Shown: positions 1 through 64,000 of the stretch, piece by piece
How positions within the stretch are numbered: position 1 is the stretch's first letter
Layout: each line of letters begins with the position of its first letter
Assembly (NCBI GenBank): GCA_022579005.1
Contig: MU401454.1
Coordinates: 1-64,000, forward strand
Length of the DNA: 64,000 nt
Source: Poronia punctata
Lineage: Eukaryota > Ascomycota > Sordariomycetes > Xylariales > Xylariaceae
Direction: 5' to 3'
Made by a program: the position numbers and the translations under genes
Notes under the pieces: model-generated
The model's input: the letters and a program-made list of their open reading frames with translations, nothing else
Told to the model about the DNA's origin: nothing
Database searches by the model: none

Positions 1-300
1 AGCTTTAATAATAATAATAAGCAATATAAAACTTTTAATTATTAAAACTAGCAAAATAGCTAAATTATATATATTAATTAATATATATATAAAAAAGTAA
101 AACTTTTTTTTTATAAAATCTGCACATACTAAATAAGTAAAAAAAAACCTTTTATAAAAAAACCTTTTCTTTTATAGTAGTCCTTACTATAGCCGTATAA
201 CTTCTACTATATAAGCATTATATTAATTCCTATTATCTTATAACCTATTAGATCTAACACTTATTAGTATGTGTACAAGTACTAAAACAGCCCAGCATGC
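1..300. other. AT-rich tract at the window edge
   Basis: This stretch is dominated by A/T runs and TA steps (TTAATTAATATATATATA-like text around 70-95) and turns abruptly into ordinary mixed-composition DNA near 280-300. No coding potential is visible. In filamentous ascomycetes such AT-rich islands are often old repeats eroded by repeat-induced point mutation. That is an inference here, because no recognisable element remains and the left border is outside the window. Confidence 0.5.
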
Positions 301-608
301 AGCAACCTGCACTATCTTCAGCTCCCGTGCGGATGCAAGCCTACAACGCATGGCAATTACCTGTTTTAGTTAGGTTGCCTGAATGAGCCGTTGCGGACCA
401 CCGGGAGGACTTCTGTGGATTTCTTGCAAGTCCCTGCCACGCATGACATGATCATCAATTATCTAATATACCTACCTACACATACCTACCACGGCCAACA
501 ACTTACCACATACTATTTTCTCTCTCTTTTCCTAGACTACGTCGTACCTATTTTGGCATATACAACACCAGAAACAGTCGATACTACAGTTGACAGACAG
601 ACAATGCC

Positions 609-1355
609 ATGGATTCCATGAGCACCCCAGCAAAGAAGGACGTTCCGCCGCCGCCCGCGGTGGGCTCCAAGGCGCCTATGCACCCGAATCTCGTTCTACC
701 CTCCGACAAACCTACCATCATCGCCTTTCTCCGCCACTGCGGATGTCCCTGTACGTCGAAACCATGACCGTATTCTCCCTTCAATCCAGTCCTTTCGCTC
801 TCGCCCGAACAAGACCCCCGATAAGCAGCGCAATGTTACAAACAAAGCATCCTTGACTAACACGAACGGGGTCCGGCTTCCCTCGACCGACCGACAGTCG
901 CAGAGAAAACCTTCAAAGATCTCACAAAGCTTTCCACCTGGTACAAAGACATCAACTTTGTCGCAGTCTCGCATGCCTCAGCCGAGGCCACTGAGCGTTG
1001 GGTCGTCGACGTGGGCGGTAATTGGGACGTGAACGTCGTCATCGACGAAGAGCGCGACTTATACGCCCTTTTCGGACTCGGCATGTGCACCACCTGGCAC
1101 GTGTACGCCCCCATGGTCACGTACAGTGCCCTGCAGTTGGGGAAGAAGGAGAATATCTGGAACCGGATTCCCGAGAGCGGCTCGCGGTGGCAGACGGGCG
1201 GCGTATTTGCCATCGACAAGGACGGTCTCGTCAGGTGGGCACATGTCCCTGCCCGCGCTGATATTCTTCCCGACTGGGATGCTGCCGTCCAGAGTGTCGG
1301 CGCCACGCCTAGGCCCAAACCGCCGCCCCCGGTACGGACAGATGGCTTTTTATGA
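609..1355 (+). CDS. AhpC/TSA-family (peroxiredoxin-like, thioredoxin-fold) protein
   Basis: Two exons, 609-750 and 898-1355, give a 199-residue protein. The 147-nt intron starts GTACGT, carries a GACTAAC branch point and ends CGACAG. Splicing restores the active-site region R-H-C-G-C-P-F-A-E-K-T-F near residues 42-52, which neither exon encodes alone. The rest reads as a thioredoxin fold, with the strand INFVAVSHAS, a TGGVF strand and a basic/proline-rich C-terminus. The family (AhpC/TSA-like, FAM213/AAED1-like) reduces peroxides or acts as a thiol redox protein, probably cytosolic as there is no signal peptide. The ATG at 609 is chosen; an ATG at 604 opens only a five-codon frame ending in TGA. 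It reads away from Ste12 and probably has nothing to do with the metabolite cluster. Confidence 0.82.
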
Positions 1356-2501
1356 AAAAAGAGAAGGATCCAGTATGAGTTCCAATTTGTTATTGTTGTT
1401 TCTGTACACATCCGGCTGGACTTGTGAAAAACCCCGCATCCTAGGTACCGTGAGTGCAACTTCCCATCGACAGGCCTACGCTAGACGACGGTTTACTAAA
1501 CGCAGAAGGACCGCTTGCAACTTTTTGCAAGCGCTCATTCGCAAGTCATCATTGTAATAGAGGATGACTTCGTCCTCCGACCTTGGTATATCAGCTACTA
1601 TTCGAGGCCACACCATCCCCGTCATGGCTCGAAGAGTCGCACGACAAATTCTCGGGAGAGAAGCCCCCAAACTTATCATTGACTTTAGCGATATTTATTT
1701 TCTTGGCCCCAGGACTCCCAAGGAAGTCACGTTAAATGCAGACTGGCATTCATAGCGTTACCAATAATGAAATGTACGTTTTTTGTAGAAAGTAATCAAT
1801 CGAGCACATTGCACCTGGTTTACTTGTTCACGTCCTAGACTTTCCGGTTCCCCAATCTAAGGCCTTTCATACGAGGACCACTTGCAAAGAACATTATCAA
1901 TGACTTTTATTCGTTTTGTCTCTGCTGAAAGATTTTAAGGCCTGGCTTCCGGTCACTGTGAGCTCTCTGCTCATAATGGGAAACTGGTTGCCCAGAAGGC
2001 TTAAAAAGAAAAAAAAGTTAGATACAAATGCAAAAGGCCCTCTAATAATAAACCGCAGGAGCCTTCGCTGTCTAGTGGTGGATCCTTCTCTTCATGTGCT
2101 TTCGGAAACCATGCTACCACGTATTATTGCTCCGAGTCCCCGCCTGTTCGACCGGAGGTATAGTGTCGTGGATTCGATATTCGGCTTGTTTCTGATGCCG
2201 CCAACGCTGAGCCTGGTATCTTCGAAATCAAGCGGCTGAGCTCGATCCTGGATAGAACATATATGGAAGAACGCGTCCCTTTCCAGTGAGAGACGATCCG
2301 CACACAAGACGGATAGGTCTCGGAGCTTGACGACCTTGCGCTGGAAATTTCAAGAAACACCTAGACGCGGCGCCCGAGGTACTCGCTGTATACCAAACAG
2401 AAAAGAAAAAAAATCTTGGATTTCCGCAATGCAGCGCGATGTATAGAATTGGCCGTGGGGAGGCTACTTTGCTTATCAAATATGATAAGACCGCAGGTGG
2501 T
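1356..2501. other. Intergenic region between the AhpC-like gene and Ste12
   Basis: About 1.1 kb lies between the convergent 3' ends. Short frames on both strands lack recognisable motifs and look like chance. Part of it must be the 3' UTRs of the two flanking genes. I see no repeat or RNA gene here. Confidence 0.5.
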
Positions 2502-4924
2502 TTATATACCTCCGGTCGGGGCGCTCATGGTCATTGGCATGCTCAATGTCTGTAGATGATTGTAGGTGTGATGCGTCATGTCCCCATTCGATAAGTCATG
2601 TTCTGACATGGAATGGTTGAGCGAGCCGAGAGAAGCCCGTACGTAGCCTCCGTCAGACTGAGGCGAGGTCTCTTGGAGAGAGCCAAGATGGTCTTCACCA
2701 GAATACTCGTCTTCGTCTTCGCCGGATAGCGGCAAGTCACCTTCCACACCTTCGCCACGATCATGTGTGCGTTTGTGCCTGCAACGATCATTTGATTAGC
2801 TTCTGTTGTATTCAGGGAGTATTTTACGATTCTAGCGACAAGTGACGCAGAGGTACAGGCATGCCCTCGCCAGAGAATCTTCATGTTGATAAGCAAACTT
2901 TCAAGGATCAAGGGGCCATACTGTGCGAGGTTATCTGATCGGGAGAATGCCTTGTTACAGTGGGGGCAGACATAGGGTCTTTCTTGGGTGTGCGTCCTCA
3001 CATGTCTAAACAACGAGTCAGAAACACAAACGTAACATATAGATGAACACTAAGAGAAATGGTTCGACCCTACCGCTTGAGGTGTTCGAGTCGCTTAAAG
3101 GTGCGTCCACATGTCGGGATCGGACATGAGTGAGTTTTGGCAGAGTAGGGGTTACCGGCCTCCATAGCCACAGTAGCCGACCTAGCCCGCCGGACAACGT
3201 GTGTACCACTTTGCATAGAACGCGGCTCACTCATTCCACCATCGCCATTGAAGTCGTTTACGATTCCGAGAGGGTAGTCCTGTGTTTGAAGAGGCATGGA
3301 ATTGAGAGCCGGGCTGCCTTCGACGGCCGAGGAAGGAGTTCCATGCCTAGACAACTCCAATAACTCCCTATTCTGATGGCTAGCAATGGACATGGCCGAG
3401 TTGCTGTATGCCAAGCCTGGGGGAGAGTCGTCCTGTGTCTCGTCGCCCTCGGCTAGGGGAGCGACCGAGGCAGAGACAGACCTCCTTAGGTCCGAAGGTC
3501 GGAGTGCGGCAGCCTGCGCTTGTGCGCCAGCAGCTGCGATAGCCGACATTGACGGCGGGATGGACGAACGCCGCCTTCTCTGTTTGTATGACGGAGATCC
3601 TTCGATGACAGAGTAGGTGTTGTTCGCCGGATAACCGCGGGAAAACTGGGCCCCTGTCAGGTTGGATGGCGGTAGCTGCATCATTCCATTGAGGCCATGG
3701 AGACCAGCCATGTGATCGGGAATGGCGGTGAATAAGCCTGTCTCTTCATTGGCGATGTATGCAGGTTCGGCGCCCATCCCCATGGCTTGCTGAGGGGGCG
3801 TTATAGGTTCGAAAGAAATGCCACGATTGCTGTAATCATCAAAATGCGACGACACGAATGAAGGTGCAGGCGAGTACTCCAGATTGTAGGCGGGCATCGA
3901 GGCATGACGTTGATGTGTTTGGGTGACGGGCACACCATTATGGTTGTACTGAACCCGAACGTACTCGGGCTCTCGCTTAACCACCTGCTGGATGTGTTGC
4001 GGAATGGCCGGCGTCATTGTCTGAGCCATCGCAGAGGCCATAGTGGGTGTCATGGCCGTCATCGCGTTGTACTGGCCCATGCTGTCCATACCGTCCGATA
4101 AAGGGGCTAGGGACTGGGGGATCATCTGTGGAGGGGGCATCGAATCCATGGCCCTCATCACGGGGGATGGGGCCTGAGACTGAGAAAAAGACACCTGTTG
4201 CGCATTGAAAGATGACGAGTTGGTTTGTTGTGCCTTGGTCAACTGTTCGTAAAGTGACTGCGAAGAGTCGTATTGAAAGGACAGGGCAGGCTCGCATTCT
4301 GCCGCAGTAGTCGTCTCCTGGCCCATCTTCTCTCTCTTCAGATCTCGTTCCAAAGCGTCGAGGAATAATCGGTCATGTGGGACACTGTACCAGTAAAAGA
4401 CCTTTTGCTTCTTTTGGGTCCGAATGCAATTGTTCTTATACAAGAAATCGAGAAATGGGCTCTTGGGTTCCTCGAGTGACGCATCGGTCCCAGCCTTCAA
4501 ATTCCTCAAGTCGGAGAAAATACCCTCTTCAAACTTCTTCGAGTTCTTCACAGGACGCCCAAAGGCGTTAAATCTGAAGGAGAGGCATCGTACGATATCA
4601 GTGCCGGATATATGAAAAAGATTATTCCATAATACACAGGAAACGTATTCACCCGTCGGCAACAGAAACCTCCGGATGTAGTGCTCTGGTTGCCAGTCGA
4701 CAGGGGCCGAGATGAGGAAGTATTTCACTATCGACAGACGCGTTAACAGCAGCGTGGCAGATGGAACAAGATAGTAGTTACAGATCCGACTTACAATTAT
4801 CCACTTGCTGTAAAGCTACTTGCGTCGCATGAGGCAAGGCTTGTTGTGCCTCAGTTGACATCATGAACGTCTCTGGTTTCTGGGATCCAGGTGCTGCCAT
4901 AGCTGCTGATTGTGCGTACATCAT
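2502..4924 (-). CDS. ste12: Ste12-type transcription factor (STE domain plus two C2H2 zinc fingers)
   Basis: Four exons on the minus strand (4924-4795, 4727-3074, 3005-2922, 2778-2502) give 714 residues with all splice phases consistent. The N-terminal STE (homeodomain-like) DNA-binding domain starts at about residue 44 ([14 protein letters not shown]) and includes the [17 protein letters not shown] and [17 protein letters not shown] stretches. A long Q/S/P/M-rich middle follows. Near the C-terminus are two C2H2 fingers (C-PIPT-C...H-VRT-H and C-PH-C...H-KRT-H) and an acidic tail. This is the filamentous-ascomycete architecture; yeast Ste12 lacks the fingers. The protein acts in the nucleus downstream of the Fus3/Kss1-type MAP kinase in mating, hyphal fusion and, in pathogens, invasive growth. 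Two adjacent ATGs (4924 and 4921) are possible starts. Intron 3 interrupts the second finger, a place known to be alternatively spliced in some fungi. Confidence 0.95.
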
Positions 4925-7900
4925 GTACTTTACAACTGCATCCGCAATATCCGATCAACTTCTCGCGCCGGTTTTCCACTTGCTGCTGTTGCTGCTACAG
5001 GATCGAAGCGCAGACCTGAAATAGTGAGAAAGCTTATCCTCCTAGAGTAGATGATAATCCACAACTAGTAGCTTTAAGCGTGTCTAAGTGCCGTCTTTCT
5101 TCCTGGCCGATATAACCGCTGATGGGTGCGTGTAAATTTGCCTTGCGTTACCCGGATGAGCTCTTTTCGCCTTCGCTCCAAGATCGAGTCCAGCCCGTAG
5201 TCTTTCGCGTCCTCTGTTTTACACCTTTTTCTTATTTTATCTTTTCGTATTTTTGTAGTCTGGATTTAACAACCTGTGTGCGTCAAGCAGATAGGTAGAA
5301 AGCCGGGCATGAACCTTCAAGGCGCAACAATGGAATTTAAAATATCAATGGAACTCGTCCAAATGTACAGCGAAATGTCTGTGGTTCGTAGATGCAATGT
5401 CTTTCTGTTGATAAGCCACTTCGCGCGACAAAATCGAGTCGTACCGTGATATAGTGGAAAAGGAGGGTGAACTGCCGTGGAAGACCCGCTCTCCCGGTGT
5501 TCGCTGTTGGCTGCGCGTTTTGTAGATTTGAAGAACTAGGAAGCCACGTTCCGGAATAATGATAGCTATGGCCACGACAAAGATGCGTCAAGTCAATGGA
5601 CGGGCCGTACCACGTGATAGTCGACAGGAACGTCTCTGTAATTTAATATCCGTGCGCGCCCTACTTTTCAACTAGCCACGGTTGTGCCGGACAGTCGCGG
5701 TCGTCGATGGTATTCGGGCTGGGCGGGACGGCTCGAGCGCACAGACAAGCTGTAGACAAAATTAGAAAAGAAAAAAAGAGGGAATGTATAAATGTGTTGA
5801 GCGACAGAGATGTTGGCGGCCTGCGACACACCACGGAAGTAGTCGGTGGGTGGGAGAAGGGGAAGGAGGGAGAAGAAAAGTGAAAGGAGAGGGGTGTTCA
5901 ACACAACTGATCTGGAAAAGTTAGATCAGGGAGAGCGTGGTCAAAGAAAGGGAACGGGAGCGGGAAAAGAGGGCCGACAGGTAGGAATGGGGAGGTGCTT
6001 GGGGGGTCTTAATGATTTTCCATGGTGGGCATGACGGAGGAAAGGGCTCGAAAACAACGGGAGAAGAATTTGGGGAATGCTTCACCAGGGCACAGGCTTC
6101 CTCTCAGGTCCTCGAGAGTGTTGTCTCCACTTGGCCTCATGCAAAATGATCCTAGTGGTTCGTATCGACTGTATACATGCACTCAGGGGTATTTTAGGTA
6201 CATTCAGGTCGTCTACAGGCTGGGCACGTAGGTACCTAAGGTACATCATCACTTTTCTTGGCCTATTTAGAGCCACCAGCTAGAACCACCAGAGCAGTAC
6301 AGCGGAAAGAATCACGTTGTTGGAGACAGAATGGGGACTTGAGTGGATAGGCGTTAGCGTGGAAAGCCAATGGAAACTAGCGTGGTGGGTCAGTCAGCTG
6401 TGGTTTTCTGATGGGGCTATACCTAGAAGGCACAAGACACGAGCATGGATACTGTCTAACCCGGTAAGGCAATGGTAAGGAGCCTTAAGTATCGAAGTGG
6501 ACTACGAGTAGATTGAACAACTGGTTTTAATGTCTGCTTTTGCTTCAATGGCAGCAACACGTACGTATTTTGTTTGACTTGTTACATGTAATCTGCTTAG
6601 ACGCAGTGAAGTAAGAAGCCTTACTACCAGATACCACATATCTTGCAACTCATTTATACGTGTGTAGATAATAAGTATGCTCATTTATGCCCAATCATTT
6701 GTCAGCTTTGTAAACACCTAGCTATATATAGTTCGAGAACTGAGGTTGGTTCTCATTACACGTACGTCTTTAATACTAATAAATCAAGTTAGCCAGTCTA
6801 TTCTACTATATACAATAGAACCGACAGCATTTATTGTCCTCATACTAGGTGCTAGGTGTATCACATATAGTCCGGCGCAACACCAAAGTAATACCCATCT
6901 CCATGGGGCAGTGTTGTACCGACAAGTAAGTGATGTAAACAATTTTTGACTATGATAAAGTAGAACAAACATCTAGAAGGGGGGAATAGATGTGTACGTT
7001 GTACAGTTTTCCAGGTTGGCATACTGAAGTTTTGTTAAATGCAGTTGGTATGGAGCCATAAGCTCTTGAGACAACAGCAATGTCGAGCTTGGGAGAACCT
7101 TTGCAGGGAAACTTTAAGGCATCTCCTATGCAGACGAACCAGATGCATACACTATATCTAAGTACGTTACTTTCTATAGTGGCAGTTCCATTATCCAGCT
7201 AAGAGGGAAGGGACGTCAGATAGTTTGAAAGTATGCCACCTAGGTTCTCAAATCTCCAATGAAGCATCCTAATGTTTTCTATCTATGTGCCTTCCTTATG
7301 CCCCCCTTTAATCCCAAGGAAAATATATATCCAACCTTCCTATCAAATTTAATTTCATCATAATTTTTGATATATGGCGTTCATTGTCAAGGTCGGTCCT
7401 CTTAACTAACACAGTAGCAATAAACCGTCTAGACTAGGATAACTACGTTCCAGTTGATAATTGCTTCTAGGGAGGGGATTAACATGTTTTTGCCCCCATT
7501 TGACCCATCCAGAAAGTACATGAGCGAAGACAAGATTAATGCCATTAAAAAGTGCAACGCTTGGAAATCAGATTACATCAGTTGTCAATTACTGTAGGTG
7601 TTGAGGGAAATAGGTACCTGAATATCTGGTGAACTGTGCGTACCGTAGGGTCCAGGCAGGCTGCCCTCTTGCCGGCCCCATTGTCTAAACGGAAAAGGGG
7701 GCTTGTGGAATACCTAGAGAGGCGAAATGCGTCAGTGAACACGTAAGTGGGCGTACAATCTAGTTGGGGCCGGCCTCTGTAGAGAAAGGGAATGATACGA
7801 TAGCACAAGCTTCAAATGGAGATATCAGATATGAGACTATGGGATCACATTTACTATAGAGATGGCATGACACGTAAAAGGGCAATTCAATGTTTAAGGT

Positions 7901-10900
7901 AGTACTGTGAAAATGTCCTAGACAGAAGCCAAAAGGGGCCAGTCGCAACACGGCCGCAACACTGTGAGACGGTTTTAATTGCGTCTTTGAGTCTCCGACA
8001 CATGAAGAATAAAAAGTTGACAGCACCTTCCACCTCTTAGCAGGGCCTAAGACAGTAGCCATGTGGACTTGATACCCGTCCTCACAGACATATTTTCTTT
8101 ACATAAGTGAAATGTTGACGCTCGGATCCCAGGGCAAATGGGCAATATAAGTCTTGCTAAATTTGGACGCCACCAGACAAACAACTCGGACTTGTAGGTT
8201 CGTAAACTCTCACCCCAGGTAAATGGGCATATTCTACATAAAGGGCCACCAAACTAAGGCAAACTTTTATGTACTCGTAGGTCAACAAGGGCATTCTACA
8301 TGCACATATAGATACTACATTGCGCATAATTACTGTCTACATCATATGTAGGGAAAGCTTTCTAAGGTTGTAGCAAATTAAAAAGTACCCATGCACGTAT
8401 GAAGTTATCGACCTTTACTAAGTACCTAGTTGGAGATGATGTAAAAGTCTGGAATAGCGTCCGTTATAGTCAGGGTTGCGATTGAACCATCGATATAGCC
8501 AACGGCCATCTCGTTCGATCAATTATAGAAGAACCCACATGGCCCCGTGGCCCCACAGAATATACAGAACTTTGAAACACAGCTGGTGCATTGCTTCAGA
8601 GGTACCCACTCAGCTAATCTAGTGGATGCCAAATTTCGGGCGCTAGTCTTTCGGGCCCATTAGAACCCTATCGAGATCGTTTAGATCCCTACATCAGTGC
8701 GTACTTACCACCCTAGGTTAGTCGTTGATGCGTTCTTCAATTTAACAGACGCATTTGCCCCTTTATAGCCCGTTACACGGAAATCCTGAATGTGTTGGTG
8801 GGTACCTGTAATGGCGAATCAGCGGGCCGAATTATGCACTTTACGACCCCACTAAACTATGTTTGCCCACCTACCAATGATGGGGTCTTCCCCTTCAATG
8901 TGGATGACAACCTCAACCCACTCACTCACTTCAAGCTGTTCTCTGGGGGGGCCATCATTTGCCTTGAAGTTGATGGTTAACAATGACCGGTCAATATGAG
9001 AAGATTTTACATGTACACAAGCTAGCCATCGAGAACTAGCTCTCAAATACAACTTAACCGCCTGGGGCCATATCCACGGTCGACAACTCAAGAACTACTA
9101 GGGCGCGCCACCTTGAACACGAGAATAACACATTCGCTGACCGTCAGAACTATCGGGTCAATAATACTACGATCCTCCTATGCTTCTTCATCCATCTCAC
9201 CTGCAGCTTTCCCACAGCTTATATTCCTAATTAATCCCCCGAAAAGGAAGGCCGTCAATGTTTGATCGCCAATATCTGCAGAAATTCAAACGGTGATATC
9301 AAGCTTGACTGATATGGTCTTCGGTAACCAGACAGGATAATCGTCGCCATTATCTGGGCCATGTTCCATGGAAAATAATACCGAAAATGGCAAGGATGAC
9401 ATATCACATATTTTTTCGCTCCAGAAGCAGCCCAGCGACTTCACTCTTTGTGTTGATAGGGCGGTGTAGCTATACCAAGGGCAGACAAGATTCGACCACA
9501 CGAGAGATGTGTACGGAGAAATTGTATGCTCGCGGCTGCATATGTACCACGGCGCTTTCTCAGGTTGCCGTGTACTCGTAGCGAACATTACGGGCCGGCG
9601 GCCACATATTACATTCGCTGATCTGTTGGCAACATAGCTCGCATGTTTGGACAATTCTACCAAAGGCCTAGGAAATTACGATAAATATGGCTTGTTCTCT
9701 CGAGGACGATGGGTAAAATAGGAGGCGAGTAAAATTCATTCTACTGATAACTTTACAGCAGTTCATCTTGGAATTCTTTATCGGACGAATCGTGCTGACA
9801 ACACACAAGACGCCACCGGCCCATCTTCTAATGAGCACCAGCATCTTTTTCTGTCACGCTCTGTCTCCCGTGCAGAGCAGGAACCAGGCCTCTTAAGAGG
9901 AGCTCGGCAAGGGCCGAAAATTCCGCCAATAGCCTGCTGGTAGGCTCGGTTTGTTTCTCTCCCCAAGTCTATATACAACAAGGCGTTACGCTTGGTGGCA
10001 ATGCATACGACGTCACGACCGGAATAGAACAAGTCAAAGCACACGATGTGAACGGACGGACTTTCATATCAATGCTTGAACCAGCCTCCATGGTGTGACG
10101 CGGACCTCGCGTATCTCACCACAGACTGTCTACCTATTTTCCGACTGGCCGACCGATATGGTGAAGAAAAGCATAGGAGATCCTGAAGAAGATATCAAAT
10201 ATCGCACCCCTTTGCTTTTCTAATTGCTTGAGCGTATCTTTTTGTAAGATCTACCGAAGGGTGCCACATGGACCAATGACAGTTGTAAAGAGCTACGATA
10301 CACAGACATATATGTGCGTATCGCCCACTCGTACCAGTTACTGCAAGCCGAGGCGTTGAGGGACTTGATTGGCCGTCTCCAATACCTGTTGACCAGTAAA
10401 ATGCCACAACTTACAGACTTGTACCACGAAGAGACAAAAATAGCACTTTGTCACCCCACACCAACCAGTCGATCCCGCTCTTTAACAGGCTAGCACAAAG
10501 TCGGCCTATCCGCGCCAGTCCATCCAAACGGCCACTGACGGCTTACGTACCTACCTTCTTTGCACGCACCTACTCGCCCGCAGAGGTGGCCGCAGAAAAT
10601 AATGACCCGGGCGGCTCCCAATTCCTGCTCTTCAACGCCGAATATATCCTGTTCGCCTGTTCCTGCTTCTTGCTAGCGTTGTCTTTAATATAATCCTAGC
10701 AATCTGAGGTTGGCAGCCATTGATTGTTATGAAACAAAAGACCCAATGCGCGAATTCTACTTAAACATCGAATTACCATTAGATGTTAGAGATGTATTGG
10801 TTTAACTGCCCGTGCCATTATCATGTCACCGGGCCAGTCCTGATATGCGGATTCGAATATATGCTGTTCGTCATCACGACTTTGTTGCATCAAGGTTCAT

Positions 10901-13900
10901 GGTACCGGCAGATTTAAACGGCGGGGTTGCAGATCGAATGTCCTAGTTTCAAGATGACAGAGAGCCTTTGGAATCCGCCGAGCCACTGTTTGAAACATCT
11001 GGCAGGACTGGTTTGAAACAATCAAAACTAAGAAGATCGTGGCACGGATCACTCCAAGACTGCGCTATGTGACCTTTACCCAACCCTCGGATTTCCCAAT
11101 CTCTATGGGCGATCAATCCGGGCCAGAAGCGAGGAAAAGCGCGACCCACAGAGCTATAGGCACCGCTCGGTGATTGGTGCGTACCTGAATGATGCATGCA
11201 ATGGCCTGGCTTGAACGTGCGATGGCGCTACAATGTCTTGGCAGAACGGAGCTACTCTTAACACAACCTCTAACCCTAGACCAGATGGTACCTCCTGTAG
11301 GTTTTCAAGGGACTAATCAACATCTCATCAGTTCCACCAAAACCCACGATGAACAATGACAGACCAGTTCGACAAGGAGATGCTGACATTATTGACCTAT
11401 CTAGGCAAAGTAAATATAATAACCCAATATGTATAGCCTTTCCAGCCTCACACGGCGCACAGAGTTGGAAAGCTAACATAATGGACCATCAAGTAGGTAT
11501 TGAATTCAAAGCGGAGCAAACAACTGGAAAGAGAAAGGCCCCTGCCTGCCAGAAAACGCCCAGAGTCGGCCTCGGGGCAACACTCCCAAAACGACGTCGC
11601 ACGGAACTAGGTATTATCTGAAACAGGCGTCCATCGATGTCGAGAATAAGATGGTGGTCTCCTCTAACCTGGATACTACCTAACCTACCTCCTATTACTA
11701 GACAGGTATTCTGCAATAACGTACCTACATATACCAGGACCTATATTGGGTAGGTATATCTCAGCCTACATAACCTAGTTATACCTATACGTGTACGTAC
11801 TTGTATGTGGTCACCTCACATACGGATAGGTGTCTGCTTCTGTCAACCTTGGGAGGATCTACCAACCCCCCGGCACAACTTATCATGAACCTAACCTAGT
11901 CTGGTCCAGTCCAGTTCAGGAACATGAAACAGGCACAACTCTTGTCGCATGGACACTCTCTTCTAAAGAGACGAGAAGACTCTATGACCCCGCGTGACTT
12001 CAGATGTTGGCAGTTAATTATCCATTCTAGGTTGCCTGGGCGATAGTGCATAGCGACCTCACACATCCACCCCATCATTTGTTTCCTGCGATCCACCTCC
12101 AAGCCATACTCGTACGTCGAGCGGGAGGATTTGTAGAGACCTAGGTGATCCGTCTAGCTTTCAGGTCCGGGAATATCAAATTCAAATAATTCGATCAAGG
12201 TTCGCAATCCATCTGGAGTCTATCTGCTCTATAATGGCCAGTGGGGTGAGAATTATGGAATTATGAGCGCTCCATATCGGGAAGAGAGCGAAAGATTGGA
12301 CAATTGCTGCGAGAGGGCCATGGTCCTGGTCCGGGTCCGGGTGCCGGCTCATCCATACCTATACCTAAACCCAACCCTGGACCCCAACCGTTTCGTTTTC
12401 TCTTGCCATTATTTTCTCTATCGATGGCCCCCCCCCCCCAGCTTTCTTCTACCTACCTAAGGTAATTGCAACTCATCCGCCACAGGCCTTTGTTAGCGCA
12501 TGGTCAATGTCAAACCCTGTGTTCTACAACCGGATGATTTCTTAGCTCTTCTCTACTTTTGTGTCTGAATAAGGGAGTGAGTGATCTCACACCATCTTTA
12601 TCGATCTATCCGAGCAATATAGGTCGTAGAATTTATATCGATGCTTGCTGCGCGTCATTTTCACTAACGCGCGCGCTACACTGCACTGCATGGCGTAGCT
12701 CTCGTGTTTCAGTTTCACACCTTTTTTTCTTTTCGGCAATTGCTTCCTCTGGAGTCTCTATCCCCGATCAGAGGATAGTACCTACCCTTGTGCATACGAG
12801 TAGATATATTTCAAGCCTCGAGGACAAACTTTTGTTTCACCTCAGCTCTTAGTTGTAATAACATCGCAATTAAAACCCTCTCTAGCTATGTATCTGGTTA
12901 CAACGTAGCGACATATATCTATTTTTTTATTTTTTATTTTAAGCATGCCGAAATATTAAATACCGCCCTTGCGAATACGACGCGATTCAGGAACCCCCAT
13001 GCCAACCCTCCCCCCGCCCCGGCCCCCTCCCCTGCTTATTGCTCGGTGGAGGTAATATAGGCGTGGACGGAGGTCTGAAACATTGACAGCCCAAGTTTAG
13101 TTTTGTCGTTTCAGAATATGTATTGGGCTTGCCTGGGGGGTTTATTGTTCTTATTGTCGAGCAAGCAAAGAGAGCGGGATTCTATTCTATCAATTCTAGA
13201 TCGTACTCCCGTGGGATAATTATTGTTTCTTTTTACCTGCCGTACTATCCGGATATTTTCTTCGGGGTCTTTACCTGCATTTACTTTTGGCCGCCAAACT
13301 TAACGATGTGATTTATGGTTGAGGTAGGTGTTGGTGGTAGTAGGATTCTTTACCAGTTGATGCTACCTACTCAACTGCTCCAATGTTTTCTCTCTCTGAG
13401 TAAATATGTTTACCTGATCAGAATAGAGAATGGGGTTTTGGGCAGGTAGGGTAATGGATGGTAAGATTTCCGATTCCCTCTTTTCTCTCAAAATTCTTTC
13501 TTCTTGACAAAGATAATAAAAAATAAAAAATAAAAATATTCACGGGGCGAGATAAGAGCCAGCCCCCCGTCTTACTTACTTGCTTTCTAACACACTTCTC
13601 TCTACCCCTCCCATTCACCCTTGGAAAGACAGACAGACATATACCCCCCTTAGCGCTTCTTATCTTTTACCGCCCACGAAATTGAACATTGGGAACTTGA
13701 AGTAAAAGATCGACTTTTTTTTTGTTTCGAAACTTTCTCGGGGTAAGGGTATAGGTATAGTTGGGCATGCTATAGTACAGTGTAGTATAGTATAGTAAGC
13801 TACCACTCGGGTTCTTTCTTTAAGCGCCTTGGTGGAATCGTCACGCATATGATATGTACGGGATATACAGTAGAGAAGAAAAAGGGGGAAGCAAGATTTG

Positions 13901-14113
13901 CCGGCGCTAAAGATTGGTAGTGAGTGCGTGCTCTTTGTTAATGGTTGGTCGTCTTATGGGCTTTGTTTGTCACTTGTTGCATGTGCGTATGTATGTGAGA
14001 AGCGGTGGTGATATAGCAATGCGGATGTCATATCCCCCATATTCACACAAGATAGGTAGGTAGGTAGAACCCTAGGTCGAACCCTCAACTAACCAAACAT
14101 CCCCCCCCTGATT
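4925..14113. other. About 9 kb gene-poor region upstream of Ste12
   Basis: The region separates the Ste12 start from the 3' end of the beta-helix gene. Part near 4925-5900 should be Ste12 promoter and 5' UTR, with pyrimidine-rich tracts and candidate introns. The rest carries only short open frames on both strands (all under about 130 codons), none with a domain, a plausible splice partner or a convincing start. Low-complexity CT/GA tracts occur around 12400-13900. I found no tRNA, inverted-repeat element or pseudogene that I could defend. Unannotated non-coding transcripts are possible. Confidence 0.5.
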
Positions 14114-16410
14114 TCACTCAGGCTTCCCACTCCTAGAAAGACTCCTAGCCTCACCCGTCCTCGAATTCGTATACCTAACCGTAGCCTCAACATCCGGATC
14201 CCAAGCCCCGTTAAGATCATACGTAGCAGCTGCAGCCGCATCCCCAGGGACAGTATCCGGTGCCTCAACAACCGAAAGTTCCGTCCCTTGCGCAGTCACC
14301 TCAAACACGACATCCGTGAAAGCGAGATCATCGAAATTCGTCACGTTGATCGCAAGGTAATTGTCCTGCATGGAAATAGACAGATATCCATCTGCCAAGC
14401 CGGGATCATTCGATACTGGACGGCCCGCGCGTTTTCCGGGTAACACGCCCGCTCTGTAGGCTGCTCTCTGCGCGGCGAGTGAAGTATCTGAAATTCCACC
14501 GACGACGTAGTTCCGTAGATACGTATTCTGTCCGTCGCCTGAATGGTCTGGTTTCCCGTCGAGTGAGGAGCCGGATTTTCCAAAGTTGTCGAAATACTCG
14601 TTATTCCCCGTGTGGACGTTCCCTGCGCCGAAATTCTGCGCGAGCCACGGACCGGAAGACATGAGGATGTTGTTGGAGGCGGTCATCTCGCTGGATCCTT
14701 CGTCCGTGTATAGGCCGAAATAGGCAGAGTCGTAGACGTAGTTATTCAATATCACCGTTCCCGGGCTAGCGGATAGCGTGTATATCCCGCCGAGATCAGT
14801 ATGCGAGAGTCCGTAGTCGTGGACTAGATTCCCGTCGATGCGGTTATCTTTGCTCGTGGTGGGGGTGTCGTAGCGGGGTTGGTAGTTGTAGAGGCCGCGG
14901 TTCTGGTACTCGTCGCTTCCGCCGGCGTCGTTGGAGCCCCAGCCGTAGTTGTGGCAGATTCCCGAGTATTGCGTGGTGGAGACGTCGTTGTGGGAGATGG
15001 ACGAGTTTTGGAGATATGTCACGAGGATGGGAACGCACGAGCTGTAGAATATCGAGACGTCGTAGAAGATGTTGTTGGATATATCGATGTTGGTGATGGT
15101 CATGCGTTCGTCGCTCGGGTGGTGGCTGTCGGCTTGGACGCCGCCGACGGTGAGACTGTTGCCCATGATTTGCGTAAAGTAGTTGTCTTGCACAGAGACA
15201 TCGCTTGTGCCGAGACCGACTTCGGTCAGGTGGGCGTTGGCGTCGTTACCGATTCCTACGCCGCCTCCGCCGAGTTGGGTGAATGTGCAGTTTGCCAACA
15301 CGATGTTGTTGGCCGCGCTTACCTGGACGGCGCTGAGCATCTGTTGCCAGTGGGGACGGGTCGCTTCGAATTCGGGATAGGAGGAGTCCACTGCCTCTCC
15401 GACATAGGCGCCTGTTTGTTGGTCTACGTAGCCGTATCCTTGGCCGGGCTTTAGCCAGGTCGAGTATGCCTTTTTGATCGAGTTAGTATTGTTGTTACTA
15501 ATAGAGATTGAAGGAGGGCTTTTCTTACAAAAGTGATACCCTCAAAGGTGATATCATGAGCCGGACTATCGTAGGTACCCCCTACCGAGAGAAGTACTTC
15601 CTGAATCCCTAGATAGGCGTCGACGTTGTTCAAGTCCTGGCCGTCGAAAGGCTTGTAATACACCTTGCCACCCTCCGAGTCAAGAAAGAACTGTCCCTCA
15701 TCTCCCAGAAGTGCCTGTGCATTCTGGACGTATACGCCGAAATCAGCGTTGGGATTATTGATGGTATCGTATCCAATGAGTTGATTCTGCCAAGCAGTCT
15801 GCTTCATGACGACTTCCCTCGAGCCGACATGGTCAATGGGTGCATAACGATCGGTAAAGGACGAGATGAAGCGTATCTCGGCGCTCTCGAGCCCATCCGT
15901 GGACATGAGCCAATCGTAATCCCCGCTCGACCAAGTGATGGAGGTGTCGGTATACGTCAGACCATCTCTCTCGATCTTTCTACGGGCAAAGTTGGCCGCT
16001 TTGCCGTCGACATACAAGTTCCTCGACTCGGATCCAGCCGGCACCGATGCCGAGTAGACGCCATTGTCGCCTTGTTCCCAGTCCGTTACCCTGATACCAC
16101 CTGAAATGGTCGCATTGGTGCCGGTCCAGCGAACCCGGAATCCGTTCCCGCCCGAGTCTTCGTCGGTGAATGTAAGTGGGCTTTCTAGGGTGTACTCTCC
16201 TGGGAGCAGATGGACATGTACGTCTTCGGATAAGTCACCAGACACGAGGTCGCGGACGGTTTCCTGAGCCTTTTCGATTGTCTCCAAGGGTGAATCCTCG
16301 CTTGACCCGTCATTTTGGTCTGAGCCGTCTAAAGAAACGTAGATGTCTACGGCAGAGACTAGTTGGAGGAGTAAACCTCCAGCGCAGAAGAGGAGTGAAG
16401 AAAACTTCAT
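14114..16410 (-). CDS. Secreted right-handed parallel beta-helix protein, GH141-type glycoside hydrolase
   Basis: Two exons (16410-15529 and 15469-14114) give 745 residues. The 59-nt intron begins GTAAGA, has an ATACTAAC branch point and ends AAAAAG; joining restores the GITF-AYSTW strand. Residues 1-20 form a signal peptide (hydrophobic core LLFCAGGLLLQL, likely cut after VSA), so it should act outside the cell. The domain starts IYVSLDGSDQNDGSS...SPLETIEKAQ, the usual opening of fungal and bacterial beta-helix enzymes. Then come many N-x-(I/F/Y) ladder repeats (SNNIFYD, HNDVST, LNNYVYD, ASNNILM) and a small C-terminal beta-sandwich-like part. GH141 members act on fucosylated or arabinosylated pectin and xylan side chains; exact specificity cannot be read. 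It diverges from a GH31 alpha-xylosidase and lies near a sugar transporter, supporting a role in plant polysaccharide breakdown. Confidence 0.8.
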
Positions 16411-16496
16411 TTTCCTTTGCTTCCTCTGATTGGAGATACTGTTAATCTAGCAAACAGGACCACGGTTTACCAATACTTCCACATTTTGTTATACTC

Positions 16497-16504
16497 TATT
16501 TATA
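16497..16504 (-). promoter_or_regulatory. TATA box of the beta-helix hydrolase gene
   Basis: The minus strand reads TATAAATA, 87 bp before the ATG at 16410, which is a sensible distance for a fungal core promoter. It lies in the 554-bp divergent promoter shared with the GH31 gene. Confidence 0.45.
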
Positions 16505-16891
16505 TGTAGTTAACAAATGACTCGTTATGGAAGCCAAGGTAGACAACTCGAAGTGGGAATCTCCGGCGGACACCGAGATTGATACTCTATAAAAGCAGGT
16601 ACGAACGGTAGTTGTTTATTCGTAATACTTGGCATTTTTACGGTTTGGTGACTGTAGGTACTCAAATTAATGATCGGGCTTCATTTTCTCCGTTAGGTAC
16701 GTGGTAGATTAGGTAGACTGCCGGAGCGGCAATGCCGTGCCGTATGCGGGGTACCTTACATCTAGACCAGGGGTAAAGGTACTCCGGTGGATGGTTATAG
16801 TCGCATCAATCACGGAAACTCACAATATTGAAAGCGCTAAAATAAGGCTCGATTGACTCTGGGATTGACTACCGAGAGGTGTTGTCGAAAA

Positions 16892-16898
16892 TATAAAG
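16892..16898 (+). promoter_or_regulatory. TATA box of the GH31 gene
   Basis: TATAAAG on the plus strand lies 67 bp before the ATG at 16965 and is followed by the purine-rich leader AAGAGAAGAAAAAGAAG. A second TATAAAA at 16588-16594 is further upstream. Neither has been tested; the call rests on motif and spacing only. Confidence 0.4.
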
Positions 16899-16964
16899 TA
16901 ATGTCACATTCTACTTTATGATAGAGGACTAGGTTACTAAAGAGAAGAAAAAGAAGAAACGAAA

Positions 16965-19464
16965 ATGAAGTTTACATACGGAATATTCTATGACCGAGAA
17001 AACACATCCATCTACAACGCGGTGGAGGTGGGCGAGGTGAAAGAACCGAAACCGGGCCATATCCGGGCCTTGTGCACGACCCGTCATGTGCGAGAAAGAG
17101 GAGACACGTTGAACAAGCCCACGCTAACGGTGAATCTGTCGTCGCCCCTTCCCAACGTAGTAGCTGGCACAGTGTGGCACTTCAAGGGTGCTAGGAAATC
17201 AACCGAACCAAGATTCAATCTCAACCAGGGTTCGAATTCAACTTTCGAACCGCAGATTTCAGATGCGACTTCGACTTTACGGACCGGCGGTCTAACTACT
17301 GTGCTGGATACCCGACCGAATAACTTCCACATCGCCTTTCGCGAGTCCGACACAGGGAAGTTGTTGACCGACCTGGGCTTTGCTAGTGTCCAGTACATTG
17401 TCGGTGCCCCTGGCCGAGGTGTCACCTTTCCTCAAGAGGCTTCGACTAGTATTGCCGACCCGTACTATCGTGCTCCGAACGCGAACTCCAAAGTTCCCTT
17501 CATTGCTCTTTCTTTTGGCTTGGGTGTGAATGAATATGTATATGGTTTGGGGGAGAGGTTCGGTCCGTTTGTCAAAAATGGACAGGAGATTGATATGTGG
17601 AATGAGGATCCAGGGACTTGTTCTCCTTATAGTATGCCATAGCATTTTCTTTTTTTTGTGGGTTGTTTCACGACTAACATTTGTTCAGCTTACAAGAATA
17701 TCCCATTCTACATGACCAATCGAGGGTACGGGATATTCTTCGACCACAGCGATGTCTTGTCATTCGAAGTCCAGAATGAGAAACAGTCAAAGGTGCAAGT
17801 GTCGATCCAAGGCGAGGAATTGAGGTTCTATCTAATTTACGGGCCTACGCCTAAAGATGTATGGCAACATAGACATAGAGTGAAGTCTCGGCATTTACTA
17901 ATAAGAAATCCAGATCCTTTCCAGATATGCCGACATGACTGGACACCCTCCCCTTCCACCTCCGTGGAGTTTCGGACTCTATCTATCGACCTCGTTTCTG
18001 ACGGATTATGATGAGAAGACGGTCATGACACAACTAGATGGAATGGCCGAGAGGAATATCCCAGTATCGGTCCTTCATTTCGACTGCTTCTGGATGAAAG
18101 CTCACACCTGGACAAGCTTCACATTCGACCCCAAATTCTTCCCTGATCCAAAAGGTTTCCTTGGTCGTCTGCATCAGAGGGGTCTCCGCGTATGTGTCTG
18201 GATCAACCCATACATAGCGCAAGAGTCTGAAGTCTTTGACGAAGCGATGGACAAGGGCTATCTGATCAGGAAACTCGACGGATCCATCTGGCAGAGCGAC
18301 ATATGGCAGGCCGGCTTAGGTATAGTCGACTTCACCAACCCAAAAGCCGTCCATTGGTATCAAAATAAACTGCATTATCTTCTGGATATGGGAGTCGATA
18401 CGTTCAAAACCGACTTTGGCGAGCGGATCCCATGGGAAGATGTCTCCTTTCACAATGGCATGGACACTCGGGCAGGCCACAATTACTATTCCCTCCTGTA
18501 CAACAAGACGGTGTACAACGCCATCAGTGAGAGGCGAGGAAGTGACCAGGCCGCTCTCTTCGCCCGCGCAGCCACGCTCGGCGGCCAACAGTTCCCGGTG
18601 CACTGGGGAGGCGACTGCGAGAGCACGTGGGCGGGAATGGCGCAATCGCTTCGCGGCGGGCTCTCCCTCGGCATGAGCGGCTTCGGCTTCTGGTCCCATG
18701 ACATCGGGGGCTTCATGTCCGAGGGCCAAGCAAACACGACTCCCCAACCGGCCATCTATAAACGGTGGCTTCAGTTCGGTCTCCTGTCATCGCATTCGCG
18801 ACTTCATGGCGAGAAGACATACCGCGTACCTTGGCTAGTCGACGACGAGGCAAGTGCCGTGTTGAGCAAGTTCTCGCGTCTCAAGAATAAGCTGATGCCA
18901 TATATATTCGCCCAAGCTATGGACTCCCACCTCCACGGCCTGCCCCTCCTGCGCGCCATGGTGATAGAGTTTCCCGAGGACAGGACCTGTCACACGCTAG
19001 ACACGCAGTACATGTTAGGCGACAGTCTCCTGGTGGCGCCAATCTTTGAAGAACAGGGAGAAGTTACGTATTATGTCCCTGCAGGTCGCTGGATTGGTCT
19101 TCTCGACGGTAAAGTCCGTCAAGGCCCGGCTTGGTTCACCGAGCGGTTCGATAACTTCCATCTTCCCCTTCTTCTGCGCGAGAATAAAGTACTCCTCATT
19201 GGACCGGATAACCGTCCGGATACCGATTGGGCATCCACGCTTAAAACTATCGTAGTCGGTTCTTTATGGACAGCTGAAGGGGATGAGACGATTCTCGAGG
19301 CCAAGGTGCCTCGCGCGAAGAAGATTGGGACGTATGAAGATACTATACAGGTAGTTCTTCGCAATGTGGCTGGCTCTACTAGTATACATAGGATTATAGT
19401 GTCCCAAGAGAGCAAGGGAAATTTGCCAGAACTGTTGGAATTGAGCGAGGACAGGCACCTGTAA
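16965..19464 (+). CDS. GH31 alpha-xylosidase
   Basis: Three exons (16965-17631, 17689-17858, 17914-19464) encode 795 residues; both introns are short GT-AG introns with CTAAC/CTAAT branch points. The N-terminal part is the GH31 beta-sandwich (VYGLGERFGPF, NIPFYMTNRGYGIFFDH). The catalytic barrel follows, with PPWSFGLYLSTSF, VLHFDCFWM and KTDFGERIPW. In this last motif D446 is the expected nucleophile; F-G-E-R-I-P after it is the signature of alpha-xylosidases such as bacterial YicI rather than alpha-glucosidases. D513 in H-W-G-G-D-C is the expected acid/base. There is no signal peptide, so the enzyme is probably intracellular, cutting alpha-xylose from xyloglucan oligosaccharides after uptake. 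The MFS transporter immediately downstream fits that job. Confidence 0.92.
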
Positions 19465-20020
19465 TGGAATGGCTAGTGGGAGGTATGATGAGGTAGACCC
19501 AGGGGTAAAGTCTCCGGTTATGGGGTCGAGTCGGAATCGAGCCGAATTCACTGCCTTTAACTATTAGGTTAGCGTTCGATATATGATTGTTGTCGTCGAC
19601 TGAAGATTCACGATCATATTCTATCTCGTTCGTTCTAATTTCATTGGTATCTATCTACAGCCTATTCTACACTTGTTAAGGATTGTCTAAAAAGACAGAG
19701 AAACCCAACTCTACAAAGTACGCGTAGCAGCAATAAAATGAAACCGACGTTCTACTTACATGCCCATGTAGAATGAACGTCATGCATGCAGTGGAAAGAG
19801 ATAACCCACGAATCCCAATCCGAAGCCGACCCCGGGGGATATTTAGCCGGAAAACCCAGTGTTACACAGCACTCGGGCGACGAATGCGATGTAAGCGTAC
19901 CATATACGATATATATGTCCCAAGGCGCCATGATACTTCCTCAGCAACCATTTTAATTTTTTTATCCTTTATACCTCTTCAGCCAGAGAATATAATTAGT
20001 AAACAACTAACCGACGCAAA

Positions 20021-21685
20021 ATGGTTTCCCTACCCTTCCTCCCCCCCTCGGCCTCGGGATACTGCTACTTCAGCGCTCTATACGTATGCATCGGCTCCCT
20101 CCTCTGGGGCTACGACTCGGGCGTCTTCAGCACCGCGCAAGCCCAAACATATTTCACCTACAAATTCCACCCCAGTCCCGCCGTGCTCGGCGGTATAATC
20201 TCCATCTACACAGCCGGAGGCGCAATCGGCTGTCTATTATCCGTACCCCTAGGAGACCGGATAGGTCGTAGAGGAACGTTGGGGGTAGGGGCCATTATAG
20301 CAATTATTGGCACGGCGTTACAGACTGCTGCGCAGGAGGTTGTCATGTTGGTTTTCGGACGACTTGTTGCCGGGTTGGCGATTGGGATTATATATTTTGC
20401 TATTCCCATGTTTCAGTCGGAGATTGCGCCGGCTACGCATAGGGGTTTGTTTGTGGGATTGCATGCGCAGTTTGTCGGGGTGGGGTACATGCTTTCGAAT
20501 TGGGTGGGTTATGGGGTTTCGTTTTCGGAGGGGGAGTTACCGGTTCGTATTCCTCCCCTTTTCTTTCTTTCTTTCGATCTTTTCCTTACCTACTTGTCAT
20601 ATATATAAAAGAAAAAGAAAAAGAAAAAGAAAAGAAATGTGAGGTGCCAGGGGCTAAAGCTAAGTATATATATATATATATATGTGCAGTACCGTCTATC
20701 AGTAGGCCTACAAATCCTCTGGGCCATCTTCCTATCCGGAAGTATATTCCTAATCCCCGAATCCCCCCGGTACCTGATCAAAAAGGGGCGGACAGAAGAA
20801 GCGGAAATCGTCATGCGACGATTACGCAAGTCCACCAGTTCCCAATCCACCTCCCCCTCCCCCTCCCCCTCCCACCAGAATATAGAACTCGAACAGATGA
20901 AATCCCAAATCAGATGGGAGTCCGAAAACGAAGAAACAGCACTCCTCGCCATCCTGCGCAAACCCTCCTACCGTCGGAGAATATTCCTAGCCAGCGGCGT
21001 CCAAATAGCCCAACAGATCTGCGGAATCAGCGCGATAAACTACTACCAAACAACCATGTACCGCAGTCTCGGCATCCGGGACAACCACACGGTTTTGTTA
21101 TTAGCGGGGATATGGGGAATCACAGGTCCGCTGGCGAATATTTTCTGTCTGGCATTCATCATCGACCGCGTCAATCGGCGGACGTTACTCTTCTGGGGGT
21201 CGGTGGGTATGACTGTCGATATTATCATCGTGCAGGTATTCGTAGCCGTATACGGCGGCGAACCCGACAATAAAATCGCCAACGCGTTTGGGATATTTTT
21301 CCTGATTTTATTCGGGATTATATTCTCGCTTAGTTGGAATTCCGGTAGTCCCGTGTACACGACCGAGGTATTCCCCACGCAGATCCGGGCTTTGGGCGGT
21401 GGGATAGCGACGTTTTGGTCTTTTGTTGTTCAGGTTGTTCTTGCGCAGGCTTCGCCGGTTGGGTTGGGGAATGTCGGGTGGAGGTATTATTTCTTCTTCA
21501 TTGCTTGTAATCTCGCGATTGCGGTGGGTGTTTATGTTTTCTTGCCGGAGACCAAAGGGAAGACGCTTGAGGAGATTAGTGAGATTTTTGGGGATGTTTT
21601 TGTTGCTGGTCATATGGATGGGAGGGAAAAGACGAGGGAGGAAGGGGTGGTGCGTGGAGATGCGAATGTGGAACATGTTGAGTGA
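20021..21685 (+). CDS. MFS sugar transporter, 12 membrane segments
   Basis: Two exons (20021-20542 and 20690-21685) give 505 residues. The acceptor is TGTGCAG; the donor GTTCGT is weaker than usual, but using it joins GELP to YRLSVGLQILWAIFL in frame. Sugar-porter signatures are visible: the loop 2-3 motif GDRIGRRG, PESPRYLIKKGR after segment 6, and the C-terminal PETKGKTLEEI. A large cytoplasmic loop separates the two six-helix halves. It should sit in the plasma membrane and import mono- or oligosaccharides by proton symport. Position next to the alpha-xylosidase suggests it feeds that enzyme or takes up the released sugar; the substrate cannot be read from sequence. The intron carries GAAAAA and TA microsatellite text. 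Confidence 0.88.
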
Positions 21686-21926
21686 GGATGGTGTTATATA
21701 TGTACTAGAATGTGTCGTGGTTACAACTTGGCTGTTGAATCACGATAATAAACTTGAGGCTTTACTTGTTCGGCTCTATATATCATGGCTCTAATACTAC
21801 TCTCTCGAGAGGGGGGGCGTCCTTTGAATTACTTCACATTGAGTCTAATATGTAATATCCCAACCGACATAAAAAGATCGCTCTTTTACATCTTTCCAAT
21901 TGCCCTGGATCTATTTAAAAAAAAAA

Positions 21927-23926
21927 TTAATTCACCATTACCCTAATACCCTTTGTATCAAGTTTAGGCAAAGGAACGAAACAATCATGTAGAATCTCCA
22001 CATCATCCAATCCAGTCTCATAAAGACTCAAGCGCGGGCCGAGACGGCGTAACAATATTGCCGTGACCATGAAGAGTTCCGCATAAGCAAGACTTGGAAA
22101 CATGTTAGTAAAAGGAAAAGAAAAAGAAGTCCAAAAAAAGAAGACTTACTTTATACCAATACATTGCCTACTTCCGCGCGAAAAGGATAGAATGTATTTC
22201 TCCCTACTCCTATCTCTTCTTCCCTGCGCATCGAGCCAACGAGTAGGATCGAATTCTTTCGAATGCGGGAAGAGTTTCTCGTCGTGATGGATGAGTGTCG
22301 AGCTCATACCTACCGGCGTTCCCCTGGGGATGACGTATTCACTCTTGGGAGCAGAGACGTCGCTTGCTGGTTGGTATACCATTGGTCCATCCGGCGAGAC
22401 GCGCTGAAGACGAGTACTGACTCCGTATGATAGTCTTAGTCCTTCACTGATGCAGGCGCTGTAAGGGGAAATGTCAGCAGTAAGCAGCGGAAGTTCGGAG
22501 TCGGTGCACTTATCAGATAGGGGAGCTTCTCTAGCTCGTTACAAGAAGGGTGGGATGTAGGATCTGGGATGGCAGCTTCTAATTCGGTCATGAGATTCTT
22601 GTAGACTGTCCTGTCTCGTAAGATGTAGAATAGGATGACGGAGAGAGCTAGGAAAGAGGTTAGTCGAAAGACGGTATTAGACGGGTAGGTGTTTGTGGAC
22701 GCACTCCAAGCTGTAGTTTCAGTGCCAGCTCCAATGATAATCTGTCCTTCTTGCCACAGTCGTGAAAGTGTCTTTTCGTTTTCTGGCAGATCGCTTTCGA
22801 GAAGCTCATGGAATATGGTGGCGTGTAGATTTTGCTCTTGTGCCAGCGTCTTACCGAGGCCCCTTTGTGCCTGTGTCTCTCGAATCTGGGATTTTACGTC
22901 CTGGCGTTTCGATGTTAGTAGTGCGATGAGACATTCAAACCACAGTCTGAGCTTGGCACTTACACGCTGGAACTGCAGATATATACCCATCTTCGGGTTC
23001 AAAGCAGTGACCCATGAACTAAACGACCCAACATCAGCTCGAACTCCCCTGGGCCACTTGGGATGTAATAACTTACTCGGGAAGCGCTTGCATGAGAGGA
23101 AAGATGAATCTAAACTGCTTGATATAAGGACCGAGATCGGTGCCAGCAACGATGGGAGCATGAAAGTTGGTCTCAAACGACGAATCTTCAAGGAAATCGT
23201 AAGATTTGGCAAAGGCGTACATAGTTACGACGTCGGTGGTGAGACAGCTAAAGGCCATGTTGAGTTGCAAAGGTTTGCGAGTGCCGATATATGTCGATAA
23301 CTGACGGCAGAGCTTATCGATCTTGCTGTGGATGGTGGGTTCTAACTTGGTGACGGAGGCCTTGGAGAAGAACCTGTTCATGGCACCACGTCGTAGACGA
23401 TGCAAGTTGTGATGCACAGTTCCGAAAACGCTCTACATGGTAGATTGACCATTTCTTTAGTCACAATTTAAAAAAAAAAAAAAAAAAAAGAGAGACTATG
23501 AATTCTGACTTCATACCTCGGGAATACTATCACAAATTACATGTTAGTGGACGTCGTCCTCGTCTCAGACTGAAAGCTTACTCATTGTAGGACGTGAACT
23601 TACCCGAATTGACTTGCATAGTACTCGTATTTATCGCGACGAACCGAGCCACCGGCATATACAGTATCGATGAAGCTTGGGTCATTGCAGTGTAGCTCCT
23701 CGGGTGAGATTCTCACGATAGGCCCATATTTATCGTGCATTTCCTGAATCTTAAAGGTATACTGACCACGCTGGACGCCATCGTAATAGAACTCATACCA
23801 GACAGTCGCCGCCGCCAGTTTCGGTCCTGGAAAGCTTGCAAGAGGGTGGAAATAAAGACGGTAGATGACTAACCCTGCCAGGTATAAGATGCCGGCAGCA
23901 CCAAGAAGCGTTATAGTGGACAACAT
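21927..23926 (-). CDS. Cytochrome P450 no. 1 (trichodiene-oxygenase-like); a splice donor appears damaged
   Basis: Eight exons are needed: 23926-23604, 23526-23517 (a 10-nt microexon), 23432-23077, 23018-22964, 22900-22705, 22647-22512, 22458-22150 and 22092-21927, for 516 residues. It has an N-terminal membrane anchor, the proline hinge [11 protein letters not shown], the I-helix GAGTETTAW, the K-helix EGLRL and the haem loop [10 protein letters not shown] with its cysteine ligand. All junctions are canonical except exon 6 to 7. The frame that gives the usual [13 protein letters not shown] text needs the intron to start AAGTGC, without GT. The nearest GT lies 2 nt inside and shifts frame before the haem cysteine. 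This looks like a 2-bp loss from a GTAAGT donor, an assembly error, or a non-canonical intron, so the gene may be non-functional. It resembles class II membrane P450s of the TRI4 type and diverges from the NRPS gene. Confidence 0.8.
22506..22516 (-). other. Defective 5' splice site in P450 no. 1
   Basis: On the minus strand the exon text ...CTGAT is followed directly by AAGTGCACC. Frame and family conservation both put the exon end after CTGAT (22512), where GT should follow. Inserting nothing but GT would recreate a consensus GTAAGT donor. The only real GT (22509-22508) leaves the wrong phase, and the exon 6 frame then runs to a stop inside exon 7. Confidence 0.6.
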
Positions 23927-24726
23927 GGTGACAGTGGAGGGCGGTTGTCGTCACCTGTTACTGAAACACCAAAGATCAATACCTACTGGAGGAACAGTAA
24001 CAATGGTAAGTGAAGGGTTCTCAGTCGTTACGATATAAAAAGACGGCAACTACAAAGTAGCAAAATCCACTCATCGTCGCCATCCCCCCAAGAAGCCGAA
24101 AAGTGAAGCAGGGTTCATTAGCTTGTATCAAGACCAGACTGGACTGGCACGATGTTGAAGGTACTGAAGAATTAACAAAAGGAGTAGTGCCGAGCCCCTG
24201 TACCGTGTACGATAGGGCTATTGGTCGGAAATTGGCGTTGGCTTACAGGGGGCTACAGGCAGGTACGTGGACTGTATCGCGGTACCTGCATAGTGGTCTT
24301 TTAGCCTGCTTCTTAGTACCTAATTCTATACTCAGGTTGCCCCGAGTGTTCCATCTTCAACTTTCTCCCTATCCGAGACTCCGAGGAATATCGTTCAACA
24401 ACATCGTCAGGTCAAGTCTACGCTTTTAGGCAAATTCTCTACTTATCCCAAAATCTTTCCTCAAGGGGAGTAATTTGCAATATTGTTTCCCCCAAGATGC
24501 GTAAAAAGATGTTGCATCTTCCCAGACGACGTGTCGTCGTAGAATCTTGATACCTTGGACCATGGCACGACTGATTGACTGATTGACTGACGTCCAGCAT
24601 ATTGAGAATAGAGTAACCAATCTCTAATACAGCCATAATCCGTAATCCATACCATTAGTCTATACCATATCTACCATCACATCTCCATCTTGCCGTGTCG
24701 CTGTATCATCTCCATCTCTCTTCTCC

Positions 24727-27700
24727 ATGCCTGTCCCTACCCTCGATACTAGTGTCGTCGACCTGGTCGACCACTGGTCAGCCAAGACTCCCGATGCCGT
24801 CGCCGCCGAGTGGCAGGGTCAGACACTCACCTATGCCCAGCTACGGGATGCCTCTCTGCATGTCGCTCATGCCCTTCTCTCAGAAGGGTCAGGGCCTGGT
24901 GCCAAGATTCCTGTCCTCACTCAGATGTCTCTAGAGATGTTACCGGCCATTGTTGGTGTTTTACGCACTGGAGCGTGCTACGTTCCAATGGACGTCATGG
25001 CATGGAGCAAGGACAGGATCGAAGCTGCTGTATCTACTGTGGCACCCCCCGTTGCTTTCGCCACTACATCTGTAGACAGCCTTGAACTTCCGAAAACCGT
25101 TCAATTTCGCCCGGAATTCCTAACCACACCATTCGACTGTACGGAAGACTTTGCTCTACGGTTGGACAAGATTAGGAACGGGTTGGGTCCCGATAGTCTC
25201 GCCTATGTCATCTTCACGTCTGGAACAACCGGAAAACCAAAGGGGGTCATGGTGTCCCACTTCTCGATTCATAACCTTGTCTCTCTCACCGAGGGCGATG
25301 TCATGAAGCCAACGCCGGGGAAGCGACTCCTCCTCACATTTTCAATCGGCTTTGACGGTAAGCCGAGCACTACTCAAGTCACGCTGCCAATTCGATACTA
25401 AGATGTAATTTATTATAGGCTGCGCTGGAATCGTCTGGTCCACTCTGACACATGGCGGGACCCTGGTCATGGCTTCGTCTTCCGACTTCCCTGAGAGGGC
25501 AACAACATGTCAGATTTTGATCCTCACGCCATCCATGTTAGCAAGTCTCGATCCTTCGTTGGGCTACGAGGGTGTTGAAGACATCTTCCTCGGCGGTGAA
25601 GCACCTAGCATGTCTGTCGTGCGACAATGGATTACACCGACTCGACATGTATATAATGCATATGGTCCTTCCGAGGCTACTGTGGCTGTCACTGTCGCAC
25701 GAATGGATCCCCACGAGGAACCGACGCTGGGGAACGTCATCCCAGGCGTAACGCTCGTCCTAGTCGATGAGGACATGAAAGAGGCGGAAGTGGGTGAGAT
25801 TTTGATTGCAGGTCCATGTCTAGCGGCCGGTTACATCAACAACCCGGAAATGACGGCAAAAAAGTTTATCCAGTGGAATGGCCGACGGTACTACAGGACG
25901 GGAGACAGAGCGCGTCGAACAGAGCGTGGACTGGAATGGGCCGGCCGCGTCGACCGGCTCGTCAAGAACAGAGGCTTCTTAGTGAACCTAGAGTCCGAAG
26001 TTGAACCGGCCATTCTACGTTTCGAAGCAGTTCGGGCCGCCACGGCCTTCATCTGGAGGGGAAGGTTGATCGGCTGCGTCCAGCCTGCCGAAGTCGATGT
26101 CGAGGCGCTGCGTGCATTCATGAAGGAGAATTTCGATCACTTCATCGTACCCGACGAGGTGCTGGCTATGAGCCACTTTCCCTTGACTGCGAACAGCAAG
26201 GTCGACTGGAATGCCCTCCGTGCTCAACTTGACGACAGACTAGTCAGCAGTGCCACTCCTGTTCCTGGCGAAGAACTGTCAGCTCTTGACGTGGCGCGGA
26301 TGGGATTTGCACAGATTCTTCTTGTTTCGCCAAACGATTTAGATGAGAATTCGTCATTCACCAAGCTTGGTGGAAATTCCCTGGCAGCCATCAAGCTTTC
26401 CCAGTTTCTTCGGAAACATGGGTACTCCATTTCGATCGGGCAAATTCTAAAGGCCGATACTCTCGGTTTGATCCAGGACGAGGCAGTACCAGATGCTCCG
26501 TTAGCCGAGAGCAATCAGTCACTCCCTGCTCCTCTGACTGATATGCAAAAGACCATGTTGGTTGAATCCCAGAGTGATACCGCGGAGAATTGTATCATCT
26601 TCAAGATGAAATATGTCGGCTCTCCAGTTCCGACTCCGAGCGAACTTGGCAAAGCTTGGGAAAAGGTTCTCTCACACCACTCCATCTTCCGAATGGTGTA
26701 CGACCTGGACAACTGGACCCAGACGGATTCGGCCGAAATCCATCTGGACACGCAAGAGGTTGTCGTGGTCGAGTCGCAATATGAGAGTGCCATCGAGGCC
26801 CAGATCAAGGCTTTATGGAGAGATGTCGAAGTAAACAATCCTCTGAGGCTCGATGTTCCATATTCATCCATGACCTTTGTCTCGGTGCCCGAGAGAAAGG
26901 CCTTGACCATGCTTTGGAGGGTCCACCATATCCTCATTGACGGTTTCTCCCTCGACCTGTTAACTCAGGACCTAAAGAAAGTATTAGCAGGAGAAAGCCT
27001 GAGTCCGTCACCTCGATATCAGGACTTTGCGCTCTTCTTCCAAAAGTATAGACAGGAGAACGCCGAAAGGGTGGAGAAACATCTAGGTCGTATTCTAGAG
27101 CCGGTCAAGGTGGCATCACCTCTAGAGATTCCTCGGCCGTTCACAGCGCCTGAGCCTGGGTCACTTCTCTTCCACACCGAGATCGCCTCGGCCGAGACAA
27201 AGAAGGATGTGCTCAACGCAGCGGCGCATAACTACGGCGTATCTAGTTCAACGCTCGTATCTGCCGCCTGGGCTCTCGTCTTACGACAACTCACAGCCTC
27301 TGATGCAGCGACTTGGCGAGTCAGTGGGTCAGGCCGCATGTTACCGTGGGCAGCAGCGGCATCCCTTGTCGGCAGCATGCACACGCGAGCGCTCATGTCT
27401 ACCGTCGTGTCCAATGACGCAAGTATATCAGAATGGCTTCAGGAGATGCATAACCGACTCTCGGAAGTGTCGGAGCTACAAAGCTTAACCTCATCCATCC
27501 CGGTCGACGCGCCCGAAAATACAGGTGTATACTTTAACTTCTTGGTTCAGTCGTTCCTCGGTATATCTTCATCCAAGGACGATTGGGATGCGACGGATCT
27601 ACAGAAACCATCTTCACAATTGGTGTGGCTTGTATACGAAGATGGAGATGATGTATACGTGGCCATACAGCTGGCTCCTAGGGCTACTGACATTAGCTGG

Positions 27701-27790
27701 GCCCGTAAGGTGAATCAGATGGGTGCCTATGCGCTTCGGGCATTGGTGACGGCAAAGTCTAGTTGTAGAATTGGGGATCTGCAGTTTTAG
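24727..27790 (+). CDS. Single-module nonribosomal peptide synthetase, A-T-C architecture
   Basis: Exons 24727-25357 and 25419-27790 (61-nt intron) give 1000 residues. The adenylation domain (1 to about 490) shows A3 FTSGTTGKPKG (163-173), A5 NAYGPSE, A7 YRTGD, the A8 variant GRVDRLVKNRGFLVNLE and the A10 lysine K471. A carrier domain follows with LGGNS, S531 taking the phosphopantetheine arm. The C-terminal half is a condensation domain with intact H713-H-I-L-I-D718-G. There is no thioesterase, reductase or upstream condensation domain. Such A-T-C proteins load one amino acid and can pass it to a small-molecule acceptor as an ester or amide; the aculene pathway, where a proline is placed on a sesquiterpene, is a known parallel. 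My hand-aligned ten-residue code is about D-G-G-I-F-G-A-V-A-K, which matches no code I can name, so the substrate is open. It shares a divergent promoter with P450 no. 1. Confidence 0.92.
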
Positions 27791-28377
27791 CATGCCATTT
27801 TTTATTCTCTTATTTATCTTAATATTGTATATAGTCATATCTATCTGAGGTCAGAAATTAAAGGGTCATGATTGATGTAACTCTCTACACATTATGCTGT
27901 TTGGTCTGCCTGAATCTACTACGCGTGATTATCTAGTGGTGATCATCAAAGGTGGTTAATGGGGAGTGTTTCTCGCCTCACTTCTTTAATAGATTACTAA
28001 ACAGGTTCTTTGAAAGTCAACTTAATGATGCCACCCAAAACGACCATGGACGAAATCTAGGTACTTACATAAGCTAGATTGATAGGGAGCAATTTGCGAC
28101 GACGATGACAATGACGATGCTCATGCCGTCTGTGTTGTCCGACTAGGTCAGTTAGTCTAGCCAATCGGGAAATCCCGAGCTCCGGTCCCGCATCAAAACG
28201 TTCCTAATCGGGCAACTTCCAAGTTGAGGCCCAGGGAAAGATACAATGTACATACTTGACTTACACGTGGGATCTCATAATAATATCATCATATACCTAT
28301 CTGTGTATATCGTCTTCGAAATGATCAGCAACAGAAATTGAACCAGACAGTCGGTATCATCTTCAATCCCAAACGTC
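27791..28377. other. Intergenic region, NRPS to carboxylesterase
   Basis: About 590 bp of ordinary AT-leaning sequence, holding the 3' end of the NRPS transcript and the promoter of the tandem carboxylesterase. No open frame or repeat worth calling. Confidence 0.5.
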
Positions 28378-29744
28378 ATGCCTTTATCCGTGACCTTTGC
28401 AGCAGTCCTGCTAGCATGGACAACAACCGCAGCCCGAATAATACCTCGTCCTCTTCCTCACCACGACAACAACAATAACGAAAACATACCGGTAGTAGAT
28501 CTAGGCTACACCATCCATAGCGCATCATCCGTGACATCGGTACAGAGCCTCCATCTCCTGGCCTATATGTGATTTATTGCAGTCAGGCTTCCCTGATCAT
28601 TCAACTTTCATTTTTTGCACTTTACTCACGCGAGGGGAAAAAACCAGGACATCTACACATTCTCCAACATCCAATACGCAACAGCCCCACGATTCGAAAA
28701 ACCAATCTATCCCCCAAAATCCACAGACCGCTCATTCATCAACAACGGCTCCCAACAATCCATTTGTCCGCAAGCCTATCCGGCATGGCAATTCTCCGCA
28801 GTCGCCTTTCTAGACGGAGAGGATTTATCGGATGCTGCGACGGAAGAGTTAATCGATCCGGAATTATTACCTCCGGTTGTGTATTCTTCCGAGAATTGTC
28901 TGCATTTAGATGTGCAAGTTCCCAAATCCGTCTTCGAGGAGAACAAGAAGAAAAAGGAGAAGGGGGAGAAGAAATTACTTCCTATCCTCGTGTATATCCA
29001 CGGAGGAGGTTATGTGCAAGGTCATAAGAGCGGTGATGGTGATGGGAAGGGACTGATTAAACGTGCGATGGAATTGGATGGTGAGGGGCGGGGGATTGTG
29101 TATATTGCTTTGAATTATCGGTTGGGGGTTTTCGTAAGTTTTTTTTTTCCGTCCCTTCTTTTCTTCTCCCCCTTATTTATTCTTCTTCCTATCCAGAGAA
29201 ATGTGAACTAAACAGAAAAACAAAAAAAAACAAAAAAACAGGGCTGGCTCTCCTCCCCCTCCTCTTCTATCCCCTCCAATCTCGGCCTCCACGACCAATT
29301 AGCCGCATTCCAATGGATTCAACAAAAAGCCCACCTCTTCGGCGGAGACGCCGACAGAATAACCATCATCTCGCAATCCGCCGGTGCTGGCTCAACAGCA
29401 ATTCATCTAGCCAATTCATTATCATCATCAAACAAAAAACTTGCCCTCCCTTTTCATCGCGCCATTTTACAAAGTCCATATACATCCCTCCCACCCACCG
29501 CAAAGACACAAGAAGGAACCTTTACACAAATATTGCAATTCGCCAACATCTCCTCTTCTCCAACAAAAGAAACGCAACTTGAATGTCTCGACACGAGAAC
29601 CCTCCAAGACGCCAACTACGCAGTGGTAGGAAAGTCCGTATACGGCTCATTTACATTCGGACCTGTCCTCGATGACGAGACTTATTCCTCCCCCTTGTCC
29701 ACTCTTCTTTTATCCTCCTCTTCCCAAAAAACAACATCCGGTTC

Positions 29745-29776
<32 letters not shown>

Positions 29777-30393
29777 CTTCTTCTTCTTCTTCTTCTTCTT
29801 CTTCTTCTTCTTCTTCTTCTTCAATCCCGTTGATTATAAGCACAAATTCCCAAGAAGGTCTCCTATTCACTTCCCCCAATACATTCTCCCGGGAAATATA
29901 TACTTCTGCCCTGGAGGCTTTACTCCCTTATTACCCCTCCCCCTTCCCCTCGTTATTCAAGGGTGACGATATCAAAAGCCTCAACGAGACCTTAGCATAC
30001 CTGTTGATTTCCTGCACGGCGAGATATATCCTCGATTCTTCTTCCACTTCTTCTTCTTCTGCATTTCATTATAGATATAGTGTGCCGAGCGGGGTCCATG
30101 CAGCTGATTTACATTATACGTTCTTCGATGGGGAGGATGTGGATGATTTACCGCAGAAAAACGAAACTGTTGCTAGGGCGTTTCAGGGGTATTTGGTGAA
30201 TTTTGCTTTGGGCAAGGAGGAGAATGTTGTGAGTGCTGGGGTTGAAGGGGTGGGGGATTTGGTTAAGTGGGGAGAGGAACAAGAAATGGGGATGGATTTT
30301 AATGTTACGGGGATTGTGGAAAAGAAGGCGGAGTGGTTGAGTAGGGAGGTTTGTGATGGGTTGAGGGATGTTTTGGGGGGTGTTTGGGCTTAG
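28378..30393 (+). CDS. Secreted type-B carboxylesterase/lipase-like alpha/beta hydrolase
   Basis: Exons 28378-28530, 28648-29133 and 29242-30393 give 596 residues. The first donor is uncertain (GTGACA at 28531 or GTACAG at 28540, both in frame). Residues 1-19 look like a signal peptide. Family landmarks are SNIQYATAP, SENCLHLDVQVP, the oxyanion loop YIHGGGYVQG and ALNYRLGVFGWLSSP. The nucleophile elbow reads SQSAGA, so the usual first glycine of G-(E/Q)-S-A-G is serine here. A glutamate in TNSQEGLLF and a histidine in GVHAADLHY complete the triad. A run of about 25 serines, encoded by pure TCT repeats, sits before the acid-residue strand and is a fast-changing microsatellite. The role is probably ester hydrolysis. 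Within the cluster it could release or move an acyl group, but it could also be an unrelated neighbour. Confidence 0.85.
29748..29822 (+). repeat. (TCT)n microsatellite encoding poly-serine
   Basis: About 25 uninterrupted TTC/TCT units inside the carboxylesterase exon 3, translated as serine. The complement reads as a poly-glutamate frame that has no other support. Confidence 0.95.
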
Positions 30394-30819
30394 GGTTTTT
30401 TTTGTTAGGGGAAGGGTAGGGGGGAGCTCCGGAGAGTTAACTTAATTAAGAGAGTTGTTATTATTGCTTCATTGTGTCGCTTTGACCTACGTCTTAACTG
30501 TTGATAGCGTGTTGGGGTGGGGGGTGACAAGTCTGTGGCTACTGAACATGTCTTTCTCATCTTAATCTGGGTAAATAAAGACGACGGCTAGAAGAACTTG
30601 GACTTGTAAATAAGTTGGTCTGTATATTCATATGAATCATATCTACGAGTATATTCTCTACCATAATGTTGCCCGGGGTCGATATCACAATGAGTTACAT
30701 ACAATACGTGATCATCCCACTTTCTCACAATCAACGAACAACATTATCACTACGCTAAGACCACCATATGTCGTAGTTGAATAAATAGATTTATCAAAAG
30801 AGAATATGTGTAGAGTCAA

Positions 30820-32752
30820 TTAAACGCTGCGATCAACAGGTTTAAAGGTAACATAAAAATCCGGTTTAGACCACATGACATGCTCATGGCTACTTCCCTC
30901 CCAATCCAAATCCTTACTCTTCAATTCCATATCATAAGACCAGACCATCTTGGCCAATATCAAGTTCATCTCCAGATAAGCGAAGCTGTGAAAATAATCC
31001 GTCAGTACCCCAAATACATCATATCCTAAAGAAAGATAGGGGGGAGAGTAATGAAAAAAAGAAAAACTTACTTCTTCCCTATACAACCCCTCGGCCCAAG
31101 CGAAAAGGGCTGACTAGCCTCCTTGATATCCTTACAATCTGGATCGATCCATCTCTCGGGCTTAAAAGCAAACGGTTCGTGGAAATATCTATCGTCATGT
31201 GCCATTGTCCAAGAACTAGTGTATACCTCTGCACCAGCAGGGACGTAATGACCGGAAATTTGCACGCCGGGCGATACACGCGGGAACCCGCGGGAGCCGG
31301 GGGGATGTATGCGTAGACCTTCGGCGATGACGGCTTGTAGATAAGGGAGTTGTTGTGCCCTTGTCGAGTTGATCTCGTCATAGGACTTGAACGCTCCCCG
31401 CACCTCGGCTTGTAGACGGGATAGTGTGGAAGGCGTGTTTAGGAGGTAATATGTTGCCGAGGCGAGAAAAGTAGCTACTGTTTCTCCGCCGGCGACGCTG
31501 TTGTTTTATATTAGCATCGGAATGAATCGATGAGATGATGAATAATAGGGGTATTTACGTAAGGGTTGAGGCGTGGGCTGTCAGTTCTTCCATCTGCATT
31601 TCTCCAGTTTTAACTTTGTTGATGAGAAGTGACAAGAAATCCGCACGGCCCGTCTCGGTATCGAGTCGGCTTTCAAAAACAGAACGTCAGTTATTGAGCA
31701 CAGTTATAAAACAAGTGTCTGCATAGGATTGACCTACCGAGCAACTTTGTCACGGCTAAGTCGAGTATGCTTCTCTCGCAAATTCGTAGTCAACGGAAGA
31801 AGAAGTTTTCCGAGAGTAACAAACAGAGGATATCTGCGAAGCATATCGATGACGGTAATAGCGAAAAGATGTTCGGTAAACATTTCCGACCATGCGTGTG
31901 GGTGACCTGTTTTCAGAGTATTAGTTAGTCGCTCACACTTTTCAACTTTCCTGAGAACTGAGGAGGGGGAAGGTTACCCTGTGCAACACTTCCAAAACTC
32001 TCGCCAAAAGACATCTCGCCGAGAATATCAAACGCAATCATCTCGAACCATTTCGTCATATTCAAGCCCTTTTCCGTTGTCCCGTCCCTTCCCAAACGGG
32101 CTACGAACGCATTGACATTCTCGTTTATGACGGCCTCCTGCTCTAGGAGCGATTTGGTGCTGAAGGCGTTAGACAGGGCCTTGCGCATGCGCGCGTGCTC
32201 TTTGGGATGGCGCTCGCTCCCGATACAAGACGACTTGAAGCCGCCGCCAAAGACCTCGTAAAATTCACTCTTGGTACATGTACCGCGACCGCCTGTGGCA
32301 TGTCCGTAGATGTCTTTCCAGGACTCCAGACTAGCGAACGAGAGCTCGTTTGGTGAGACGCGAACAACGGGGCCATATTTCTTATGAAGTGCGTCTACTC
32401 GACGATGCCAGCGACCGCCCAGAACGTTGTAGAAACGCCATAGCTTTGTTCCCTGTTAACACCTTTCTGTCTCCTGAAGGAGGAAAATGACTTACTAGGG
32501 TAGCCCGTCCTAGCCAAGGGCCAGGGTACTTGCGGAGAGGATGCAAGTATAGATTATAGATGATGTGTGATGCAACATAGACAGCAATCTGTATCGGAAT
32601 AGTTAGAGTCGGATACAATTAGGCCGAGGTCAGGGTAATGCGACACGTACAACGACCGCGAGGAATCTGGCAAGCGTCCCGAAGGCATAGAGATCTTTAG
32701 ACTGCACCAACGCCGCCAAGTGGAGGCTAGGTGAAGCGATTTTGTTATCCAT
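30820..32752 (-). CDS. Cytochrome P450 no. 2 (isotrichodermin C-15 hydroxylase/CYP65-like)
   Basis: Seven exons (32752-32651, 32588-32496, 32452-31978, 31906-31738, 31669-31559, 31497-31072, 30985-30820) encode 513 residues, every junction GT-AG and in phase. Features in order: a membrane anchor containing IAVYVASHIIYNLYL, the hinge HPLRKYPGPW, GPVVRVSPNELSF, the C-helix HARMRKALSNAFS, the I-helix HASTLTVAGGETVATFL, the K-helix EGLRIHPPGSRGFPRVSP, PERW, and the haem loop FSLGPRGCIGKN. The AGGET I-helix and PRGCIGKN haem loop are typical of the CYP65-like hydroxylases of fungal terpenoid pathways. It is an ER-bound monooxygenase, probably hydroxylating the sesquiterpene; the site cannot be predicted. 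It diverges from the PLP-enzyme gene across 623 bp. The exact start was chosen because exon 1 supplies the missing anchor in frame. Confidence 0.9.
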
Positions 32753-33375
32753 CTTGACGTGAAAACGAATTCTTACTGAGTGAGGATTGTAATTTGCATC
32801 TTCCACCACAGAATACCATGAAATATCAAGAAGTAAGCAAGTAAACAGATATTGTAGGTATGTTACTTGCACGTTTGCTAATTGAGGGCTCGGATCCCAA
32901 TTTTTAACCCTTATGAAGGTCGGCCTACTGGATGCGGAAATACGGGGGTAGCCCTAGTATTCATTGCCCCCGATTGGGCAGTTTTGGATGGACCCCCGGT
33001 CAAGACCCGGCCAAGCTCGGGGGCCCGGGAATGCCTTACCAAGATACACATAGACACCTTGAAAGATGCCGATTATGCCCACGATGCATCTATGCGTCTA
33101 TGCGTCTAGATGACCCCGGACAGATAAATCCGGCGCGGTGAGGACAGATAAATAGTAGTTGAGTTGCTTAGTATTGTATATACATTGGTTGAAGGATATA
33201 CTGCATCTGGTATCAGTTATTAGTTGACCGAGACTAATAAAGGTTGGCGTCTGGTATAGTGTATCACCGTGTGGCTTTTTGGTTCGAGATTTTAACTTAC
33301 CTAAATCGCCGCTTGCCAACAAATAAAACCATAAGAGATACGGGGATATAGATTTACAATCAGCATAACGACACA

Positions 33376-35176
33376 ATGGCTACCTCTGACCCTTTCGCCC
33401 CATACAAGGTTAATGCGAACCCTTCAGCGCATCAGTTCAACACCCTCCAAGTCCATGCCGGTCACAAACCAGACAAACAGACACGGGCACGTGCAGTACC
33501 CATCTATGCGACCGCGGTAGGCTTTTCGCCCCTTTGCTATGTCTGGCAGGAAGAATGATGATATACTAACGTCCCGCGTTCAAGTCTTATGTTTTCGACG
33601 ACTCCGACCACGCACGTCGCGTGTGTACCAACGAAGAAGCAGGCTATGTTTATTCACGCATTTCTAATGTCAGTAACTCCCGCGAATGCCCACCGGTGGC
33701 TACGAGTAAGTATCCATACTCACGCATGTTTCTGCCTTAGCCGACTGTAGAGGTGTTTGAGAAGCGGTGTGCTGCTCTCGAAGGCGGATCAGCAGCTGTC
33801 GCCACAGGTTCGGGTCAAGGCGCTGTGTTCCAGACCATAATCCTGCTCGCGCAGACGGGCGACAACATTATCGCATCACGGAACCTATATGGCGGTTCCT
33901 ACAGCTGTCTCAAGACACTTCTCCCGCGGCTGGGTATTCAGGTCAGGTGGTTGGATGCCGGAGATCATCCGGAAAATGTCGCCCGCTTGATCGACGAAAG
34001 AACAAAGTTGGTCTTTGTGGAGACAATCGGAAACCCCCGATGCACCATACCTAACCTTCGAGGCATCGCCGATGTTGCCCATGAAGCCGGAATCCCTCTA
34101 GTAGTGAGTATCAGGAGACACGGTGAAACTCTCTCCGTGCTCAATGCTGATCAACATTTGGATAGGTCGACAACACGTTTGGTGCCTGTGGCTACTTTTG
34201 CCGGGTTAAGGACTTCGGTGCCAACATCATCGTTCATTCAGCCACCAAGTGGATAGGAGGACACGGAACCACTGTAGGCGGTGTTGTCGTTGATGCGGGC
34301 AACTTCGACTGGGCAGCCTATCCCGACCGGTTCCCCCACATCGGCAAGCCTTCGGGTGACGTTATGGGCTTCTGCTATGCAAAAGCTTTCGGCAATGCCG
34401 CGTTCGCCATGGCGTTACGCATCGACGTCGTAATGGAATCTGGTGGCGTGTTAAACCCGTTTGCCGCGCAGCAACTTATCCTTGGCTTGGAGACGTTGAG
34501 TTTGCGATGCGAGAGAATAGCGAACAATTCACTCCGCCTCGCTCGGTATTTGGAAAGCCATGAGAGGATCGCCTGGGTTCTCTACCCCGGTATGGAGCTT
34601 CGGAATCTTTTGTTATACTTGTCCGAATCCACAAAGCTGACAACAGATTCACACAGGCCTTCCGAGTAACGGTGAAAACCACGAGAGGGCCAAGACCGTA
34701 CTCAAAAGCGGTTTCGGCGGAGTCTTGTCCGTCGGCATCGTTGGTGGCAATGAAGCCAGCAAATATGTCATTGATAACTTTAAACTCATCTCGAACATGA
34801 CCAAGTAAGAGCCGTCACCCTTGGATCTCGTGGCTGGCCGGAGTAGAGGCTAACCTCGATGCAGCGTTGGAGACTCTAAAACCATGGCAACCCATCCGTG
34901 GTCCTCGACCCACGTCATCATGTCGGAAGCTGATCGTATCGGTGCCGGAGTGACAGAGGTAAGAATTACAGTGCCATGACTATACCAGGTCGCGTGCTAA
35001 CGTCTTCATAGGACCTCATTAGAATAAGTATAGGGACGGAGTGTATCGAGGACATTGAGCGGGATTTCGACCAGGCATTGCAATCCATTCCGTTGGAGCT
35101 CATAAAAAGTTCGATCAAAGAAGATGTCCCCAGTGATTCTGGATTCGAATCATCAGACCCCGAAGGCTTACCTTGA
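33376..35176 (+). CDS. PLP-dependent Cys/Met-metabolism enzyme, O-acetylhomoserine sulfhydrylase-like gamma-substitution enzyme
   Basis: Seven exons (33376-33516, 33585-33668, 33741-34103, 34166-34589, 34657-34804, 34865-34958, 35012-35176) give 472 residues in frame throughout. Landmarks are [64 protein letters not shown], and [13 protein letters not shown] with the PLP lysine K224, then [16 protein letters not shown] and [14 protein letters not shown]. Housekeeping members make homocysteine from O-acetylhomoserine and sulfide. Cluster-borne relatives such as Fub7 (fusaric acid) and CndF use O-acetylhomoserine to build unusual amino acids by gamma-substitution. The position between P450 genes, next to an A-T-C synthetase, favours a specialised role, perhaps supplying the amino acid for the NRPS. 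A second gene copy elsewhere in the genome would be expected for primary metabolism. Confidence 0.9.
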
Positions 35177-35596
35177 TTGATAATAAACTGGCGCGGTGTT
35201 TGGAAAGATTGAACTTTGTGTATATTGTTATTACTGGCATTTTAATGAGAATATGTTTCCTCGACGAGTTATTCTCTCGTGATTTTAATGCTCCGAGAAA
35301 TGAAGGGTGAATGTATTATTATGTGGTGCTCTCTTTTAGGAATGAAGTCGACTAGCAGTTTCGGTCCTATGGTTCCCCGACGGAGATGATGATGAATGAT
35401 GATAGATCAGTAATGATAAGTCGGCTACAAAGTCTTACCTCTCGTACAAGTATGTAGGTACACAAGTGACAGACTCGCACGAGAGGCATGTGCAAAAATT
35501 TGCTTCCTGATGCTCATTAAAAAGATTCCTTTGACTGTCCGCCAATCTAACCCTTATAAGGACGATGTGGCTGCAATTCTGCCCTCTATGCTCTAA
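35177..35596. other. 3' flank of the PLP-enzyme gene
   Basis: About 420 bp with no gene: 3' UTR followed by AT-leaning sequence running up to the target-site copy of the terminal-repeat element. Confidence 0.5.
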
Positions 35597-35600
35597 TTAT

Positions 35601-35708
35601 TGTGGGGGAAGGTACGGATCTGGCTATAATAGAGGGTCTGTTACAGTGGGATACTGTATTTGCTCCAACACTTCTACACATATCATAATACACCTATCCA
35701 CCCTAACA
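35601..35708. repeat. Left terminal direct repeat of the TRIM-like element
   Basis: 108 bp, TGTGGGGG...CCTAACA. It contains a TATAAT-like box at 35625-35630, a plausible LTR promoter. Identical to the copy at 36332. Confidence 0.85.
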
Positions 35709-36331
35709 TATGGTGAGAGCTGCCGCCTTCGTCTAAATCCTGTTTGCGGTCCTATCGCGGTACATTACACATTAAGATATTAAGGTTAATTATTCATATT
35801 TAATATGTAATTCCAACGGTCATTTCACCGGCGTGCATACCTCGCTGCCGCCGTCGCTTTGCTTGCCTCTTTGGCGTTTCTTTTGGCTACGCTACAACAT
35901 ACATACCTACCGAATTGAAAGAAGTACAAGCAATGGCAGTATTCCGACCTACATACCTATACAAGACCAGATCTCCTCGCCGCGGCTCGAGTAGAGAGAA
36001 GAAAAAAAGAAATACCTACATGCACACACTTCCCTTTATTTTTCAAATTCATCATGAACAACGTCGGCAACGGGTCTAATTCGATTAAAATTCAAAAAAT
36101 TCCAGCACATAACTCTGCACCAAACTTGGTAGACGGTATCCGACGTATTTCCGGGCCGGCGCAAGGGAAGGGGCAGGTAGAGGAGACCTTGTGGAGTGGT
36201 CATATTTGAGGCAGTTGAAAGGGACATTGAAAATGACGTTAATTATGATAATTCTGAAGGTATTTCGGGCGGTCTGTTTGTGTGTGGTTTTCGCCCTCGG
36301 CGGTGCTCGTTGCGAGGAAGGTTTGGCCGTG

Positions 36332-36439
36332 TGTGGGGGAAGGTACGGATCTGGCTATAATAGAGGGTCTGTTACAGTGGGATACTGTATTTGCTCCAAC
36401 ACTTCTACACATATCATAATACACCTATCCACCCTAACA
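36332..36439. repeat. Right terminal direct repeat of the TRIM-like element
   Basis: Exact copy of 35601-35708, 731 bp downstream, followed by the second TTAT. It ends 42 bp from the ABC transporter stop codon, so it may supply part of that gene's 3' UTR or polyadenylation region. Confidence 0.85.
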
Positions 36440-36481
36440 TTATGCTCTATAGAAAACCTGTTATCTGCCTATATTTTGGTA

Positions 36482-39400
36482 CTAAGCCACACTTTGCTGC
36501 CTCACCATGTCGGCGTACTTGCCATTCAAATCTACCAAATTTGAATGTGTTCCTTCCTCTATGATCACGCCTTTATCGAGCACTGTATCATAAACGCGAT
36601 TAGTACCTTAGAAGCCCATACGCGTCATCGGCCGGGAAGTTTCTGTCCCGCGTCGGGGTAACTTACCGATTATTCTATCTGCATGTTGTATAGTGCTGAG
36701 ACGATGCGCGATCGAAATGGTTGTTCTGTTTTTCCTCGCCTCATCAATTGCTTTTTGAACGGCGCGTTCCGATTCCGTGTCGAGGGCCGAGGTTGCTTCG
36801 TCTAGAACTAGCAACTTGGGATCCCGCACTAGCGCTCTTGCGATTGATATACGCTGGCGCTGGCCACCTGATAGCATGACTCCTCGAGATCCTATCTCGG
36901 TGTCCAATCCGTTGCTATTCACCCATGCGTTAGAACACTCGTCGTTGGACTTTGGTTGGTGATAATGGTTCACTTACGGTAAAGACTCGATAAACTCGAG
37001 TATGTGGGCCTGTGAGCATGCCGTTTTAATCTCTTCGTCGGAAATGTCCCTCCAGGAACATCCCAACGCAATGTTATTGCGGATCGTGCCGCTAAACAGC
37101 GCCGACTCCTGGCTGACGAGCGAAATCTGCCTTCTGAGATCCTGTAGATTTACGCCACGGATATCCTTCCCGTCAAGTAAAACAGCGCCCGCGCTGGGAT
37201 CATAAAACCGCTCCAAAAGTGACACGATGGTACTCTTACCACTTCCACTTGGACCACACACCGCCACGAACTCGCCTGGTCGCACGTGCAAATCGAGACT
37301 CTTGAGCACTGTCTGTCCCGGTCTGCTGGGATACGCAAACGAGGTGCTCCTGAATGTCACAGACCCTTGGCATTCGGGTAATCTGGTGCTACTCGTGTCT
37401 TCCAGTGTGATCTTGGACTCCCGCTCAAGCATGTCTTTAATGCTAATGGCGCTCTCTCGGGCCCGGCTCATGTCGGGAGCGAATGAGAAGACGGCGCCTG
37501 CCGAAAATGCGCCCGCGATGATACCGCTGTAGCAGAAGAAATACTGGAACTGGTTGTAATGATCCGTGACGATGAGGTGCCCTCCCCACCAAAACGCCAA
37601 TGCAGCTACTGGGTACTTTAGGCTCTGGGATATTGCGTAGAGCACGGATGTTTTCAATGTCGCCACGGCAGAGATATGACGCTGCTTCTCGAGAATCCGG
37701 TGATGCTCGACCACGATATGTGGCTCCAGTCCCAAGGATGCGACAGTGCGCATGGATGACGAGGCTTCGGATGCATATGTGACAGATGCTTGGTACGCCG
37801 CCTTGGATTGCTTTTCGAGGATGGACAGGATCCGCAGATGGGCCCATCCCGAGGCCAAAATGACCGGAATCGTGGCAGAGCAGACGAGCGACATCTTCCA
37901 GGCGACCGCAACTGTTGCAACAAAGGCAGAGACGATGATCGCAGTAGCACTTAGTATGGTCCCGAGCGTGACCGCGCTCATACCTGCGAGCCCGCTAACC
38001 GAAGCGGAGAGGATGTCGGTACTCTTCCCTGCCCCGAGTGCTCCGGTGTCGAAGAAGGCAAAATCTTGACCTAACATGTTGCGGAACAAGAGGCCTTTAG
38101 TACGGACCACCAACTTCTCCGAGGTATGGGCAAAGCATATCCCCTGAATTGCCCAGAAAAGAAGTGTGAGGAAGCCGAGCAACAGCCATAAGCCTCCCCA
38201 GAATGAGATTTTCGATGTATATGCCGACGAGCCGGGATGGTAGACAGTCAGTGTTTGGATCGACATGGCATAGAAGTATGCTTGCCTTCAGATTCATCCG
38301 TTAGTTTGCTTCGTCCCCCTCTCAGGTCTCGCAAAAACTTACAAAGTAATAAGGCAGCCGGCCAGTGTCGAAAATACGAGCCCCGAAATAATGTAAAACC
38401 ACTCTGGGCGGTTAAGGGAAGCCACGAAACCAATTAAAGACATGAGCGACTGGCTCGTCTCCGTCGCCGTCTCGGTCTTTTTACCTAGACTCGGAGACTC
38501 TTCCACGATCTTCTCGTCAGATTGCATGGAATTCTCCTTTTTGACGGGCAACGACGTTTCTGACACGGCGTCGGAACCGAATATTTCTTTTTCTTCCCCC
38601 TTTCCACTCTGCAATAGCTGCTTGGTTACCATACCCGCGTAAATGCCACCCTGGCTAACCAATTCCGCATGCTTGCCTTGTTCTGCAACTTTGCCTTTGT
38701 CAACCACGATGATGTTATCTGCAGATCGGATGGTGGAAAGTCTGTCGTGTCCCCGTTTAGTATATTTCAGCCGCAAAGGGGGAAGCCATATCTCACCTAT
38801 GGGCAATAATGATTGTCGTACGGTCAGCGGATGCGCCGGCGATACCCCTTTGCACTTCCTCTTCTGATTTGGCGTCTAGTGCAGAGGTAACCTCATCCAG
38901 CAGCAAAACAGCAGGCTCTCGGACGATAGCTCGTGCAATAGCGATGCGTTGTCTCTGCCCGCCGGATAACATACGACCTCGCTCGCCAACCTTGGTATAT
39001 AAACCATCAGGCAAGTCATTGATAAAATCCAGGGCATTCGCCGCCTTGGCTGCAGCGATAACTTTCTGTTCTAGCTCGGCAGGTGGAAGTGACTTGCGCA
39101 TCTCTTCATCTAGTCCGTAACTGATGTTGTCTAGTATTGAACGGTCGAAGAGAAAGGGCTCCTGCCCGACCATGGCAATCTGTTGACGTAGCCATTTCAG
39201 ATTAAGCTCCGACATGTCCACGCCGTCAAGTTCTAGGTAAAGAAGTTAGACAGCGATTCTAACAGGGCCGTTTTGGGGTTAACAAGAGAGCTCGGCCAAA
39301 AGAAGCTTACCTAGAGCACCCTCCAAAGGCCGGTAAAACTGTTCGATGAGTTCCATTGTAGTACTCTTTCCAGACCCAGATGGACCAACTATGGCAGTGG

Positions 39401-40611
39401 TCTGCCCGGGCTCGGCAACCAAGCTCAGCGAGTCTAACACGAGCGACTCAGTCCGAGACGGATAGCGAAACACTACATCTCTCAGCCGAATGTGCCCCTT
39501 CACTCCGGCTAATTGTCTACCCTCACTGGAAGACGGGTCCGAGTCGGAAACGCGGTGGATAAGCTCGAAGATCTTGCCAGAAGCTCCGATGCTTGTTGCG
39601 AATGCTTGTATATGCGGCGCGATATTGCCTAGTGCAAAGGCGCCAGTGGAAACGGAGAGTAATGTGGTGACAAGAGCTCCGAGACGTTCCTCACCCGCAG
39701 CCAGAAGGCGGGACCCTTCCCAAAAGGCCAGGCCATTTGACCAAGCGATGCTAGCATTCATGAATGCAATCATGATAGCAAGCGCCCACCGACCACGAAT
39801 ACTCGAGCGGCTTGCGGCTACGACCAGCTTGTTATAGCGCTCGATAAGGGCATCCTGCATTCCCATAGCTGCAACATGTCGATATTCTTCCAGGCTTTCC
39901 TGCGCGAGTGAGGCGGATGCGCCATTCGCTACGGCCGTGGTCTTGGCATATTTGATCATATAAATGCCACCAATGGTCATGGTGCCGGTGATGGCGACAA
40001 TGCCAGACACCATAATCAGCCCAAGCTTCCATCCCTCGACCAGGATGACGATGAAAGCTGTGACAAAGGTTGCAACGGAACCGAGTGTCAAAGAAAGCTT
40101 TCCGGTCAGTCCATCCTGTAGTTGGTTGATGTCGTCGAGCATGCGCTGGGCAATCTCCCCAGATCCAAGCGTGTCGAAGTAGGCTATCTCTTGTCTCAAG
40201 ACGGCGTCCAGATATGCCTCTCTCAGCTTCTGCGTGATACGCTCGCCTCCGGTGACGAATCCGACTGTGGATACATAGGTTGACACAAATTGAGCAGCCG
40301 TCAAGTATAGGTAAAAGTAGACTAGTTGCACAATTTGGGGTGCCAAGTCAGCCGCGTCTACATTGCCGACAAAGTACGACCTGGTAGATTGCGCAACGCT
40401 ACCGATGATGACCTACGATCGGTCAGTAAATACAACCACACAACGTTCATTCTTCAGACTAAGTTGTCGAGTAGGCACTTACCGTCGCCAAGGGCAAAAT
40501 GGCTCCAGCGACGAGGGCAGCCACGCCGCTGACGATCATCACCACCCAGTCGCGAGCATCTAGCAAGCGCACCAGCGATGCGCCGACACCAATTTTCTCC
40601 GTTTGACCCAT
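36482..40611 (-). CDS. ABCB-type (MDR/P-glycoprotein) full ABC transporter
   Basis: Seven exons (40611-40483, 40412-39311, 39232-38797, 38741-38343, 38285-36978, 36914-36667, 36582-36482) encode 1240 residues in perfect phase. The order is TM domain, nucleotide-binding domain, linker, TM domain, nucleotide-binding domain. NBD1 has Walker [10 protein letters not shown], signature LSGGQRQR, Walker [13 protein letters not shown] and the switch [14 protein letters not shown]2 has [29 protein letters not shown] and SIAHRLSTI. Both ATP sites look complete. The linker between the halves is charged (EEKEIFGSD...). It should sit in the plasma membrane and export hydrophobic compounds. Many terpenoid clusters use an MFS pump, so an ABCB pump is worth noting. 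It diverges from the terpene cyclase gene across a 735-bp promoter region, suggesting co-regulation of synthesis and export or self-protection. Confidence 0.95.
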
Positions 40612-41068
40612 GTTTGAATCACAGTTACGGTCTCTTGTGTAACAAAACACAAGACCGGGCTTGAGTGGGCTGTGTTGAGGTCCCTGACTATGTCTGACAA
40701 GACTTGACAAGACTTCGCCCTCAGTTAATCGCCAACCTCGACAACTAGACAACTGCAATCTAGAAGGCCTTCAAACTCGCAGGCTCGGACCTGTGTTTGG
40801 AGATGCAAAACCACTCGGCCTCTCTCTAGTCCCACCGGGACCGACAGGGGTGAGATGGGGCCAAGAGTTATTGCCCCTTTAGGAAATTCCGGACGTGTTC
40901 GCAAACGCCGATAACTCCGGTCTATCTGAATTGGAGCATTTTCAAAACAGCCCAGTTATCATTTTCTCAGAGTGGAAGGACCTTGAATGCTCGGGCGGGG
41001 CAAAATTCATTCATGGGATTTTGGCTCCAGGGTCGCGCTTCAGGAGAGCCTCGGAGCATAGGGTGATC

Positions 41069-41150
41069 GTGATATTCGGGGGCACTGGCTTGAGATACTC
41101 GGGAGCCTTGGCTTGAGATATTCGGGAGCACTGGCTTGAGATATTCGTGG
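41069..41150 (+). repeat. 23-bp tandem repeat in the ABC/terpene-cyclase promoter
   Basis: Three full units (41069-41091, 41092-41114, 41115-41137) plus a partial fourth read GAGATATTCGGGAGCACTGGCTT with few changes. They lie about 200-280 bp before the cyclase ATG, inside the divergent promoter. Each unit carries TCGGG/TCGGGAG text of the sort bound by Zn2Cys6 factors; the binding idea is inference. Confidence 0.75.
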
Positions 41151-41346
41151 GGGTGTTGGCGTAGAGAAGCCTCTGACAAAGTGTATAAGACATTGACGTT
41201 AGGACGGCCGGAAACAAGAAAATGAAGAGATAGAACATCAGGATCACAAAGCAATAAACCTTCAAGTCATTCTCCAGAAGAAACCTCTTAGGCCACAATT
41301 CCAAAGTCACATTTACTTTACCTCCTTTTTTGTCTTGTTCTTCAAA

Positions 41347-42526
41347 ATGACTGCCATCATGCATGCCTTTGAGCCTACGATGGCCAAGCACGAGGTTGAG
41401 GCTTTCGTCCAGGAGCTCTCTGAAGAGACACCACCCACGACACCGCCCAACGGCCGTGCAGACCTCGATGTCCAGATCCCCGATGTCCCTCCTACCTACC
41501 TCAAGCCATCATGGCACCCCAACATGGACGAGATCATCCGTGAGGTTGACCAGTATTTCCTCGACAACTGGGGTTTCACCTCGGAGAAGGAACGCAAGAA
41601 GTTTGTCGTCGCCGGCTTCTCTCGAGTTACTTGCATGTACTACCCCATGGCCGACGACGAGAGAATCGCCATGGCCTGCAAACTCCTCACCATCCTTTTC
41701 CTAATCGACGGTAAGTACCTAACTAATTCATCACCCCCCCCCCCCCCTTTGCTTTCCATTCTTTCTTCTTACTGCATTATAAATACTAATCACACACACC
41801 TTTTCCCCCACAGACCTCCTCGAAGACATGTCATTCGAAGACGGCGAGGCCTACAACAACGCCCTCATGCCCATCATGCGCGGCGAAGTCCTCCCCAACC
41901 GCGCCATCCCCGCCGAATTCATCATGTGGGACCTCTGGGAATCGATGCGGGCCCTAGACCACGACCTAGCCAACTCGATCCTCGAACCGACCTTTGTGTT
42001 CATGCGGGCGCAGACCGACCGCGAGCGCAAGAAGATCAAGGGATTCGGCTCCTACCTGATCTATCGCGAGCGCGACGTCGGAAAAGCATTGCTCTCGGCC
42101 CTCATGCGGTTCTCCATGGACCTGCACCTATCGGAAGAAGAGACGCTGCTGGTCAGGCCGGTCGACGAGAACTGCTCGAAACATATCTCCATCATCAACG
42201 ACATCTTTAGCTGGGATAAGGAATTGGCGCAGTCGTATACGGGTCACGAGGAGGGGTCGGTGCTTTGTTCGTCTGTGCAGGTGCTTGCTGAAGAGGCGAA
42301 CCTGACGATTGAGGCGTCGAAGAGGGTCTTGTTTGCTATGGCGAGGGAGTGGGAGCTTACGCACCTGAAACTGGCAAAGGAGATTGAGAGGGACGAGAGG
42401 TTGTCGTCGGACAGGAAGGACGGGGTTATGAGTTATATCAAGGGGTTGGAGTATCAGATGAGTGGGAATGAGCTGTGGAGTTCGAGCACGTTGAGGTATA
42501 TCGGGGTTGAGGGCGGTTCGTTCTAA
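41347..42526 (+). CDS. Sesquiterpene cyclase, aristolochene-synthase-like
   Basis: Exons 41347-41710 and 41814-42526 (103-nt intron with a run of C) encode 358 residues. The class I metal-binding motifs are both intact: D121-D-L-L-E125 and N250-D-I-F-S254-W-D-K-E258. The second half (GEAYNN, DLWESMRA, LEPTFVFMRAQTDR, YRERDVGKALLSALMRFSM, KGLEYQMSGNE and a C-terminal RY) follows the fungal aristolochene synthases closely, much more so than trichodiene or presilphiperfolanol synthases. The N-terminus is more divergent. The expected reaction is farnesyl diphosphate to (+)-aristolochene or a related eremophilane/germacrane hydrocarbon, in the cytosol and Mg2+-dependent. The product should be confirmed because single changes alter such cyclases. 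TATAAGA near 41184 and the 23-bp repeats are upstream. It is the core gene of the cluster. Confidence 0.93.
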
Positions 42527-43546
42527 AAGATTAATAAGGGGGTTGCGTTGCGGGATGTTTTGGGTTGGCATTTTGGAGTAGTTAGATATTGTCTTCTTTT
42601 TCTGTTTTTATTTTGGGTTTTTATTTTTTAGCTTCCATTGGGTTTTTTTATATAAATAAATCATTTTCTCCTCCTCATCATCATCGTCATCATCATCTTA
42701 CTCGTATAGCAGACAACCTGTGCTTTGATATTGATTGTCAAGTGTCTTGTTTTTGGTATTAGTCGTCAGGGGTCGAATTGCGTACTCGTAAACTCTTGCG
42801 CGTGTACACGTACAAAGTATTCTCCTGGCACTCTAGGTTAGGTCGAACCACTAAACAAGCTAGCTAAACCGGGATTAGAAATCATGTGGTTTCTATGTAG
42901 GTTAGAAACCTCAACGGGCGCTATGCTTATACAAGTAATTCTGTTGACACTAGGAAAAAAGCTTATTACCTACTCCTGCAGGTAATTATACTCTTTATGC
43001 TCAAGCTTATTCAGACTAGATTAGGTAAACCACATCCTTATTTCTACGCCAAGTGACTAGGTAGCTTCTAGGTTTTATTTATCAAGAATATAGTATGTGG
43101 TGAAATAAGAAGAGGATATAACAATCTTGACTTATGTGTAGATACCAGGTAGAGTTAGAGTTGATAAAAAGTTCTCTTCTCTAAAGTGGCAAGAGGGATA
43201 TCATAGATCTTAGGTACCTAAGTAGCTACTCGTACTTACTCTTTACTCTATATGACAGCGGCTCAACAACAAACACATATCTTGCCATAGTTAGGTGAAT
43301 TCACTTTTATCTCCGGGCAAAAGAAAGGAAAGGGGAAATCAACAATTTGCTAGTTTAACTGATTTTGAACTCTTTTGAAATTCCACCATACGCCGTCCCT
43401 ATTTAATTCATATATATGATAGTAGGTAAAGAATTGCTGTAACAAAAATCTTCAGCTGTCTCCATCGCACGCACCGGAATGCCAGCCAAACCTAGTCGAA
43501 AACCACCAGACACTCACCCACTCAATCACTCCCCCTCTTTCATCCC
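42527..43546. other. Intergenic region between the convergent terpene cyclase and P450 no. 3 genes
   Basis: About 1 kb between 3' ends. It starts with a T-rich stretch and TCA/TCATCA microsatellite text near 42665-42700, then AT-leaning sequence with TACCTA words. No gene or element can be supported. Confidence 0.5.
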
Positions 43547-45258
43547 TTATAAATCCTTCCTCTCAGTAACCTGCACAAACATCTGCGGCTTATGCCACAG
43601 CGTATGCATACGTGAATCCCGATGCCAATCGAGGTCCTTGCTCAGTAGGTCGAGGTCGTACTTAAAATGTAGCTTGGATAAAGTAGTATTCAATTCCATC
43701 CAAGCCAGGTTGCGGCCGAGACACCCGCGAGGACCGAGAGAGAATGGTTGCGATGCCTCTAGGATATCTTGCGTGTTCTCGCCCATCCAGCGCTCTGGGA
43801 TGAAGTCAAAGGGTCGGTCGAAGTTGGCAGAAGAGTTGCTCGATCCGACGGTAGCGGTTGAGACGGTGACCTATTTGTATATTTGTTAATAGGAAGTTTA
43901 AAGCAGGAAGGAAAAAAAGAGAAAAAAGCTTACTCCTTCAGGGACGAAATGTCCATCGACAGTGTCACCGCCCTCGGGAACGACTCGTGGTAGCGCAAAG
44001 GGCAGGGGAGAGTAGATGCGCATGCCCTCCAAGATGACAGCATTGAGGTATTTGAGGTGAATGGTGCTCTTGGCGTTGATCTCGTCGTAGCTTTGGAATT
44101 CCGATCGGATTTCTTCTTTGAGCTTTCGGTAGACCTCGGGGAATTTCAGAAGATGGTATGTGATGGTCGATAGAACAGTGGCTGTTGTTTCACTTCCAGC
44201 CGTACTGCGCATAACTAAGTTAGTAAGAGTAACCCGTTTCTTTATTGGGATCAAGACTTACACAAAGTCGGATGCGTGTGCGGCAATCTGGATGTCGGAG
44301 ATGTTGTCCTTGCCGCGGCTTTCGAGCATGCGTGTCAAAAAGTCTGGTCGGTCGCTCTGAACTTTAAGTCTCCTTTGTTTTGTCACCATCGAATTAGACA
44401 ACTGCAAAGATGAAAGAAGAGGGCAGGCTATACTCACTTCTCAACCAAATCTATCGTGTGCGCCTCATGCTTTCTGGTATCGGCGATGAGCTTCTCGATT
44501 GTTCCAGGCATCAGCTTCTGGAAGATCTTGCCGACGAGCGGGAAGCGGCTCATGCAGTCCGCTAGTGCACCCTGGCTCATGGCTCCGAGGACAAGCTGGA
44601 TCCAGGGATGATACTCGGCAGACTCTAGACCGCCAAAGGGTACACCAAAAGCCAGAGAACCGATGATATCCAGTGTTAATAGATTGAACCACATGACAAT
44701 ATCGACACCGCCAGGTTTCGGTCCATGTTCGCCAATCTGATGCATGAACAAGTCGACCATCTCGGTGACTAGTCCCTCTTGCTCCTTCAAACTCCGGTCA
44801 GAGAAGGCGTGACTCAGATATTTCCTCATGACGCCATGTTGTGTCGGGTCGCGTTCGCTCACGATGGAGTGCGCGGCGTCGGCAAAGCTACCACCATCGT
44901 AGAAAGGGCTCTTGACGAAGGTCTTGTGGTTGGGCCGGAAGCCGTAGATGTCGCGCCATGACTGCGCTGTGTTGAAGGAAAGCTCATTTGGCGAGGTACG
45001 GACTACCGGACCATACTTTTCGTGCAAGGCTAAAATGTCGTATGGTTGGCGGCCGCCCATGAACGTCCACGAGTGCAAAACGTTGCTGAAGGATGCCCAG
45101 ATGGGGCCCGGGTAGTGATAGAGAGGATGCGTCACATGAGAGTATATTGCCTTTATGACCCAGGCCACTATGACGGCCCCGAGGACTGTGTATGGGTGCT
45201 CTCTCAATGCCTTCAACACCACCGGTGAGCTGTGGGCGTCAAATACTTGCTCAGACAT
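43547..45258 (-). CDS. Cytochrome P450 no. 3 (CYP65-like)
   Basis: Four exons (45258-44438, 44372-44262, 44204-43934, 43870-43547) encode 508 residues, all junctions in phase. It has a membrane anchor (YTVLGAVIVAWVIKAIY), the hinge HPLYHYPGPIW, GPVVRTSPNELSF, HGVMRKYLSHAFS, the I-helix HASDFVTAGSETTATVL, the K-helix EGMRIYSPLPFALPR, PERWM, and the haem loop FSLGPRGCLGRN with C451. It is close in style to P450 no. 2 (same hinge, SPNELSF, PRGC(I/L)G(K/R)N), so the two probably come from one subfamily and perform different hydroxylations on the same scaffold. The ATG at 45258 gives the standard N-terminus; the open frame continues upstream without family character. It shares a 595-bp divergent promoter with P450 no. 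4. Confidence 0.92.
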
Positions 45259-45853
45259 CTTTCTGGGTGCAATGAAGGACAGGACTGGAGACTCGAGAGT
45301 GATGTCGGGCTGGACTCGTCGCGCAGTCAATCCGGTTCTAACGCAGCTAACGGCCGCATATCTATCATCGTTGTCGTTATTAATCCAGCATCTCATTGAT
45401 GGTTAATTTGGAAATCAGAGGTAAGAATCAGTGTTCGCCTCGGTATCTCCGCTTTCGGGAATTTTATAATATCTTAGTCAGGGGGGGTTACCGACCGGGC
45501 TGGATCTTGGCATCCCGAGTTCCGACAACTGTCACCGACTGGGGGGTCCCGCATCTACCGAGCAAAGTATCAACGACCATAACTACCAATTTAGGGGTGT
45601 ATAAGCTCGAAAAGTTTCGGATATTATGTCGCCAGCTTCTGGAATTACCGTAAGAGGTTTTGCTGTAGTGGGCGTAGACATGGCCATGAGGAATCTTACG
45701 TGAAGCCACTTTTGCCTCATAGTTGGGGGTTATGTCCTGGTCTTTTTCCTCGAAGCAAGGGCTTTAGAAGCAGAGCATATAGCCGGATAAACAAAGGAAG
45801 AGCATCCAAGCCTTTCTGTTCTTCCCATCTATCCACCAATCAAAGCAGCAACC

Positions 45854-47527
45854 ATGGGTTCTTTCGCCAAGGCTGCGCTCCATGATCTTCATGGCATGAT
45901 AGTTCCGCCACTACTGCCTCGACTTCGAAATCTTTCACCAAACCATGTCGCTGCTATTTTTGGTCTTGTCACTATCATCATTGCCGTCTTGTTGATCGTA
46001 CCTTTCGGGAAACGACAACGTCTTGCTCCTGGGATCCCAATTGTGGGAGGGTCTGATAAAGAGTCTATCAAGAAGAACCGCCAACGATTCATCCACGATG
46101 GTATGGCCATGCTTGCCGAGGGCTATGAGAAGGTGAATACGTCATGTAAACCAAGGCCTCGGGCGTATGCTAATTATGCGGCAGCACAAAGGTTCCATGT
46201 TCTACGTACCCAGCGTGCTTGGTGAGAGATTGATGATTCCTGCCAAGTATGTCGAGGAGCTCAAGACCGCCCCCATCGACAAGGTCGATTTCGTTGCCAC
46301 GTTCCAGGAAATGTTCGAGGGAAAATACACCACGATGGGTAGCCGCTCTACTCTCCACCCCAGAGTCGTAAAGGCACAGCTAAACCACCATCTCGGTAAG
46401 TTATGTCATTCCGACACGGATTCCAGTCCAAGCGGGCCATGCTAATCTATTGCCCAGCGGACGTTATGCCTGGTGTACAAGATGAGATCCGCAATGCTTT
46501 CGCCGAAGACTTCCCGGAGTGCGACGACTGGACTCCCGTGCCTGTCGTTGACCGGCTCACACAGATCGTAGCACGTGTTTCCTCGCGCATGTTCGGCGGC
46601 ACAACTCTTAGTGAGAATAAGGAATGGGTCCAGGCCTCGATCGCCTTTGCCCTAGATGGATTCGTCGGCGCTCAAGCAATCAAGCAATACCCTCACATTC
46701 TCCGCCCCATTATGCAGTACAGAATCCCCGCCCTGAGTAAAATTGCCGAGCACTACCGCGCCGCCGAGAGAGCCGCCATTCCCCTTTTGAAGGAGCGCGA
46801 GAAGAATGGCGAGTCAGCATTGGACCTACTCTACTGGATGGCTGATCAAGCACAAGGCGATGAGAAGGACAAGGCCTTCCTGGCTGGAATCTTGCTCAAA
46901 GTCAGCTTTGCTGCCATTCACACCAGCGCCGCCGCCCCTGCCCAGTTGATCTTTGACCTTTGCGCCATGCCCGAGTACATGGAGCCCCTGCGGGAAGAAC
47001 TGGAGGGTGTGATGCTTCCCGACGGCAGCATCGACAAGAATGGATTCAACAAACTAGCCAAGATGGACAGCATTATGAAGGAGAGCCAGCGGTTCAACCC
47101 ACTACTCCTCATCACTTTCGAGCGCGTCGTCACGGAGGACTACAGGCTCAAGGACGGTTTCGTCATCCCGGCCAACACCACCATCGGCGTGCCCACACAG
47201 GCCGTCACCATGGACCCTGAGATTTACCCGGAGCCAGAGAAGTTTGATGGTTTCCGGTTCGAGAAGGAACGGGCAAAGAAGGGAGAGAATGCGGGCCGAC
47301 AAGTATACGCCGCCAGCAACCACGATAGCATGGCTTTCGGCTACGGTAGACACGCATGCCCCGGACGCTTCTTCGCCTCCAACGAGATCAAAGCTATCAT
47401 GGGCTACCTCCTGCTGAACTATGACATGAAGTTTGCCCCGGGACAGACCCGGCCCAAGAGCTTGCTTTTCGAGACACAGAACCTGCCAGACCACGAAGCA
47501 ACTGTCCTGTTCCGGAGACGCAAGTAG
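45854..47527 (+). CDS. Cytochrome P450 no. 4 (ent-kaurene-oxidase/CYP68-like)
   Basis: Exons 45854-46132, 46185-46395 and 46458-47527 encode 519 residues. After an N-terminal anchor (AAIFGLVTIIIAVLLIV) come IPIVGG, KGSMFYVPS, the I-helix SFAAIHTSAAAPAQ, the K-helix MKESQRFNPL, FDGFRFEKER and the haem loop FGYGRHACPGRFFA with C464. The I-helix A-x-H-T-S in place of the common A-G-x-(E/D)-T and the FGYGRHACPGRFFA loop mark the fungal ent-kaurene-oxidase-like group. That group carries out multistep methyl oxidation or ring hydroxylation in many terpenoid clusters. The acceptor at GCAG (46184) was preferred over a later AAAG because it keeps frame and gives EKHKGSMF. Confidence 0.93.
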
Positions 47528-49245
47528 TGGGTGGGTTTTCAGCAAAATATTCAAAATGTATATAAAAAAAAATCATTGATAGATATAAAGGTATTCGGAT
47601 ACAACATTTCAGTATGGGAATCGATTCACAAATGAAACCCGGCCATGAATAGGTTGTATGTGCTGTTGTCATTAGTGAACTCGTGACTGTAAATGCCGTG
47701 ACCGTATTGACTGGGTTATGGATATCAGCAACCAATTACTATAAGCAGAAGATACAACTACCCCTTTTAATAAACAGGCCAAACTATCCCGCATAGGCGC
47801 AGACCTCATTGTGTAGGGCGCTCGTTAGTATCAGGTCCATTTTGCTTGACGAAGCATGTTGTAAGGTTGATGAATCGTGCAGCTCCTGATCTTCATCTTT
47901 CAGGTGTTTGAGGGTATTTGGTTGGGTCCATAAGCAACAAGTCTCACACTTCCGGCAACATCCACGCCAGGTAGGTAGATGACGATACCCATATTGCTAT
48001 GCCAAGCCAAGGATACTGGATGAAGAATATGTAACACTCTTTCCTGACAGGTTACAAGTCAAGCTGTGCCAGGCGAAATGCTCTTCATGTGCTTCGTATA
48101 ACAAATTTCAGAGGTGGTGGTTCCGGTAATGAGACGTGTCAAACAGGATAGTCAGGTTTGTGCTCGCACGCGCCCCAGACGCGTCGCTAATCGTAGTATC
48201 GAGTCTAGGAAGCGATTGACTTCCAATGCCGAGGACAATCCTACCAGCTAGCTACTTGGTGACTTGAGGTCAGTCGACACTTGAAATTCCTTGAATACTG
48301 TCAGGAGAGGACGACATGGTTGAGAATGTGAGGTATCCAAGAGTTACAGGTATTCAGAAAAGCATGTTGTTATGATAAGGTTCGTGCTACGCCGCTGTGA
48401 TACTGTAGTCCATATGTACCTAATCCAAATAGGGTCAAGTTAGGTATCATTCGCTTAAACATGAGTATTCATCTACAAGTACGAGTATCTAGTATTTACT
48501 TGAGCCACCATCTGCATAGCCACATATAAATGAGCCACAAGAATAGACCCTTGGCGTCGGATTGGCAACACAGAGCTTTGTAGCCAGACTACTCGGAGTT
48601 CATACAAAGGTCTGTCAAATAATAAACAGGACTTGTTCGATATTCCTGTCCAGCTTATTTTTCATCCCATTATTGCTGAAATGAGGTTTAATGGAAGAGA
48701 TACGTTAGGTGAATGTGGATCTCATACCGGGTATTCACCATATCGGACATTGCCTAAAGTGGAAAATATTGTGATGAAAAGCTGAGGTTAGCCTTTCAGC
48801 TGAAGTCGGTAGCCAAGAAGAGGGAACAAGTTACGCAGCTGGACATCGAAGAACTCCCACCAGTATGGTGAAGATGTGATTCTTGGGGTAGCCTCAGCCT
48901 TTGCTCGGGTCGGGAGCAAACAAACATGGTTGTAAGAGGTCGGTAACCACCGTACCAGGTGCGATCGAGGAGGTAGGTCCTGGTGTCGCGGAGATACTCA
49001 AGTTTGAAGACCGGGACAGTAGCTTCTCAGAAAGAAGGACCTTTTACGTCGGAGTAAATTTTGATATAAATGAGGACGTCGTCAAATTGCCCCGGGAAGA
49101 ATCAACCGAGAGGAGAGCATCACAGACTTCTTCACAGAACAATCTATTAATTACCTGATTCGGAATCCTTTCTTTAGTTAGACCCCCCCTTCTTTCACCA
49201 TCTACTAACCCCCTGGCCCCCCCTTTTCACTCAGTCAACCCAATC
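47528..49245. other. Intergenic region, P450 no. 4 to SDR
   Basis: 1.7 kb with no convincing gene. The last 200 bp form a C-rich SDR leader. A small frame at 48901-49158 begins at TTG and has no family resemblance, so it is not called. Confidence 0.5.
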
Positions 49246-50287
49246 ATGACTTCGCTTCACTTGAAGGATAGTGACATCCCCGACCTCTCGGGCAAGGTTG
49301 TCATCATAACTGGTTAGTGTCCTTCTAATCCAACACCCCCTCTTGCCCATCCCTCCCCTTTTCTCTTGTGTTGTTTTTCAGCTCGGGTCATCTGAGTCCG
49401 AACATACCACTGACCATCTTATCTGGTCAGGTGGTTGTTCCGGTATTGGCCTCGCAGCAGGCCGTATCCTCGCAAGTCACAACGCAACCGTCCACGCCTT
49501 GGACATCTCAGCACCACATGCCGAGGACGGACCGAACCCACCCAGCTGGCACTCACGCATAGTTGACGTCTCCAACTGGGACCAGCTCGCAGCAGCCTTC
49601 AAGGACATCGGCAAAGTAGACATTGCCATTGCCAACGCCGGCATCAGTGAAGATTTCGACTTCTTCACCAACATCGCCTCCCCTGACTCCCCTGAGCCCA
49701 AGTATCGCTGCATCGACATCAACCTGAAAGCCGTCATAAACTTTGTCCACCTGGCCCTCTCCGCATTCAAGAAACAGGGAGATGGCGGCAGCATCGTCCT
49801 AACCACTTCCGCAACCGGTTACTCACCCGAGCACAGCCTTCCCGTATACTCGGCTACCAAGGCCGGGGTACTGGGACTAATCAGGTCCCTCAGGCCCAAC
49901 CTTCCCCATACCCACGGGGCCACCATCAATGGTGTAGCCCCCGCAGCGACCATCAGCCGGCTACTGCCGAAGAACCTCGCAGCCCCCATCATGGCCGCAG
50001 GCAGCCCGGTCTCCAGTGCCGAGCATGTCGGTCTCGCCCTCGCTTACAGTGCAGTAGCGACCGAGGAGAGGCAGGTGGATCGGTACGGCAAGGATGCCGA
50101 GGGGACGAAAGCAGGGCGGTGGAACGGCCGGGTCATCCTAACCCTAGGCGACACATGGACTGAGATCGAGGGTCCCCTGGCGGAGAAGAGACCAGAGTGG
50201 TTGGGCGAGTACCAGTACACTAGCACGATGAACCAGCAGAAGCTGACGGATATGCGGCCGCTTCCGAACTCCGACTTGCCTAACTAG
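49246..50287 (+). CDS. Short-chain dehydrogenase/reductase (classical SDR)
   Basis: Exons 49246-49312 and 49431-50287 encode 307 residues. The intron splits the cofactor motif T-G-G-C-S-G-I-G (22-29). Other landmarks are ALDIS, where an aspartate after strand 2 suggests NAD(H) rather than NADP(H), then D-V-S-N-W, I-A-N-A-G-I-S, and the catalytic Y162-S-A-T-K166 with SAT...S upstream. The C-terminal part is longer than usual, with a lid-like GPLAEKRPEWLGEY stretch. The likely role is oxidation of a hydroxyl (or reduction of a ketone) on the sesquiterpene after P450 attack, in the cytosol. SDRs accompany aristolochene synthase in the PR-toxin-type eremophilane clusters, which supports membership here. 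Confidence 0.92.
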
Positions 50288-50410
50288 ATCATACCCTCTG
50301 CAGACAATATCCATTTTTTATTCCCCTTTCAGCCCTCTGAACATGCAAGTCCATCGTTTGTATACCACTCCCTGGGCGAAGTACTGTGACTTGTGATCAT
50401 TGCCCGCCCC

Positions 50411-50465
50411 TAGCTACGGTAGCATCCCCTAGTCACGGTAGCATCCCCTAGTCACGGTAGCATCG
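50411..50465. repeat. 19-bp tandem repeat, about 2.9 copies
   Basis: The unit TAGTCACGGTAGCATCCCC is repeated at 50411, 50430 and 50449 with one small difference in the first copy, about 120 bp after the SDR stop codon. No function is evident. Confidence 0.85.
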
Positions 50466-51805
50466 TGCCATGCAACCTACCCGTAGTGACTTCTGCACGA
50501 TAACCGACGCCGACATGAGCCGGTAGTTGGTGTTCCCATGCATGCACATGTCCGACGTCTTTACCAGTACTTACCCCTTGCCCGCCATGTGGCCGATGAA
50601 ACGGGAATGAGATTATCTACCCCCCACGGTAGAGACACGCAGGCGGAACCCTCTCTACATACACACCTCATATTTGGAACAACAAGAAGCAAAAAGCAAA
50701 AAGCCAAAGCCCTAGACTAGTACTAAGTAAGCTGCACTATCGGCGTTAGCCCTAAATGTGAGAGAAATATTCGGAGATTGGCTAAAGGCGTGATCAAGTT
50801 GAATCCCGTCCCGGAATTGACTGGGGTTCAGTTCAGCTCCTGATCCCTGCAATAGGAGGAAATATCTTGGTAGTTCTCCTCTTCGTCAACCCCAGTATTA
50901 CGTAGAGAACATATTGGCGCCCCCCCTGTAACGTCATAGGCTGGCGTATCACTGTATCTATCTATCACCCTGTTTGTCCGTCTATACAACTACGTACGTA
51001 GGCACCCGGATGAAGAAATGGAACGGGGACTTGCACTAGAACATCTACTAGTAACTATATATAGCGGCAATGTAAATTGGAATATTAAGATAAATATATA
51101 CTTTATAGCTTCATCTGTCTTCTAACATTGTCGTGATTTTTTTCAGCAGATTTCTTCAAGTGCGGAACAAAAGATATAAGCTAATAGGAATATGGGTTAT
51201 CGTAGGCTACCAAGTGGTATTACGGACCCCCTGTTTCCTTTTCTTGTCACCCGTATAATAGGTGTATCTAAGTTCCTCTAACATCCTATCATCTCCCCCC
51301 CTTCCTGTGCCATGGTAATAAACCATTGATGAAGCCAAGACCGTAGCAGTCAAAATTGTCAAAAGATGCCTGTTCAATCCTGATTGGACTTTTTGGTATG
51401 CCTTTCCTGACAAGTCCTACCTCACACACTCTCCTAACGACTGGTTTGCCCCCCTGCCTCTGGAAAAATAATGTGTCTATGCGAACCGATTGTTTCACAA
51501 CCCTTGGCTTTTGAACCTATTGATCTCCTTTCGATGCTATCGCGAAATAATTTAATCAGCGTAGATGAACAGGAAAATGTTAACGGTGTAGACAAATCCT
51601 CCAGTCCGTTTTATGCAAACACAGGTAATAAGTTCAAAGTTTGTTTATTTCATAACCCAGAAACAACACCTTATTTATTCTACGTCCCCATTCTCTACCC
51701 CTATTCCCTTTCCCTACTTAGTTCTCGCGAAAGAACGATTCCACATAAAAAACGACAAAGATTAAGAAAGTGTACTTGGGCACATAAAATACTTTACTAA
51801 AACTC
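50466..51805. other. Intergenic region between the SDR and P450 no. 5 (3' ends converge)
   Basis: About 1.3 kb of non-coding sequence. Short frames at 51471-51800 and 51207-51498 have no motif. Nothing else is supported. Confidence 0.5.
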
Positions 51806-53634
51806 TCACAAACTCCGTCTCTTAAACAACATCCTCCTCGTAGGATCCGGACCACCAACGACCTCAAAAAACCCATGTAACTGACCCGGATCATCGTCCA
51901 AAAGCTTCATATCATACTTCATGATGATCTTGGACAATAGAACCTTTAATTCAGCAGCAGCGAAGAATCGGCCGGGACAAGCAGAGCGACCGTGTCCTAG
52001 AAAATCATCTAGTTAATGACAGAAACGCAAAGAAAAAAAGGGGTTGGGGGGGGGGGGGGGGGGCGGGCTGGCTGACTTACCAAAACTCAAACTAGCCTCA
52101 TTAATAGAAGTAAACTGAAACCGATTATCATCCGCCGGCGTATTCCGCAACTTCTCGAACCGGAACCCATCGAATTCGGAAGCGTCTTCCCAGATTCGCG
52201 GGTCGCGCGCTACGGCGTCGGCTGCTACGGCCAAGGAGGTGTTTTTCGGAAGGGTCGTGCCGTCGGATAGGGTTACTGGTTGGAGGACTTTGCGGTTGAC
52301 GGAGACTATGAATCGTTTTTTTTTTCGTCAGCGAAAAGAAAGAAGGAGAAAAAGGAAGGAAAGGCTTTACCGAGACCAGGGACATTCATCCTCTGAGCTT
52401 CCCGTAGAAAACTATCCATCTTCTTCATCTGGAACAGACTCTGTTTCGTGAGGACGGCGTCCGGACCGGCGTGGTGCTCGATTTCGTCTCGGAGGGGTTC
52501 CAGGTATTCGGGTCTTTTGGCGAGTTCGTAGAGGGTATTCGAGAGCTTTCCCCAAAGAAATCAGCAACTTGGGTCAAAATAAAGTGATGTAGGAAGATTG
52601 TGTGTTTTACCTGTCCACTAGTAGTATGTATAGCTGCGATATTCAAGACAATATGCTGACGAGTATGATACTTGAGACTCCACGGATCCCCCTTAGCATG
52701 TTGAACAAGCCAAGACGTCATGTCAGCCGGGGGCTCGAAGTCCGGATCAGCCATTTGCTTCTTCCTCTCTTTCAGTAGAGGTGCTAGCATCTTGGCCGTC
52801 TTGTCAAAGTACATCCGGACGCCCTTGGTCTCGGGGAGGAAGTACTGGACCAGAGGCCACGACCACGAGGGGAATTCCCACAGTTTCCCGGATCCGGCCA
52901 TGGCGTTCAAGGTGACGTTTATAGCCGCGTCGATCCTGACAGAAAAGTTAAGTCCGGGGATTAGCTTTCCAGGGAAGAATGGAAAAGAAAAGAAAAAGAC
53001 TCACCATTCAGGCGTTCGCGAAAGTGGCAATCCAACTAGAGTCCGACCAGATAAAAAGGCAATAAGACGCGTAGAAACGCTATGCAGCGACACCTCAGTC
53101 CACGAATCGCTCGATAGTTCACCGAGGGAATCGGCAATAGCGTAATCAGACTCTTCCATCATGGTAGGGAGAAGTGAATCGATTGATCTTGTCAGATCGA
53201 CCTTGATAGACTTGACCATGGCATCCTCGTTCGAGGCAAAAGCCGTGTACCGACCCAGGAATCGATCGTACATCTCCGTTCTAAAGCTCATCGACTTTTC
53301 CGGGAGTTTGTGGAGCTCGTTGAGGAATTTGGGGGAAACGATGTACATGGGGAGATTGGATGTCGGGATGCTGAATATGCTGTCTCCGGACTTGATTGGT
53401 TATGTTAGTAAAGAAGAAAACTTGAAAGATAGATCCTCATCGGTGCTGCCTGCTTACCCCTTGATATCCCTCTTGGAGCATCTTTCTGAAATCTCGTTGG
53501 TCATTTGAGTAGAGTTTCGCGGCGAGTTGCTTGGGTCGTCTGACCAGAAACGAGACAAAGATACTGATGACGGCACATAGCGACAGTGGCATGAACAGAG
53601 CCCTGAGGTTCGAATACAAGAGGATGTCCTCCAT
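51806..53634 (-). CDS. Cytochrome P450 no. 5 (CYP68/ent-kaurene-oxidase-like)
   Basis: Six exons (53634-53458, 53390-53005, 52935-52611, 52545-52371, 52305-52081, 51996-51806) encode 492 residues in phase. It has an N-terminal anchor (LFMPLSLCAVISIFVSFLV), SGDSIFSIPTSNLPMYIVSP, the I-helix LNIAAIHTTSGQ, the K-helix REAQRMNVPG, FDGFRFEKL, and the haem loop FGHGRSACPGRFFAAAELK. Like P450 no. 4 it has A-x-H-T-(T/S) in the I-helix and the same haem-loop style, so the two are probably distant paralogues within one clan. Intron 5 carries a run of about 18 G. The gene ends FKRRSL, which in this group is a normal C-terminus. Its role is presumed oxidation of the cluster terpenoid. Confidence 0.92.
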
Positions 53635-56600
53635 CTTCTTGACACTACGACAAGATTTACCCTGGGTACCAAGTACGTATCGATCTGAGGTTTGTCTAAT
53701 AAGTGGTAGAGTAGATACGTAGGTGTACGGCTGCTACCTAGACTACCTCATCTAGTTATCTGAAGTGATCAATCAGACCAATGGAGTCTCCGCGATGCCG
53801 TCTACTTCACATTTTACCTAGGCTTTCAAAAGAGGTGTGTGATGTTTGATAATATCATGACATATACAAGTCTGAAAAGGGAACCTAACGAAGTTCCGGC
53901 AAGTTGTAACTGCTATAAGCTATACCGGTAGCGGTCCCGGGCTTGCCTATAGACAAGGTCCGAGTCCTGACATTATACACTAAGTAGACTGCAATATGCC
54001 AAATTAGCACTTGTCTTGTAAAACATTAATATTATGAAGCTCGCATTCTGTCGCATAAACAGTTGTGTTGCAGCCGGACATACACGGACGTTCGGTATAT
54101 CCTGTTCGGGAGATTTTCACACCCTGGTGTTTTCAGGGTCTTCGGGGTCTTGGCAAAGGAAATTCAGTGTAAGGATACTTCCGGGGTGCCGGTTCTAAAC
54201 TTTCTAACCTTTGGTCTACGAACCACGAGGCAGAAACTTGTGCATCGCGTTCGTCCAGAGTTCAGAGATTGTTCGTGTCCCAAGAGATGTATGATTTCAA
54301 GTTCTAGATCATGCAATCCGTGTGTTTTCACACACCTTGAGGCTTGAGGCTTGCCCTCCACCCCTCCTCCCACACCGCGACGTACCTACCTAGGAGCGAG
54401 CGGGGCGGAGCGTATGCCTGCAGCGTATGCCTGCATGGTATTGCCGGCCGGAAATCAGCTGCCATCACGAACAAACCACAGCTAGAATATTACGTGAACA
54501 CATCGCCGATAAACTACGGACACACACACGTAATTATGACAATATTGGTAGATCAAAGGTCATCATAAACACCTTTGGTAACTGTATCAGTATTCTCTTT
54601 GTAATGATAGACTTGGAAATTCCCTTGGGGGGGGTGTGGTCGCTGCGTAATTCGTGCATGTGCCACATGCCGGCAATGCTGATCAGGTGTACATCCCTAG
54701 ACCTATACAAGACTACCTTCAACGGACGGATCGTTCCGCCGAACAAAAACAAGTGTTGAGCTTATGTAACATTGCCTATCAACGAAACATTCTGGACTAG
54801 GTTAGTCTCGTTGTTTTATTTTCGATTTTATCTCTATATTTTGCTGGGGAGCGTCCGAGGTAATTGACAGACTGAACTTGTACTCGTATACTCGTATGCG
54901 CGTCTACCACACCACACCAATACTTGGATGCGCTTACTTTGCCAAGTTACACAAATTGCAAAAGCAAAAATCAGGGTCCAGTATGACAGGCACACAGGGT
55001 CCATATTAGCGTCCGTTACAGTTGAGATTCCCGTCTTATGCTTAACTATTCCCGTTCATCTGCCCTTGTCTGTATACATAATACATAGATACCTACCTAT
55101 GTATCTATGGTACGGCGTTTTGGATTGACCAGTATGTATGTGAATAAGTGCTTACTATCAACCTGGTATATTCCACCCCCTTGCCGACCCCCTCGCCCCT
55201 GTTCAGGATCAATTGCGCAAATGTAATCAATCACCTAACACCGAGATTGGAAGGTTACTCCCTTTTAGCAACTTGCGTCTAATGCAAGTGACAGGCTCAA
55301 TCCCCTTGTCATCAGGATTTTAGATACCTACTTTCAATCCTTCTTTCTTACTTTCAACGCATCAGCTGAGCCTGAACGCATTTTCCCAGATTACTTATCT
55401 CGAATTTTTACATGGGGAAAACAAAAAGACGAGGACCCTGAATTTTCCCTTCCCATCCTTCCCCTGGTTAGACTACCTAGATCAATAATCCCGTAACACG
55501 TATTCTTGCGGGTGACGTATGACCAAGGAATCTGGTATCATTTCGCCTATTCCCATTTTAGTATCGCAAGCCCCCTCTCCTCCTATCGCTCTAATTTACG
55601 AGTACCTGGTAAAACAGCGTATATGGAGAAGCAAGCCAACACGTGCTTAGGTATGAAATCTACACGCCGGGTAGTTTCCGGTGTTGCGCTTTGCATCTAC
55701 TAGGTATTTGACACTCTTAATCAATCACATGTCACGGGACCAAAGGTAAACTATTATGGCATGATAAACGCCTAACGCCTCGGTGTTTGCCCGCGGTCTA
55801 GATCTGCCTAAGTAACCTTGGTTAAATCCTCGTACCTAAATTTATAGAAAGTACTTTGTAACCTTTCCGCTACCAAAGGCTAACCCCCACGTAGTCTAGT
55901 CTAGTAAATATAGGGCCGGGGGTAGAGGGGGTTGGTCTGTGGGGTATTAGGCTTTTAGTTAAATTTTAAAGTTAAATGTTGAGTGTGGAGGTCAAGATAT
56001 ACGTGTACCTATTAATTACGATACAAGAGTTTTAGCTTTTCTTTTTGCTATTCTAGGCCTCTTCCCAATCAGGCAGTGCCGGTAAAGGTTCGCTTGGTTA
56101 AGCTTTTTGTTTCCAAGGGACGGCTCGCCCTCTACCTATTATTATGTGAGACGGTAGTTGTACCGCCACACCCGCAATGCGTCTGTAACAACACGGAATT
56201 GCCGACATTACTATAGGATGTTCAGTCATCCCGTATGTCTTCGAGGAGAATGTCAACACTAGGTAGGTAGATTGGTACATGTATCTACTAGTAGATGCTT
56301 TATCTGAGGTTGTTCCTTTTTGCAAAAGTATTGGCTTTTCTTCAAGTAGGTAGCTTTAGGTACGTTTCCTATGTCGAAAGTTCAGAATATCTCAACATGT
56401 CTCTTCTCTCCTGACTACGCCGCCCGGGTCTTCCTCCATGGAAAGACCCTGAAAATCAAAGGTTCGAGATGACTTGTTCCTGCACGATACTAATAGTTTA
56501 TAAATGTCAGCACTATCTACCCTTCCCTTCTCGTTAGTTAGCCCGGACCCACCTAAGATAGACGTTAAAATTCTACTACCTACTACCCTTCCCTTCTCTT

Positions 56601-57856
56601 CAAAAGCTAACCTTAAAGTTCTCGTTGTTTTGGCGGCTAACTAGGGGGAAATATCTAACGGTAAGTATATGTACACGTAGGTTTGTCTAGGTACCTAGGT
56701 ATTTATCGGTGAACTAACGTGACACGCGTGAGTAGGGTCCTGATTACTCACATGCCAAGGAGCTCTACCTATCCTCCGCACTTGGCACGAATCTGTACAC
56801 AGTACGCGCGTGTACTGTATTCAGCATTTTGAGTTTGTGCACGTACATGTCAAGAAAATTGTAGGGCAAATAACCCCTGCTACACACGTGTCCTTGGGGC
56901 TTCGGAATCACTGCGAAATTCCGGCCGTCGGGCTTTTGAAAGTAGATCTGGGGATGAGCTAATTTGTTAGGCTACGAGTTTGACAGACGTTGGACCCATG
57001 TTGACCTTACTCATCCGTTAGTGACATGAACATACATCACGAAGATAGATCCAAGAAATATCGGTGGCAAGAATATCAACTCAAGGTTAATACAGTCAAA
57101 TACCCTATCTTGATCACTGCAAGTATGTAGACGAGTAAAAAGACATGTTGTGGCTAAGAGATCGCGTAAGGAAACCAGGCCCTTAGTGCTTATACTGTAG
57201 GCGAGATCATTTTCATACGGTACAGTCACCATACCTTGGCAGTAGACAGAAAAGCCACTTCCCCTTCCCCACCCCCTTTCAAAGGAAAAAACCCCATTTC
57301 TGGAAAAAAAAATCCCATCTATTTGCGACACGCTTTTCGGTAGTAAATAACTCCTATATGCGTGCTTTGATTTCTAGGCATATTTCCAATCCCGGAGATC
57401 TTTTTGGCCTGTGGATTAATTAACTCGTTCTCTGTTGTCGTTGTTGTTGTTGTCTTGTTTCCTTCCAAAGTTGACCATCCGACAGCAAGGGGTAAGGTTA
57501 GACATCTGGGGCCCCACTGAATTTGACAGCCATCTCGGATTTACCTTTTCCATCCCCTCATTGCGAACCTACCGAAAGGGGCAAGTTTTCGTCGCAGGGA
57601 AGAATCTGGCCAAGGTTTCGGCTATTGTAGTTTACATCCTCGATGCCACTAAAGCATCCCTAGATAGAGCCTAGTCCCCCAGCTACATAGACTATCACGG
57701 ATTTGCAATTTTGTATCGTCCAAAGAGAGGCACAGAATCGGGAAACCTGGTCCCGACACTATCGCTCGCTATAAGTTGCCCGCCGCATCTGCACATACAT
57801 GTAAATTGCCATTGTACCTAGTGCGCCAGGGATATCGCAGAATTCACCGAAGAAAA
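53635..57856. other. 4.2 kb intergenic region between P450 no. 5 and the acyltransferase
   Basis: Only short frames, none with a family resemblance or splice support. The DNA is rich in TACCTA/TAGGTA words (for example 55080-55110 and 56670-56705). The gap leaves it open whether the acyltransferase belongs to the same cluster. Confidence 0.5.
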
Positions 57857-59446
57857 ATGGCCAAAGAATATAGGCGCGTCCAATCTACCAGGCGGGTTTT
57901 CCCCGCCACGCGGCGACAGACGGCGACCACAACTAAGTTGTCGATTGTGGATGCATCCGTCGCTCGCTTCGCTCCCTGCGGCGCTATCTGGTTCTTTGAC
58001 GGGGCTCAGGATCTTGATGCCAATAACCCTGTCATCTTTCAACGAATCGAAGCCGCTCTTAGCCAAACCCTGGACGATTATCCGCACTACTCAGGCCACT
58101 TGCAATGGGCAACAAGGGACATGGTCGGTGCCGACACCAACCCACGGCACACAGGAAGGCCAGTGGTTGTTTACGGCACGGCGGATGATCCAGGTGTTGA
58201 CCTAATCGTGATGCAAGATGATCGGGAGCTGCGCGACATCGTGCCCGGGCTAGACGAAAGGGCGACGACTAAGAGGGTGTGGTTGGCGTCGGATTTCCCG
58301 CAGGGGGACTTTCTGGCCGGCACTACACTTGCATTCTCCAACCTCGCCCAATATGTTGGGCTCCCAGGAGTGGCAGTCCAGTTAACCGCGTTCAAGTGCG
58401 GCGGACTAGCTATTAGCATGAAAGCCACCCATTGTTTATCCGACGCAGCGTGCCTCTTGCAGTTCGTCCACTCCTGGGCGGCCCACTCACGCAAGCTTTT
58501 CCTTCCCGACACTAAGGAACCGGCATGGGAGAAACCCATCTTCAACCCAGCACAACTAGATGAACATGCTAGGTTGATTTCCCCGGCCATCACGCCAGAT
58601 CCTGAAAGGATCAGTCGTGCTAGGAATCTACCGATGCATCGTTTCGATTGGTGGGCAACTGAAGCACCAGGGTTCCCGTCCTGGGCGACAACGTCTTCAG
58701 ATGGCACAAAGCCAACCCCTGAGGAGTTACAACAAGTGACGCTAAGTCCTTCATCCCACCCCCCTTGGCCTACATGGGACATGGGCGCCGCGGTAGAACA
58801 TGTCCAGATCCGTTTCAGAAGCGAAGAAGTTGCCAAGATGAAAGTCGCAGCCGGGAAAACAGTACCGGTAAAGGGACAGATTGTATCGCGGCAGGACGCA
58901 CTTTTAGCTCACGTGTGGATCATAATAAACCGAGCAAGGGGGCTCCAGGGGTCGGCCGAGCAGGTGTATCTAGACATCACCCTAGGTTTGAGACAAAGGG
59001 TCTCGCCTCCACTGCCGGATAACTTTGTGGGGTCTCCTATCTTGCTAGCTTACGTAGCCCAGACAGGTTCTGCAGCAGCGACTGCAAACCTTGGTACTAT
59101 TGCGAGCTCTATCAGGAGCGTGATGGGCCTTTTCACCCCACAGGCAGTTTCCGACTACCTCTATGATGCGGCCCACGAGGTCAGTCCGCAACGGCTATGG
59201 CAAGCATTCCTTGGGACCCAGCATACTCTGGTTACTAGTTGGGCACGTGCCCGAGCCTATGAGGTCGATTTCTTCGGTACCAGCCAGCTGGCCCGGTATG
59301 TACAGGGGGTGATGCCGAAGCTCGACGGTCTTGTCCAGGTGATGGATATTGCAGAAACTGGCGAATTTGATGTTAGCATTGGTCTTGAAAAAGAGGCCAT
59401 GCAGAGGCTCCTCTCCGACCCCTTGTTAAGAAGCTTCGATGAGTAG
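57857..59446 (+). CDS. BAHD-like acyltransferase (TRI101/trichothecene O-acetyltransferase type)
   Basis: A single exon of 529 residues from the ATG at 57857; the frame is open upstream but has no other ATG. The catalytic H-x-x-x-D motif is H192-C-L-S-D196 within ISMKATHCLSD. The second family motif near the C-terminus is degenerate (VDFFGTSQ instead of D-F-G-W-G), as in many fungal members. Other landmarks are the N-terminal LSIVDASVARFAPCGAIWFF, SQTLDDYPHYSGHL, and the mid-protein SRQDALLAHVW and DITLGLRQR stretches. The enzyme should transfer an acyl group from acyl-CoA to a hydroxyl of a small molecule in the cytosol. Together with the cyclase, P450s and SDR it fits late acylation of an oxidised sesquiterpene. 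It is 4.2 kb from the nearest cluster gene, so membership is probable but not shown. Confidence 0.87.
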   Translation: MAKEYRRVQSTRRVFPATRRQTATTTKLSIVDASVARFAPCGAIWFFDGAQDLDANNPVIFQRIEAALSQTLDDYPHYSGHLQWATRDMVGADTNPRHTGRPVVVYGTADDPGVDLIVMQDDRELRDIVPGLDERATTKRVWLASDFPQGDFLAGTTLAFSNLAQYVGLPGVAVQLTAFKCGGLAISMKATHCLSDAACLLQFVHSWAAHSRKLFLPDTKEPAWEKPIFNPAQLDEHARLISPAITPDPERISRARNLPMHRFDWWATEAPGFPSWATTSSDGTKPTPEELQQVTLSPSSHPPWPTWDMGAAVEHVQIRFRSEEVAKMKVAAGKTVPVKGQIVSRQDALLAHVWIIINRARGLQGSAEQVYLDITLGLRQRVSPPLPDNFVGSPILLAYVAQTGSAAATANLGTIASSIRSVMGLFTPQAVSDYLYDAAHEVSPQRLWQAFLGTQHTLVTSWARARAYEVDFFGTSQLARYVQGVMPKLDGLVQVMDIAETGEFDVSIGLEKEAMQRLLSDPLLRSFDE

Positions 59447-62400
59447 ACTAGATTTTCATCGCCTAAATAGCTTTGACTGAACTCCCTGGTCACATTGTTC
59501 GCGTCTCTCACTCGGTACCACTGCGTCTACCTTTCCGCTCTGTGCTTTCAATTATTTTATTGCCCCACTTTACGCGGCTCAGGCCTATTTTGATGTTCTG
59601 CCAACAAACTGTCTATGATGGACGGTGCCACGCGGGTCGTAATGTGAAAATTGGGAGGCGCCGAAGCTAAGATGGGGAAGGCTAAGCGGCGTTTCTAGCG
59701 TACCTTGAAATGTATCGTCTTTGCCAGGTGGAGCCGGATGAACACAGGCTTACACAAACCCCGAGCACCTGTCAGAGTCTATAATTACGAGAGGTAGGTA
59801 GGAAGTTTAGAATACGGGCAACACCTACCTATCGTTAGCTCCCTACATGTAGTCTAAATTGTTAGTCTACTACGAGAGCTAGATGGAGGTTCATGTACGA
59901 CATAATACCTAAAGGATAGGTTCTAACCGTGGATTCTTTTACCTACTCTGATCGCCTCATCTGAGTTTTCAATACCTGCAGATGCGCTAGCGCCGTCTTC
60001 CATCGGAAAATTGGCATGTCATGTTCCTAGTGGAAGCTCAGGCGGTACAAGAGTGGCATCAATTGAGCGCTACCGCCCTGTATTAGGATATGATTCCAAC
60101 CGTAGAATACTCGGAGAAACCAAGGAGCATAGAAAGAGAAAAATGGTTTGATGTGTCTCCTTTGTGTGCTATACAGGTACTCAATAGCCCAGCAGATAGC
60201 AACGTTACCGAAGAGGTGGTACAGGCGCGAATAGCATCTCAACGGCACACCAGATTAAAAAATAATCGCTACCTGCCTATTGTATACCATGCTCTTGGCT
60301 TGCAGATGATGGGTAGTATACTCGTACGTTAAAATGTTAGTCTCAAAGGGTCAGCGCGGTTTGGAATTTCCAGAATCTCCCCCGCAAGTAACTTCACCCC
60401 ACCAGATGGCCGCCACTAAAGGCTCTAATTACCCGAGAAAATACAACATAGTATCTCTAAACGCCAAGAGGTGAGAGCCCTCAGCGCCAGCAAGAACGAG
60501 AATACCTTTGCCATGTATAGTTGTATACATAGTCAGAGTCCTTTGTCGTTCAGTGACAGTGCGGGTCAGGTCTAGGCTACCTACCTACCGGTGGTTTTCC
60601 CAATGTCCGTAAATAGTAGCACCTGACACGCGGGTGCCGCCCCCCACGCCCCCCGGCCTAGATAAACAAGCCTTGCTACCCACCTAATTAATACTTCTCA
60701 GTCCGCTGCTAGAGTTGAACTAGCTCCTACAAATCAAAGCTATTCTCGGATAAGGATCTGTTTAAAGTAGGTAGAACACCTATCGTAGGTTTACCACGAT
60801 AGATGAACCTTGGTTGATAGCGCTATGGTGTAACCATGGTACGATTTTAGACTGAAAGAGTGGCTAGTGTTATCTACTCGTAGGAGCCTCAATCTTGGAA
60901 GCAGTCACCGACTTACCGACACAAAACCAGAAATCTGATAGAACATAGAAAAGATGGTTTGCTGACACGCAGCCAAAAAGCTTCATGGCTTTACTATTGC
61001 ATTGCGCATTGTCAGAAGACCCGGATTAAGGCTGGATACAATGTAGGTTTTGGCACACCGTAGATACCGTAGTGGTCAACTTTAACGTAAGCAACAGTGC
61101 GGCTTTCGCTCCGATTTTGCAAAATCTCCCTAGTTAGGTACCTTACCTAACCTGAAAGCGTTTGGAGGTTTCGATGGTTGGTGCTCAGGCCGTTCCGAGC
61201 TGCCAGGATATCCTCGGCCGAGACGGGAGAGTCTGAGGCTCCCGTCTTATGCCGTTTTACCCAACCAGACGAAGACGTCTTTACCGGTACTTAAAAATCA
61301 AGGTTAACAATTGCCTCACTCAAGCACGGAAATCATACTCTATTTTAGTCAGAGCTGATGAATACTATTTGTCTCGGGTTGCTAAAGCAAGAGCGCAAAC
61401 CCTAAAAGCTTAACCTTAGGCCGAATAGCTTAAATGTTGAAGCAATCTAGAGGCACGGGATCAACAAGGTTTTTAGTCTGCCAGGTGGAGCGGCCCGAAA
61501 CAAGCACCCCGCTAACTTTGATATTTCTAACGCAAAAAGCACTGGATAACCGCGCGTGCATAGCGATTATCAAATCGTTGCACTCGGACCAAAGCCCGTA
61601 TGCTTCAAGTTTATTTTCTTGATCCGACATTTAACAACCGATGGCACACGATCTGCTAGAATGAAATCGATGATCTAAGCCAAATAAAGCCATATAACTG
61701 GGCAGCGGAACAAGTGGGTGGGCCCCATAAATGTGTAGGATTCTCGATGAGCCAAGGCATCGTAAATTCATTGGACTGCTCAGGCGATAGAAACTCACCA
61801 TTTCTCAGACTGCTCGGAGTGGTAGATAATATCCATGAGTCCGTCCGGCTCCTAATCTACGGGCCCGAACAAAGCCCGTTGCCAAGACACGAATGCCTCT
61901 TCTTACGGCCTTGGCAATTTGAGAAACGAACGAAAATTTCAAAAATACACAATCGCAGAAGCCAAAACGGTTCCCGGGGTGCTGTACGTGTACGAGTATG
62001 TAATAACGTACACCGAAGTGGTCTAGACGAAATCTCGCACTGGCCCCGCAGTCTCTGATGAATACACCCACCTTGGAGATACAAACATCTGAGGCCCTGT
62101 CTCTCTATTCTCCTAAATAATTTATACAAAATTTTGATTGGCTGTGGCCCCCCCGTCAGGTGTATACAAGGGTCCGGATGCTGGTTGACTAGTCAAGGGG
62201 GGTGTGGTGTGTACATGTAACAGCAAAGGTCGACATGGTAAAACATGTATGTGTGAAGTCACGAGATGCCAGCCCGAAGGACCCTTGGTACGCCCGATTT
62301 ATAACATCGTTCGCCATTTCACCACTAAGATTTCGTCGTTATCCGGGTCCACGGAGGTTGAGTATTCAAACGGTTGGTAGTCCCCGTAGATCGTCGGTCC

Positions 62401-64000
62401 GGAGGATCTCACAGTCCCAAGCTAGGCATAGTCCTAGCTAAAATAACATTCCAGCCAGGGTCGGACTCGTACCAGGGCCCCTGGGCCAGTATATGTATGT
62501 ACGTGTACATTCTTGGTCAGGAAAGGGACATGTAGACCGGGATTGTGTTCTAGTCTCTCACTAGGGCTCCACGAGGGCCGAGTGGTGTACAAGTACACGT
62601 AAGCCGCAAAAGGAGAAGGGTAAACAATTAATCGGCCTATTAGTCAGTCAGTTATGACTTCAGACTCTGTAAAATCAAAACTTTCTATTGGCTATATTTC
62701 AGACGTTCCTTGTTACATACATACAGATGTGCCATTACCTACTGTATACCCTCACAGCTCTCAAGAACAACCTGTAGAAAATCACCTGTCGCTGCGGCCG
62801 CGCTACATTCTGAAAAAGTGTGCCAAACAAGTGGTGTGTTGCGAACTTTTCTACGCAGTAAGGTAGCAACACAACGCCACATTCGTGCGCCACCGCTAGC
62901 ATCTCCTAACAAAAGCAAGTAAGGAAATTCTGGTATATCCGACATCTTACGGTTTATTATCTTATGCACATAACTATCAAGGAGCGTATGCCAGCTTTGA
63001 GTTGTGAGAGCTTCTACACATATTGTTGGCGACACGATGCGCCATTTGGTCGTGTTTAGGAAGTAGGGGGGTCCTTTTATCCCGATCTGGCGTTGGTCGA
63101 GGGATGATTACCTAAAGGGGGTATCATTTTTTTTAGTAGTTATTCCCGGTGCGCCGATGCTGCCCCTGCACAGAATGGTTATCTCCAGCTAGCTGGTCTG
63201 CATATTCCATTATAAGCGATCAAATAGACGTTTCAAACTGGTACGGGATGACAAACCTTGTATGTATTAAATCCTGAGAACACAATCGTCATATGAGCTT
63301 CCCTGCTTATTAAGAAGTGCATATGAGAACCGAAGATACCTACCTTTGAAAGGTACTCGTACCGTACTGCCTGCAGACCTTAAGGTACCTGTAACATTAT
63401 CTACATCAGGTACATAAAATATGCTAACCTGTACTCGTATATAGTTTAGTATTTTCAAGAGCCGCAGGTAGGCACCCATAAAGATACTCGTACAAGACAG
63501 ACAAGATGTGCCAGAGTATTTGGGTACATATTTTTATGTTACTCCTCTCATTAGCGCTACAACATACCCAAGATAGTTAGTTGTGTACATAAGCAGAGCA
63601 GATGTTGAGAGCCACTTAGTATATAGGGCAGGGATGTTGCTTAAGATCTTTAGGTTGACAAGTTGACTTTACGAGTACTCGTACGTATAATACATACTGT
63701 AAGAGGAGGTATGGATCAGCACGTACGAACAAAGACCGGAAAACTACAGCACGATATGTTTGCAACCATGCATTTCAAGACCCTTGCAGTTGATGCACAT
63801 GGTACTGACCAGCAAATATCACAAGGTAACTTAAATCGATATGTCAAAATTCTAGATACGTGTAGGAATTCGATTATTTTCATGCGAGCGCTTGGCAGCA
63901 AGCAAGCTCCGAGCAGTTATACTATTTTGCTGAATTGTCGATAATGGGTTAGTCTACTGGCTCGCAACGCCCTGCCCTAAAAGGTACCCTAATGCAGGTG
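59447..64000. other. Right-hand gene-free region
   Basis: 4.5 kb with only short overlapping frames on both strands, none above 115 codons and none recognisable. Dispersed words such as TACTCGTAC and TACCTAC recur, including the palindrome TACGAGTACTCGTA near 63670. No RNA gene or element could be supported. Confidence 0.5.

Follow-up and report, generated by a model that had tools for sequence, protein, structure and literature searches.

A candidate gene cluster in Poronia punctata for an eremophilane–amino acid hybrid, with an aristolochene-type cyclase, a single-module NRPS and a PLP enzyme

Introduction

Nitrogen-bearing terpenoids are rare, and few fungal pathways that join a terpene to an amino acid have been described (PMC10720950). 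Among the closest described systems is that of flavunoidine from Aspergillus flavus, which includes a sesquiterpene cyclase, a single-module nonribosomal peptide synthetase (NRPS), an O-acetylhomoserine PLP enzyme and a short-chain dehydrogenase/reductase (SDR; PMC8902786). The P450s of this pathway oxidise the terpene, and the NRPS esterifies the terpenoid with an amino acid made by the PLP enzyme and the SDR. The flv cluster also contains a fused PLP/dioxygenase protein (FlvA), the cyclase-like FlvF, a methyltransferase and a decarboxylase, and its cyclase FlvE gives acoradiene (PMC8902786).

In the pathways of aculene (ane) and CJ-12662 (thm), the A-T-C NRPSs AneB and ThmA esterify an oxidised sesquiterpene alcohol, which is also the reaction proposed here. 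These enzymes load L-proline or L-tryptophan, the cores are daucane or amorphadiene, and no PLP enzyme is named in the consulted sections of PMC10720950; the ane cluster has an alpha/beta-hydrolase, where the present locus has a carboxylesterase. The deoxyphomenone (DPH) cluster resembles the present locus in its aristolochene-type cyclase, SDR and several P450s. It comprises the cyclase, the SDR, three P450s, an MFS gene, a lipase/thioesterase and a membrane protein, and the portion of PMC11980549 that describes it names no NRPS or PLP gene.

Gene content of the locus and comparison with flavunoidine

Clusters of the PR-toxin type contain an aristolochene-type cyclase, an SDR and several P450s. 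In the 64-kb window of Poronia punctata (the whole stretch of DNA that was analysed), spliced models and Pfam searches gave 12 genes in the block 21927..59446, namely five P450s, an A-T-C NRPS, a carboxylesterase, a PLP enzyme, an ABC pump, a cyclase, an SDR and an acyltransferase (Table 1). Every part listed in the first-pass annotation was thus recovered, and the block limits coincide exactly with the stop modelled for P450 (a) and the end modelled for the acyltransferase. The SDR, P450s and acyltransferase agree with those of a PR-toxin-type cluster at the family level only, and the SDR gave only generic matches in PDB and NCBIfam.

Table 1. Genes modelled in the block, with positions in the window
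Feature	Position	Strand	Model and domains
Cytochrome P450 (a)	21927..23926	-	516 aa, 8 exons; PF00067 1e-58
Single-module NRPS, A-T-C	24727..27790	+	1000 aa, 2 exons; PF00501/PF00550/PF00668
Carboxylesterase	28378..30393	+	~565 aa; PF00135
Cytochrome P450 (b)	30820..32752	-	487 aa; PF00067
PLP enzyme, O-acetylhomoserine sulfhydrylase family	33376..35176	+	472 aa, 7 exons; PF01053 over 23-442; TIGR01326
Full-size ABC (ABCB-type) transporter	36608..40611	-	1226 aa; two PF00664 + two PF00005 stretches
Aristolochene-type sesquiterpene cyclase	41347..42526	+	358 aa, 2 exons; PF19086
Cytochrome P450 (c)	43547..45258	-	508 aa; PF00067
Cytochrome P450 (d)	45854..47527	+	519 aa; PF00067
Short-chain dehydrogenase/reductase	49246..50287	+	307 aa; PF00106
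Cytochrome P450 (e)	51806..53634	-	492 aa; PF00067
Acyltransferase, PF02458 family	57857..59446	+	529 aa, single exon

The models of the NRPS, the PLP enzyme and the cyclase matched Poronia punctata proteins at NCBI (rows P0001, P0121 and P0241, respectively) from end to end at 100% identity, and their splice models are therefore independently confirmed; the remaining nine rest on the exon chaining of this analysis. The model of P450 (a) takes one intron as AT-AC and includes an exon of just 10 nt, both being model inferences. The carboxylesterase, which had gone unnamed in the first-pass annotation, spans a (TTC)27 tract. The longest model predicted in the seven intergenic gaps scanned was 70 aa, the Rfam search of the window returned 0 matches, and no promoter motif common to the cluster genes was found among AflR-type patterns, zinc-cluster half-site patterns and shared words. 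A predicted regulator with a zinc-cluster-like pattern lies about 0.4-1.9 kb beyond the window end.

The first-pass annotation had known of no described cluster joining the cyclase, NRPS and PLP parts; this does not hold, since flavunoidine joins all three (PMC8902786), and it is a precedent for the whole logic. The comparison with flv, made by description only, showed that both systems have a cyclase, a single-module NRPS, a PLP enzyme and an SDR. In the block, however, the PLP enzyme stands alone, the cyclase is of the aristolochene type, and five P450s, an acyltransferase and a pump are present. The same core enzyme kinds and the SDR would be expected if the block were the flv cluster proper, which is nevertheless very improbable. 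The FlvA-type dioxygenase fusion is missing, the PLP protein (472 aa) having no dioxygenase domain; a second cyclase-like enzyme, a methyltransferase and a decarboxylase are not among the 12 models; and aristolochene pocket landmarks are kept here, whereas FlvE is reported in the same source to make acoradiene. The flv assignment was rejected on the missing genes and the unfused PLP enzyme, and the kind of terpene cyclase encoded differs from that of flavunoidine.

The cyclase

The cyclase carries the D-D-L-L-E and N-x3-S-x3-E motifs, and its best PDB match was the aristolochene synthase of A. terreus (418 bits; 59.7% identity across 310 aligned residues). All 14 metal, diphosphate and pocket landmark residues of that enzyme that were compared are identical in the cyclase. 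The match and the landmarks together bear out the earlier assignment to the aristolochene type with intact motifs. Cyclase paralogues with identical motifs can yield other products. The production of eremophilanes is described for Stromatoneurospora phoenix, and Poronia is its closest relative in the phylogeny given in the same paper (PMC7558325).

The NRPS

The NRPS consists of A-T-C only, with the carrier motif LGGNSL and its serine kept. The motif HHILIDGFS in the C domain fits the (Q/H)HXXXDXXS pattern of PMC10720950, which reports that esterification by AneB involves the Asp and the second His of HHXXXDXXS. The single-module A-T-C architecture proposed from the first reading is thus borne out, and the enzyme also has the H/D motif on which esterification by AneB depends. 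The A-domain code is DGGIFGAVAK, and the pattern DGG[IV][FY]G[ASC][VT]AK fits 17 of the 85 aligned NRPSs, two of them with alignment gaps. It was not seen in the other 68, among which P0096 is too gapped to judge. The pattern is present in all eight cyclase-linked NRPS rows and in the three PLP-linked rows that were aligned. The substrate of a single-module NRPS may also be an acid that is no alpha-amino acid; SubK, for instance, is predicted to take nicotinate or benzoate (PMC13107220).

The PLP enzyme

The assignment to the O-acetylhomoserine type was sustained by PF01053 and by a score of 523.3 bits against the TIGR01326 model of O-acetylhomoserine/O-acetylserine sulfhydrylase (cut-off 495.1), and a plain sulfhydrylase role is therefore possible. 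The catalytic blocks are intact, the 13-residue block of the PLP lysine being identical to the housekeeping consensus and to FUB7. The PLP enzymes Fub7 (fusaric acid) and CndF (citrinadin) belong to the same enzyme family and have the same presumed donor, O-acetylhomoserine.

The description of the enzyme as Fub7-type does not apply by descent. In a tree of 120 rows it falls into a 37-row clade (support 1.0) outside CysD and FUB7, and FUB7 ancestry was therefore rejected. FUB7, its best PDB match (52% identical), stands in another clade, where it groups with two housekeeping rows (CysD) at about 70% identity. A first cut at the ancestor of P0121 and P0146 had given 24 rows with support 0.046, leaving P0127 and P0130 outside; addition of P0127 gave the 37-row clade, to which the reported counts were transferred by hand. 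Relatives were considered up to 826 aa, and the larger fused FlvA lies outside this scope. At 43 positions the clade mostly departs from a residue that 90% or more of the other rows have in common, and the commonest residue of the clade at these positions is found 31 times in the window enzyme and twice in FUB7 (manual count). The enzyme is therefore no plain duplicate. A separate homologue on another Poronia contig (56-59% identical, in two pieces) shows that the genome carries more than the copy in the cluster.

An alternative to be weighed is an aculene-like pathway in which an ordinary amino acid is loaded by the NRPS, with the PLP enzyme as an accessory sulfhydrylase acting in sulfur supply, in the formation of a methylthio group or in self-protection. 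The TIGR01326 score and the use of L-proline and L-tryptophan by AneB and ThmA (PMC10720950) are in keeping with it, whereas the departures at 43 positions argue against it, and it is judged unlikely.

Linkage of the core genes in other genomes

Co-location was taken to be shown where rows of three lists, each of 120 rows, agreed in the length of the longest contig and in organism name, which is a measure other than observed synteny; several of the matched contigs exceed 1 Mb, and distances are known only for the near locus tags F66182_793/_794 and BDV24DRAFT_162700/_162710. Contigs below 5 kb were excluded from matching, leaving 35 of 37 clade rows and 56 of 83 other PLP rows usable. Some models are short (the Hypoxylon NC1633 cyclase, 252 aa; the Xylariaceae FL0255 NRPS, 581 aa), and the protein rows are clusters at 90% identity, the PLP row P0121 standing for 4 sequences and P0122 for 3.

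PLP clade rows shared a contig with an aristolochene-synthase row in 6 of the 35 usable cases and with an NRPS row in 4 of 35, as compared with 0/56 in both instances for the other PLP rows, which were not matched by organism to the cyclase list. With the first 24-row cut, the values were 5/24 vs 1/96 for the cyclase and 3/24 vs 1/96 for the NRPS. The PLP gene is again linked to the cyclase or the NRPS in Fusarium, Conoideocrella, Colletotrichum, Tricladium and Aspergillus; the relatives in Aspergillus section Flavi may represent flv or another locus. The locus tags of the PLP gene and the cyclase are consecutive in Fusarium sp. NRRL 66182 (F66182_793, F66182_794). Four of the six PLP-linked cyclases lie outside the xylarialean cyclase clade, in a different one; the pairing is therefore either very old or has arisen more than once.

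Among the rows listed, the cyclase and the NRPS were found on one contig in 8 genomes (Poronia, Xylariaceae FL0594, Nemania FL0916, Xylaria curta, Hypoxylon crocopeplum, Hypoxylon NC1633, Xylaria FL0043 and A. arachidicola), and a PLP row lay on two of these contigs, those of Poronia and Hypoxylon NC1633, to which the 90% clustering may hide additions. The expected linkage of the core genes was thus found pairwise in several lineages, and for all three together in just two genomes. The absence of the PLP gene from otherwise conserved copies had been named as evidence against a joint pathway; a PLP row is indeed lacking on six of the eight contigs, where the NRPS codes are nearly unchanged, and this agrees with an accessory PLP enzyme. 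These absences are unproven because of the clustering, and the recurrence of linkage in the five genera speaks against an accessory role.

The pairs without a third partner could also reflect two adjoining pathways, one for an eremophilane (with the cyclase, P450s, SDR and acyltransferase) and a separate one for an NRPS/PLP conjugate. Cyclase and PLP occur without a listed NRPS row in Tricladium, Conoideocrella, C. plurivorum and Fusarium sp. NRRL 66182, and NRPS and PLP without a listed cyclase row in Xylariaceae FL0255 and A. pseudotamarii. Such a division is quite improbable, given that the genes of the two presumed pathways are intermingled, that the NRPS (800 bp), the PLP gene (623 bp) and the cyclase (735 bp) each have a short divergent upstream region in common with one of the P450s or the pump, and that eight genomes carry the cyclase and the NRPS on a single contig.

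Proposed pathway

The reading preferred here, with a probability of roughly 0.55, is that of one biosynthetic cluster, in which an oxidised eremophilane is esterified by the NRPS with a non-protein amino acid made by the PLP enzyme. It builds on the genes, their domains, the kept catalytic motifs and the pairwise linkage of the core genes in other genomes; from these we infer the chemical steps, which amino acid is made and where it is attached. The cyclase would convert farnesyl diphosphate to aristolochene or a close eremophilane hydrocarbon, the P450s and the SDR would oxidise it, and the acyltransferase may acylate one hydroxyl of the oxidised terpene. The PLP enzyme would form a vinylglycine quinonoid from O-acetylhomoserine, and addition of a nucleophile at the gamma carbon would give the non-protein amino acid. 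With an aldehyde or keto acid as the nucleophile and reduction of the ring imine by the SDR or another reductase, a pipecolate-like amino acid could result; no dedicated source of such a nucleophile (e.g. a PKS) was found among the 12 models. The A domain would activate this amino acid, the T domain would carry it, and in the C domain a terpene hydroxyl would attack the thioester to form the ester, the final product being presumably exported by the ABC pump.

Significance

Among the papers listed, none was found on an aristolochene-type cyclase combined with a PLP gamma-enzyme and an NRPS; the search covered few subscription journals and is weak evidence of novelty. It is tempting to speculate, with somewhat less confidence than for the cluster itself, that an undescribed and widespread class of eremophilane–amino acid hybrids exists, based on a second, Fub7-independent recruitment of an O-acetylhomoserine sulfhydrylase as amino-acid maker. 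The partner of this enzyme would be an aristolochene-type cyclase in Xylariales, Hypocreales, Glomerellales and Helotiales; in Xylariales and Aspergillus it would be a single-module NRPS. The cyclase–PLP pair would then be older than the link to the NRPS, and the amino acid would therefore be joined to the terpene otherwise in some lineages.

If the PLP enzyme proves to form a C-C bond to an aldehyde or a keto acid, it would work in a Fub7-like manner without Fub7 kinship. If the proposed pathway is correct, an eremophilane branch would be added to the terpene–amino acid pathways, and the PLP clade together with the A-domain code would offer a sequence handle for mining the whole hybrid class, as well as a handle on a new group of enzymes making non-protein amino acids.

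Gene content and boundaries of the block

Exon chaining on both strands over positions 21927-59446 gave 12 open gene models, and the Pfam assignments agreed with all 12, which confirmed the gene parts observed there in the first-pass annotation. The models of the three core genes (NRPS, PLP enzyme and cyclase) were 100% identical, over the full length, to NCBI proteins of Poronia punctata. Four divergent pairs, P450a/NRPS, P450b/PLP enzyme, pump/cyclase and P450c/P450d, are separated by 800, 623, 735 and 595 bp, respectively, so that each core gene faces another gene of the cluster. One P450a intron keeps the frame (PYL/SACISEG) only when given AT-AC borders (ATAAGT...CCTTAC), which are rare and non-canonical.

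The upstream boundary is an apparent carbohydrate-use block, labelled from frames by eye. The next gene seen downstream, 0.4-1.9 kb beyond the window end, encodes a putative regulator, possibly the cluster's own. It has a Zn(II)2Cys6-like cysteine pattern, spotted by eye across two frames, and its C-terminal part is weakly similar to AflR (17.9 bits against a cut-off of 24).

Gene models (1-12, exon chaining and Pfam) and other features on the contig of the window (C1)
Feature	Position	Strand	Remark
Ste12-like fungal transcription factor	3073-4815	-	by eye
Beta-helix protein, GH31-type glycosidase, sugar transporter	14117-21685		by eye; abuts cluster
1 P450a		-	
AT-AC intron of P450a	22461-22513	-	
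2 NRPS		+	
3 Carboxylesterase		+	
(TTC)27 tract	29742-29822		inside gene 3; serine run or intronic
4 P450b		-	
5 PLP enzyme		+	
Perfect direct repeat, 109 nt	35601-35709, 36332-36440		between genes 5 and 6
6 ABC pump		-	
7 Cyclase		+	
8 P450c		-	
9 P450d		+	
10 SDR		+	
11 P450e		-	
12 Acyltransferase		+	
Putative regulator	about 64380-65944		
PLP family member	191788-193264	-	5289-6765 of stretch L009

Cyclase and NRPS

The best PDB matches of the cyclase were aristolochene synthases. Over 310 aligned residues it shares 59.7% identity with the A. terreus enzyme, and all 14 landmark residues compared (metal, diphosphate and pocket) are retained. In a tree of the listed homologues of at least 280 aa and one shorter row, the window enzyme was placed inside a xylarialean clade, apart from the A. 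terreus enzyme. Since the landmarks are kept and the A. terreus enzyme lies elsewhere in the tree, the product is likely, but not certain, to be an eremophilane. Eremophilanes are produced by Stromatoneurospora phoenix; the paper on this fungus places Poronia nearest to it (PMC7558325).

The NRPS consists of one A-T-C module with the carrier serine and the C-domain motif HHILIDGFS. The predicted A-domain code, mapped from the GrsA positions, is DGGIFGAVAK. Esterification of aculenes with L-proline by AneB draws on two residues of this motif, the second histidine and the aspartate; ThmA and FlvI are named as members of the same single-module family (PMC10720950).

Comparison with known pathways

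The first-pass claim that no described cluster joins all three parts is contradicted by the flavunoidine cluster, which combines a sesquiterpene cyclase with a single-module NRPS, an SDR and a PLP enzyme converting O-acetylhomoserine to 5,5-dimethylpipecolate (PMC8902786). The logic of the present cluster is similar on paper, but the fused dioxygenase, second cyclase-like enzyme, methyltransferase and decarboxylase of the flavunoidine cluster are absent from it. Unlike the present cluster, that of the eremophilane deoxyphomenone has no NRPS or PLP gene described in the available part of its source (PMC11980549). For Xylaria, a metabolite review gives many eremophilanes, with no amino-acid conjugate of one named in its available part (PMC10971283); the available part of another review, on nitrogenous sesquiterpenoids, has one nitrogenous eremophilane, an aldoxime (PMC7321145).

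Descent of the PLP enzyme

By TIGR01326, the PLP enzyme is a member of the O-acetylhomoserine sulfhydrylase family, with its catalytic blocks retained. Its best PDB match, FUB7, is misleading about descent, as judged by sequence comparison. FUB7 is ~70% identical to two housekeeping rows (each row being a cluster of proteins at 90% identity) and groups with them in the tree; the window enzyme shares 52% identity with FUB7 and 56-58% with these two rows. In the tree of 120 rows and FUB7, it lies within a 37-row clade (support 1.0, long stem) with FUB7 and the housekeeping rows outside, which rules out FUB7 ancestry. The clade differs from the 83 other rows at 43 discriminating columns (at least 90% of the others share one residue, at least 70% of the clade a different one), and its commonest residue was counted manually from the listing at 31 of them in the window enzyme and 2 in FUB7. 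Given the separate clade and the residue differences, the label "Fub7-type" applies at most to function and not to descent. The earlier interpretation is supported in part: it stands for the aristolochene-type cyclase and the A-T-C NRPS; the Fub7 type of the PLP enzyme, if read as descent, falls, as does the lack of a described parallel.

The genome carries further family members, among them one on another contig, C9 (56-59% identical in two pieces), and one roughly 157 kb away on the contig of the window (38-53% identical in pieces, some with stops reflecting introns or decay).

Co-location of the core genes in other genomes

Co-location was scored as an equal length of the longest contig and a matching organism name across the cyclase, NRPS and PLP homologue lists (120 rows each). 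Among the matches listed, cyclase and NRPS share eight contigs (Poronia, Xylariaceae FL0594, Nemania FL0916, Xylaria curta, Hypoxylon crocopeplum, Hypoxylon NC1633, Xylaria FL0043 and Aspergillus arachidicola), and only Poronia and Hypoxylon NC1633 have all three genes on one contig. For six of the eight no PLP row was seen among these matches, which counts against a terpene joined by the NRPS to an amino acid made by the PLP enzyme. PLP members hidden within the 90% clusters may fill this gap, since P0121, the row of the window enzyme, holds four sequences and P0122 three.

Among 85 aligned NRPS relatives of 800-1150 aa, the pattern DGG[IV][FY]G[ASC][VT]AK is carried by 17 (two with alignment gaps), which form two non-sister groups in the midpoint-rooted tree; it was not seen in the remaining 68, of which row P0096 is too gappy to judge. 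It is present in all eight NRPS rows with a cyclase row on the same contig and in 3/3 aligned rows sharing a contig with a PLP row, the fourth, P0105, being too short for alignment.

Rows of the PLP clade share a contig with a cyclase in 6 of 37 cases (35 usable; Poronia, Hypoxylon NC1633, Tricladium, Conoideocrella, Colletotrichum plurivorum and Fusarium sp. NRRL 66182), versus 0 of the 83 rows outside the clade (56 usable), a rough control whose organisms were not matched to the cyclase list. With an NRPS the figures are 4/37 (Poronia, Hypoxylon NC1633, Xylariaceae FL0255 and A. pseudotamarii) versus 0/83. The Tricladium, Conoideocrella, C. plurivorum and Fusarium cyclases group outside the xylarialean clade, in a different one, so that the cyclase-PLP pairing would be either very old or have arisen more than once. 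The separate clade of the PLP enzyme and its recurrent company with aristolochene-type cyclases, invisible at the first reading, are the most interesting features of the cluster.
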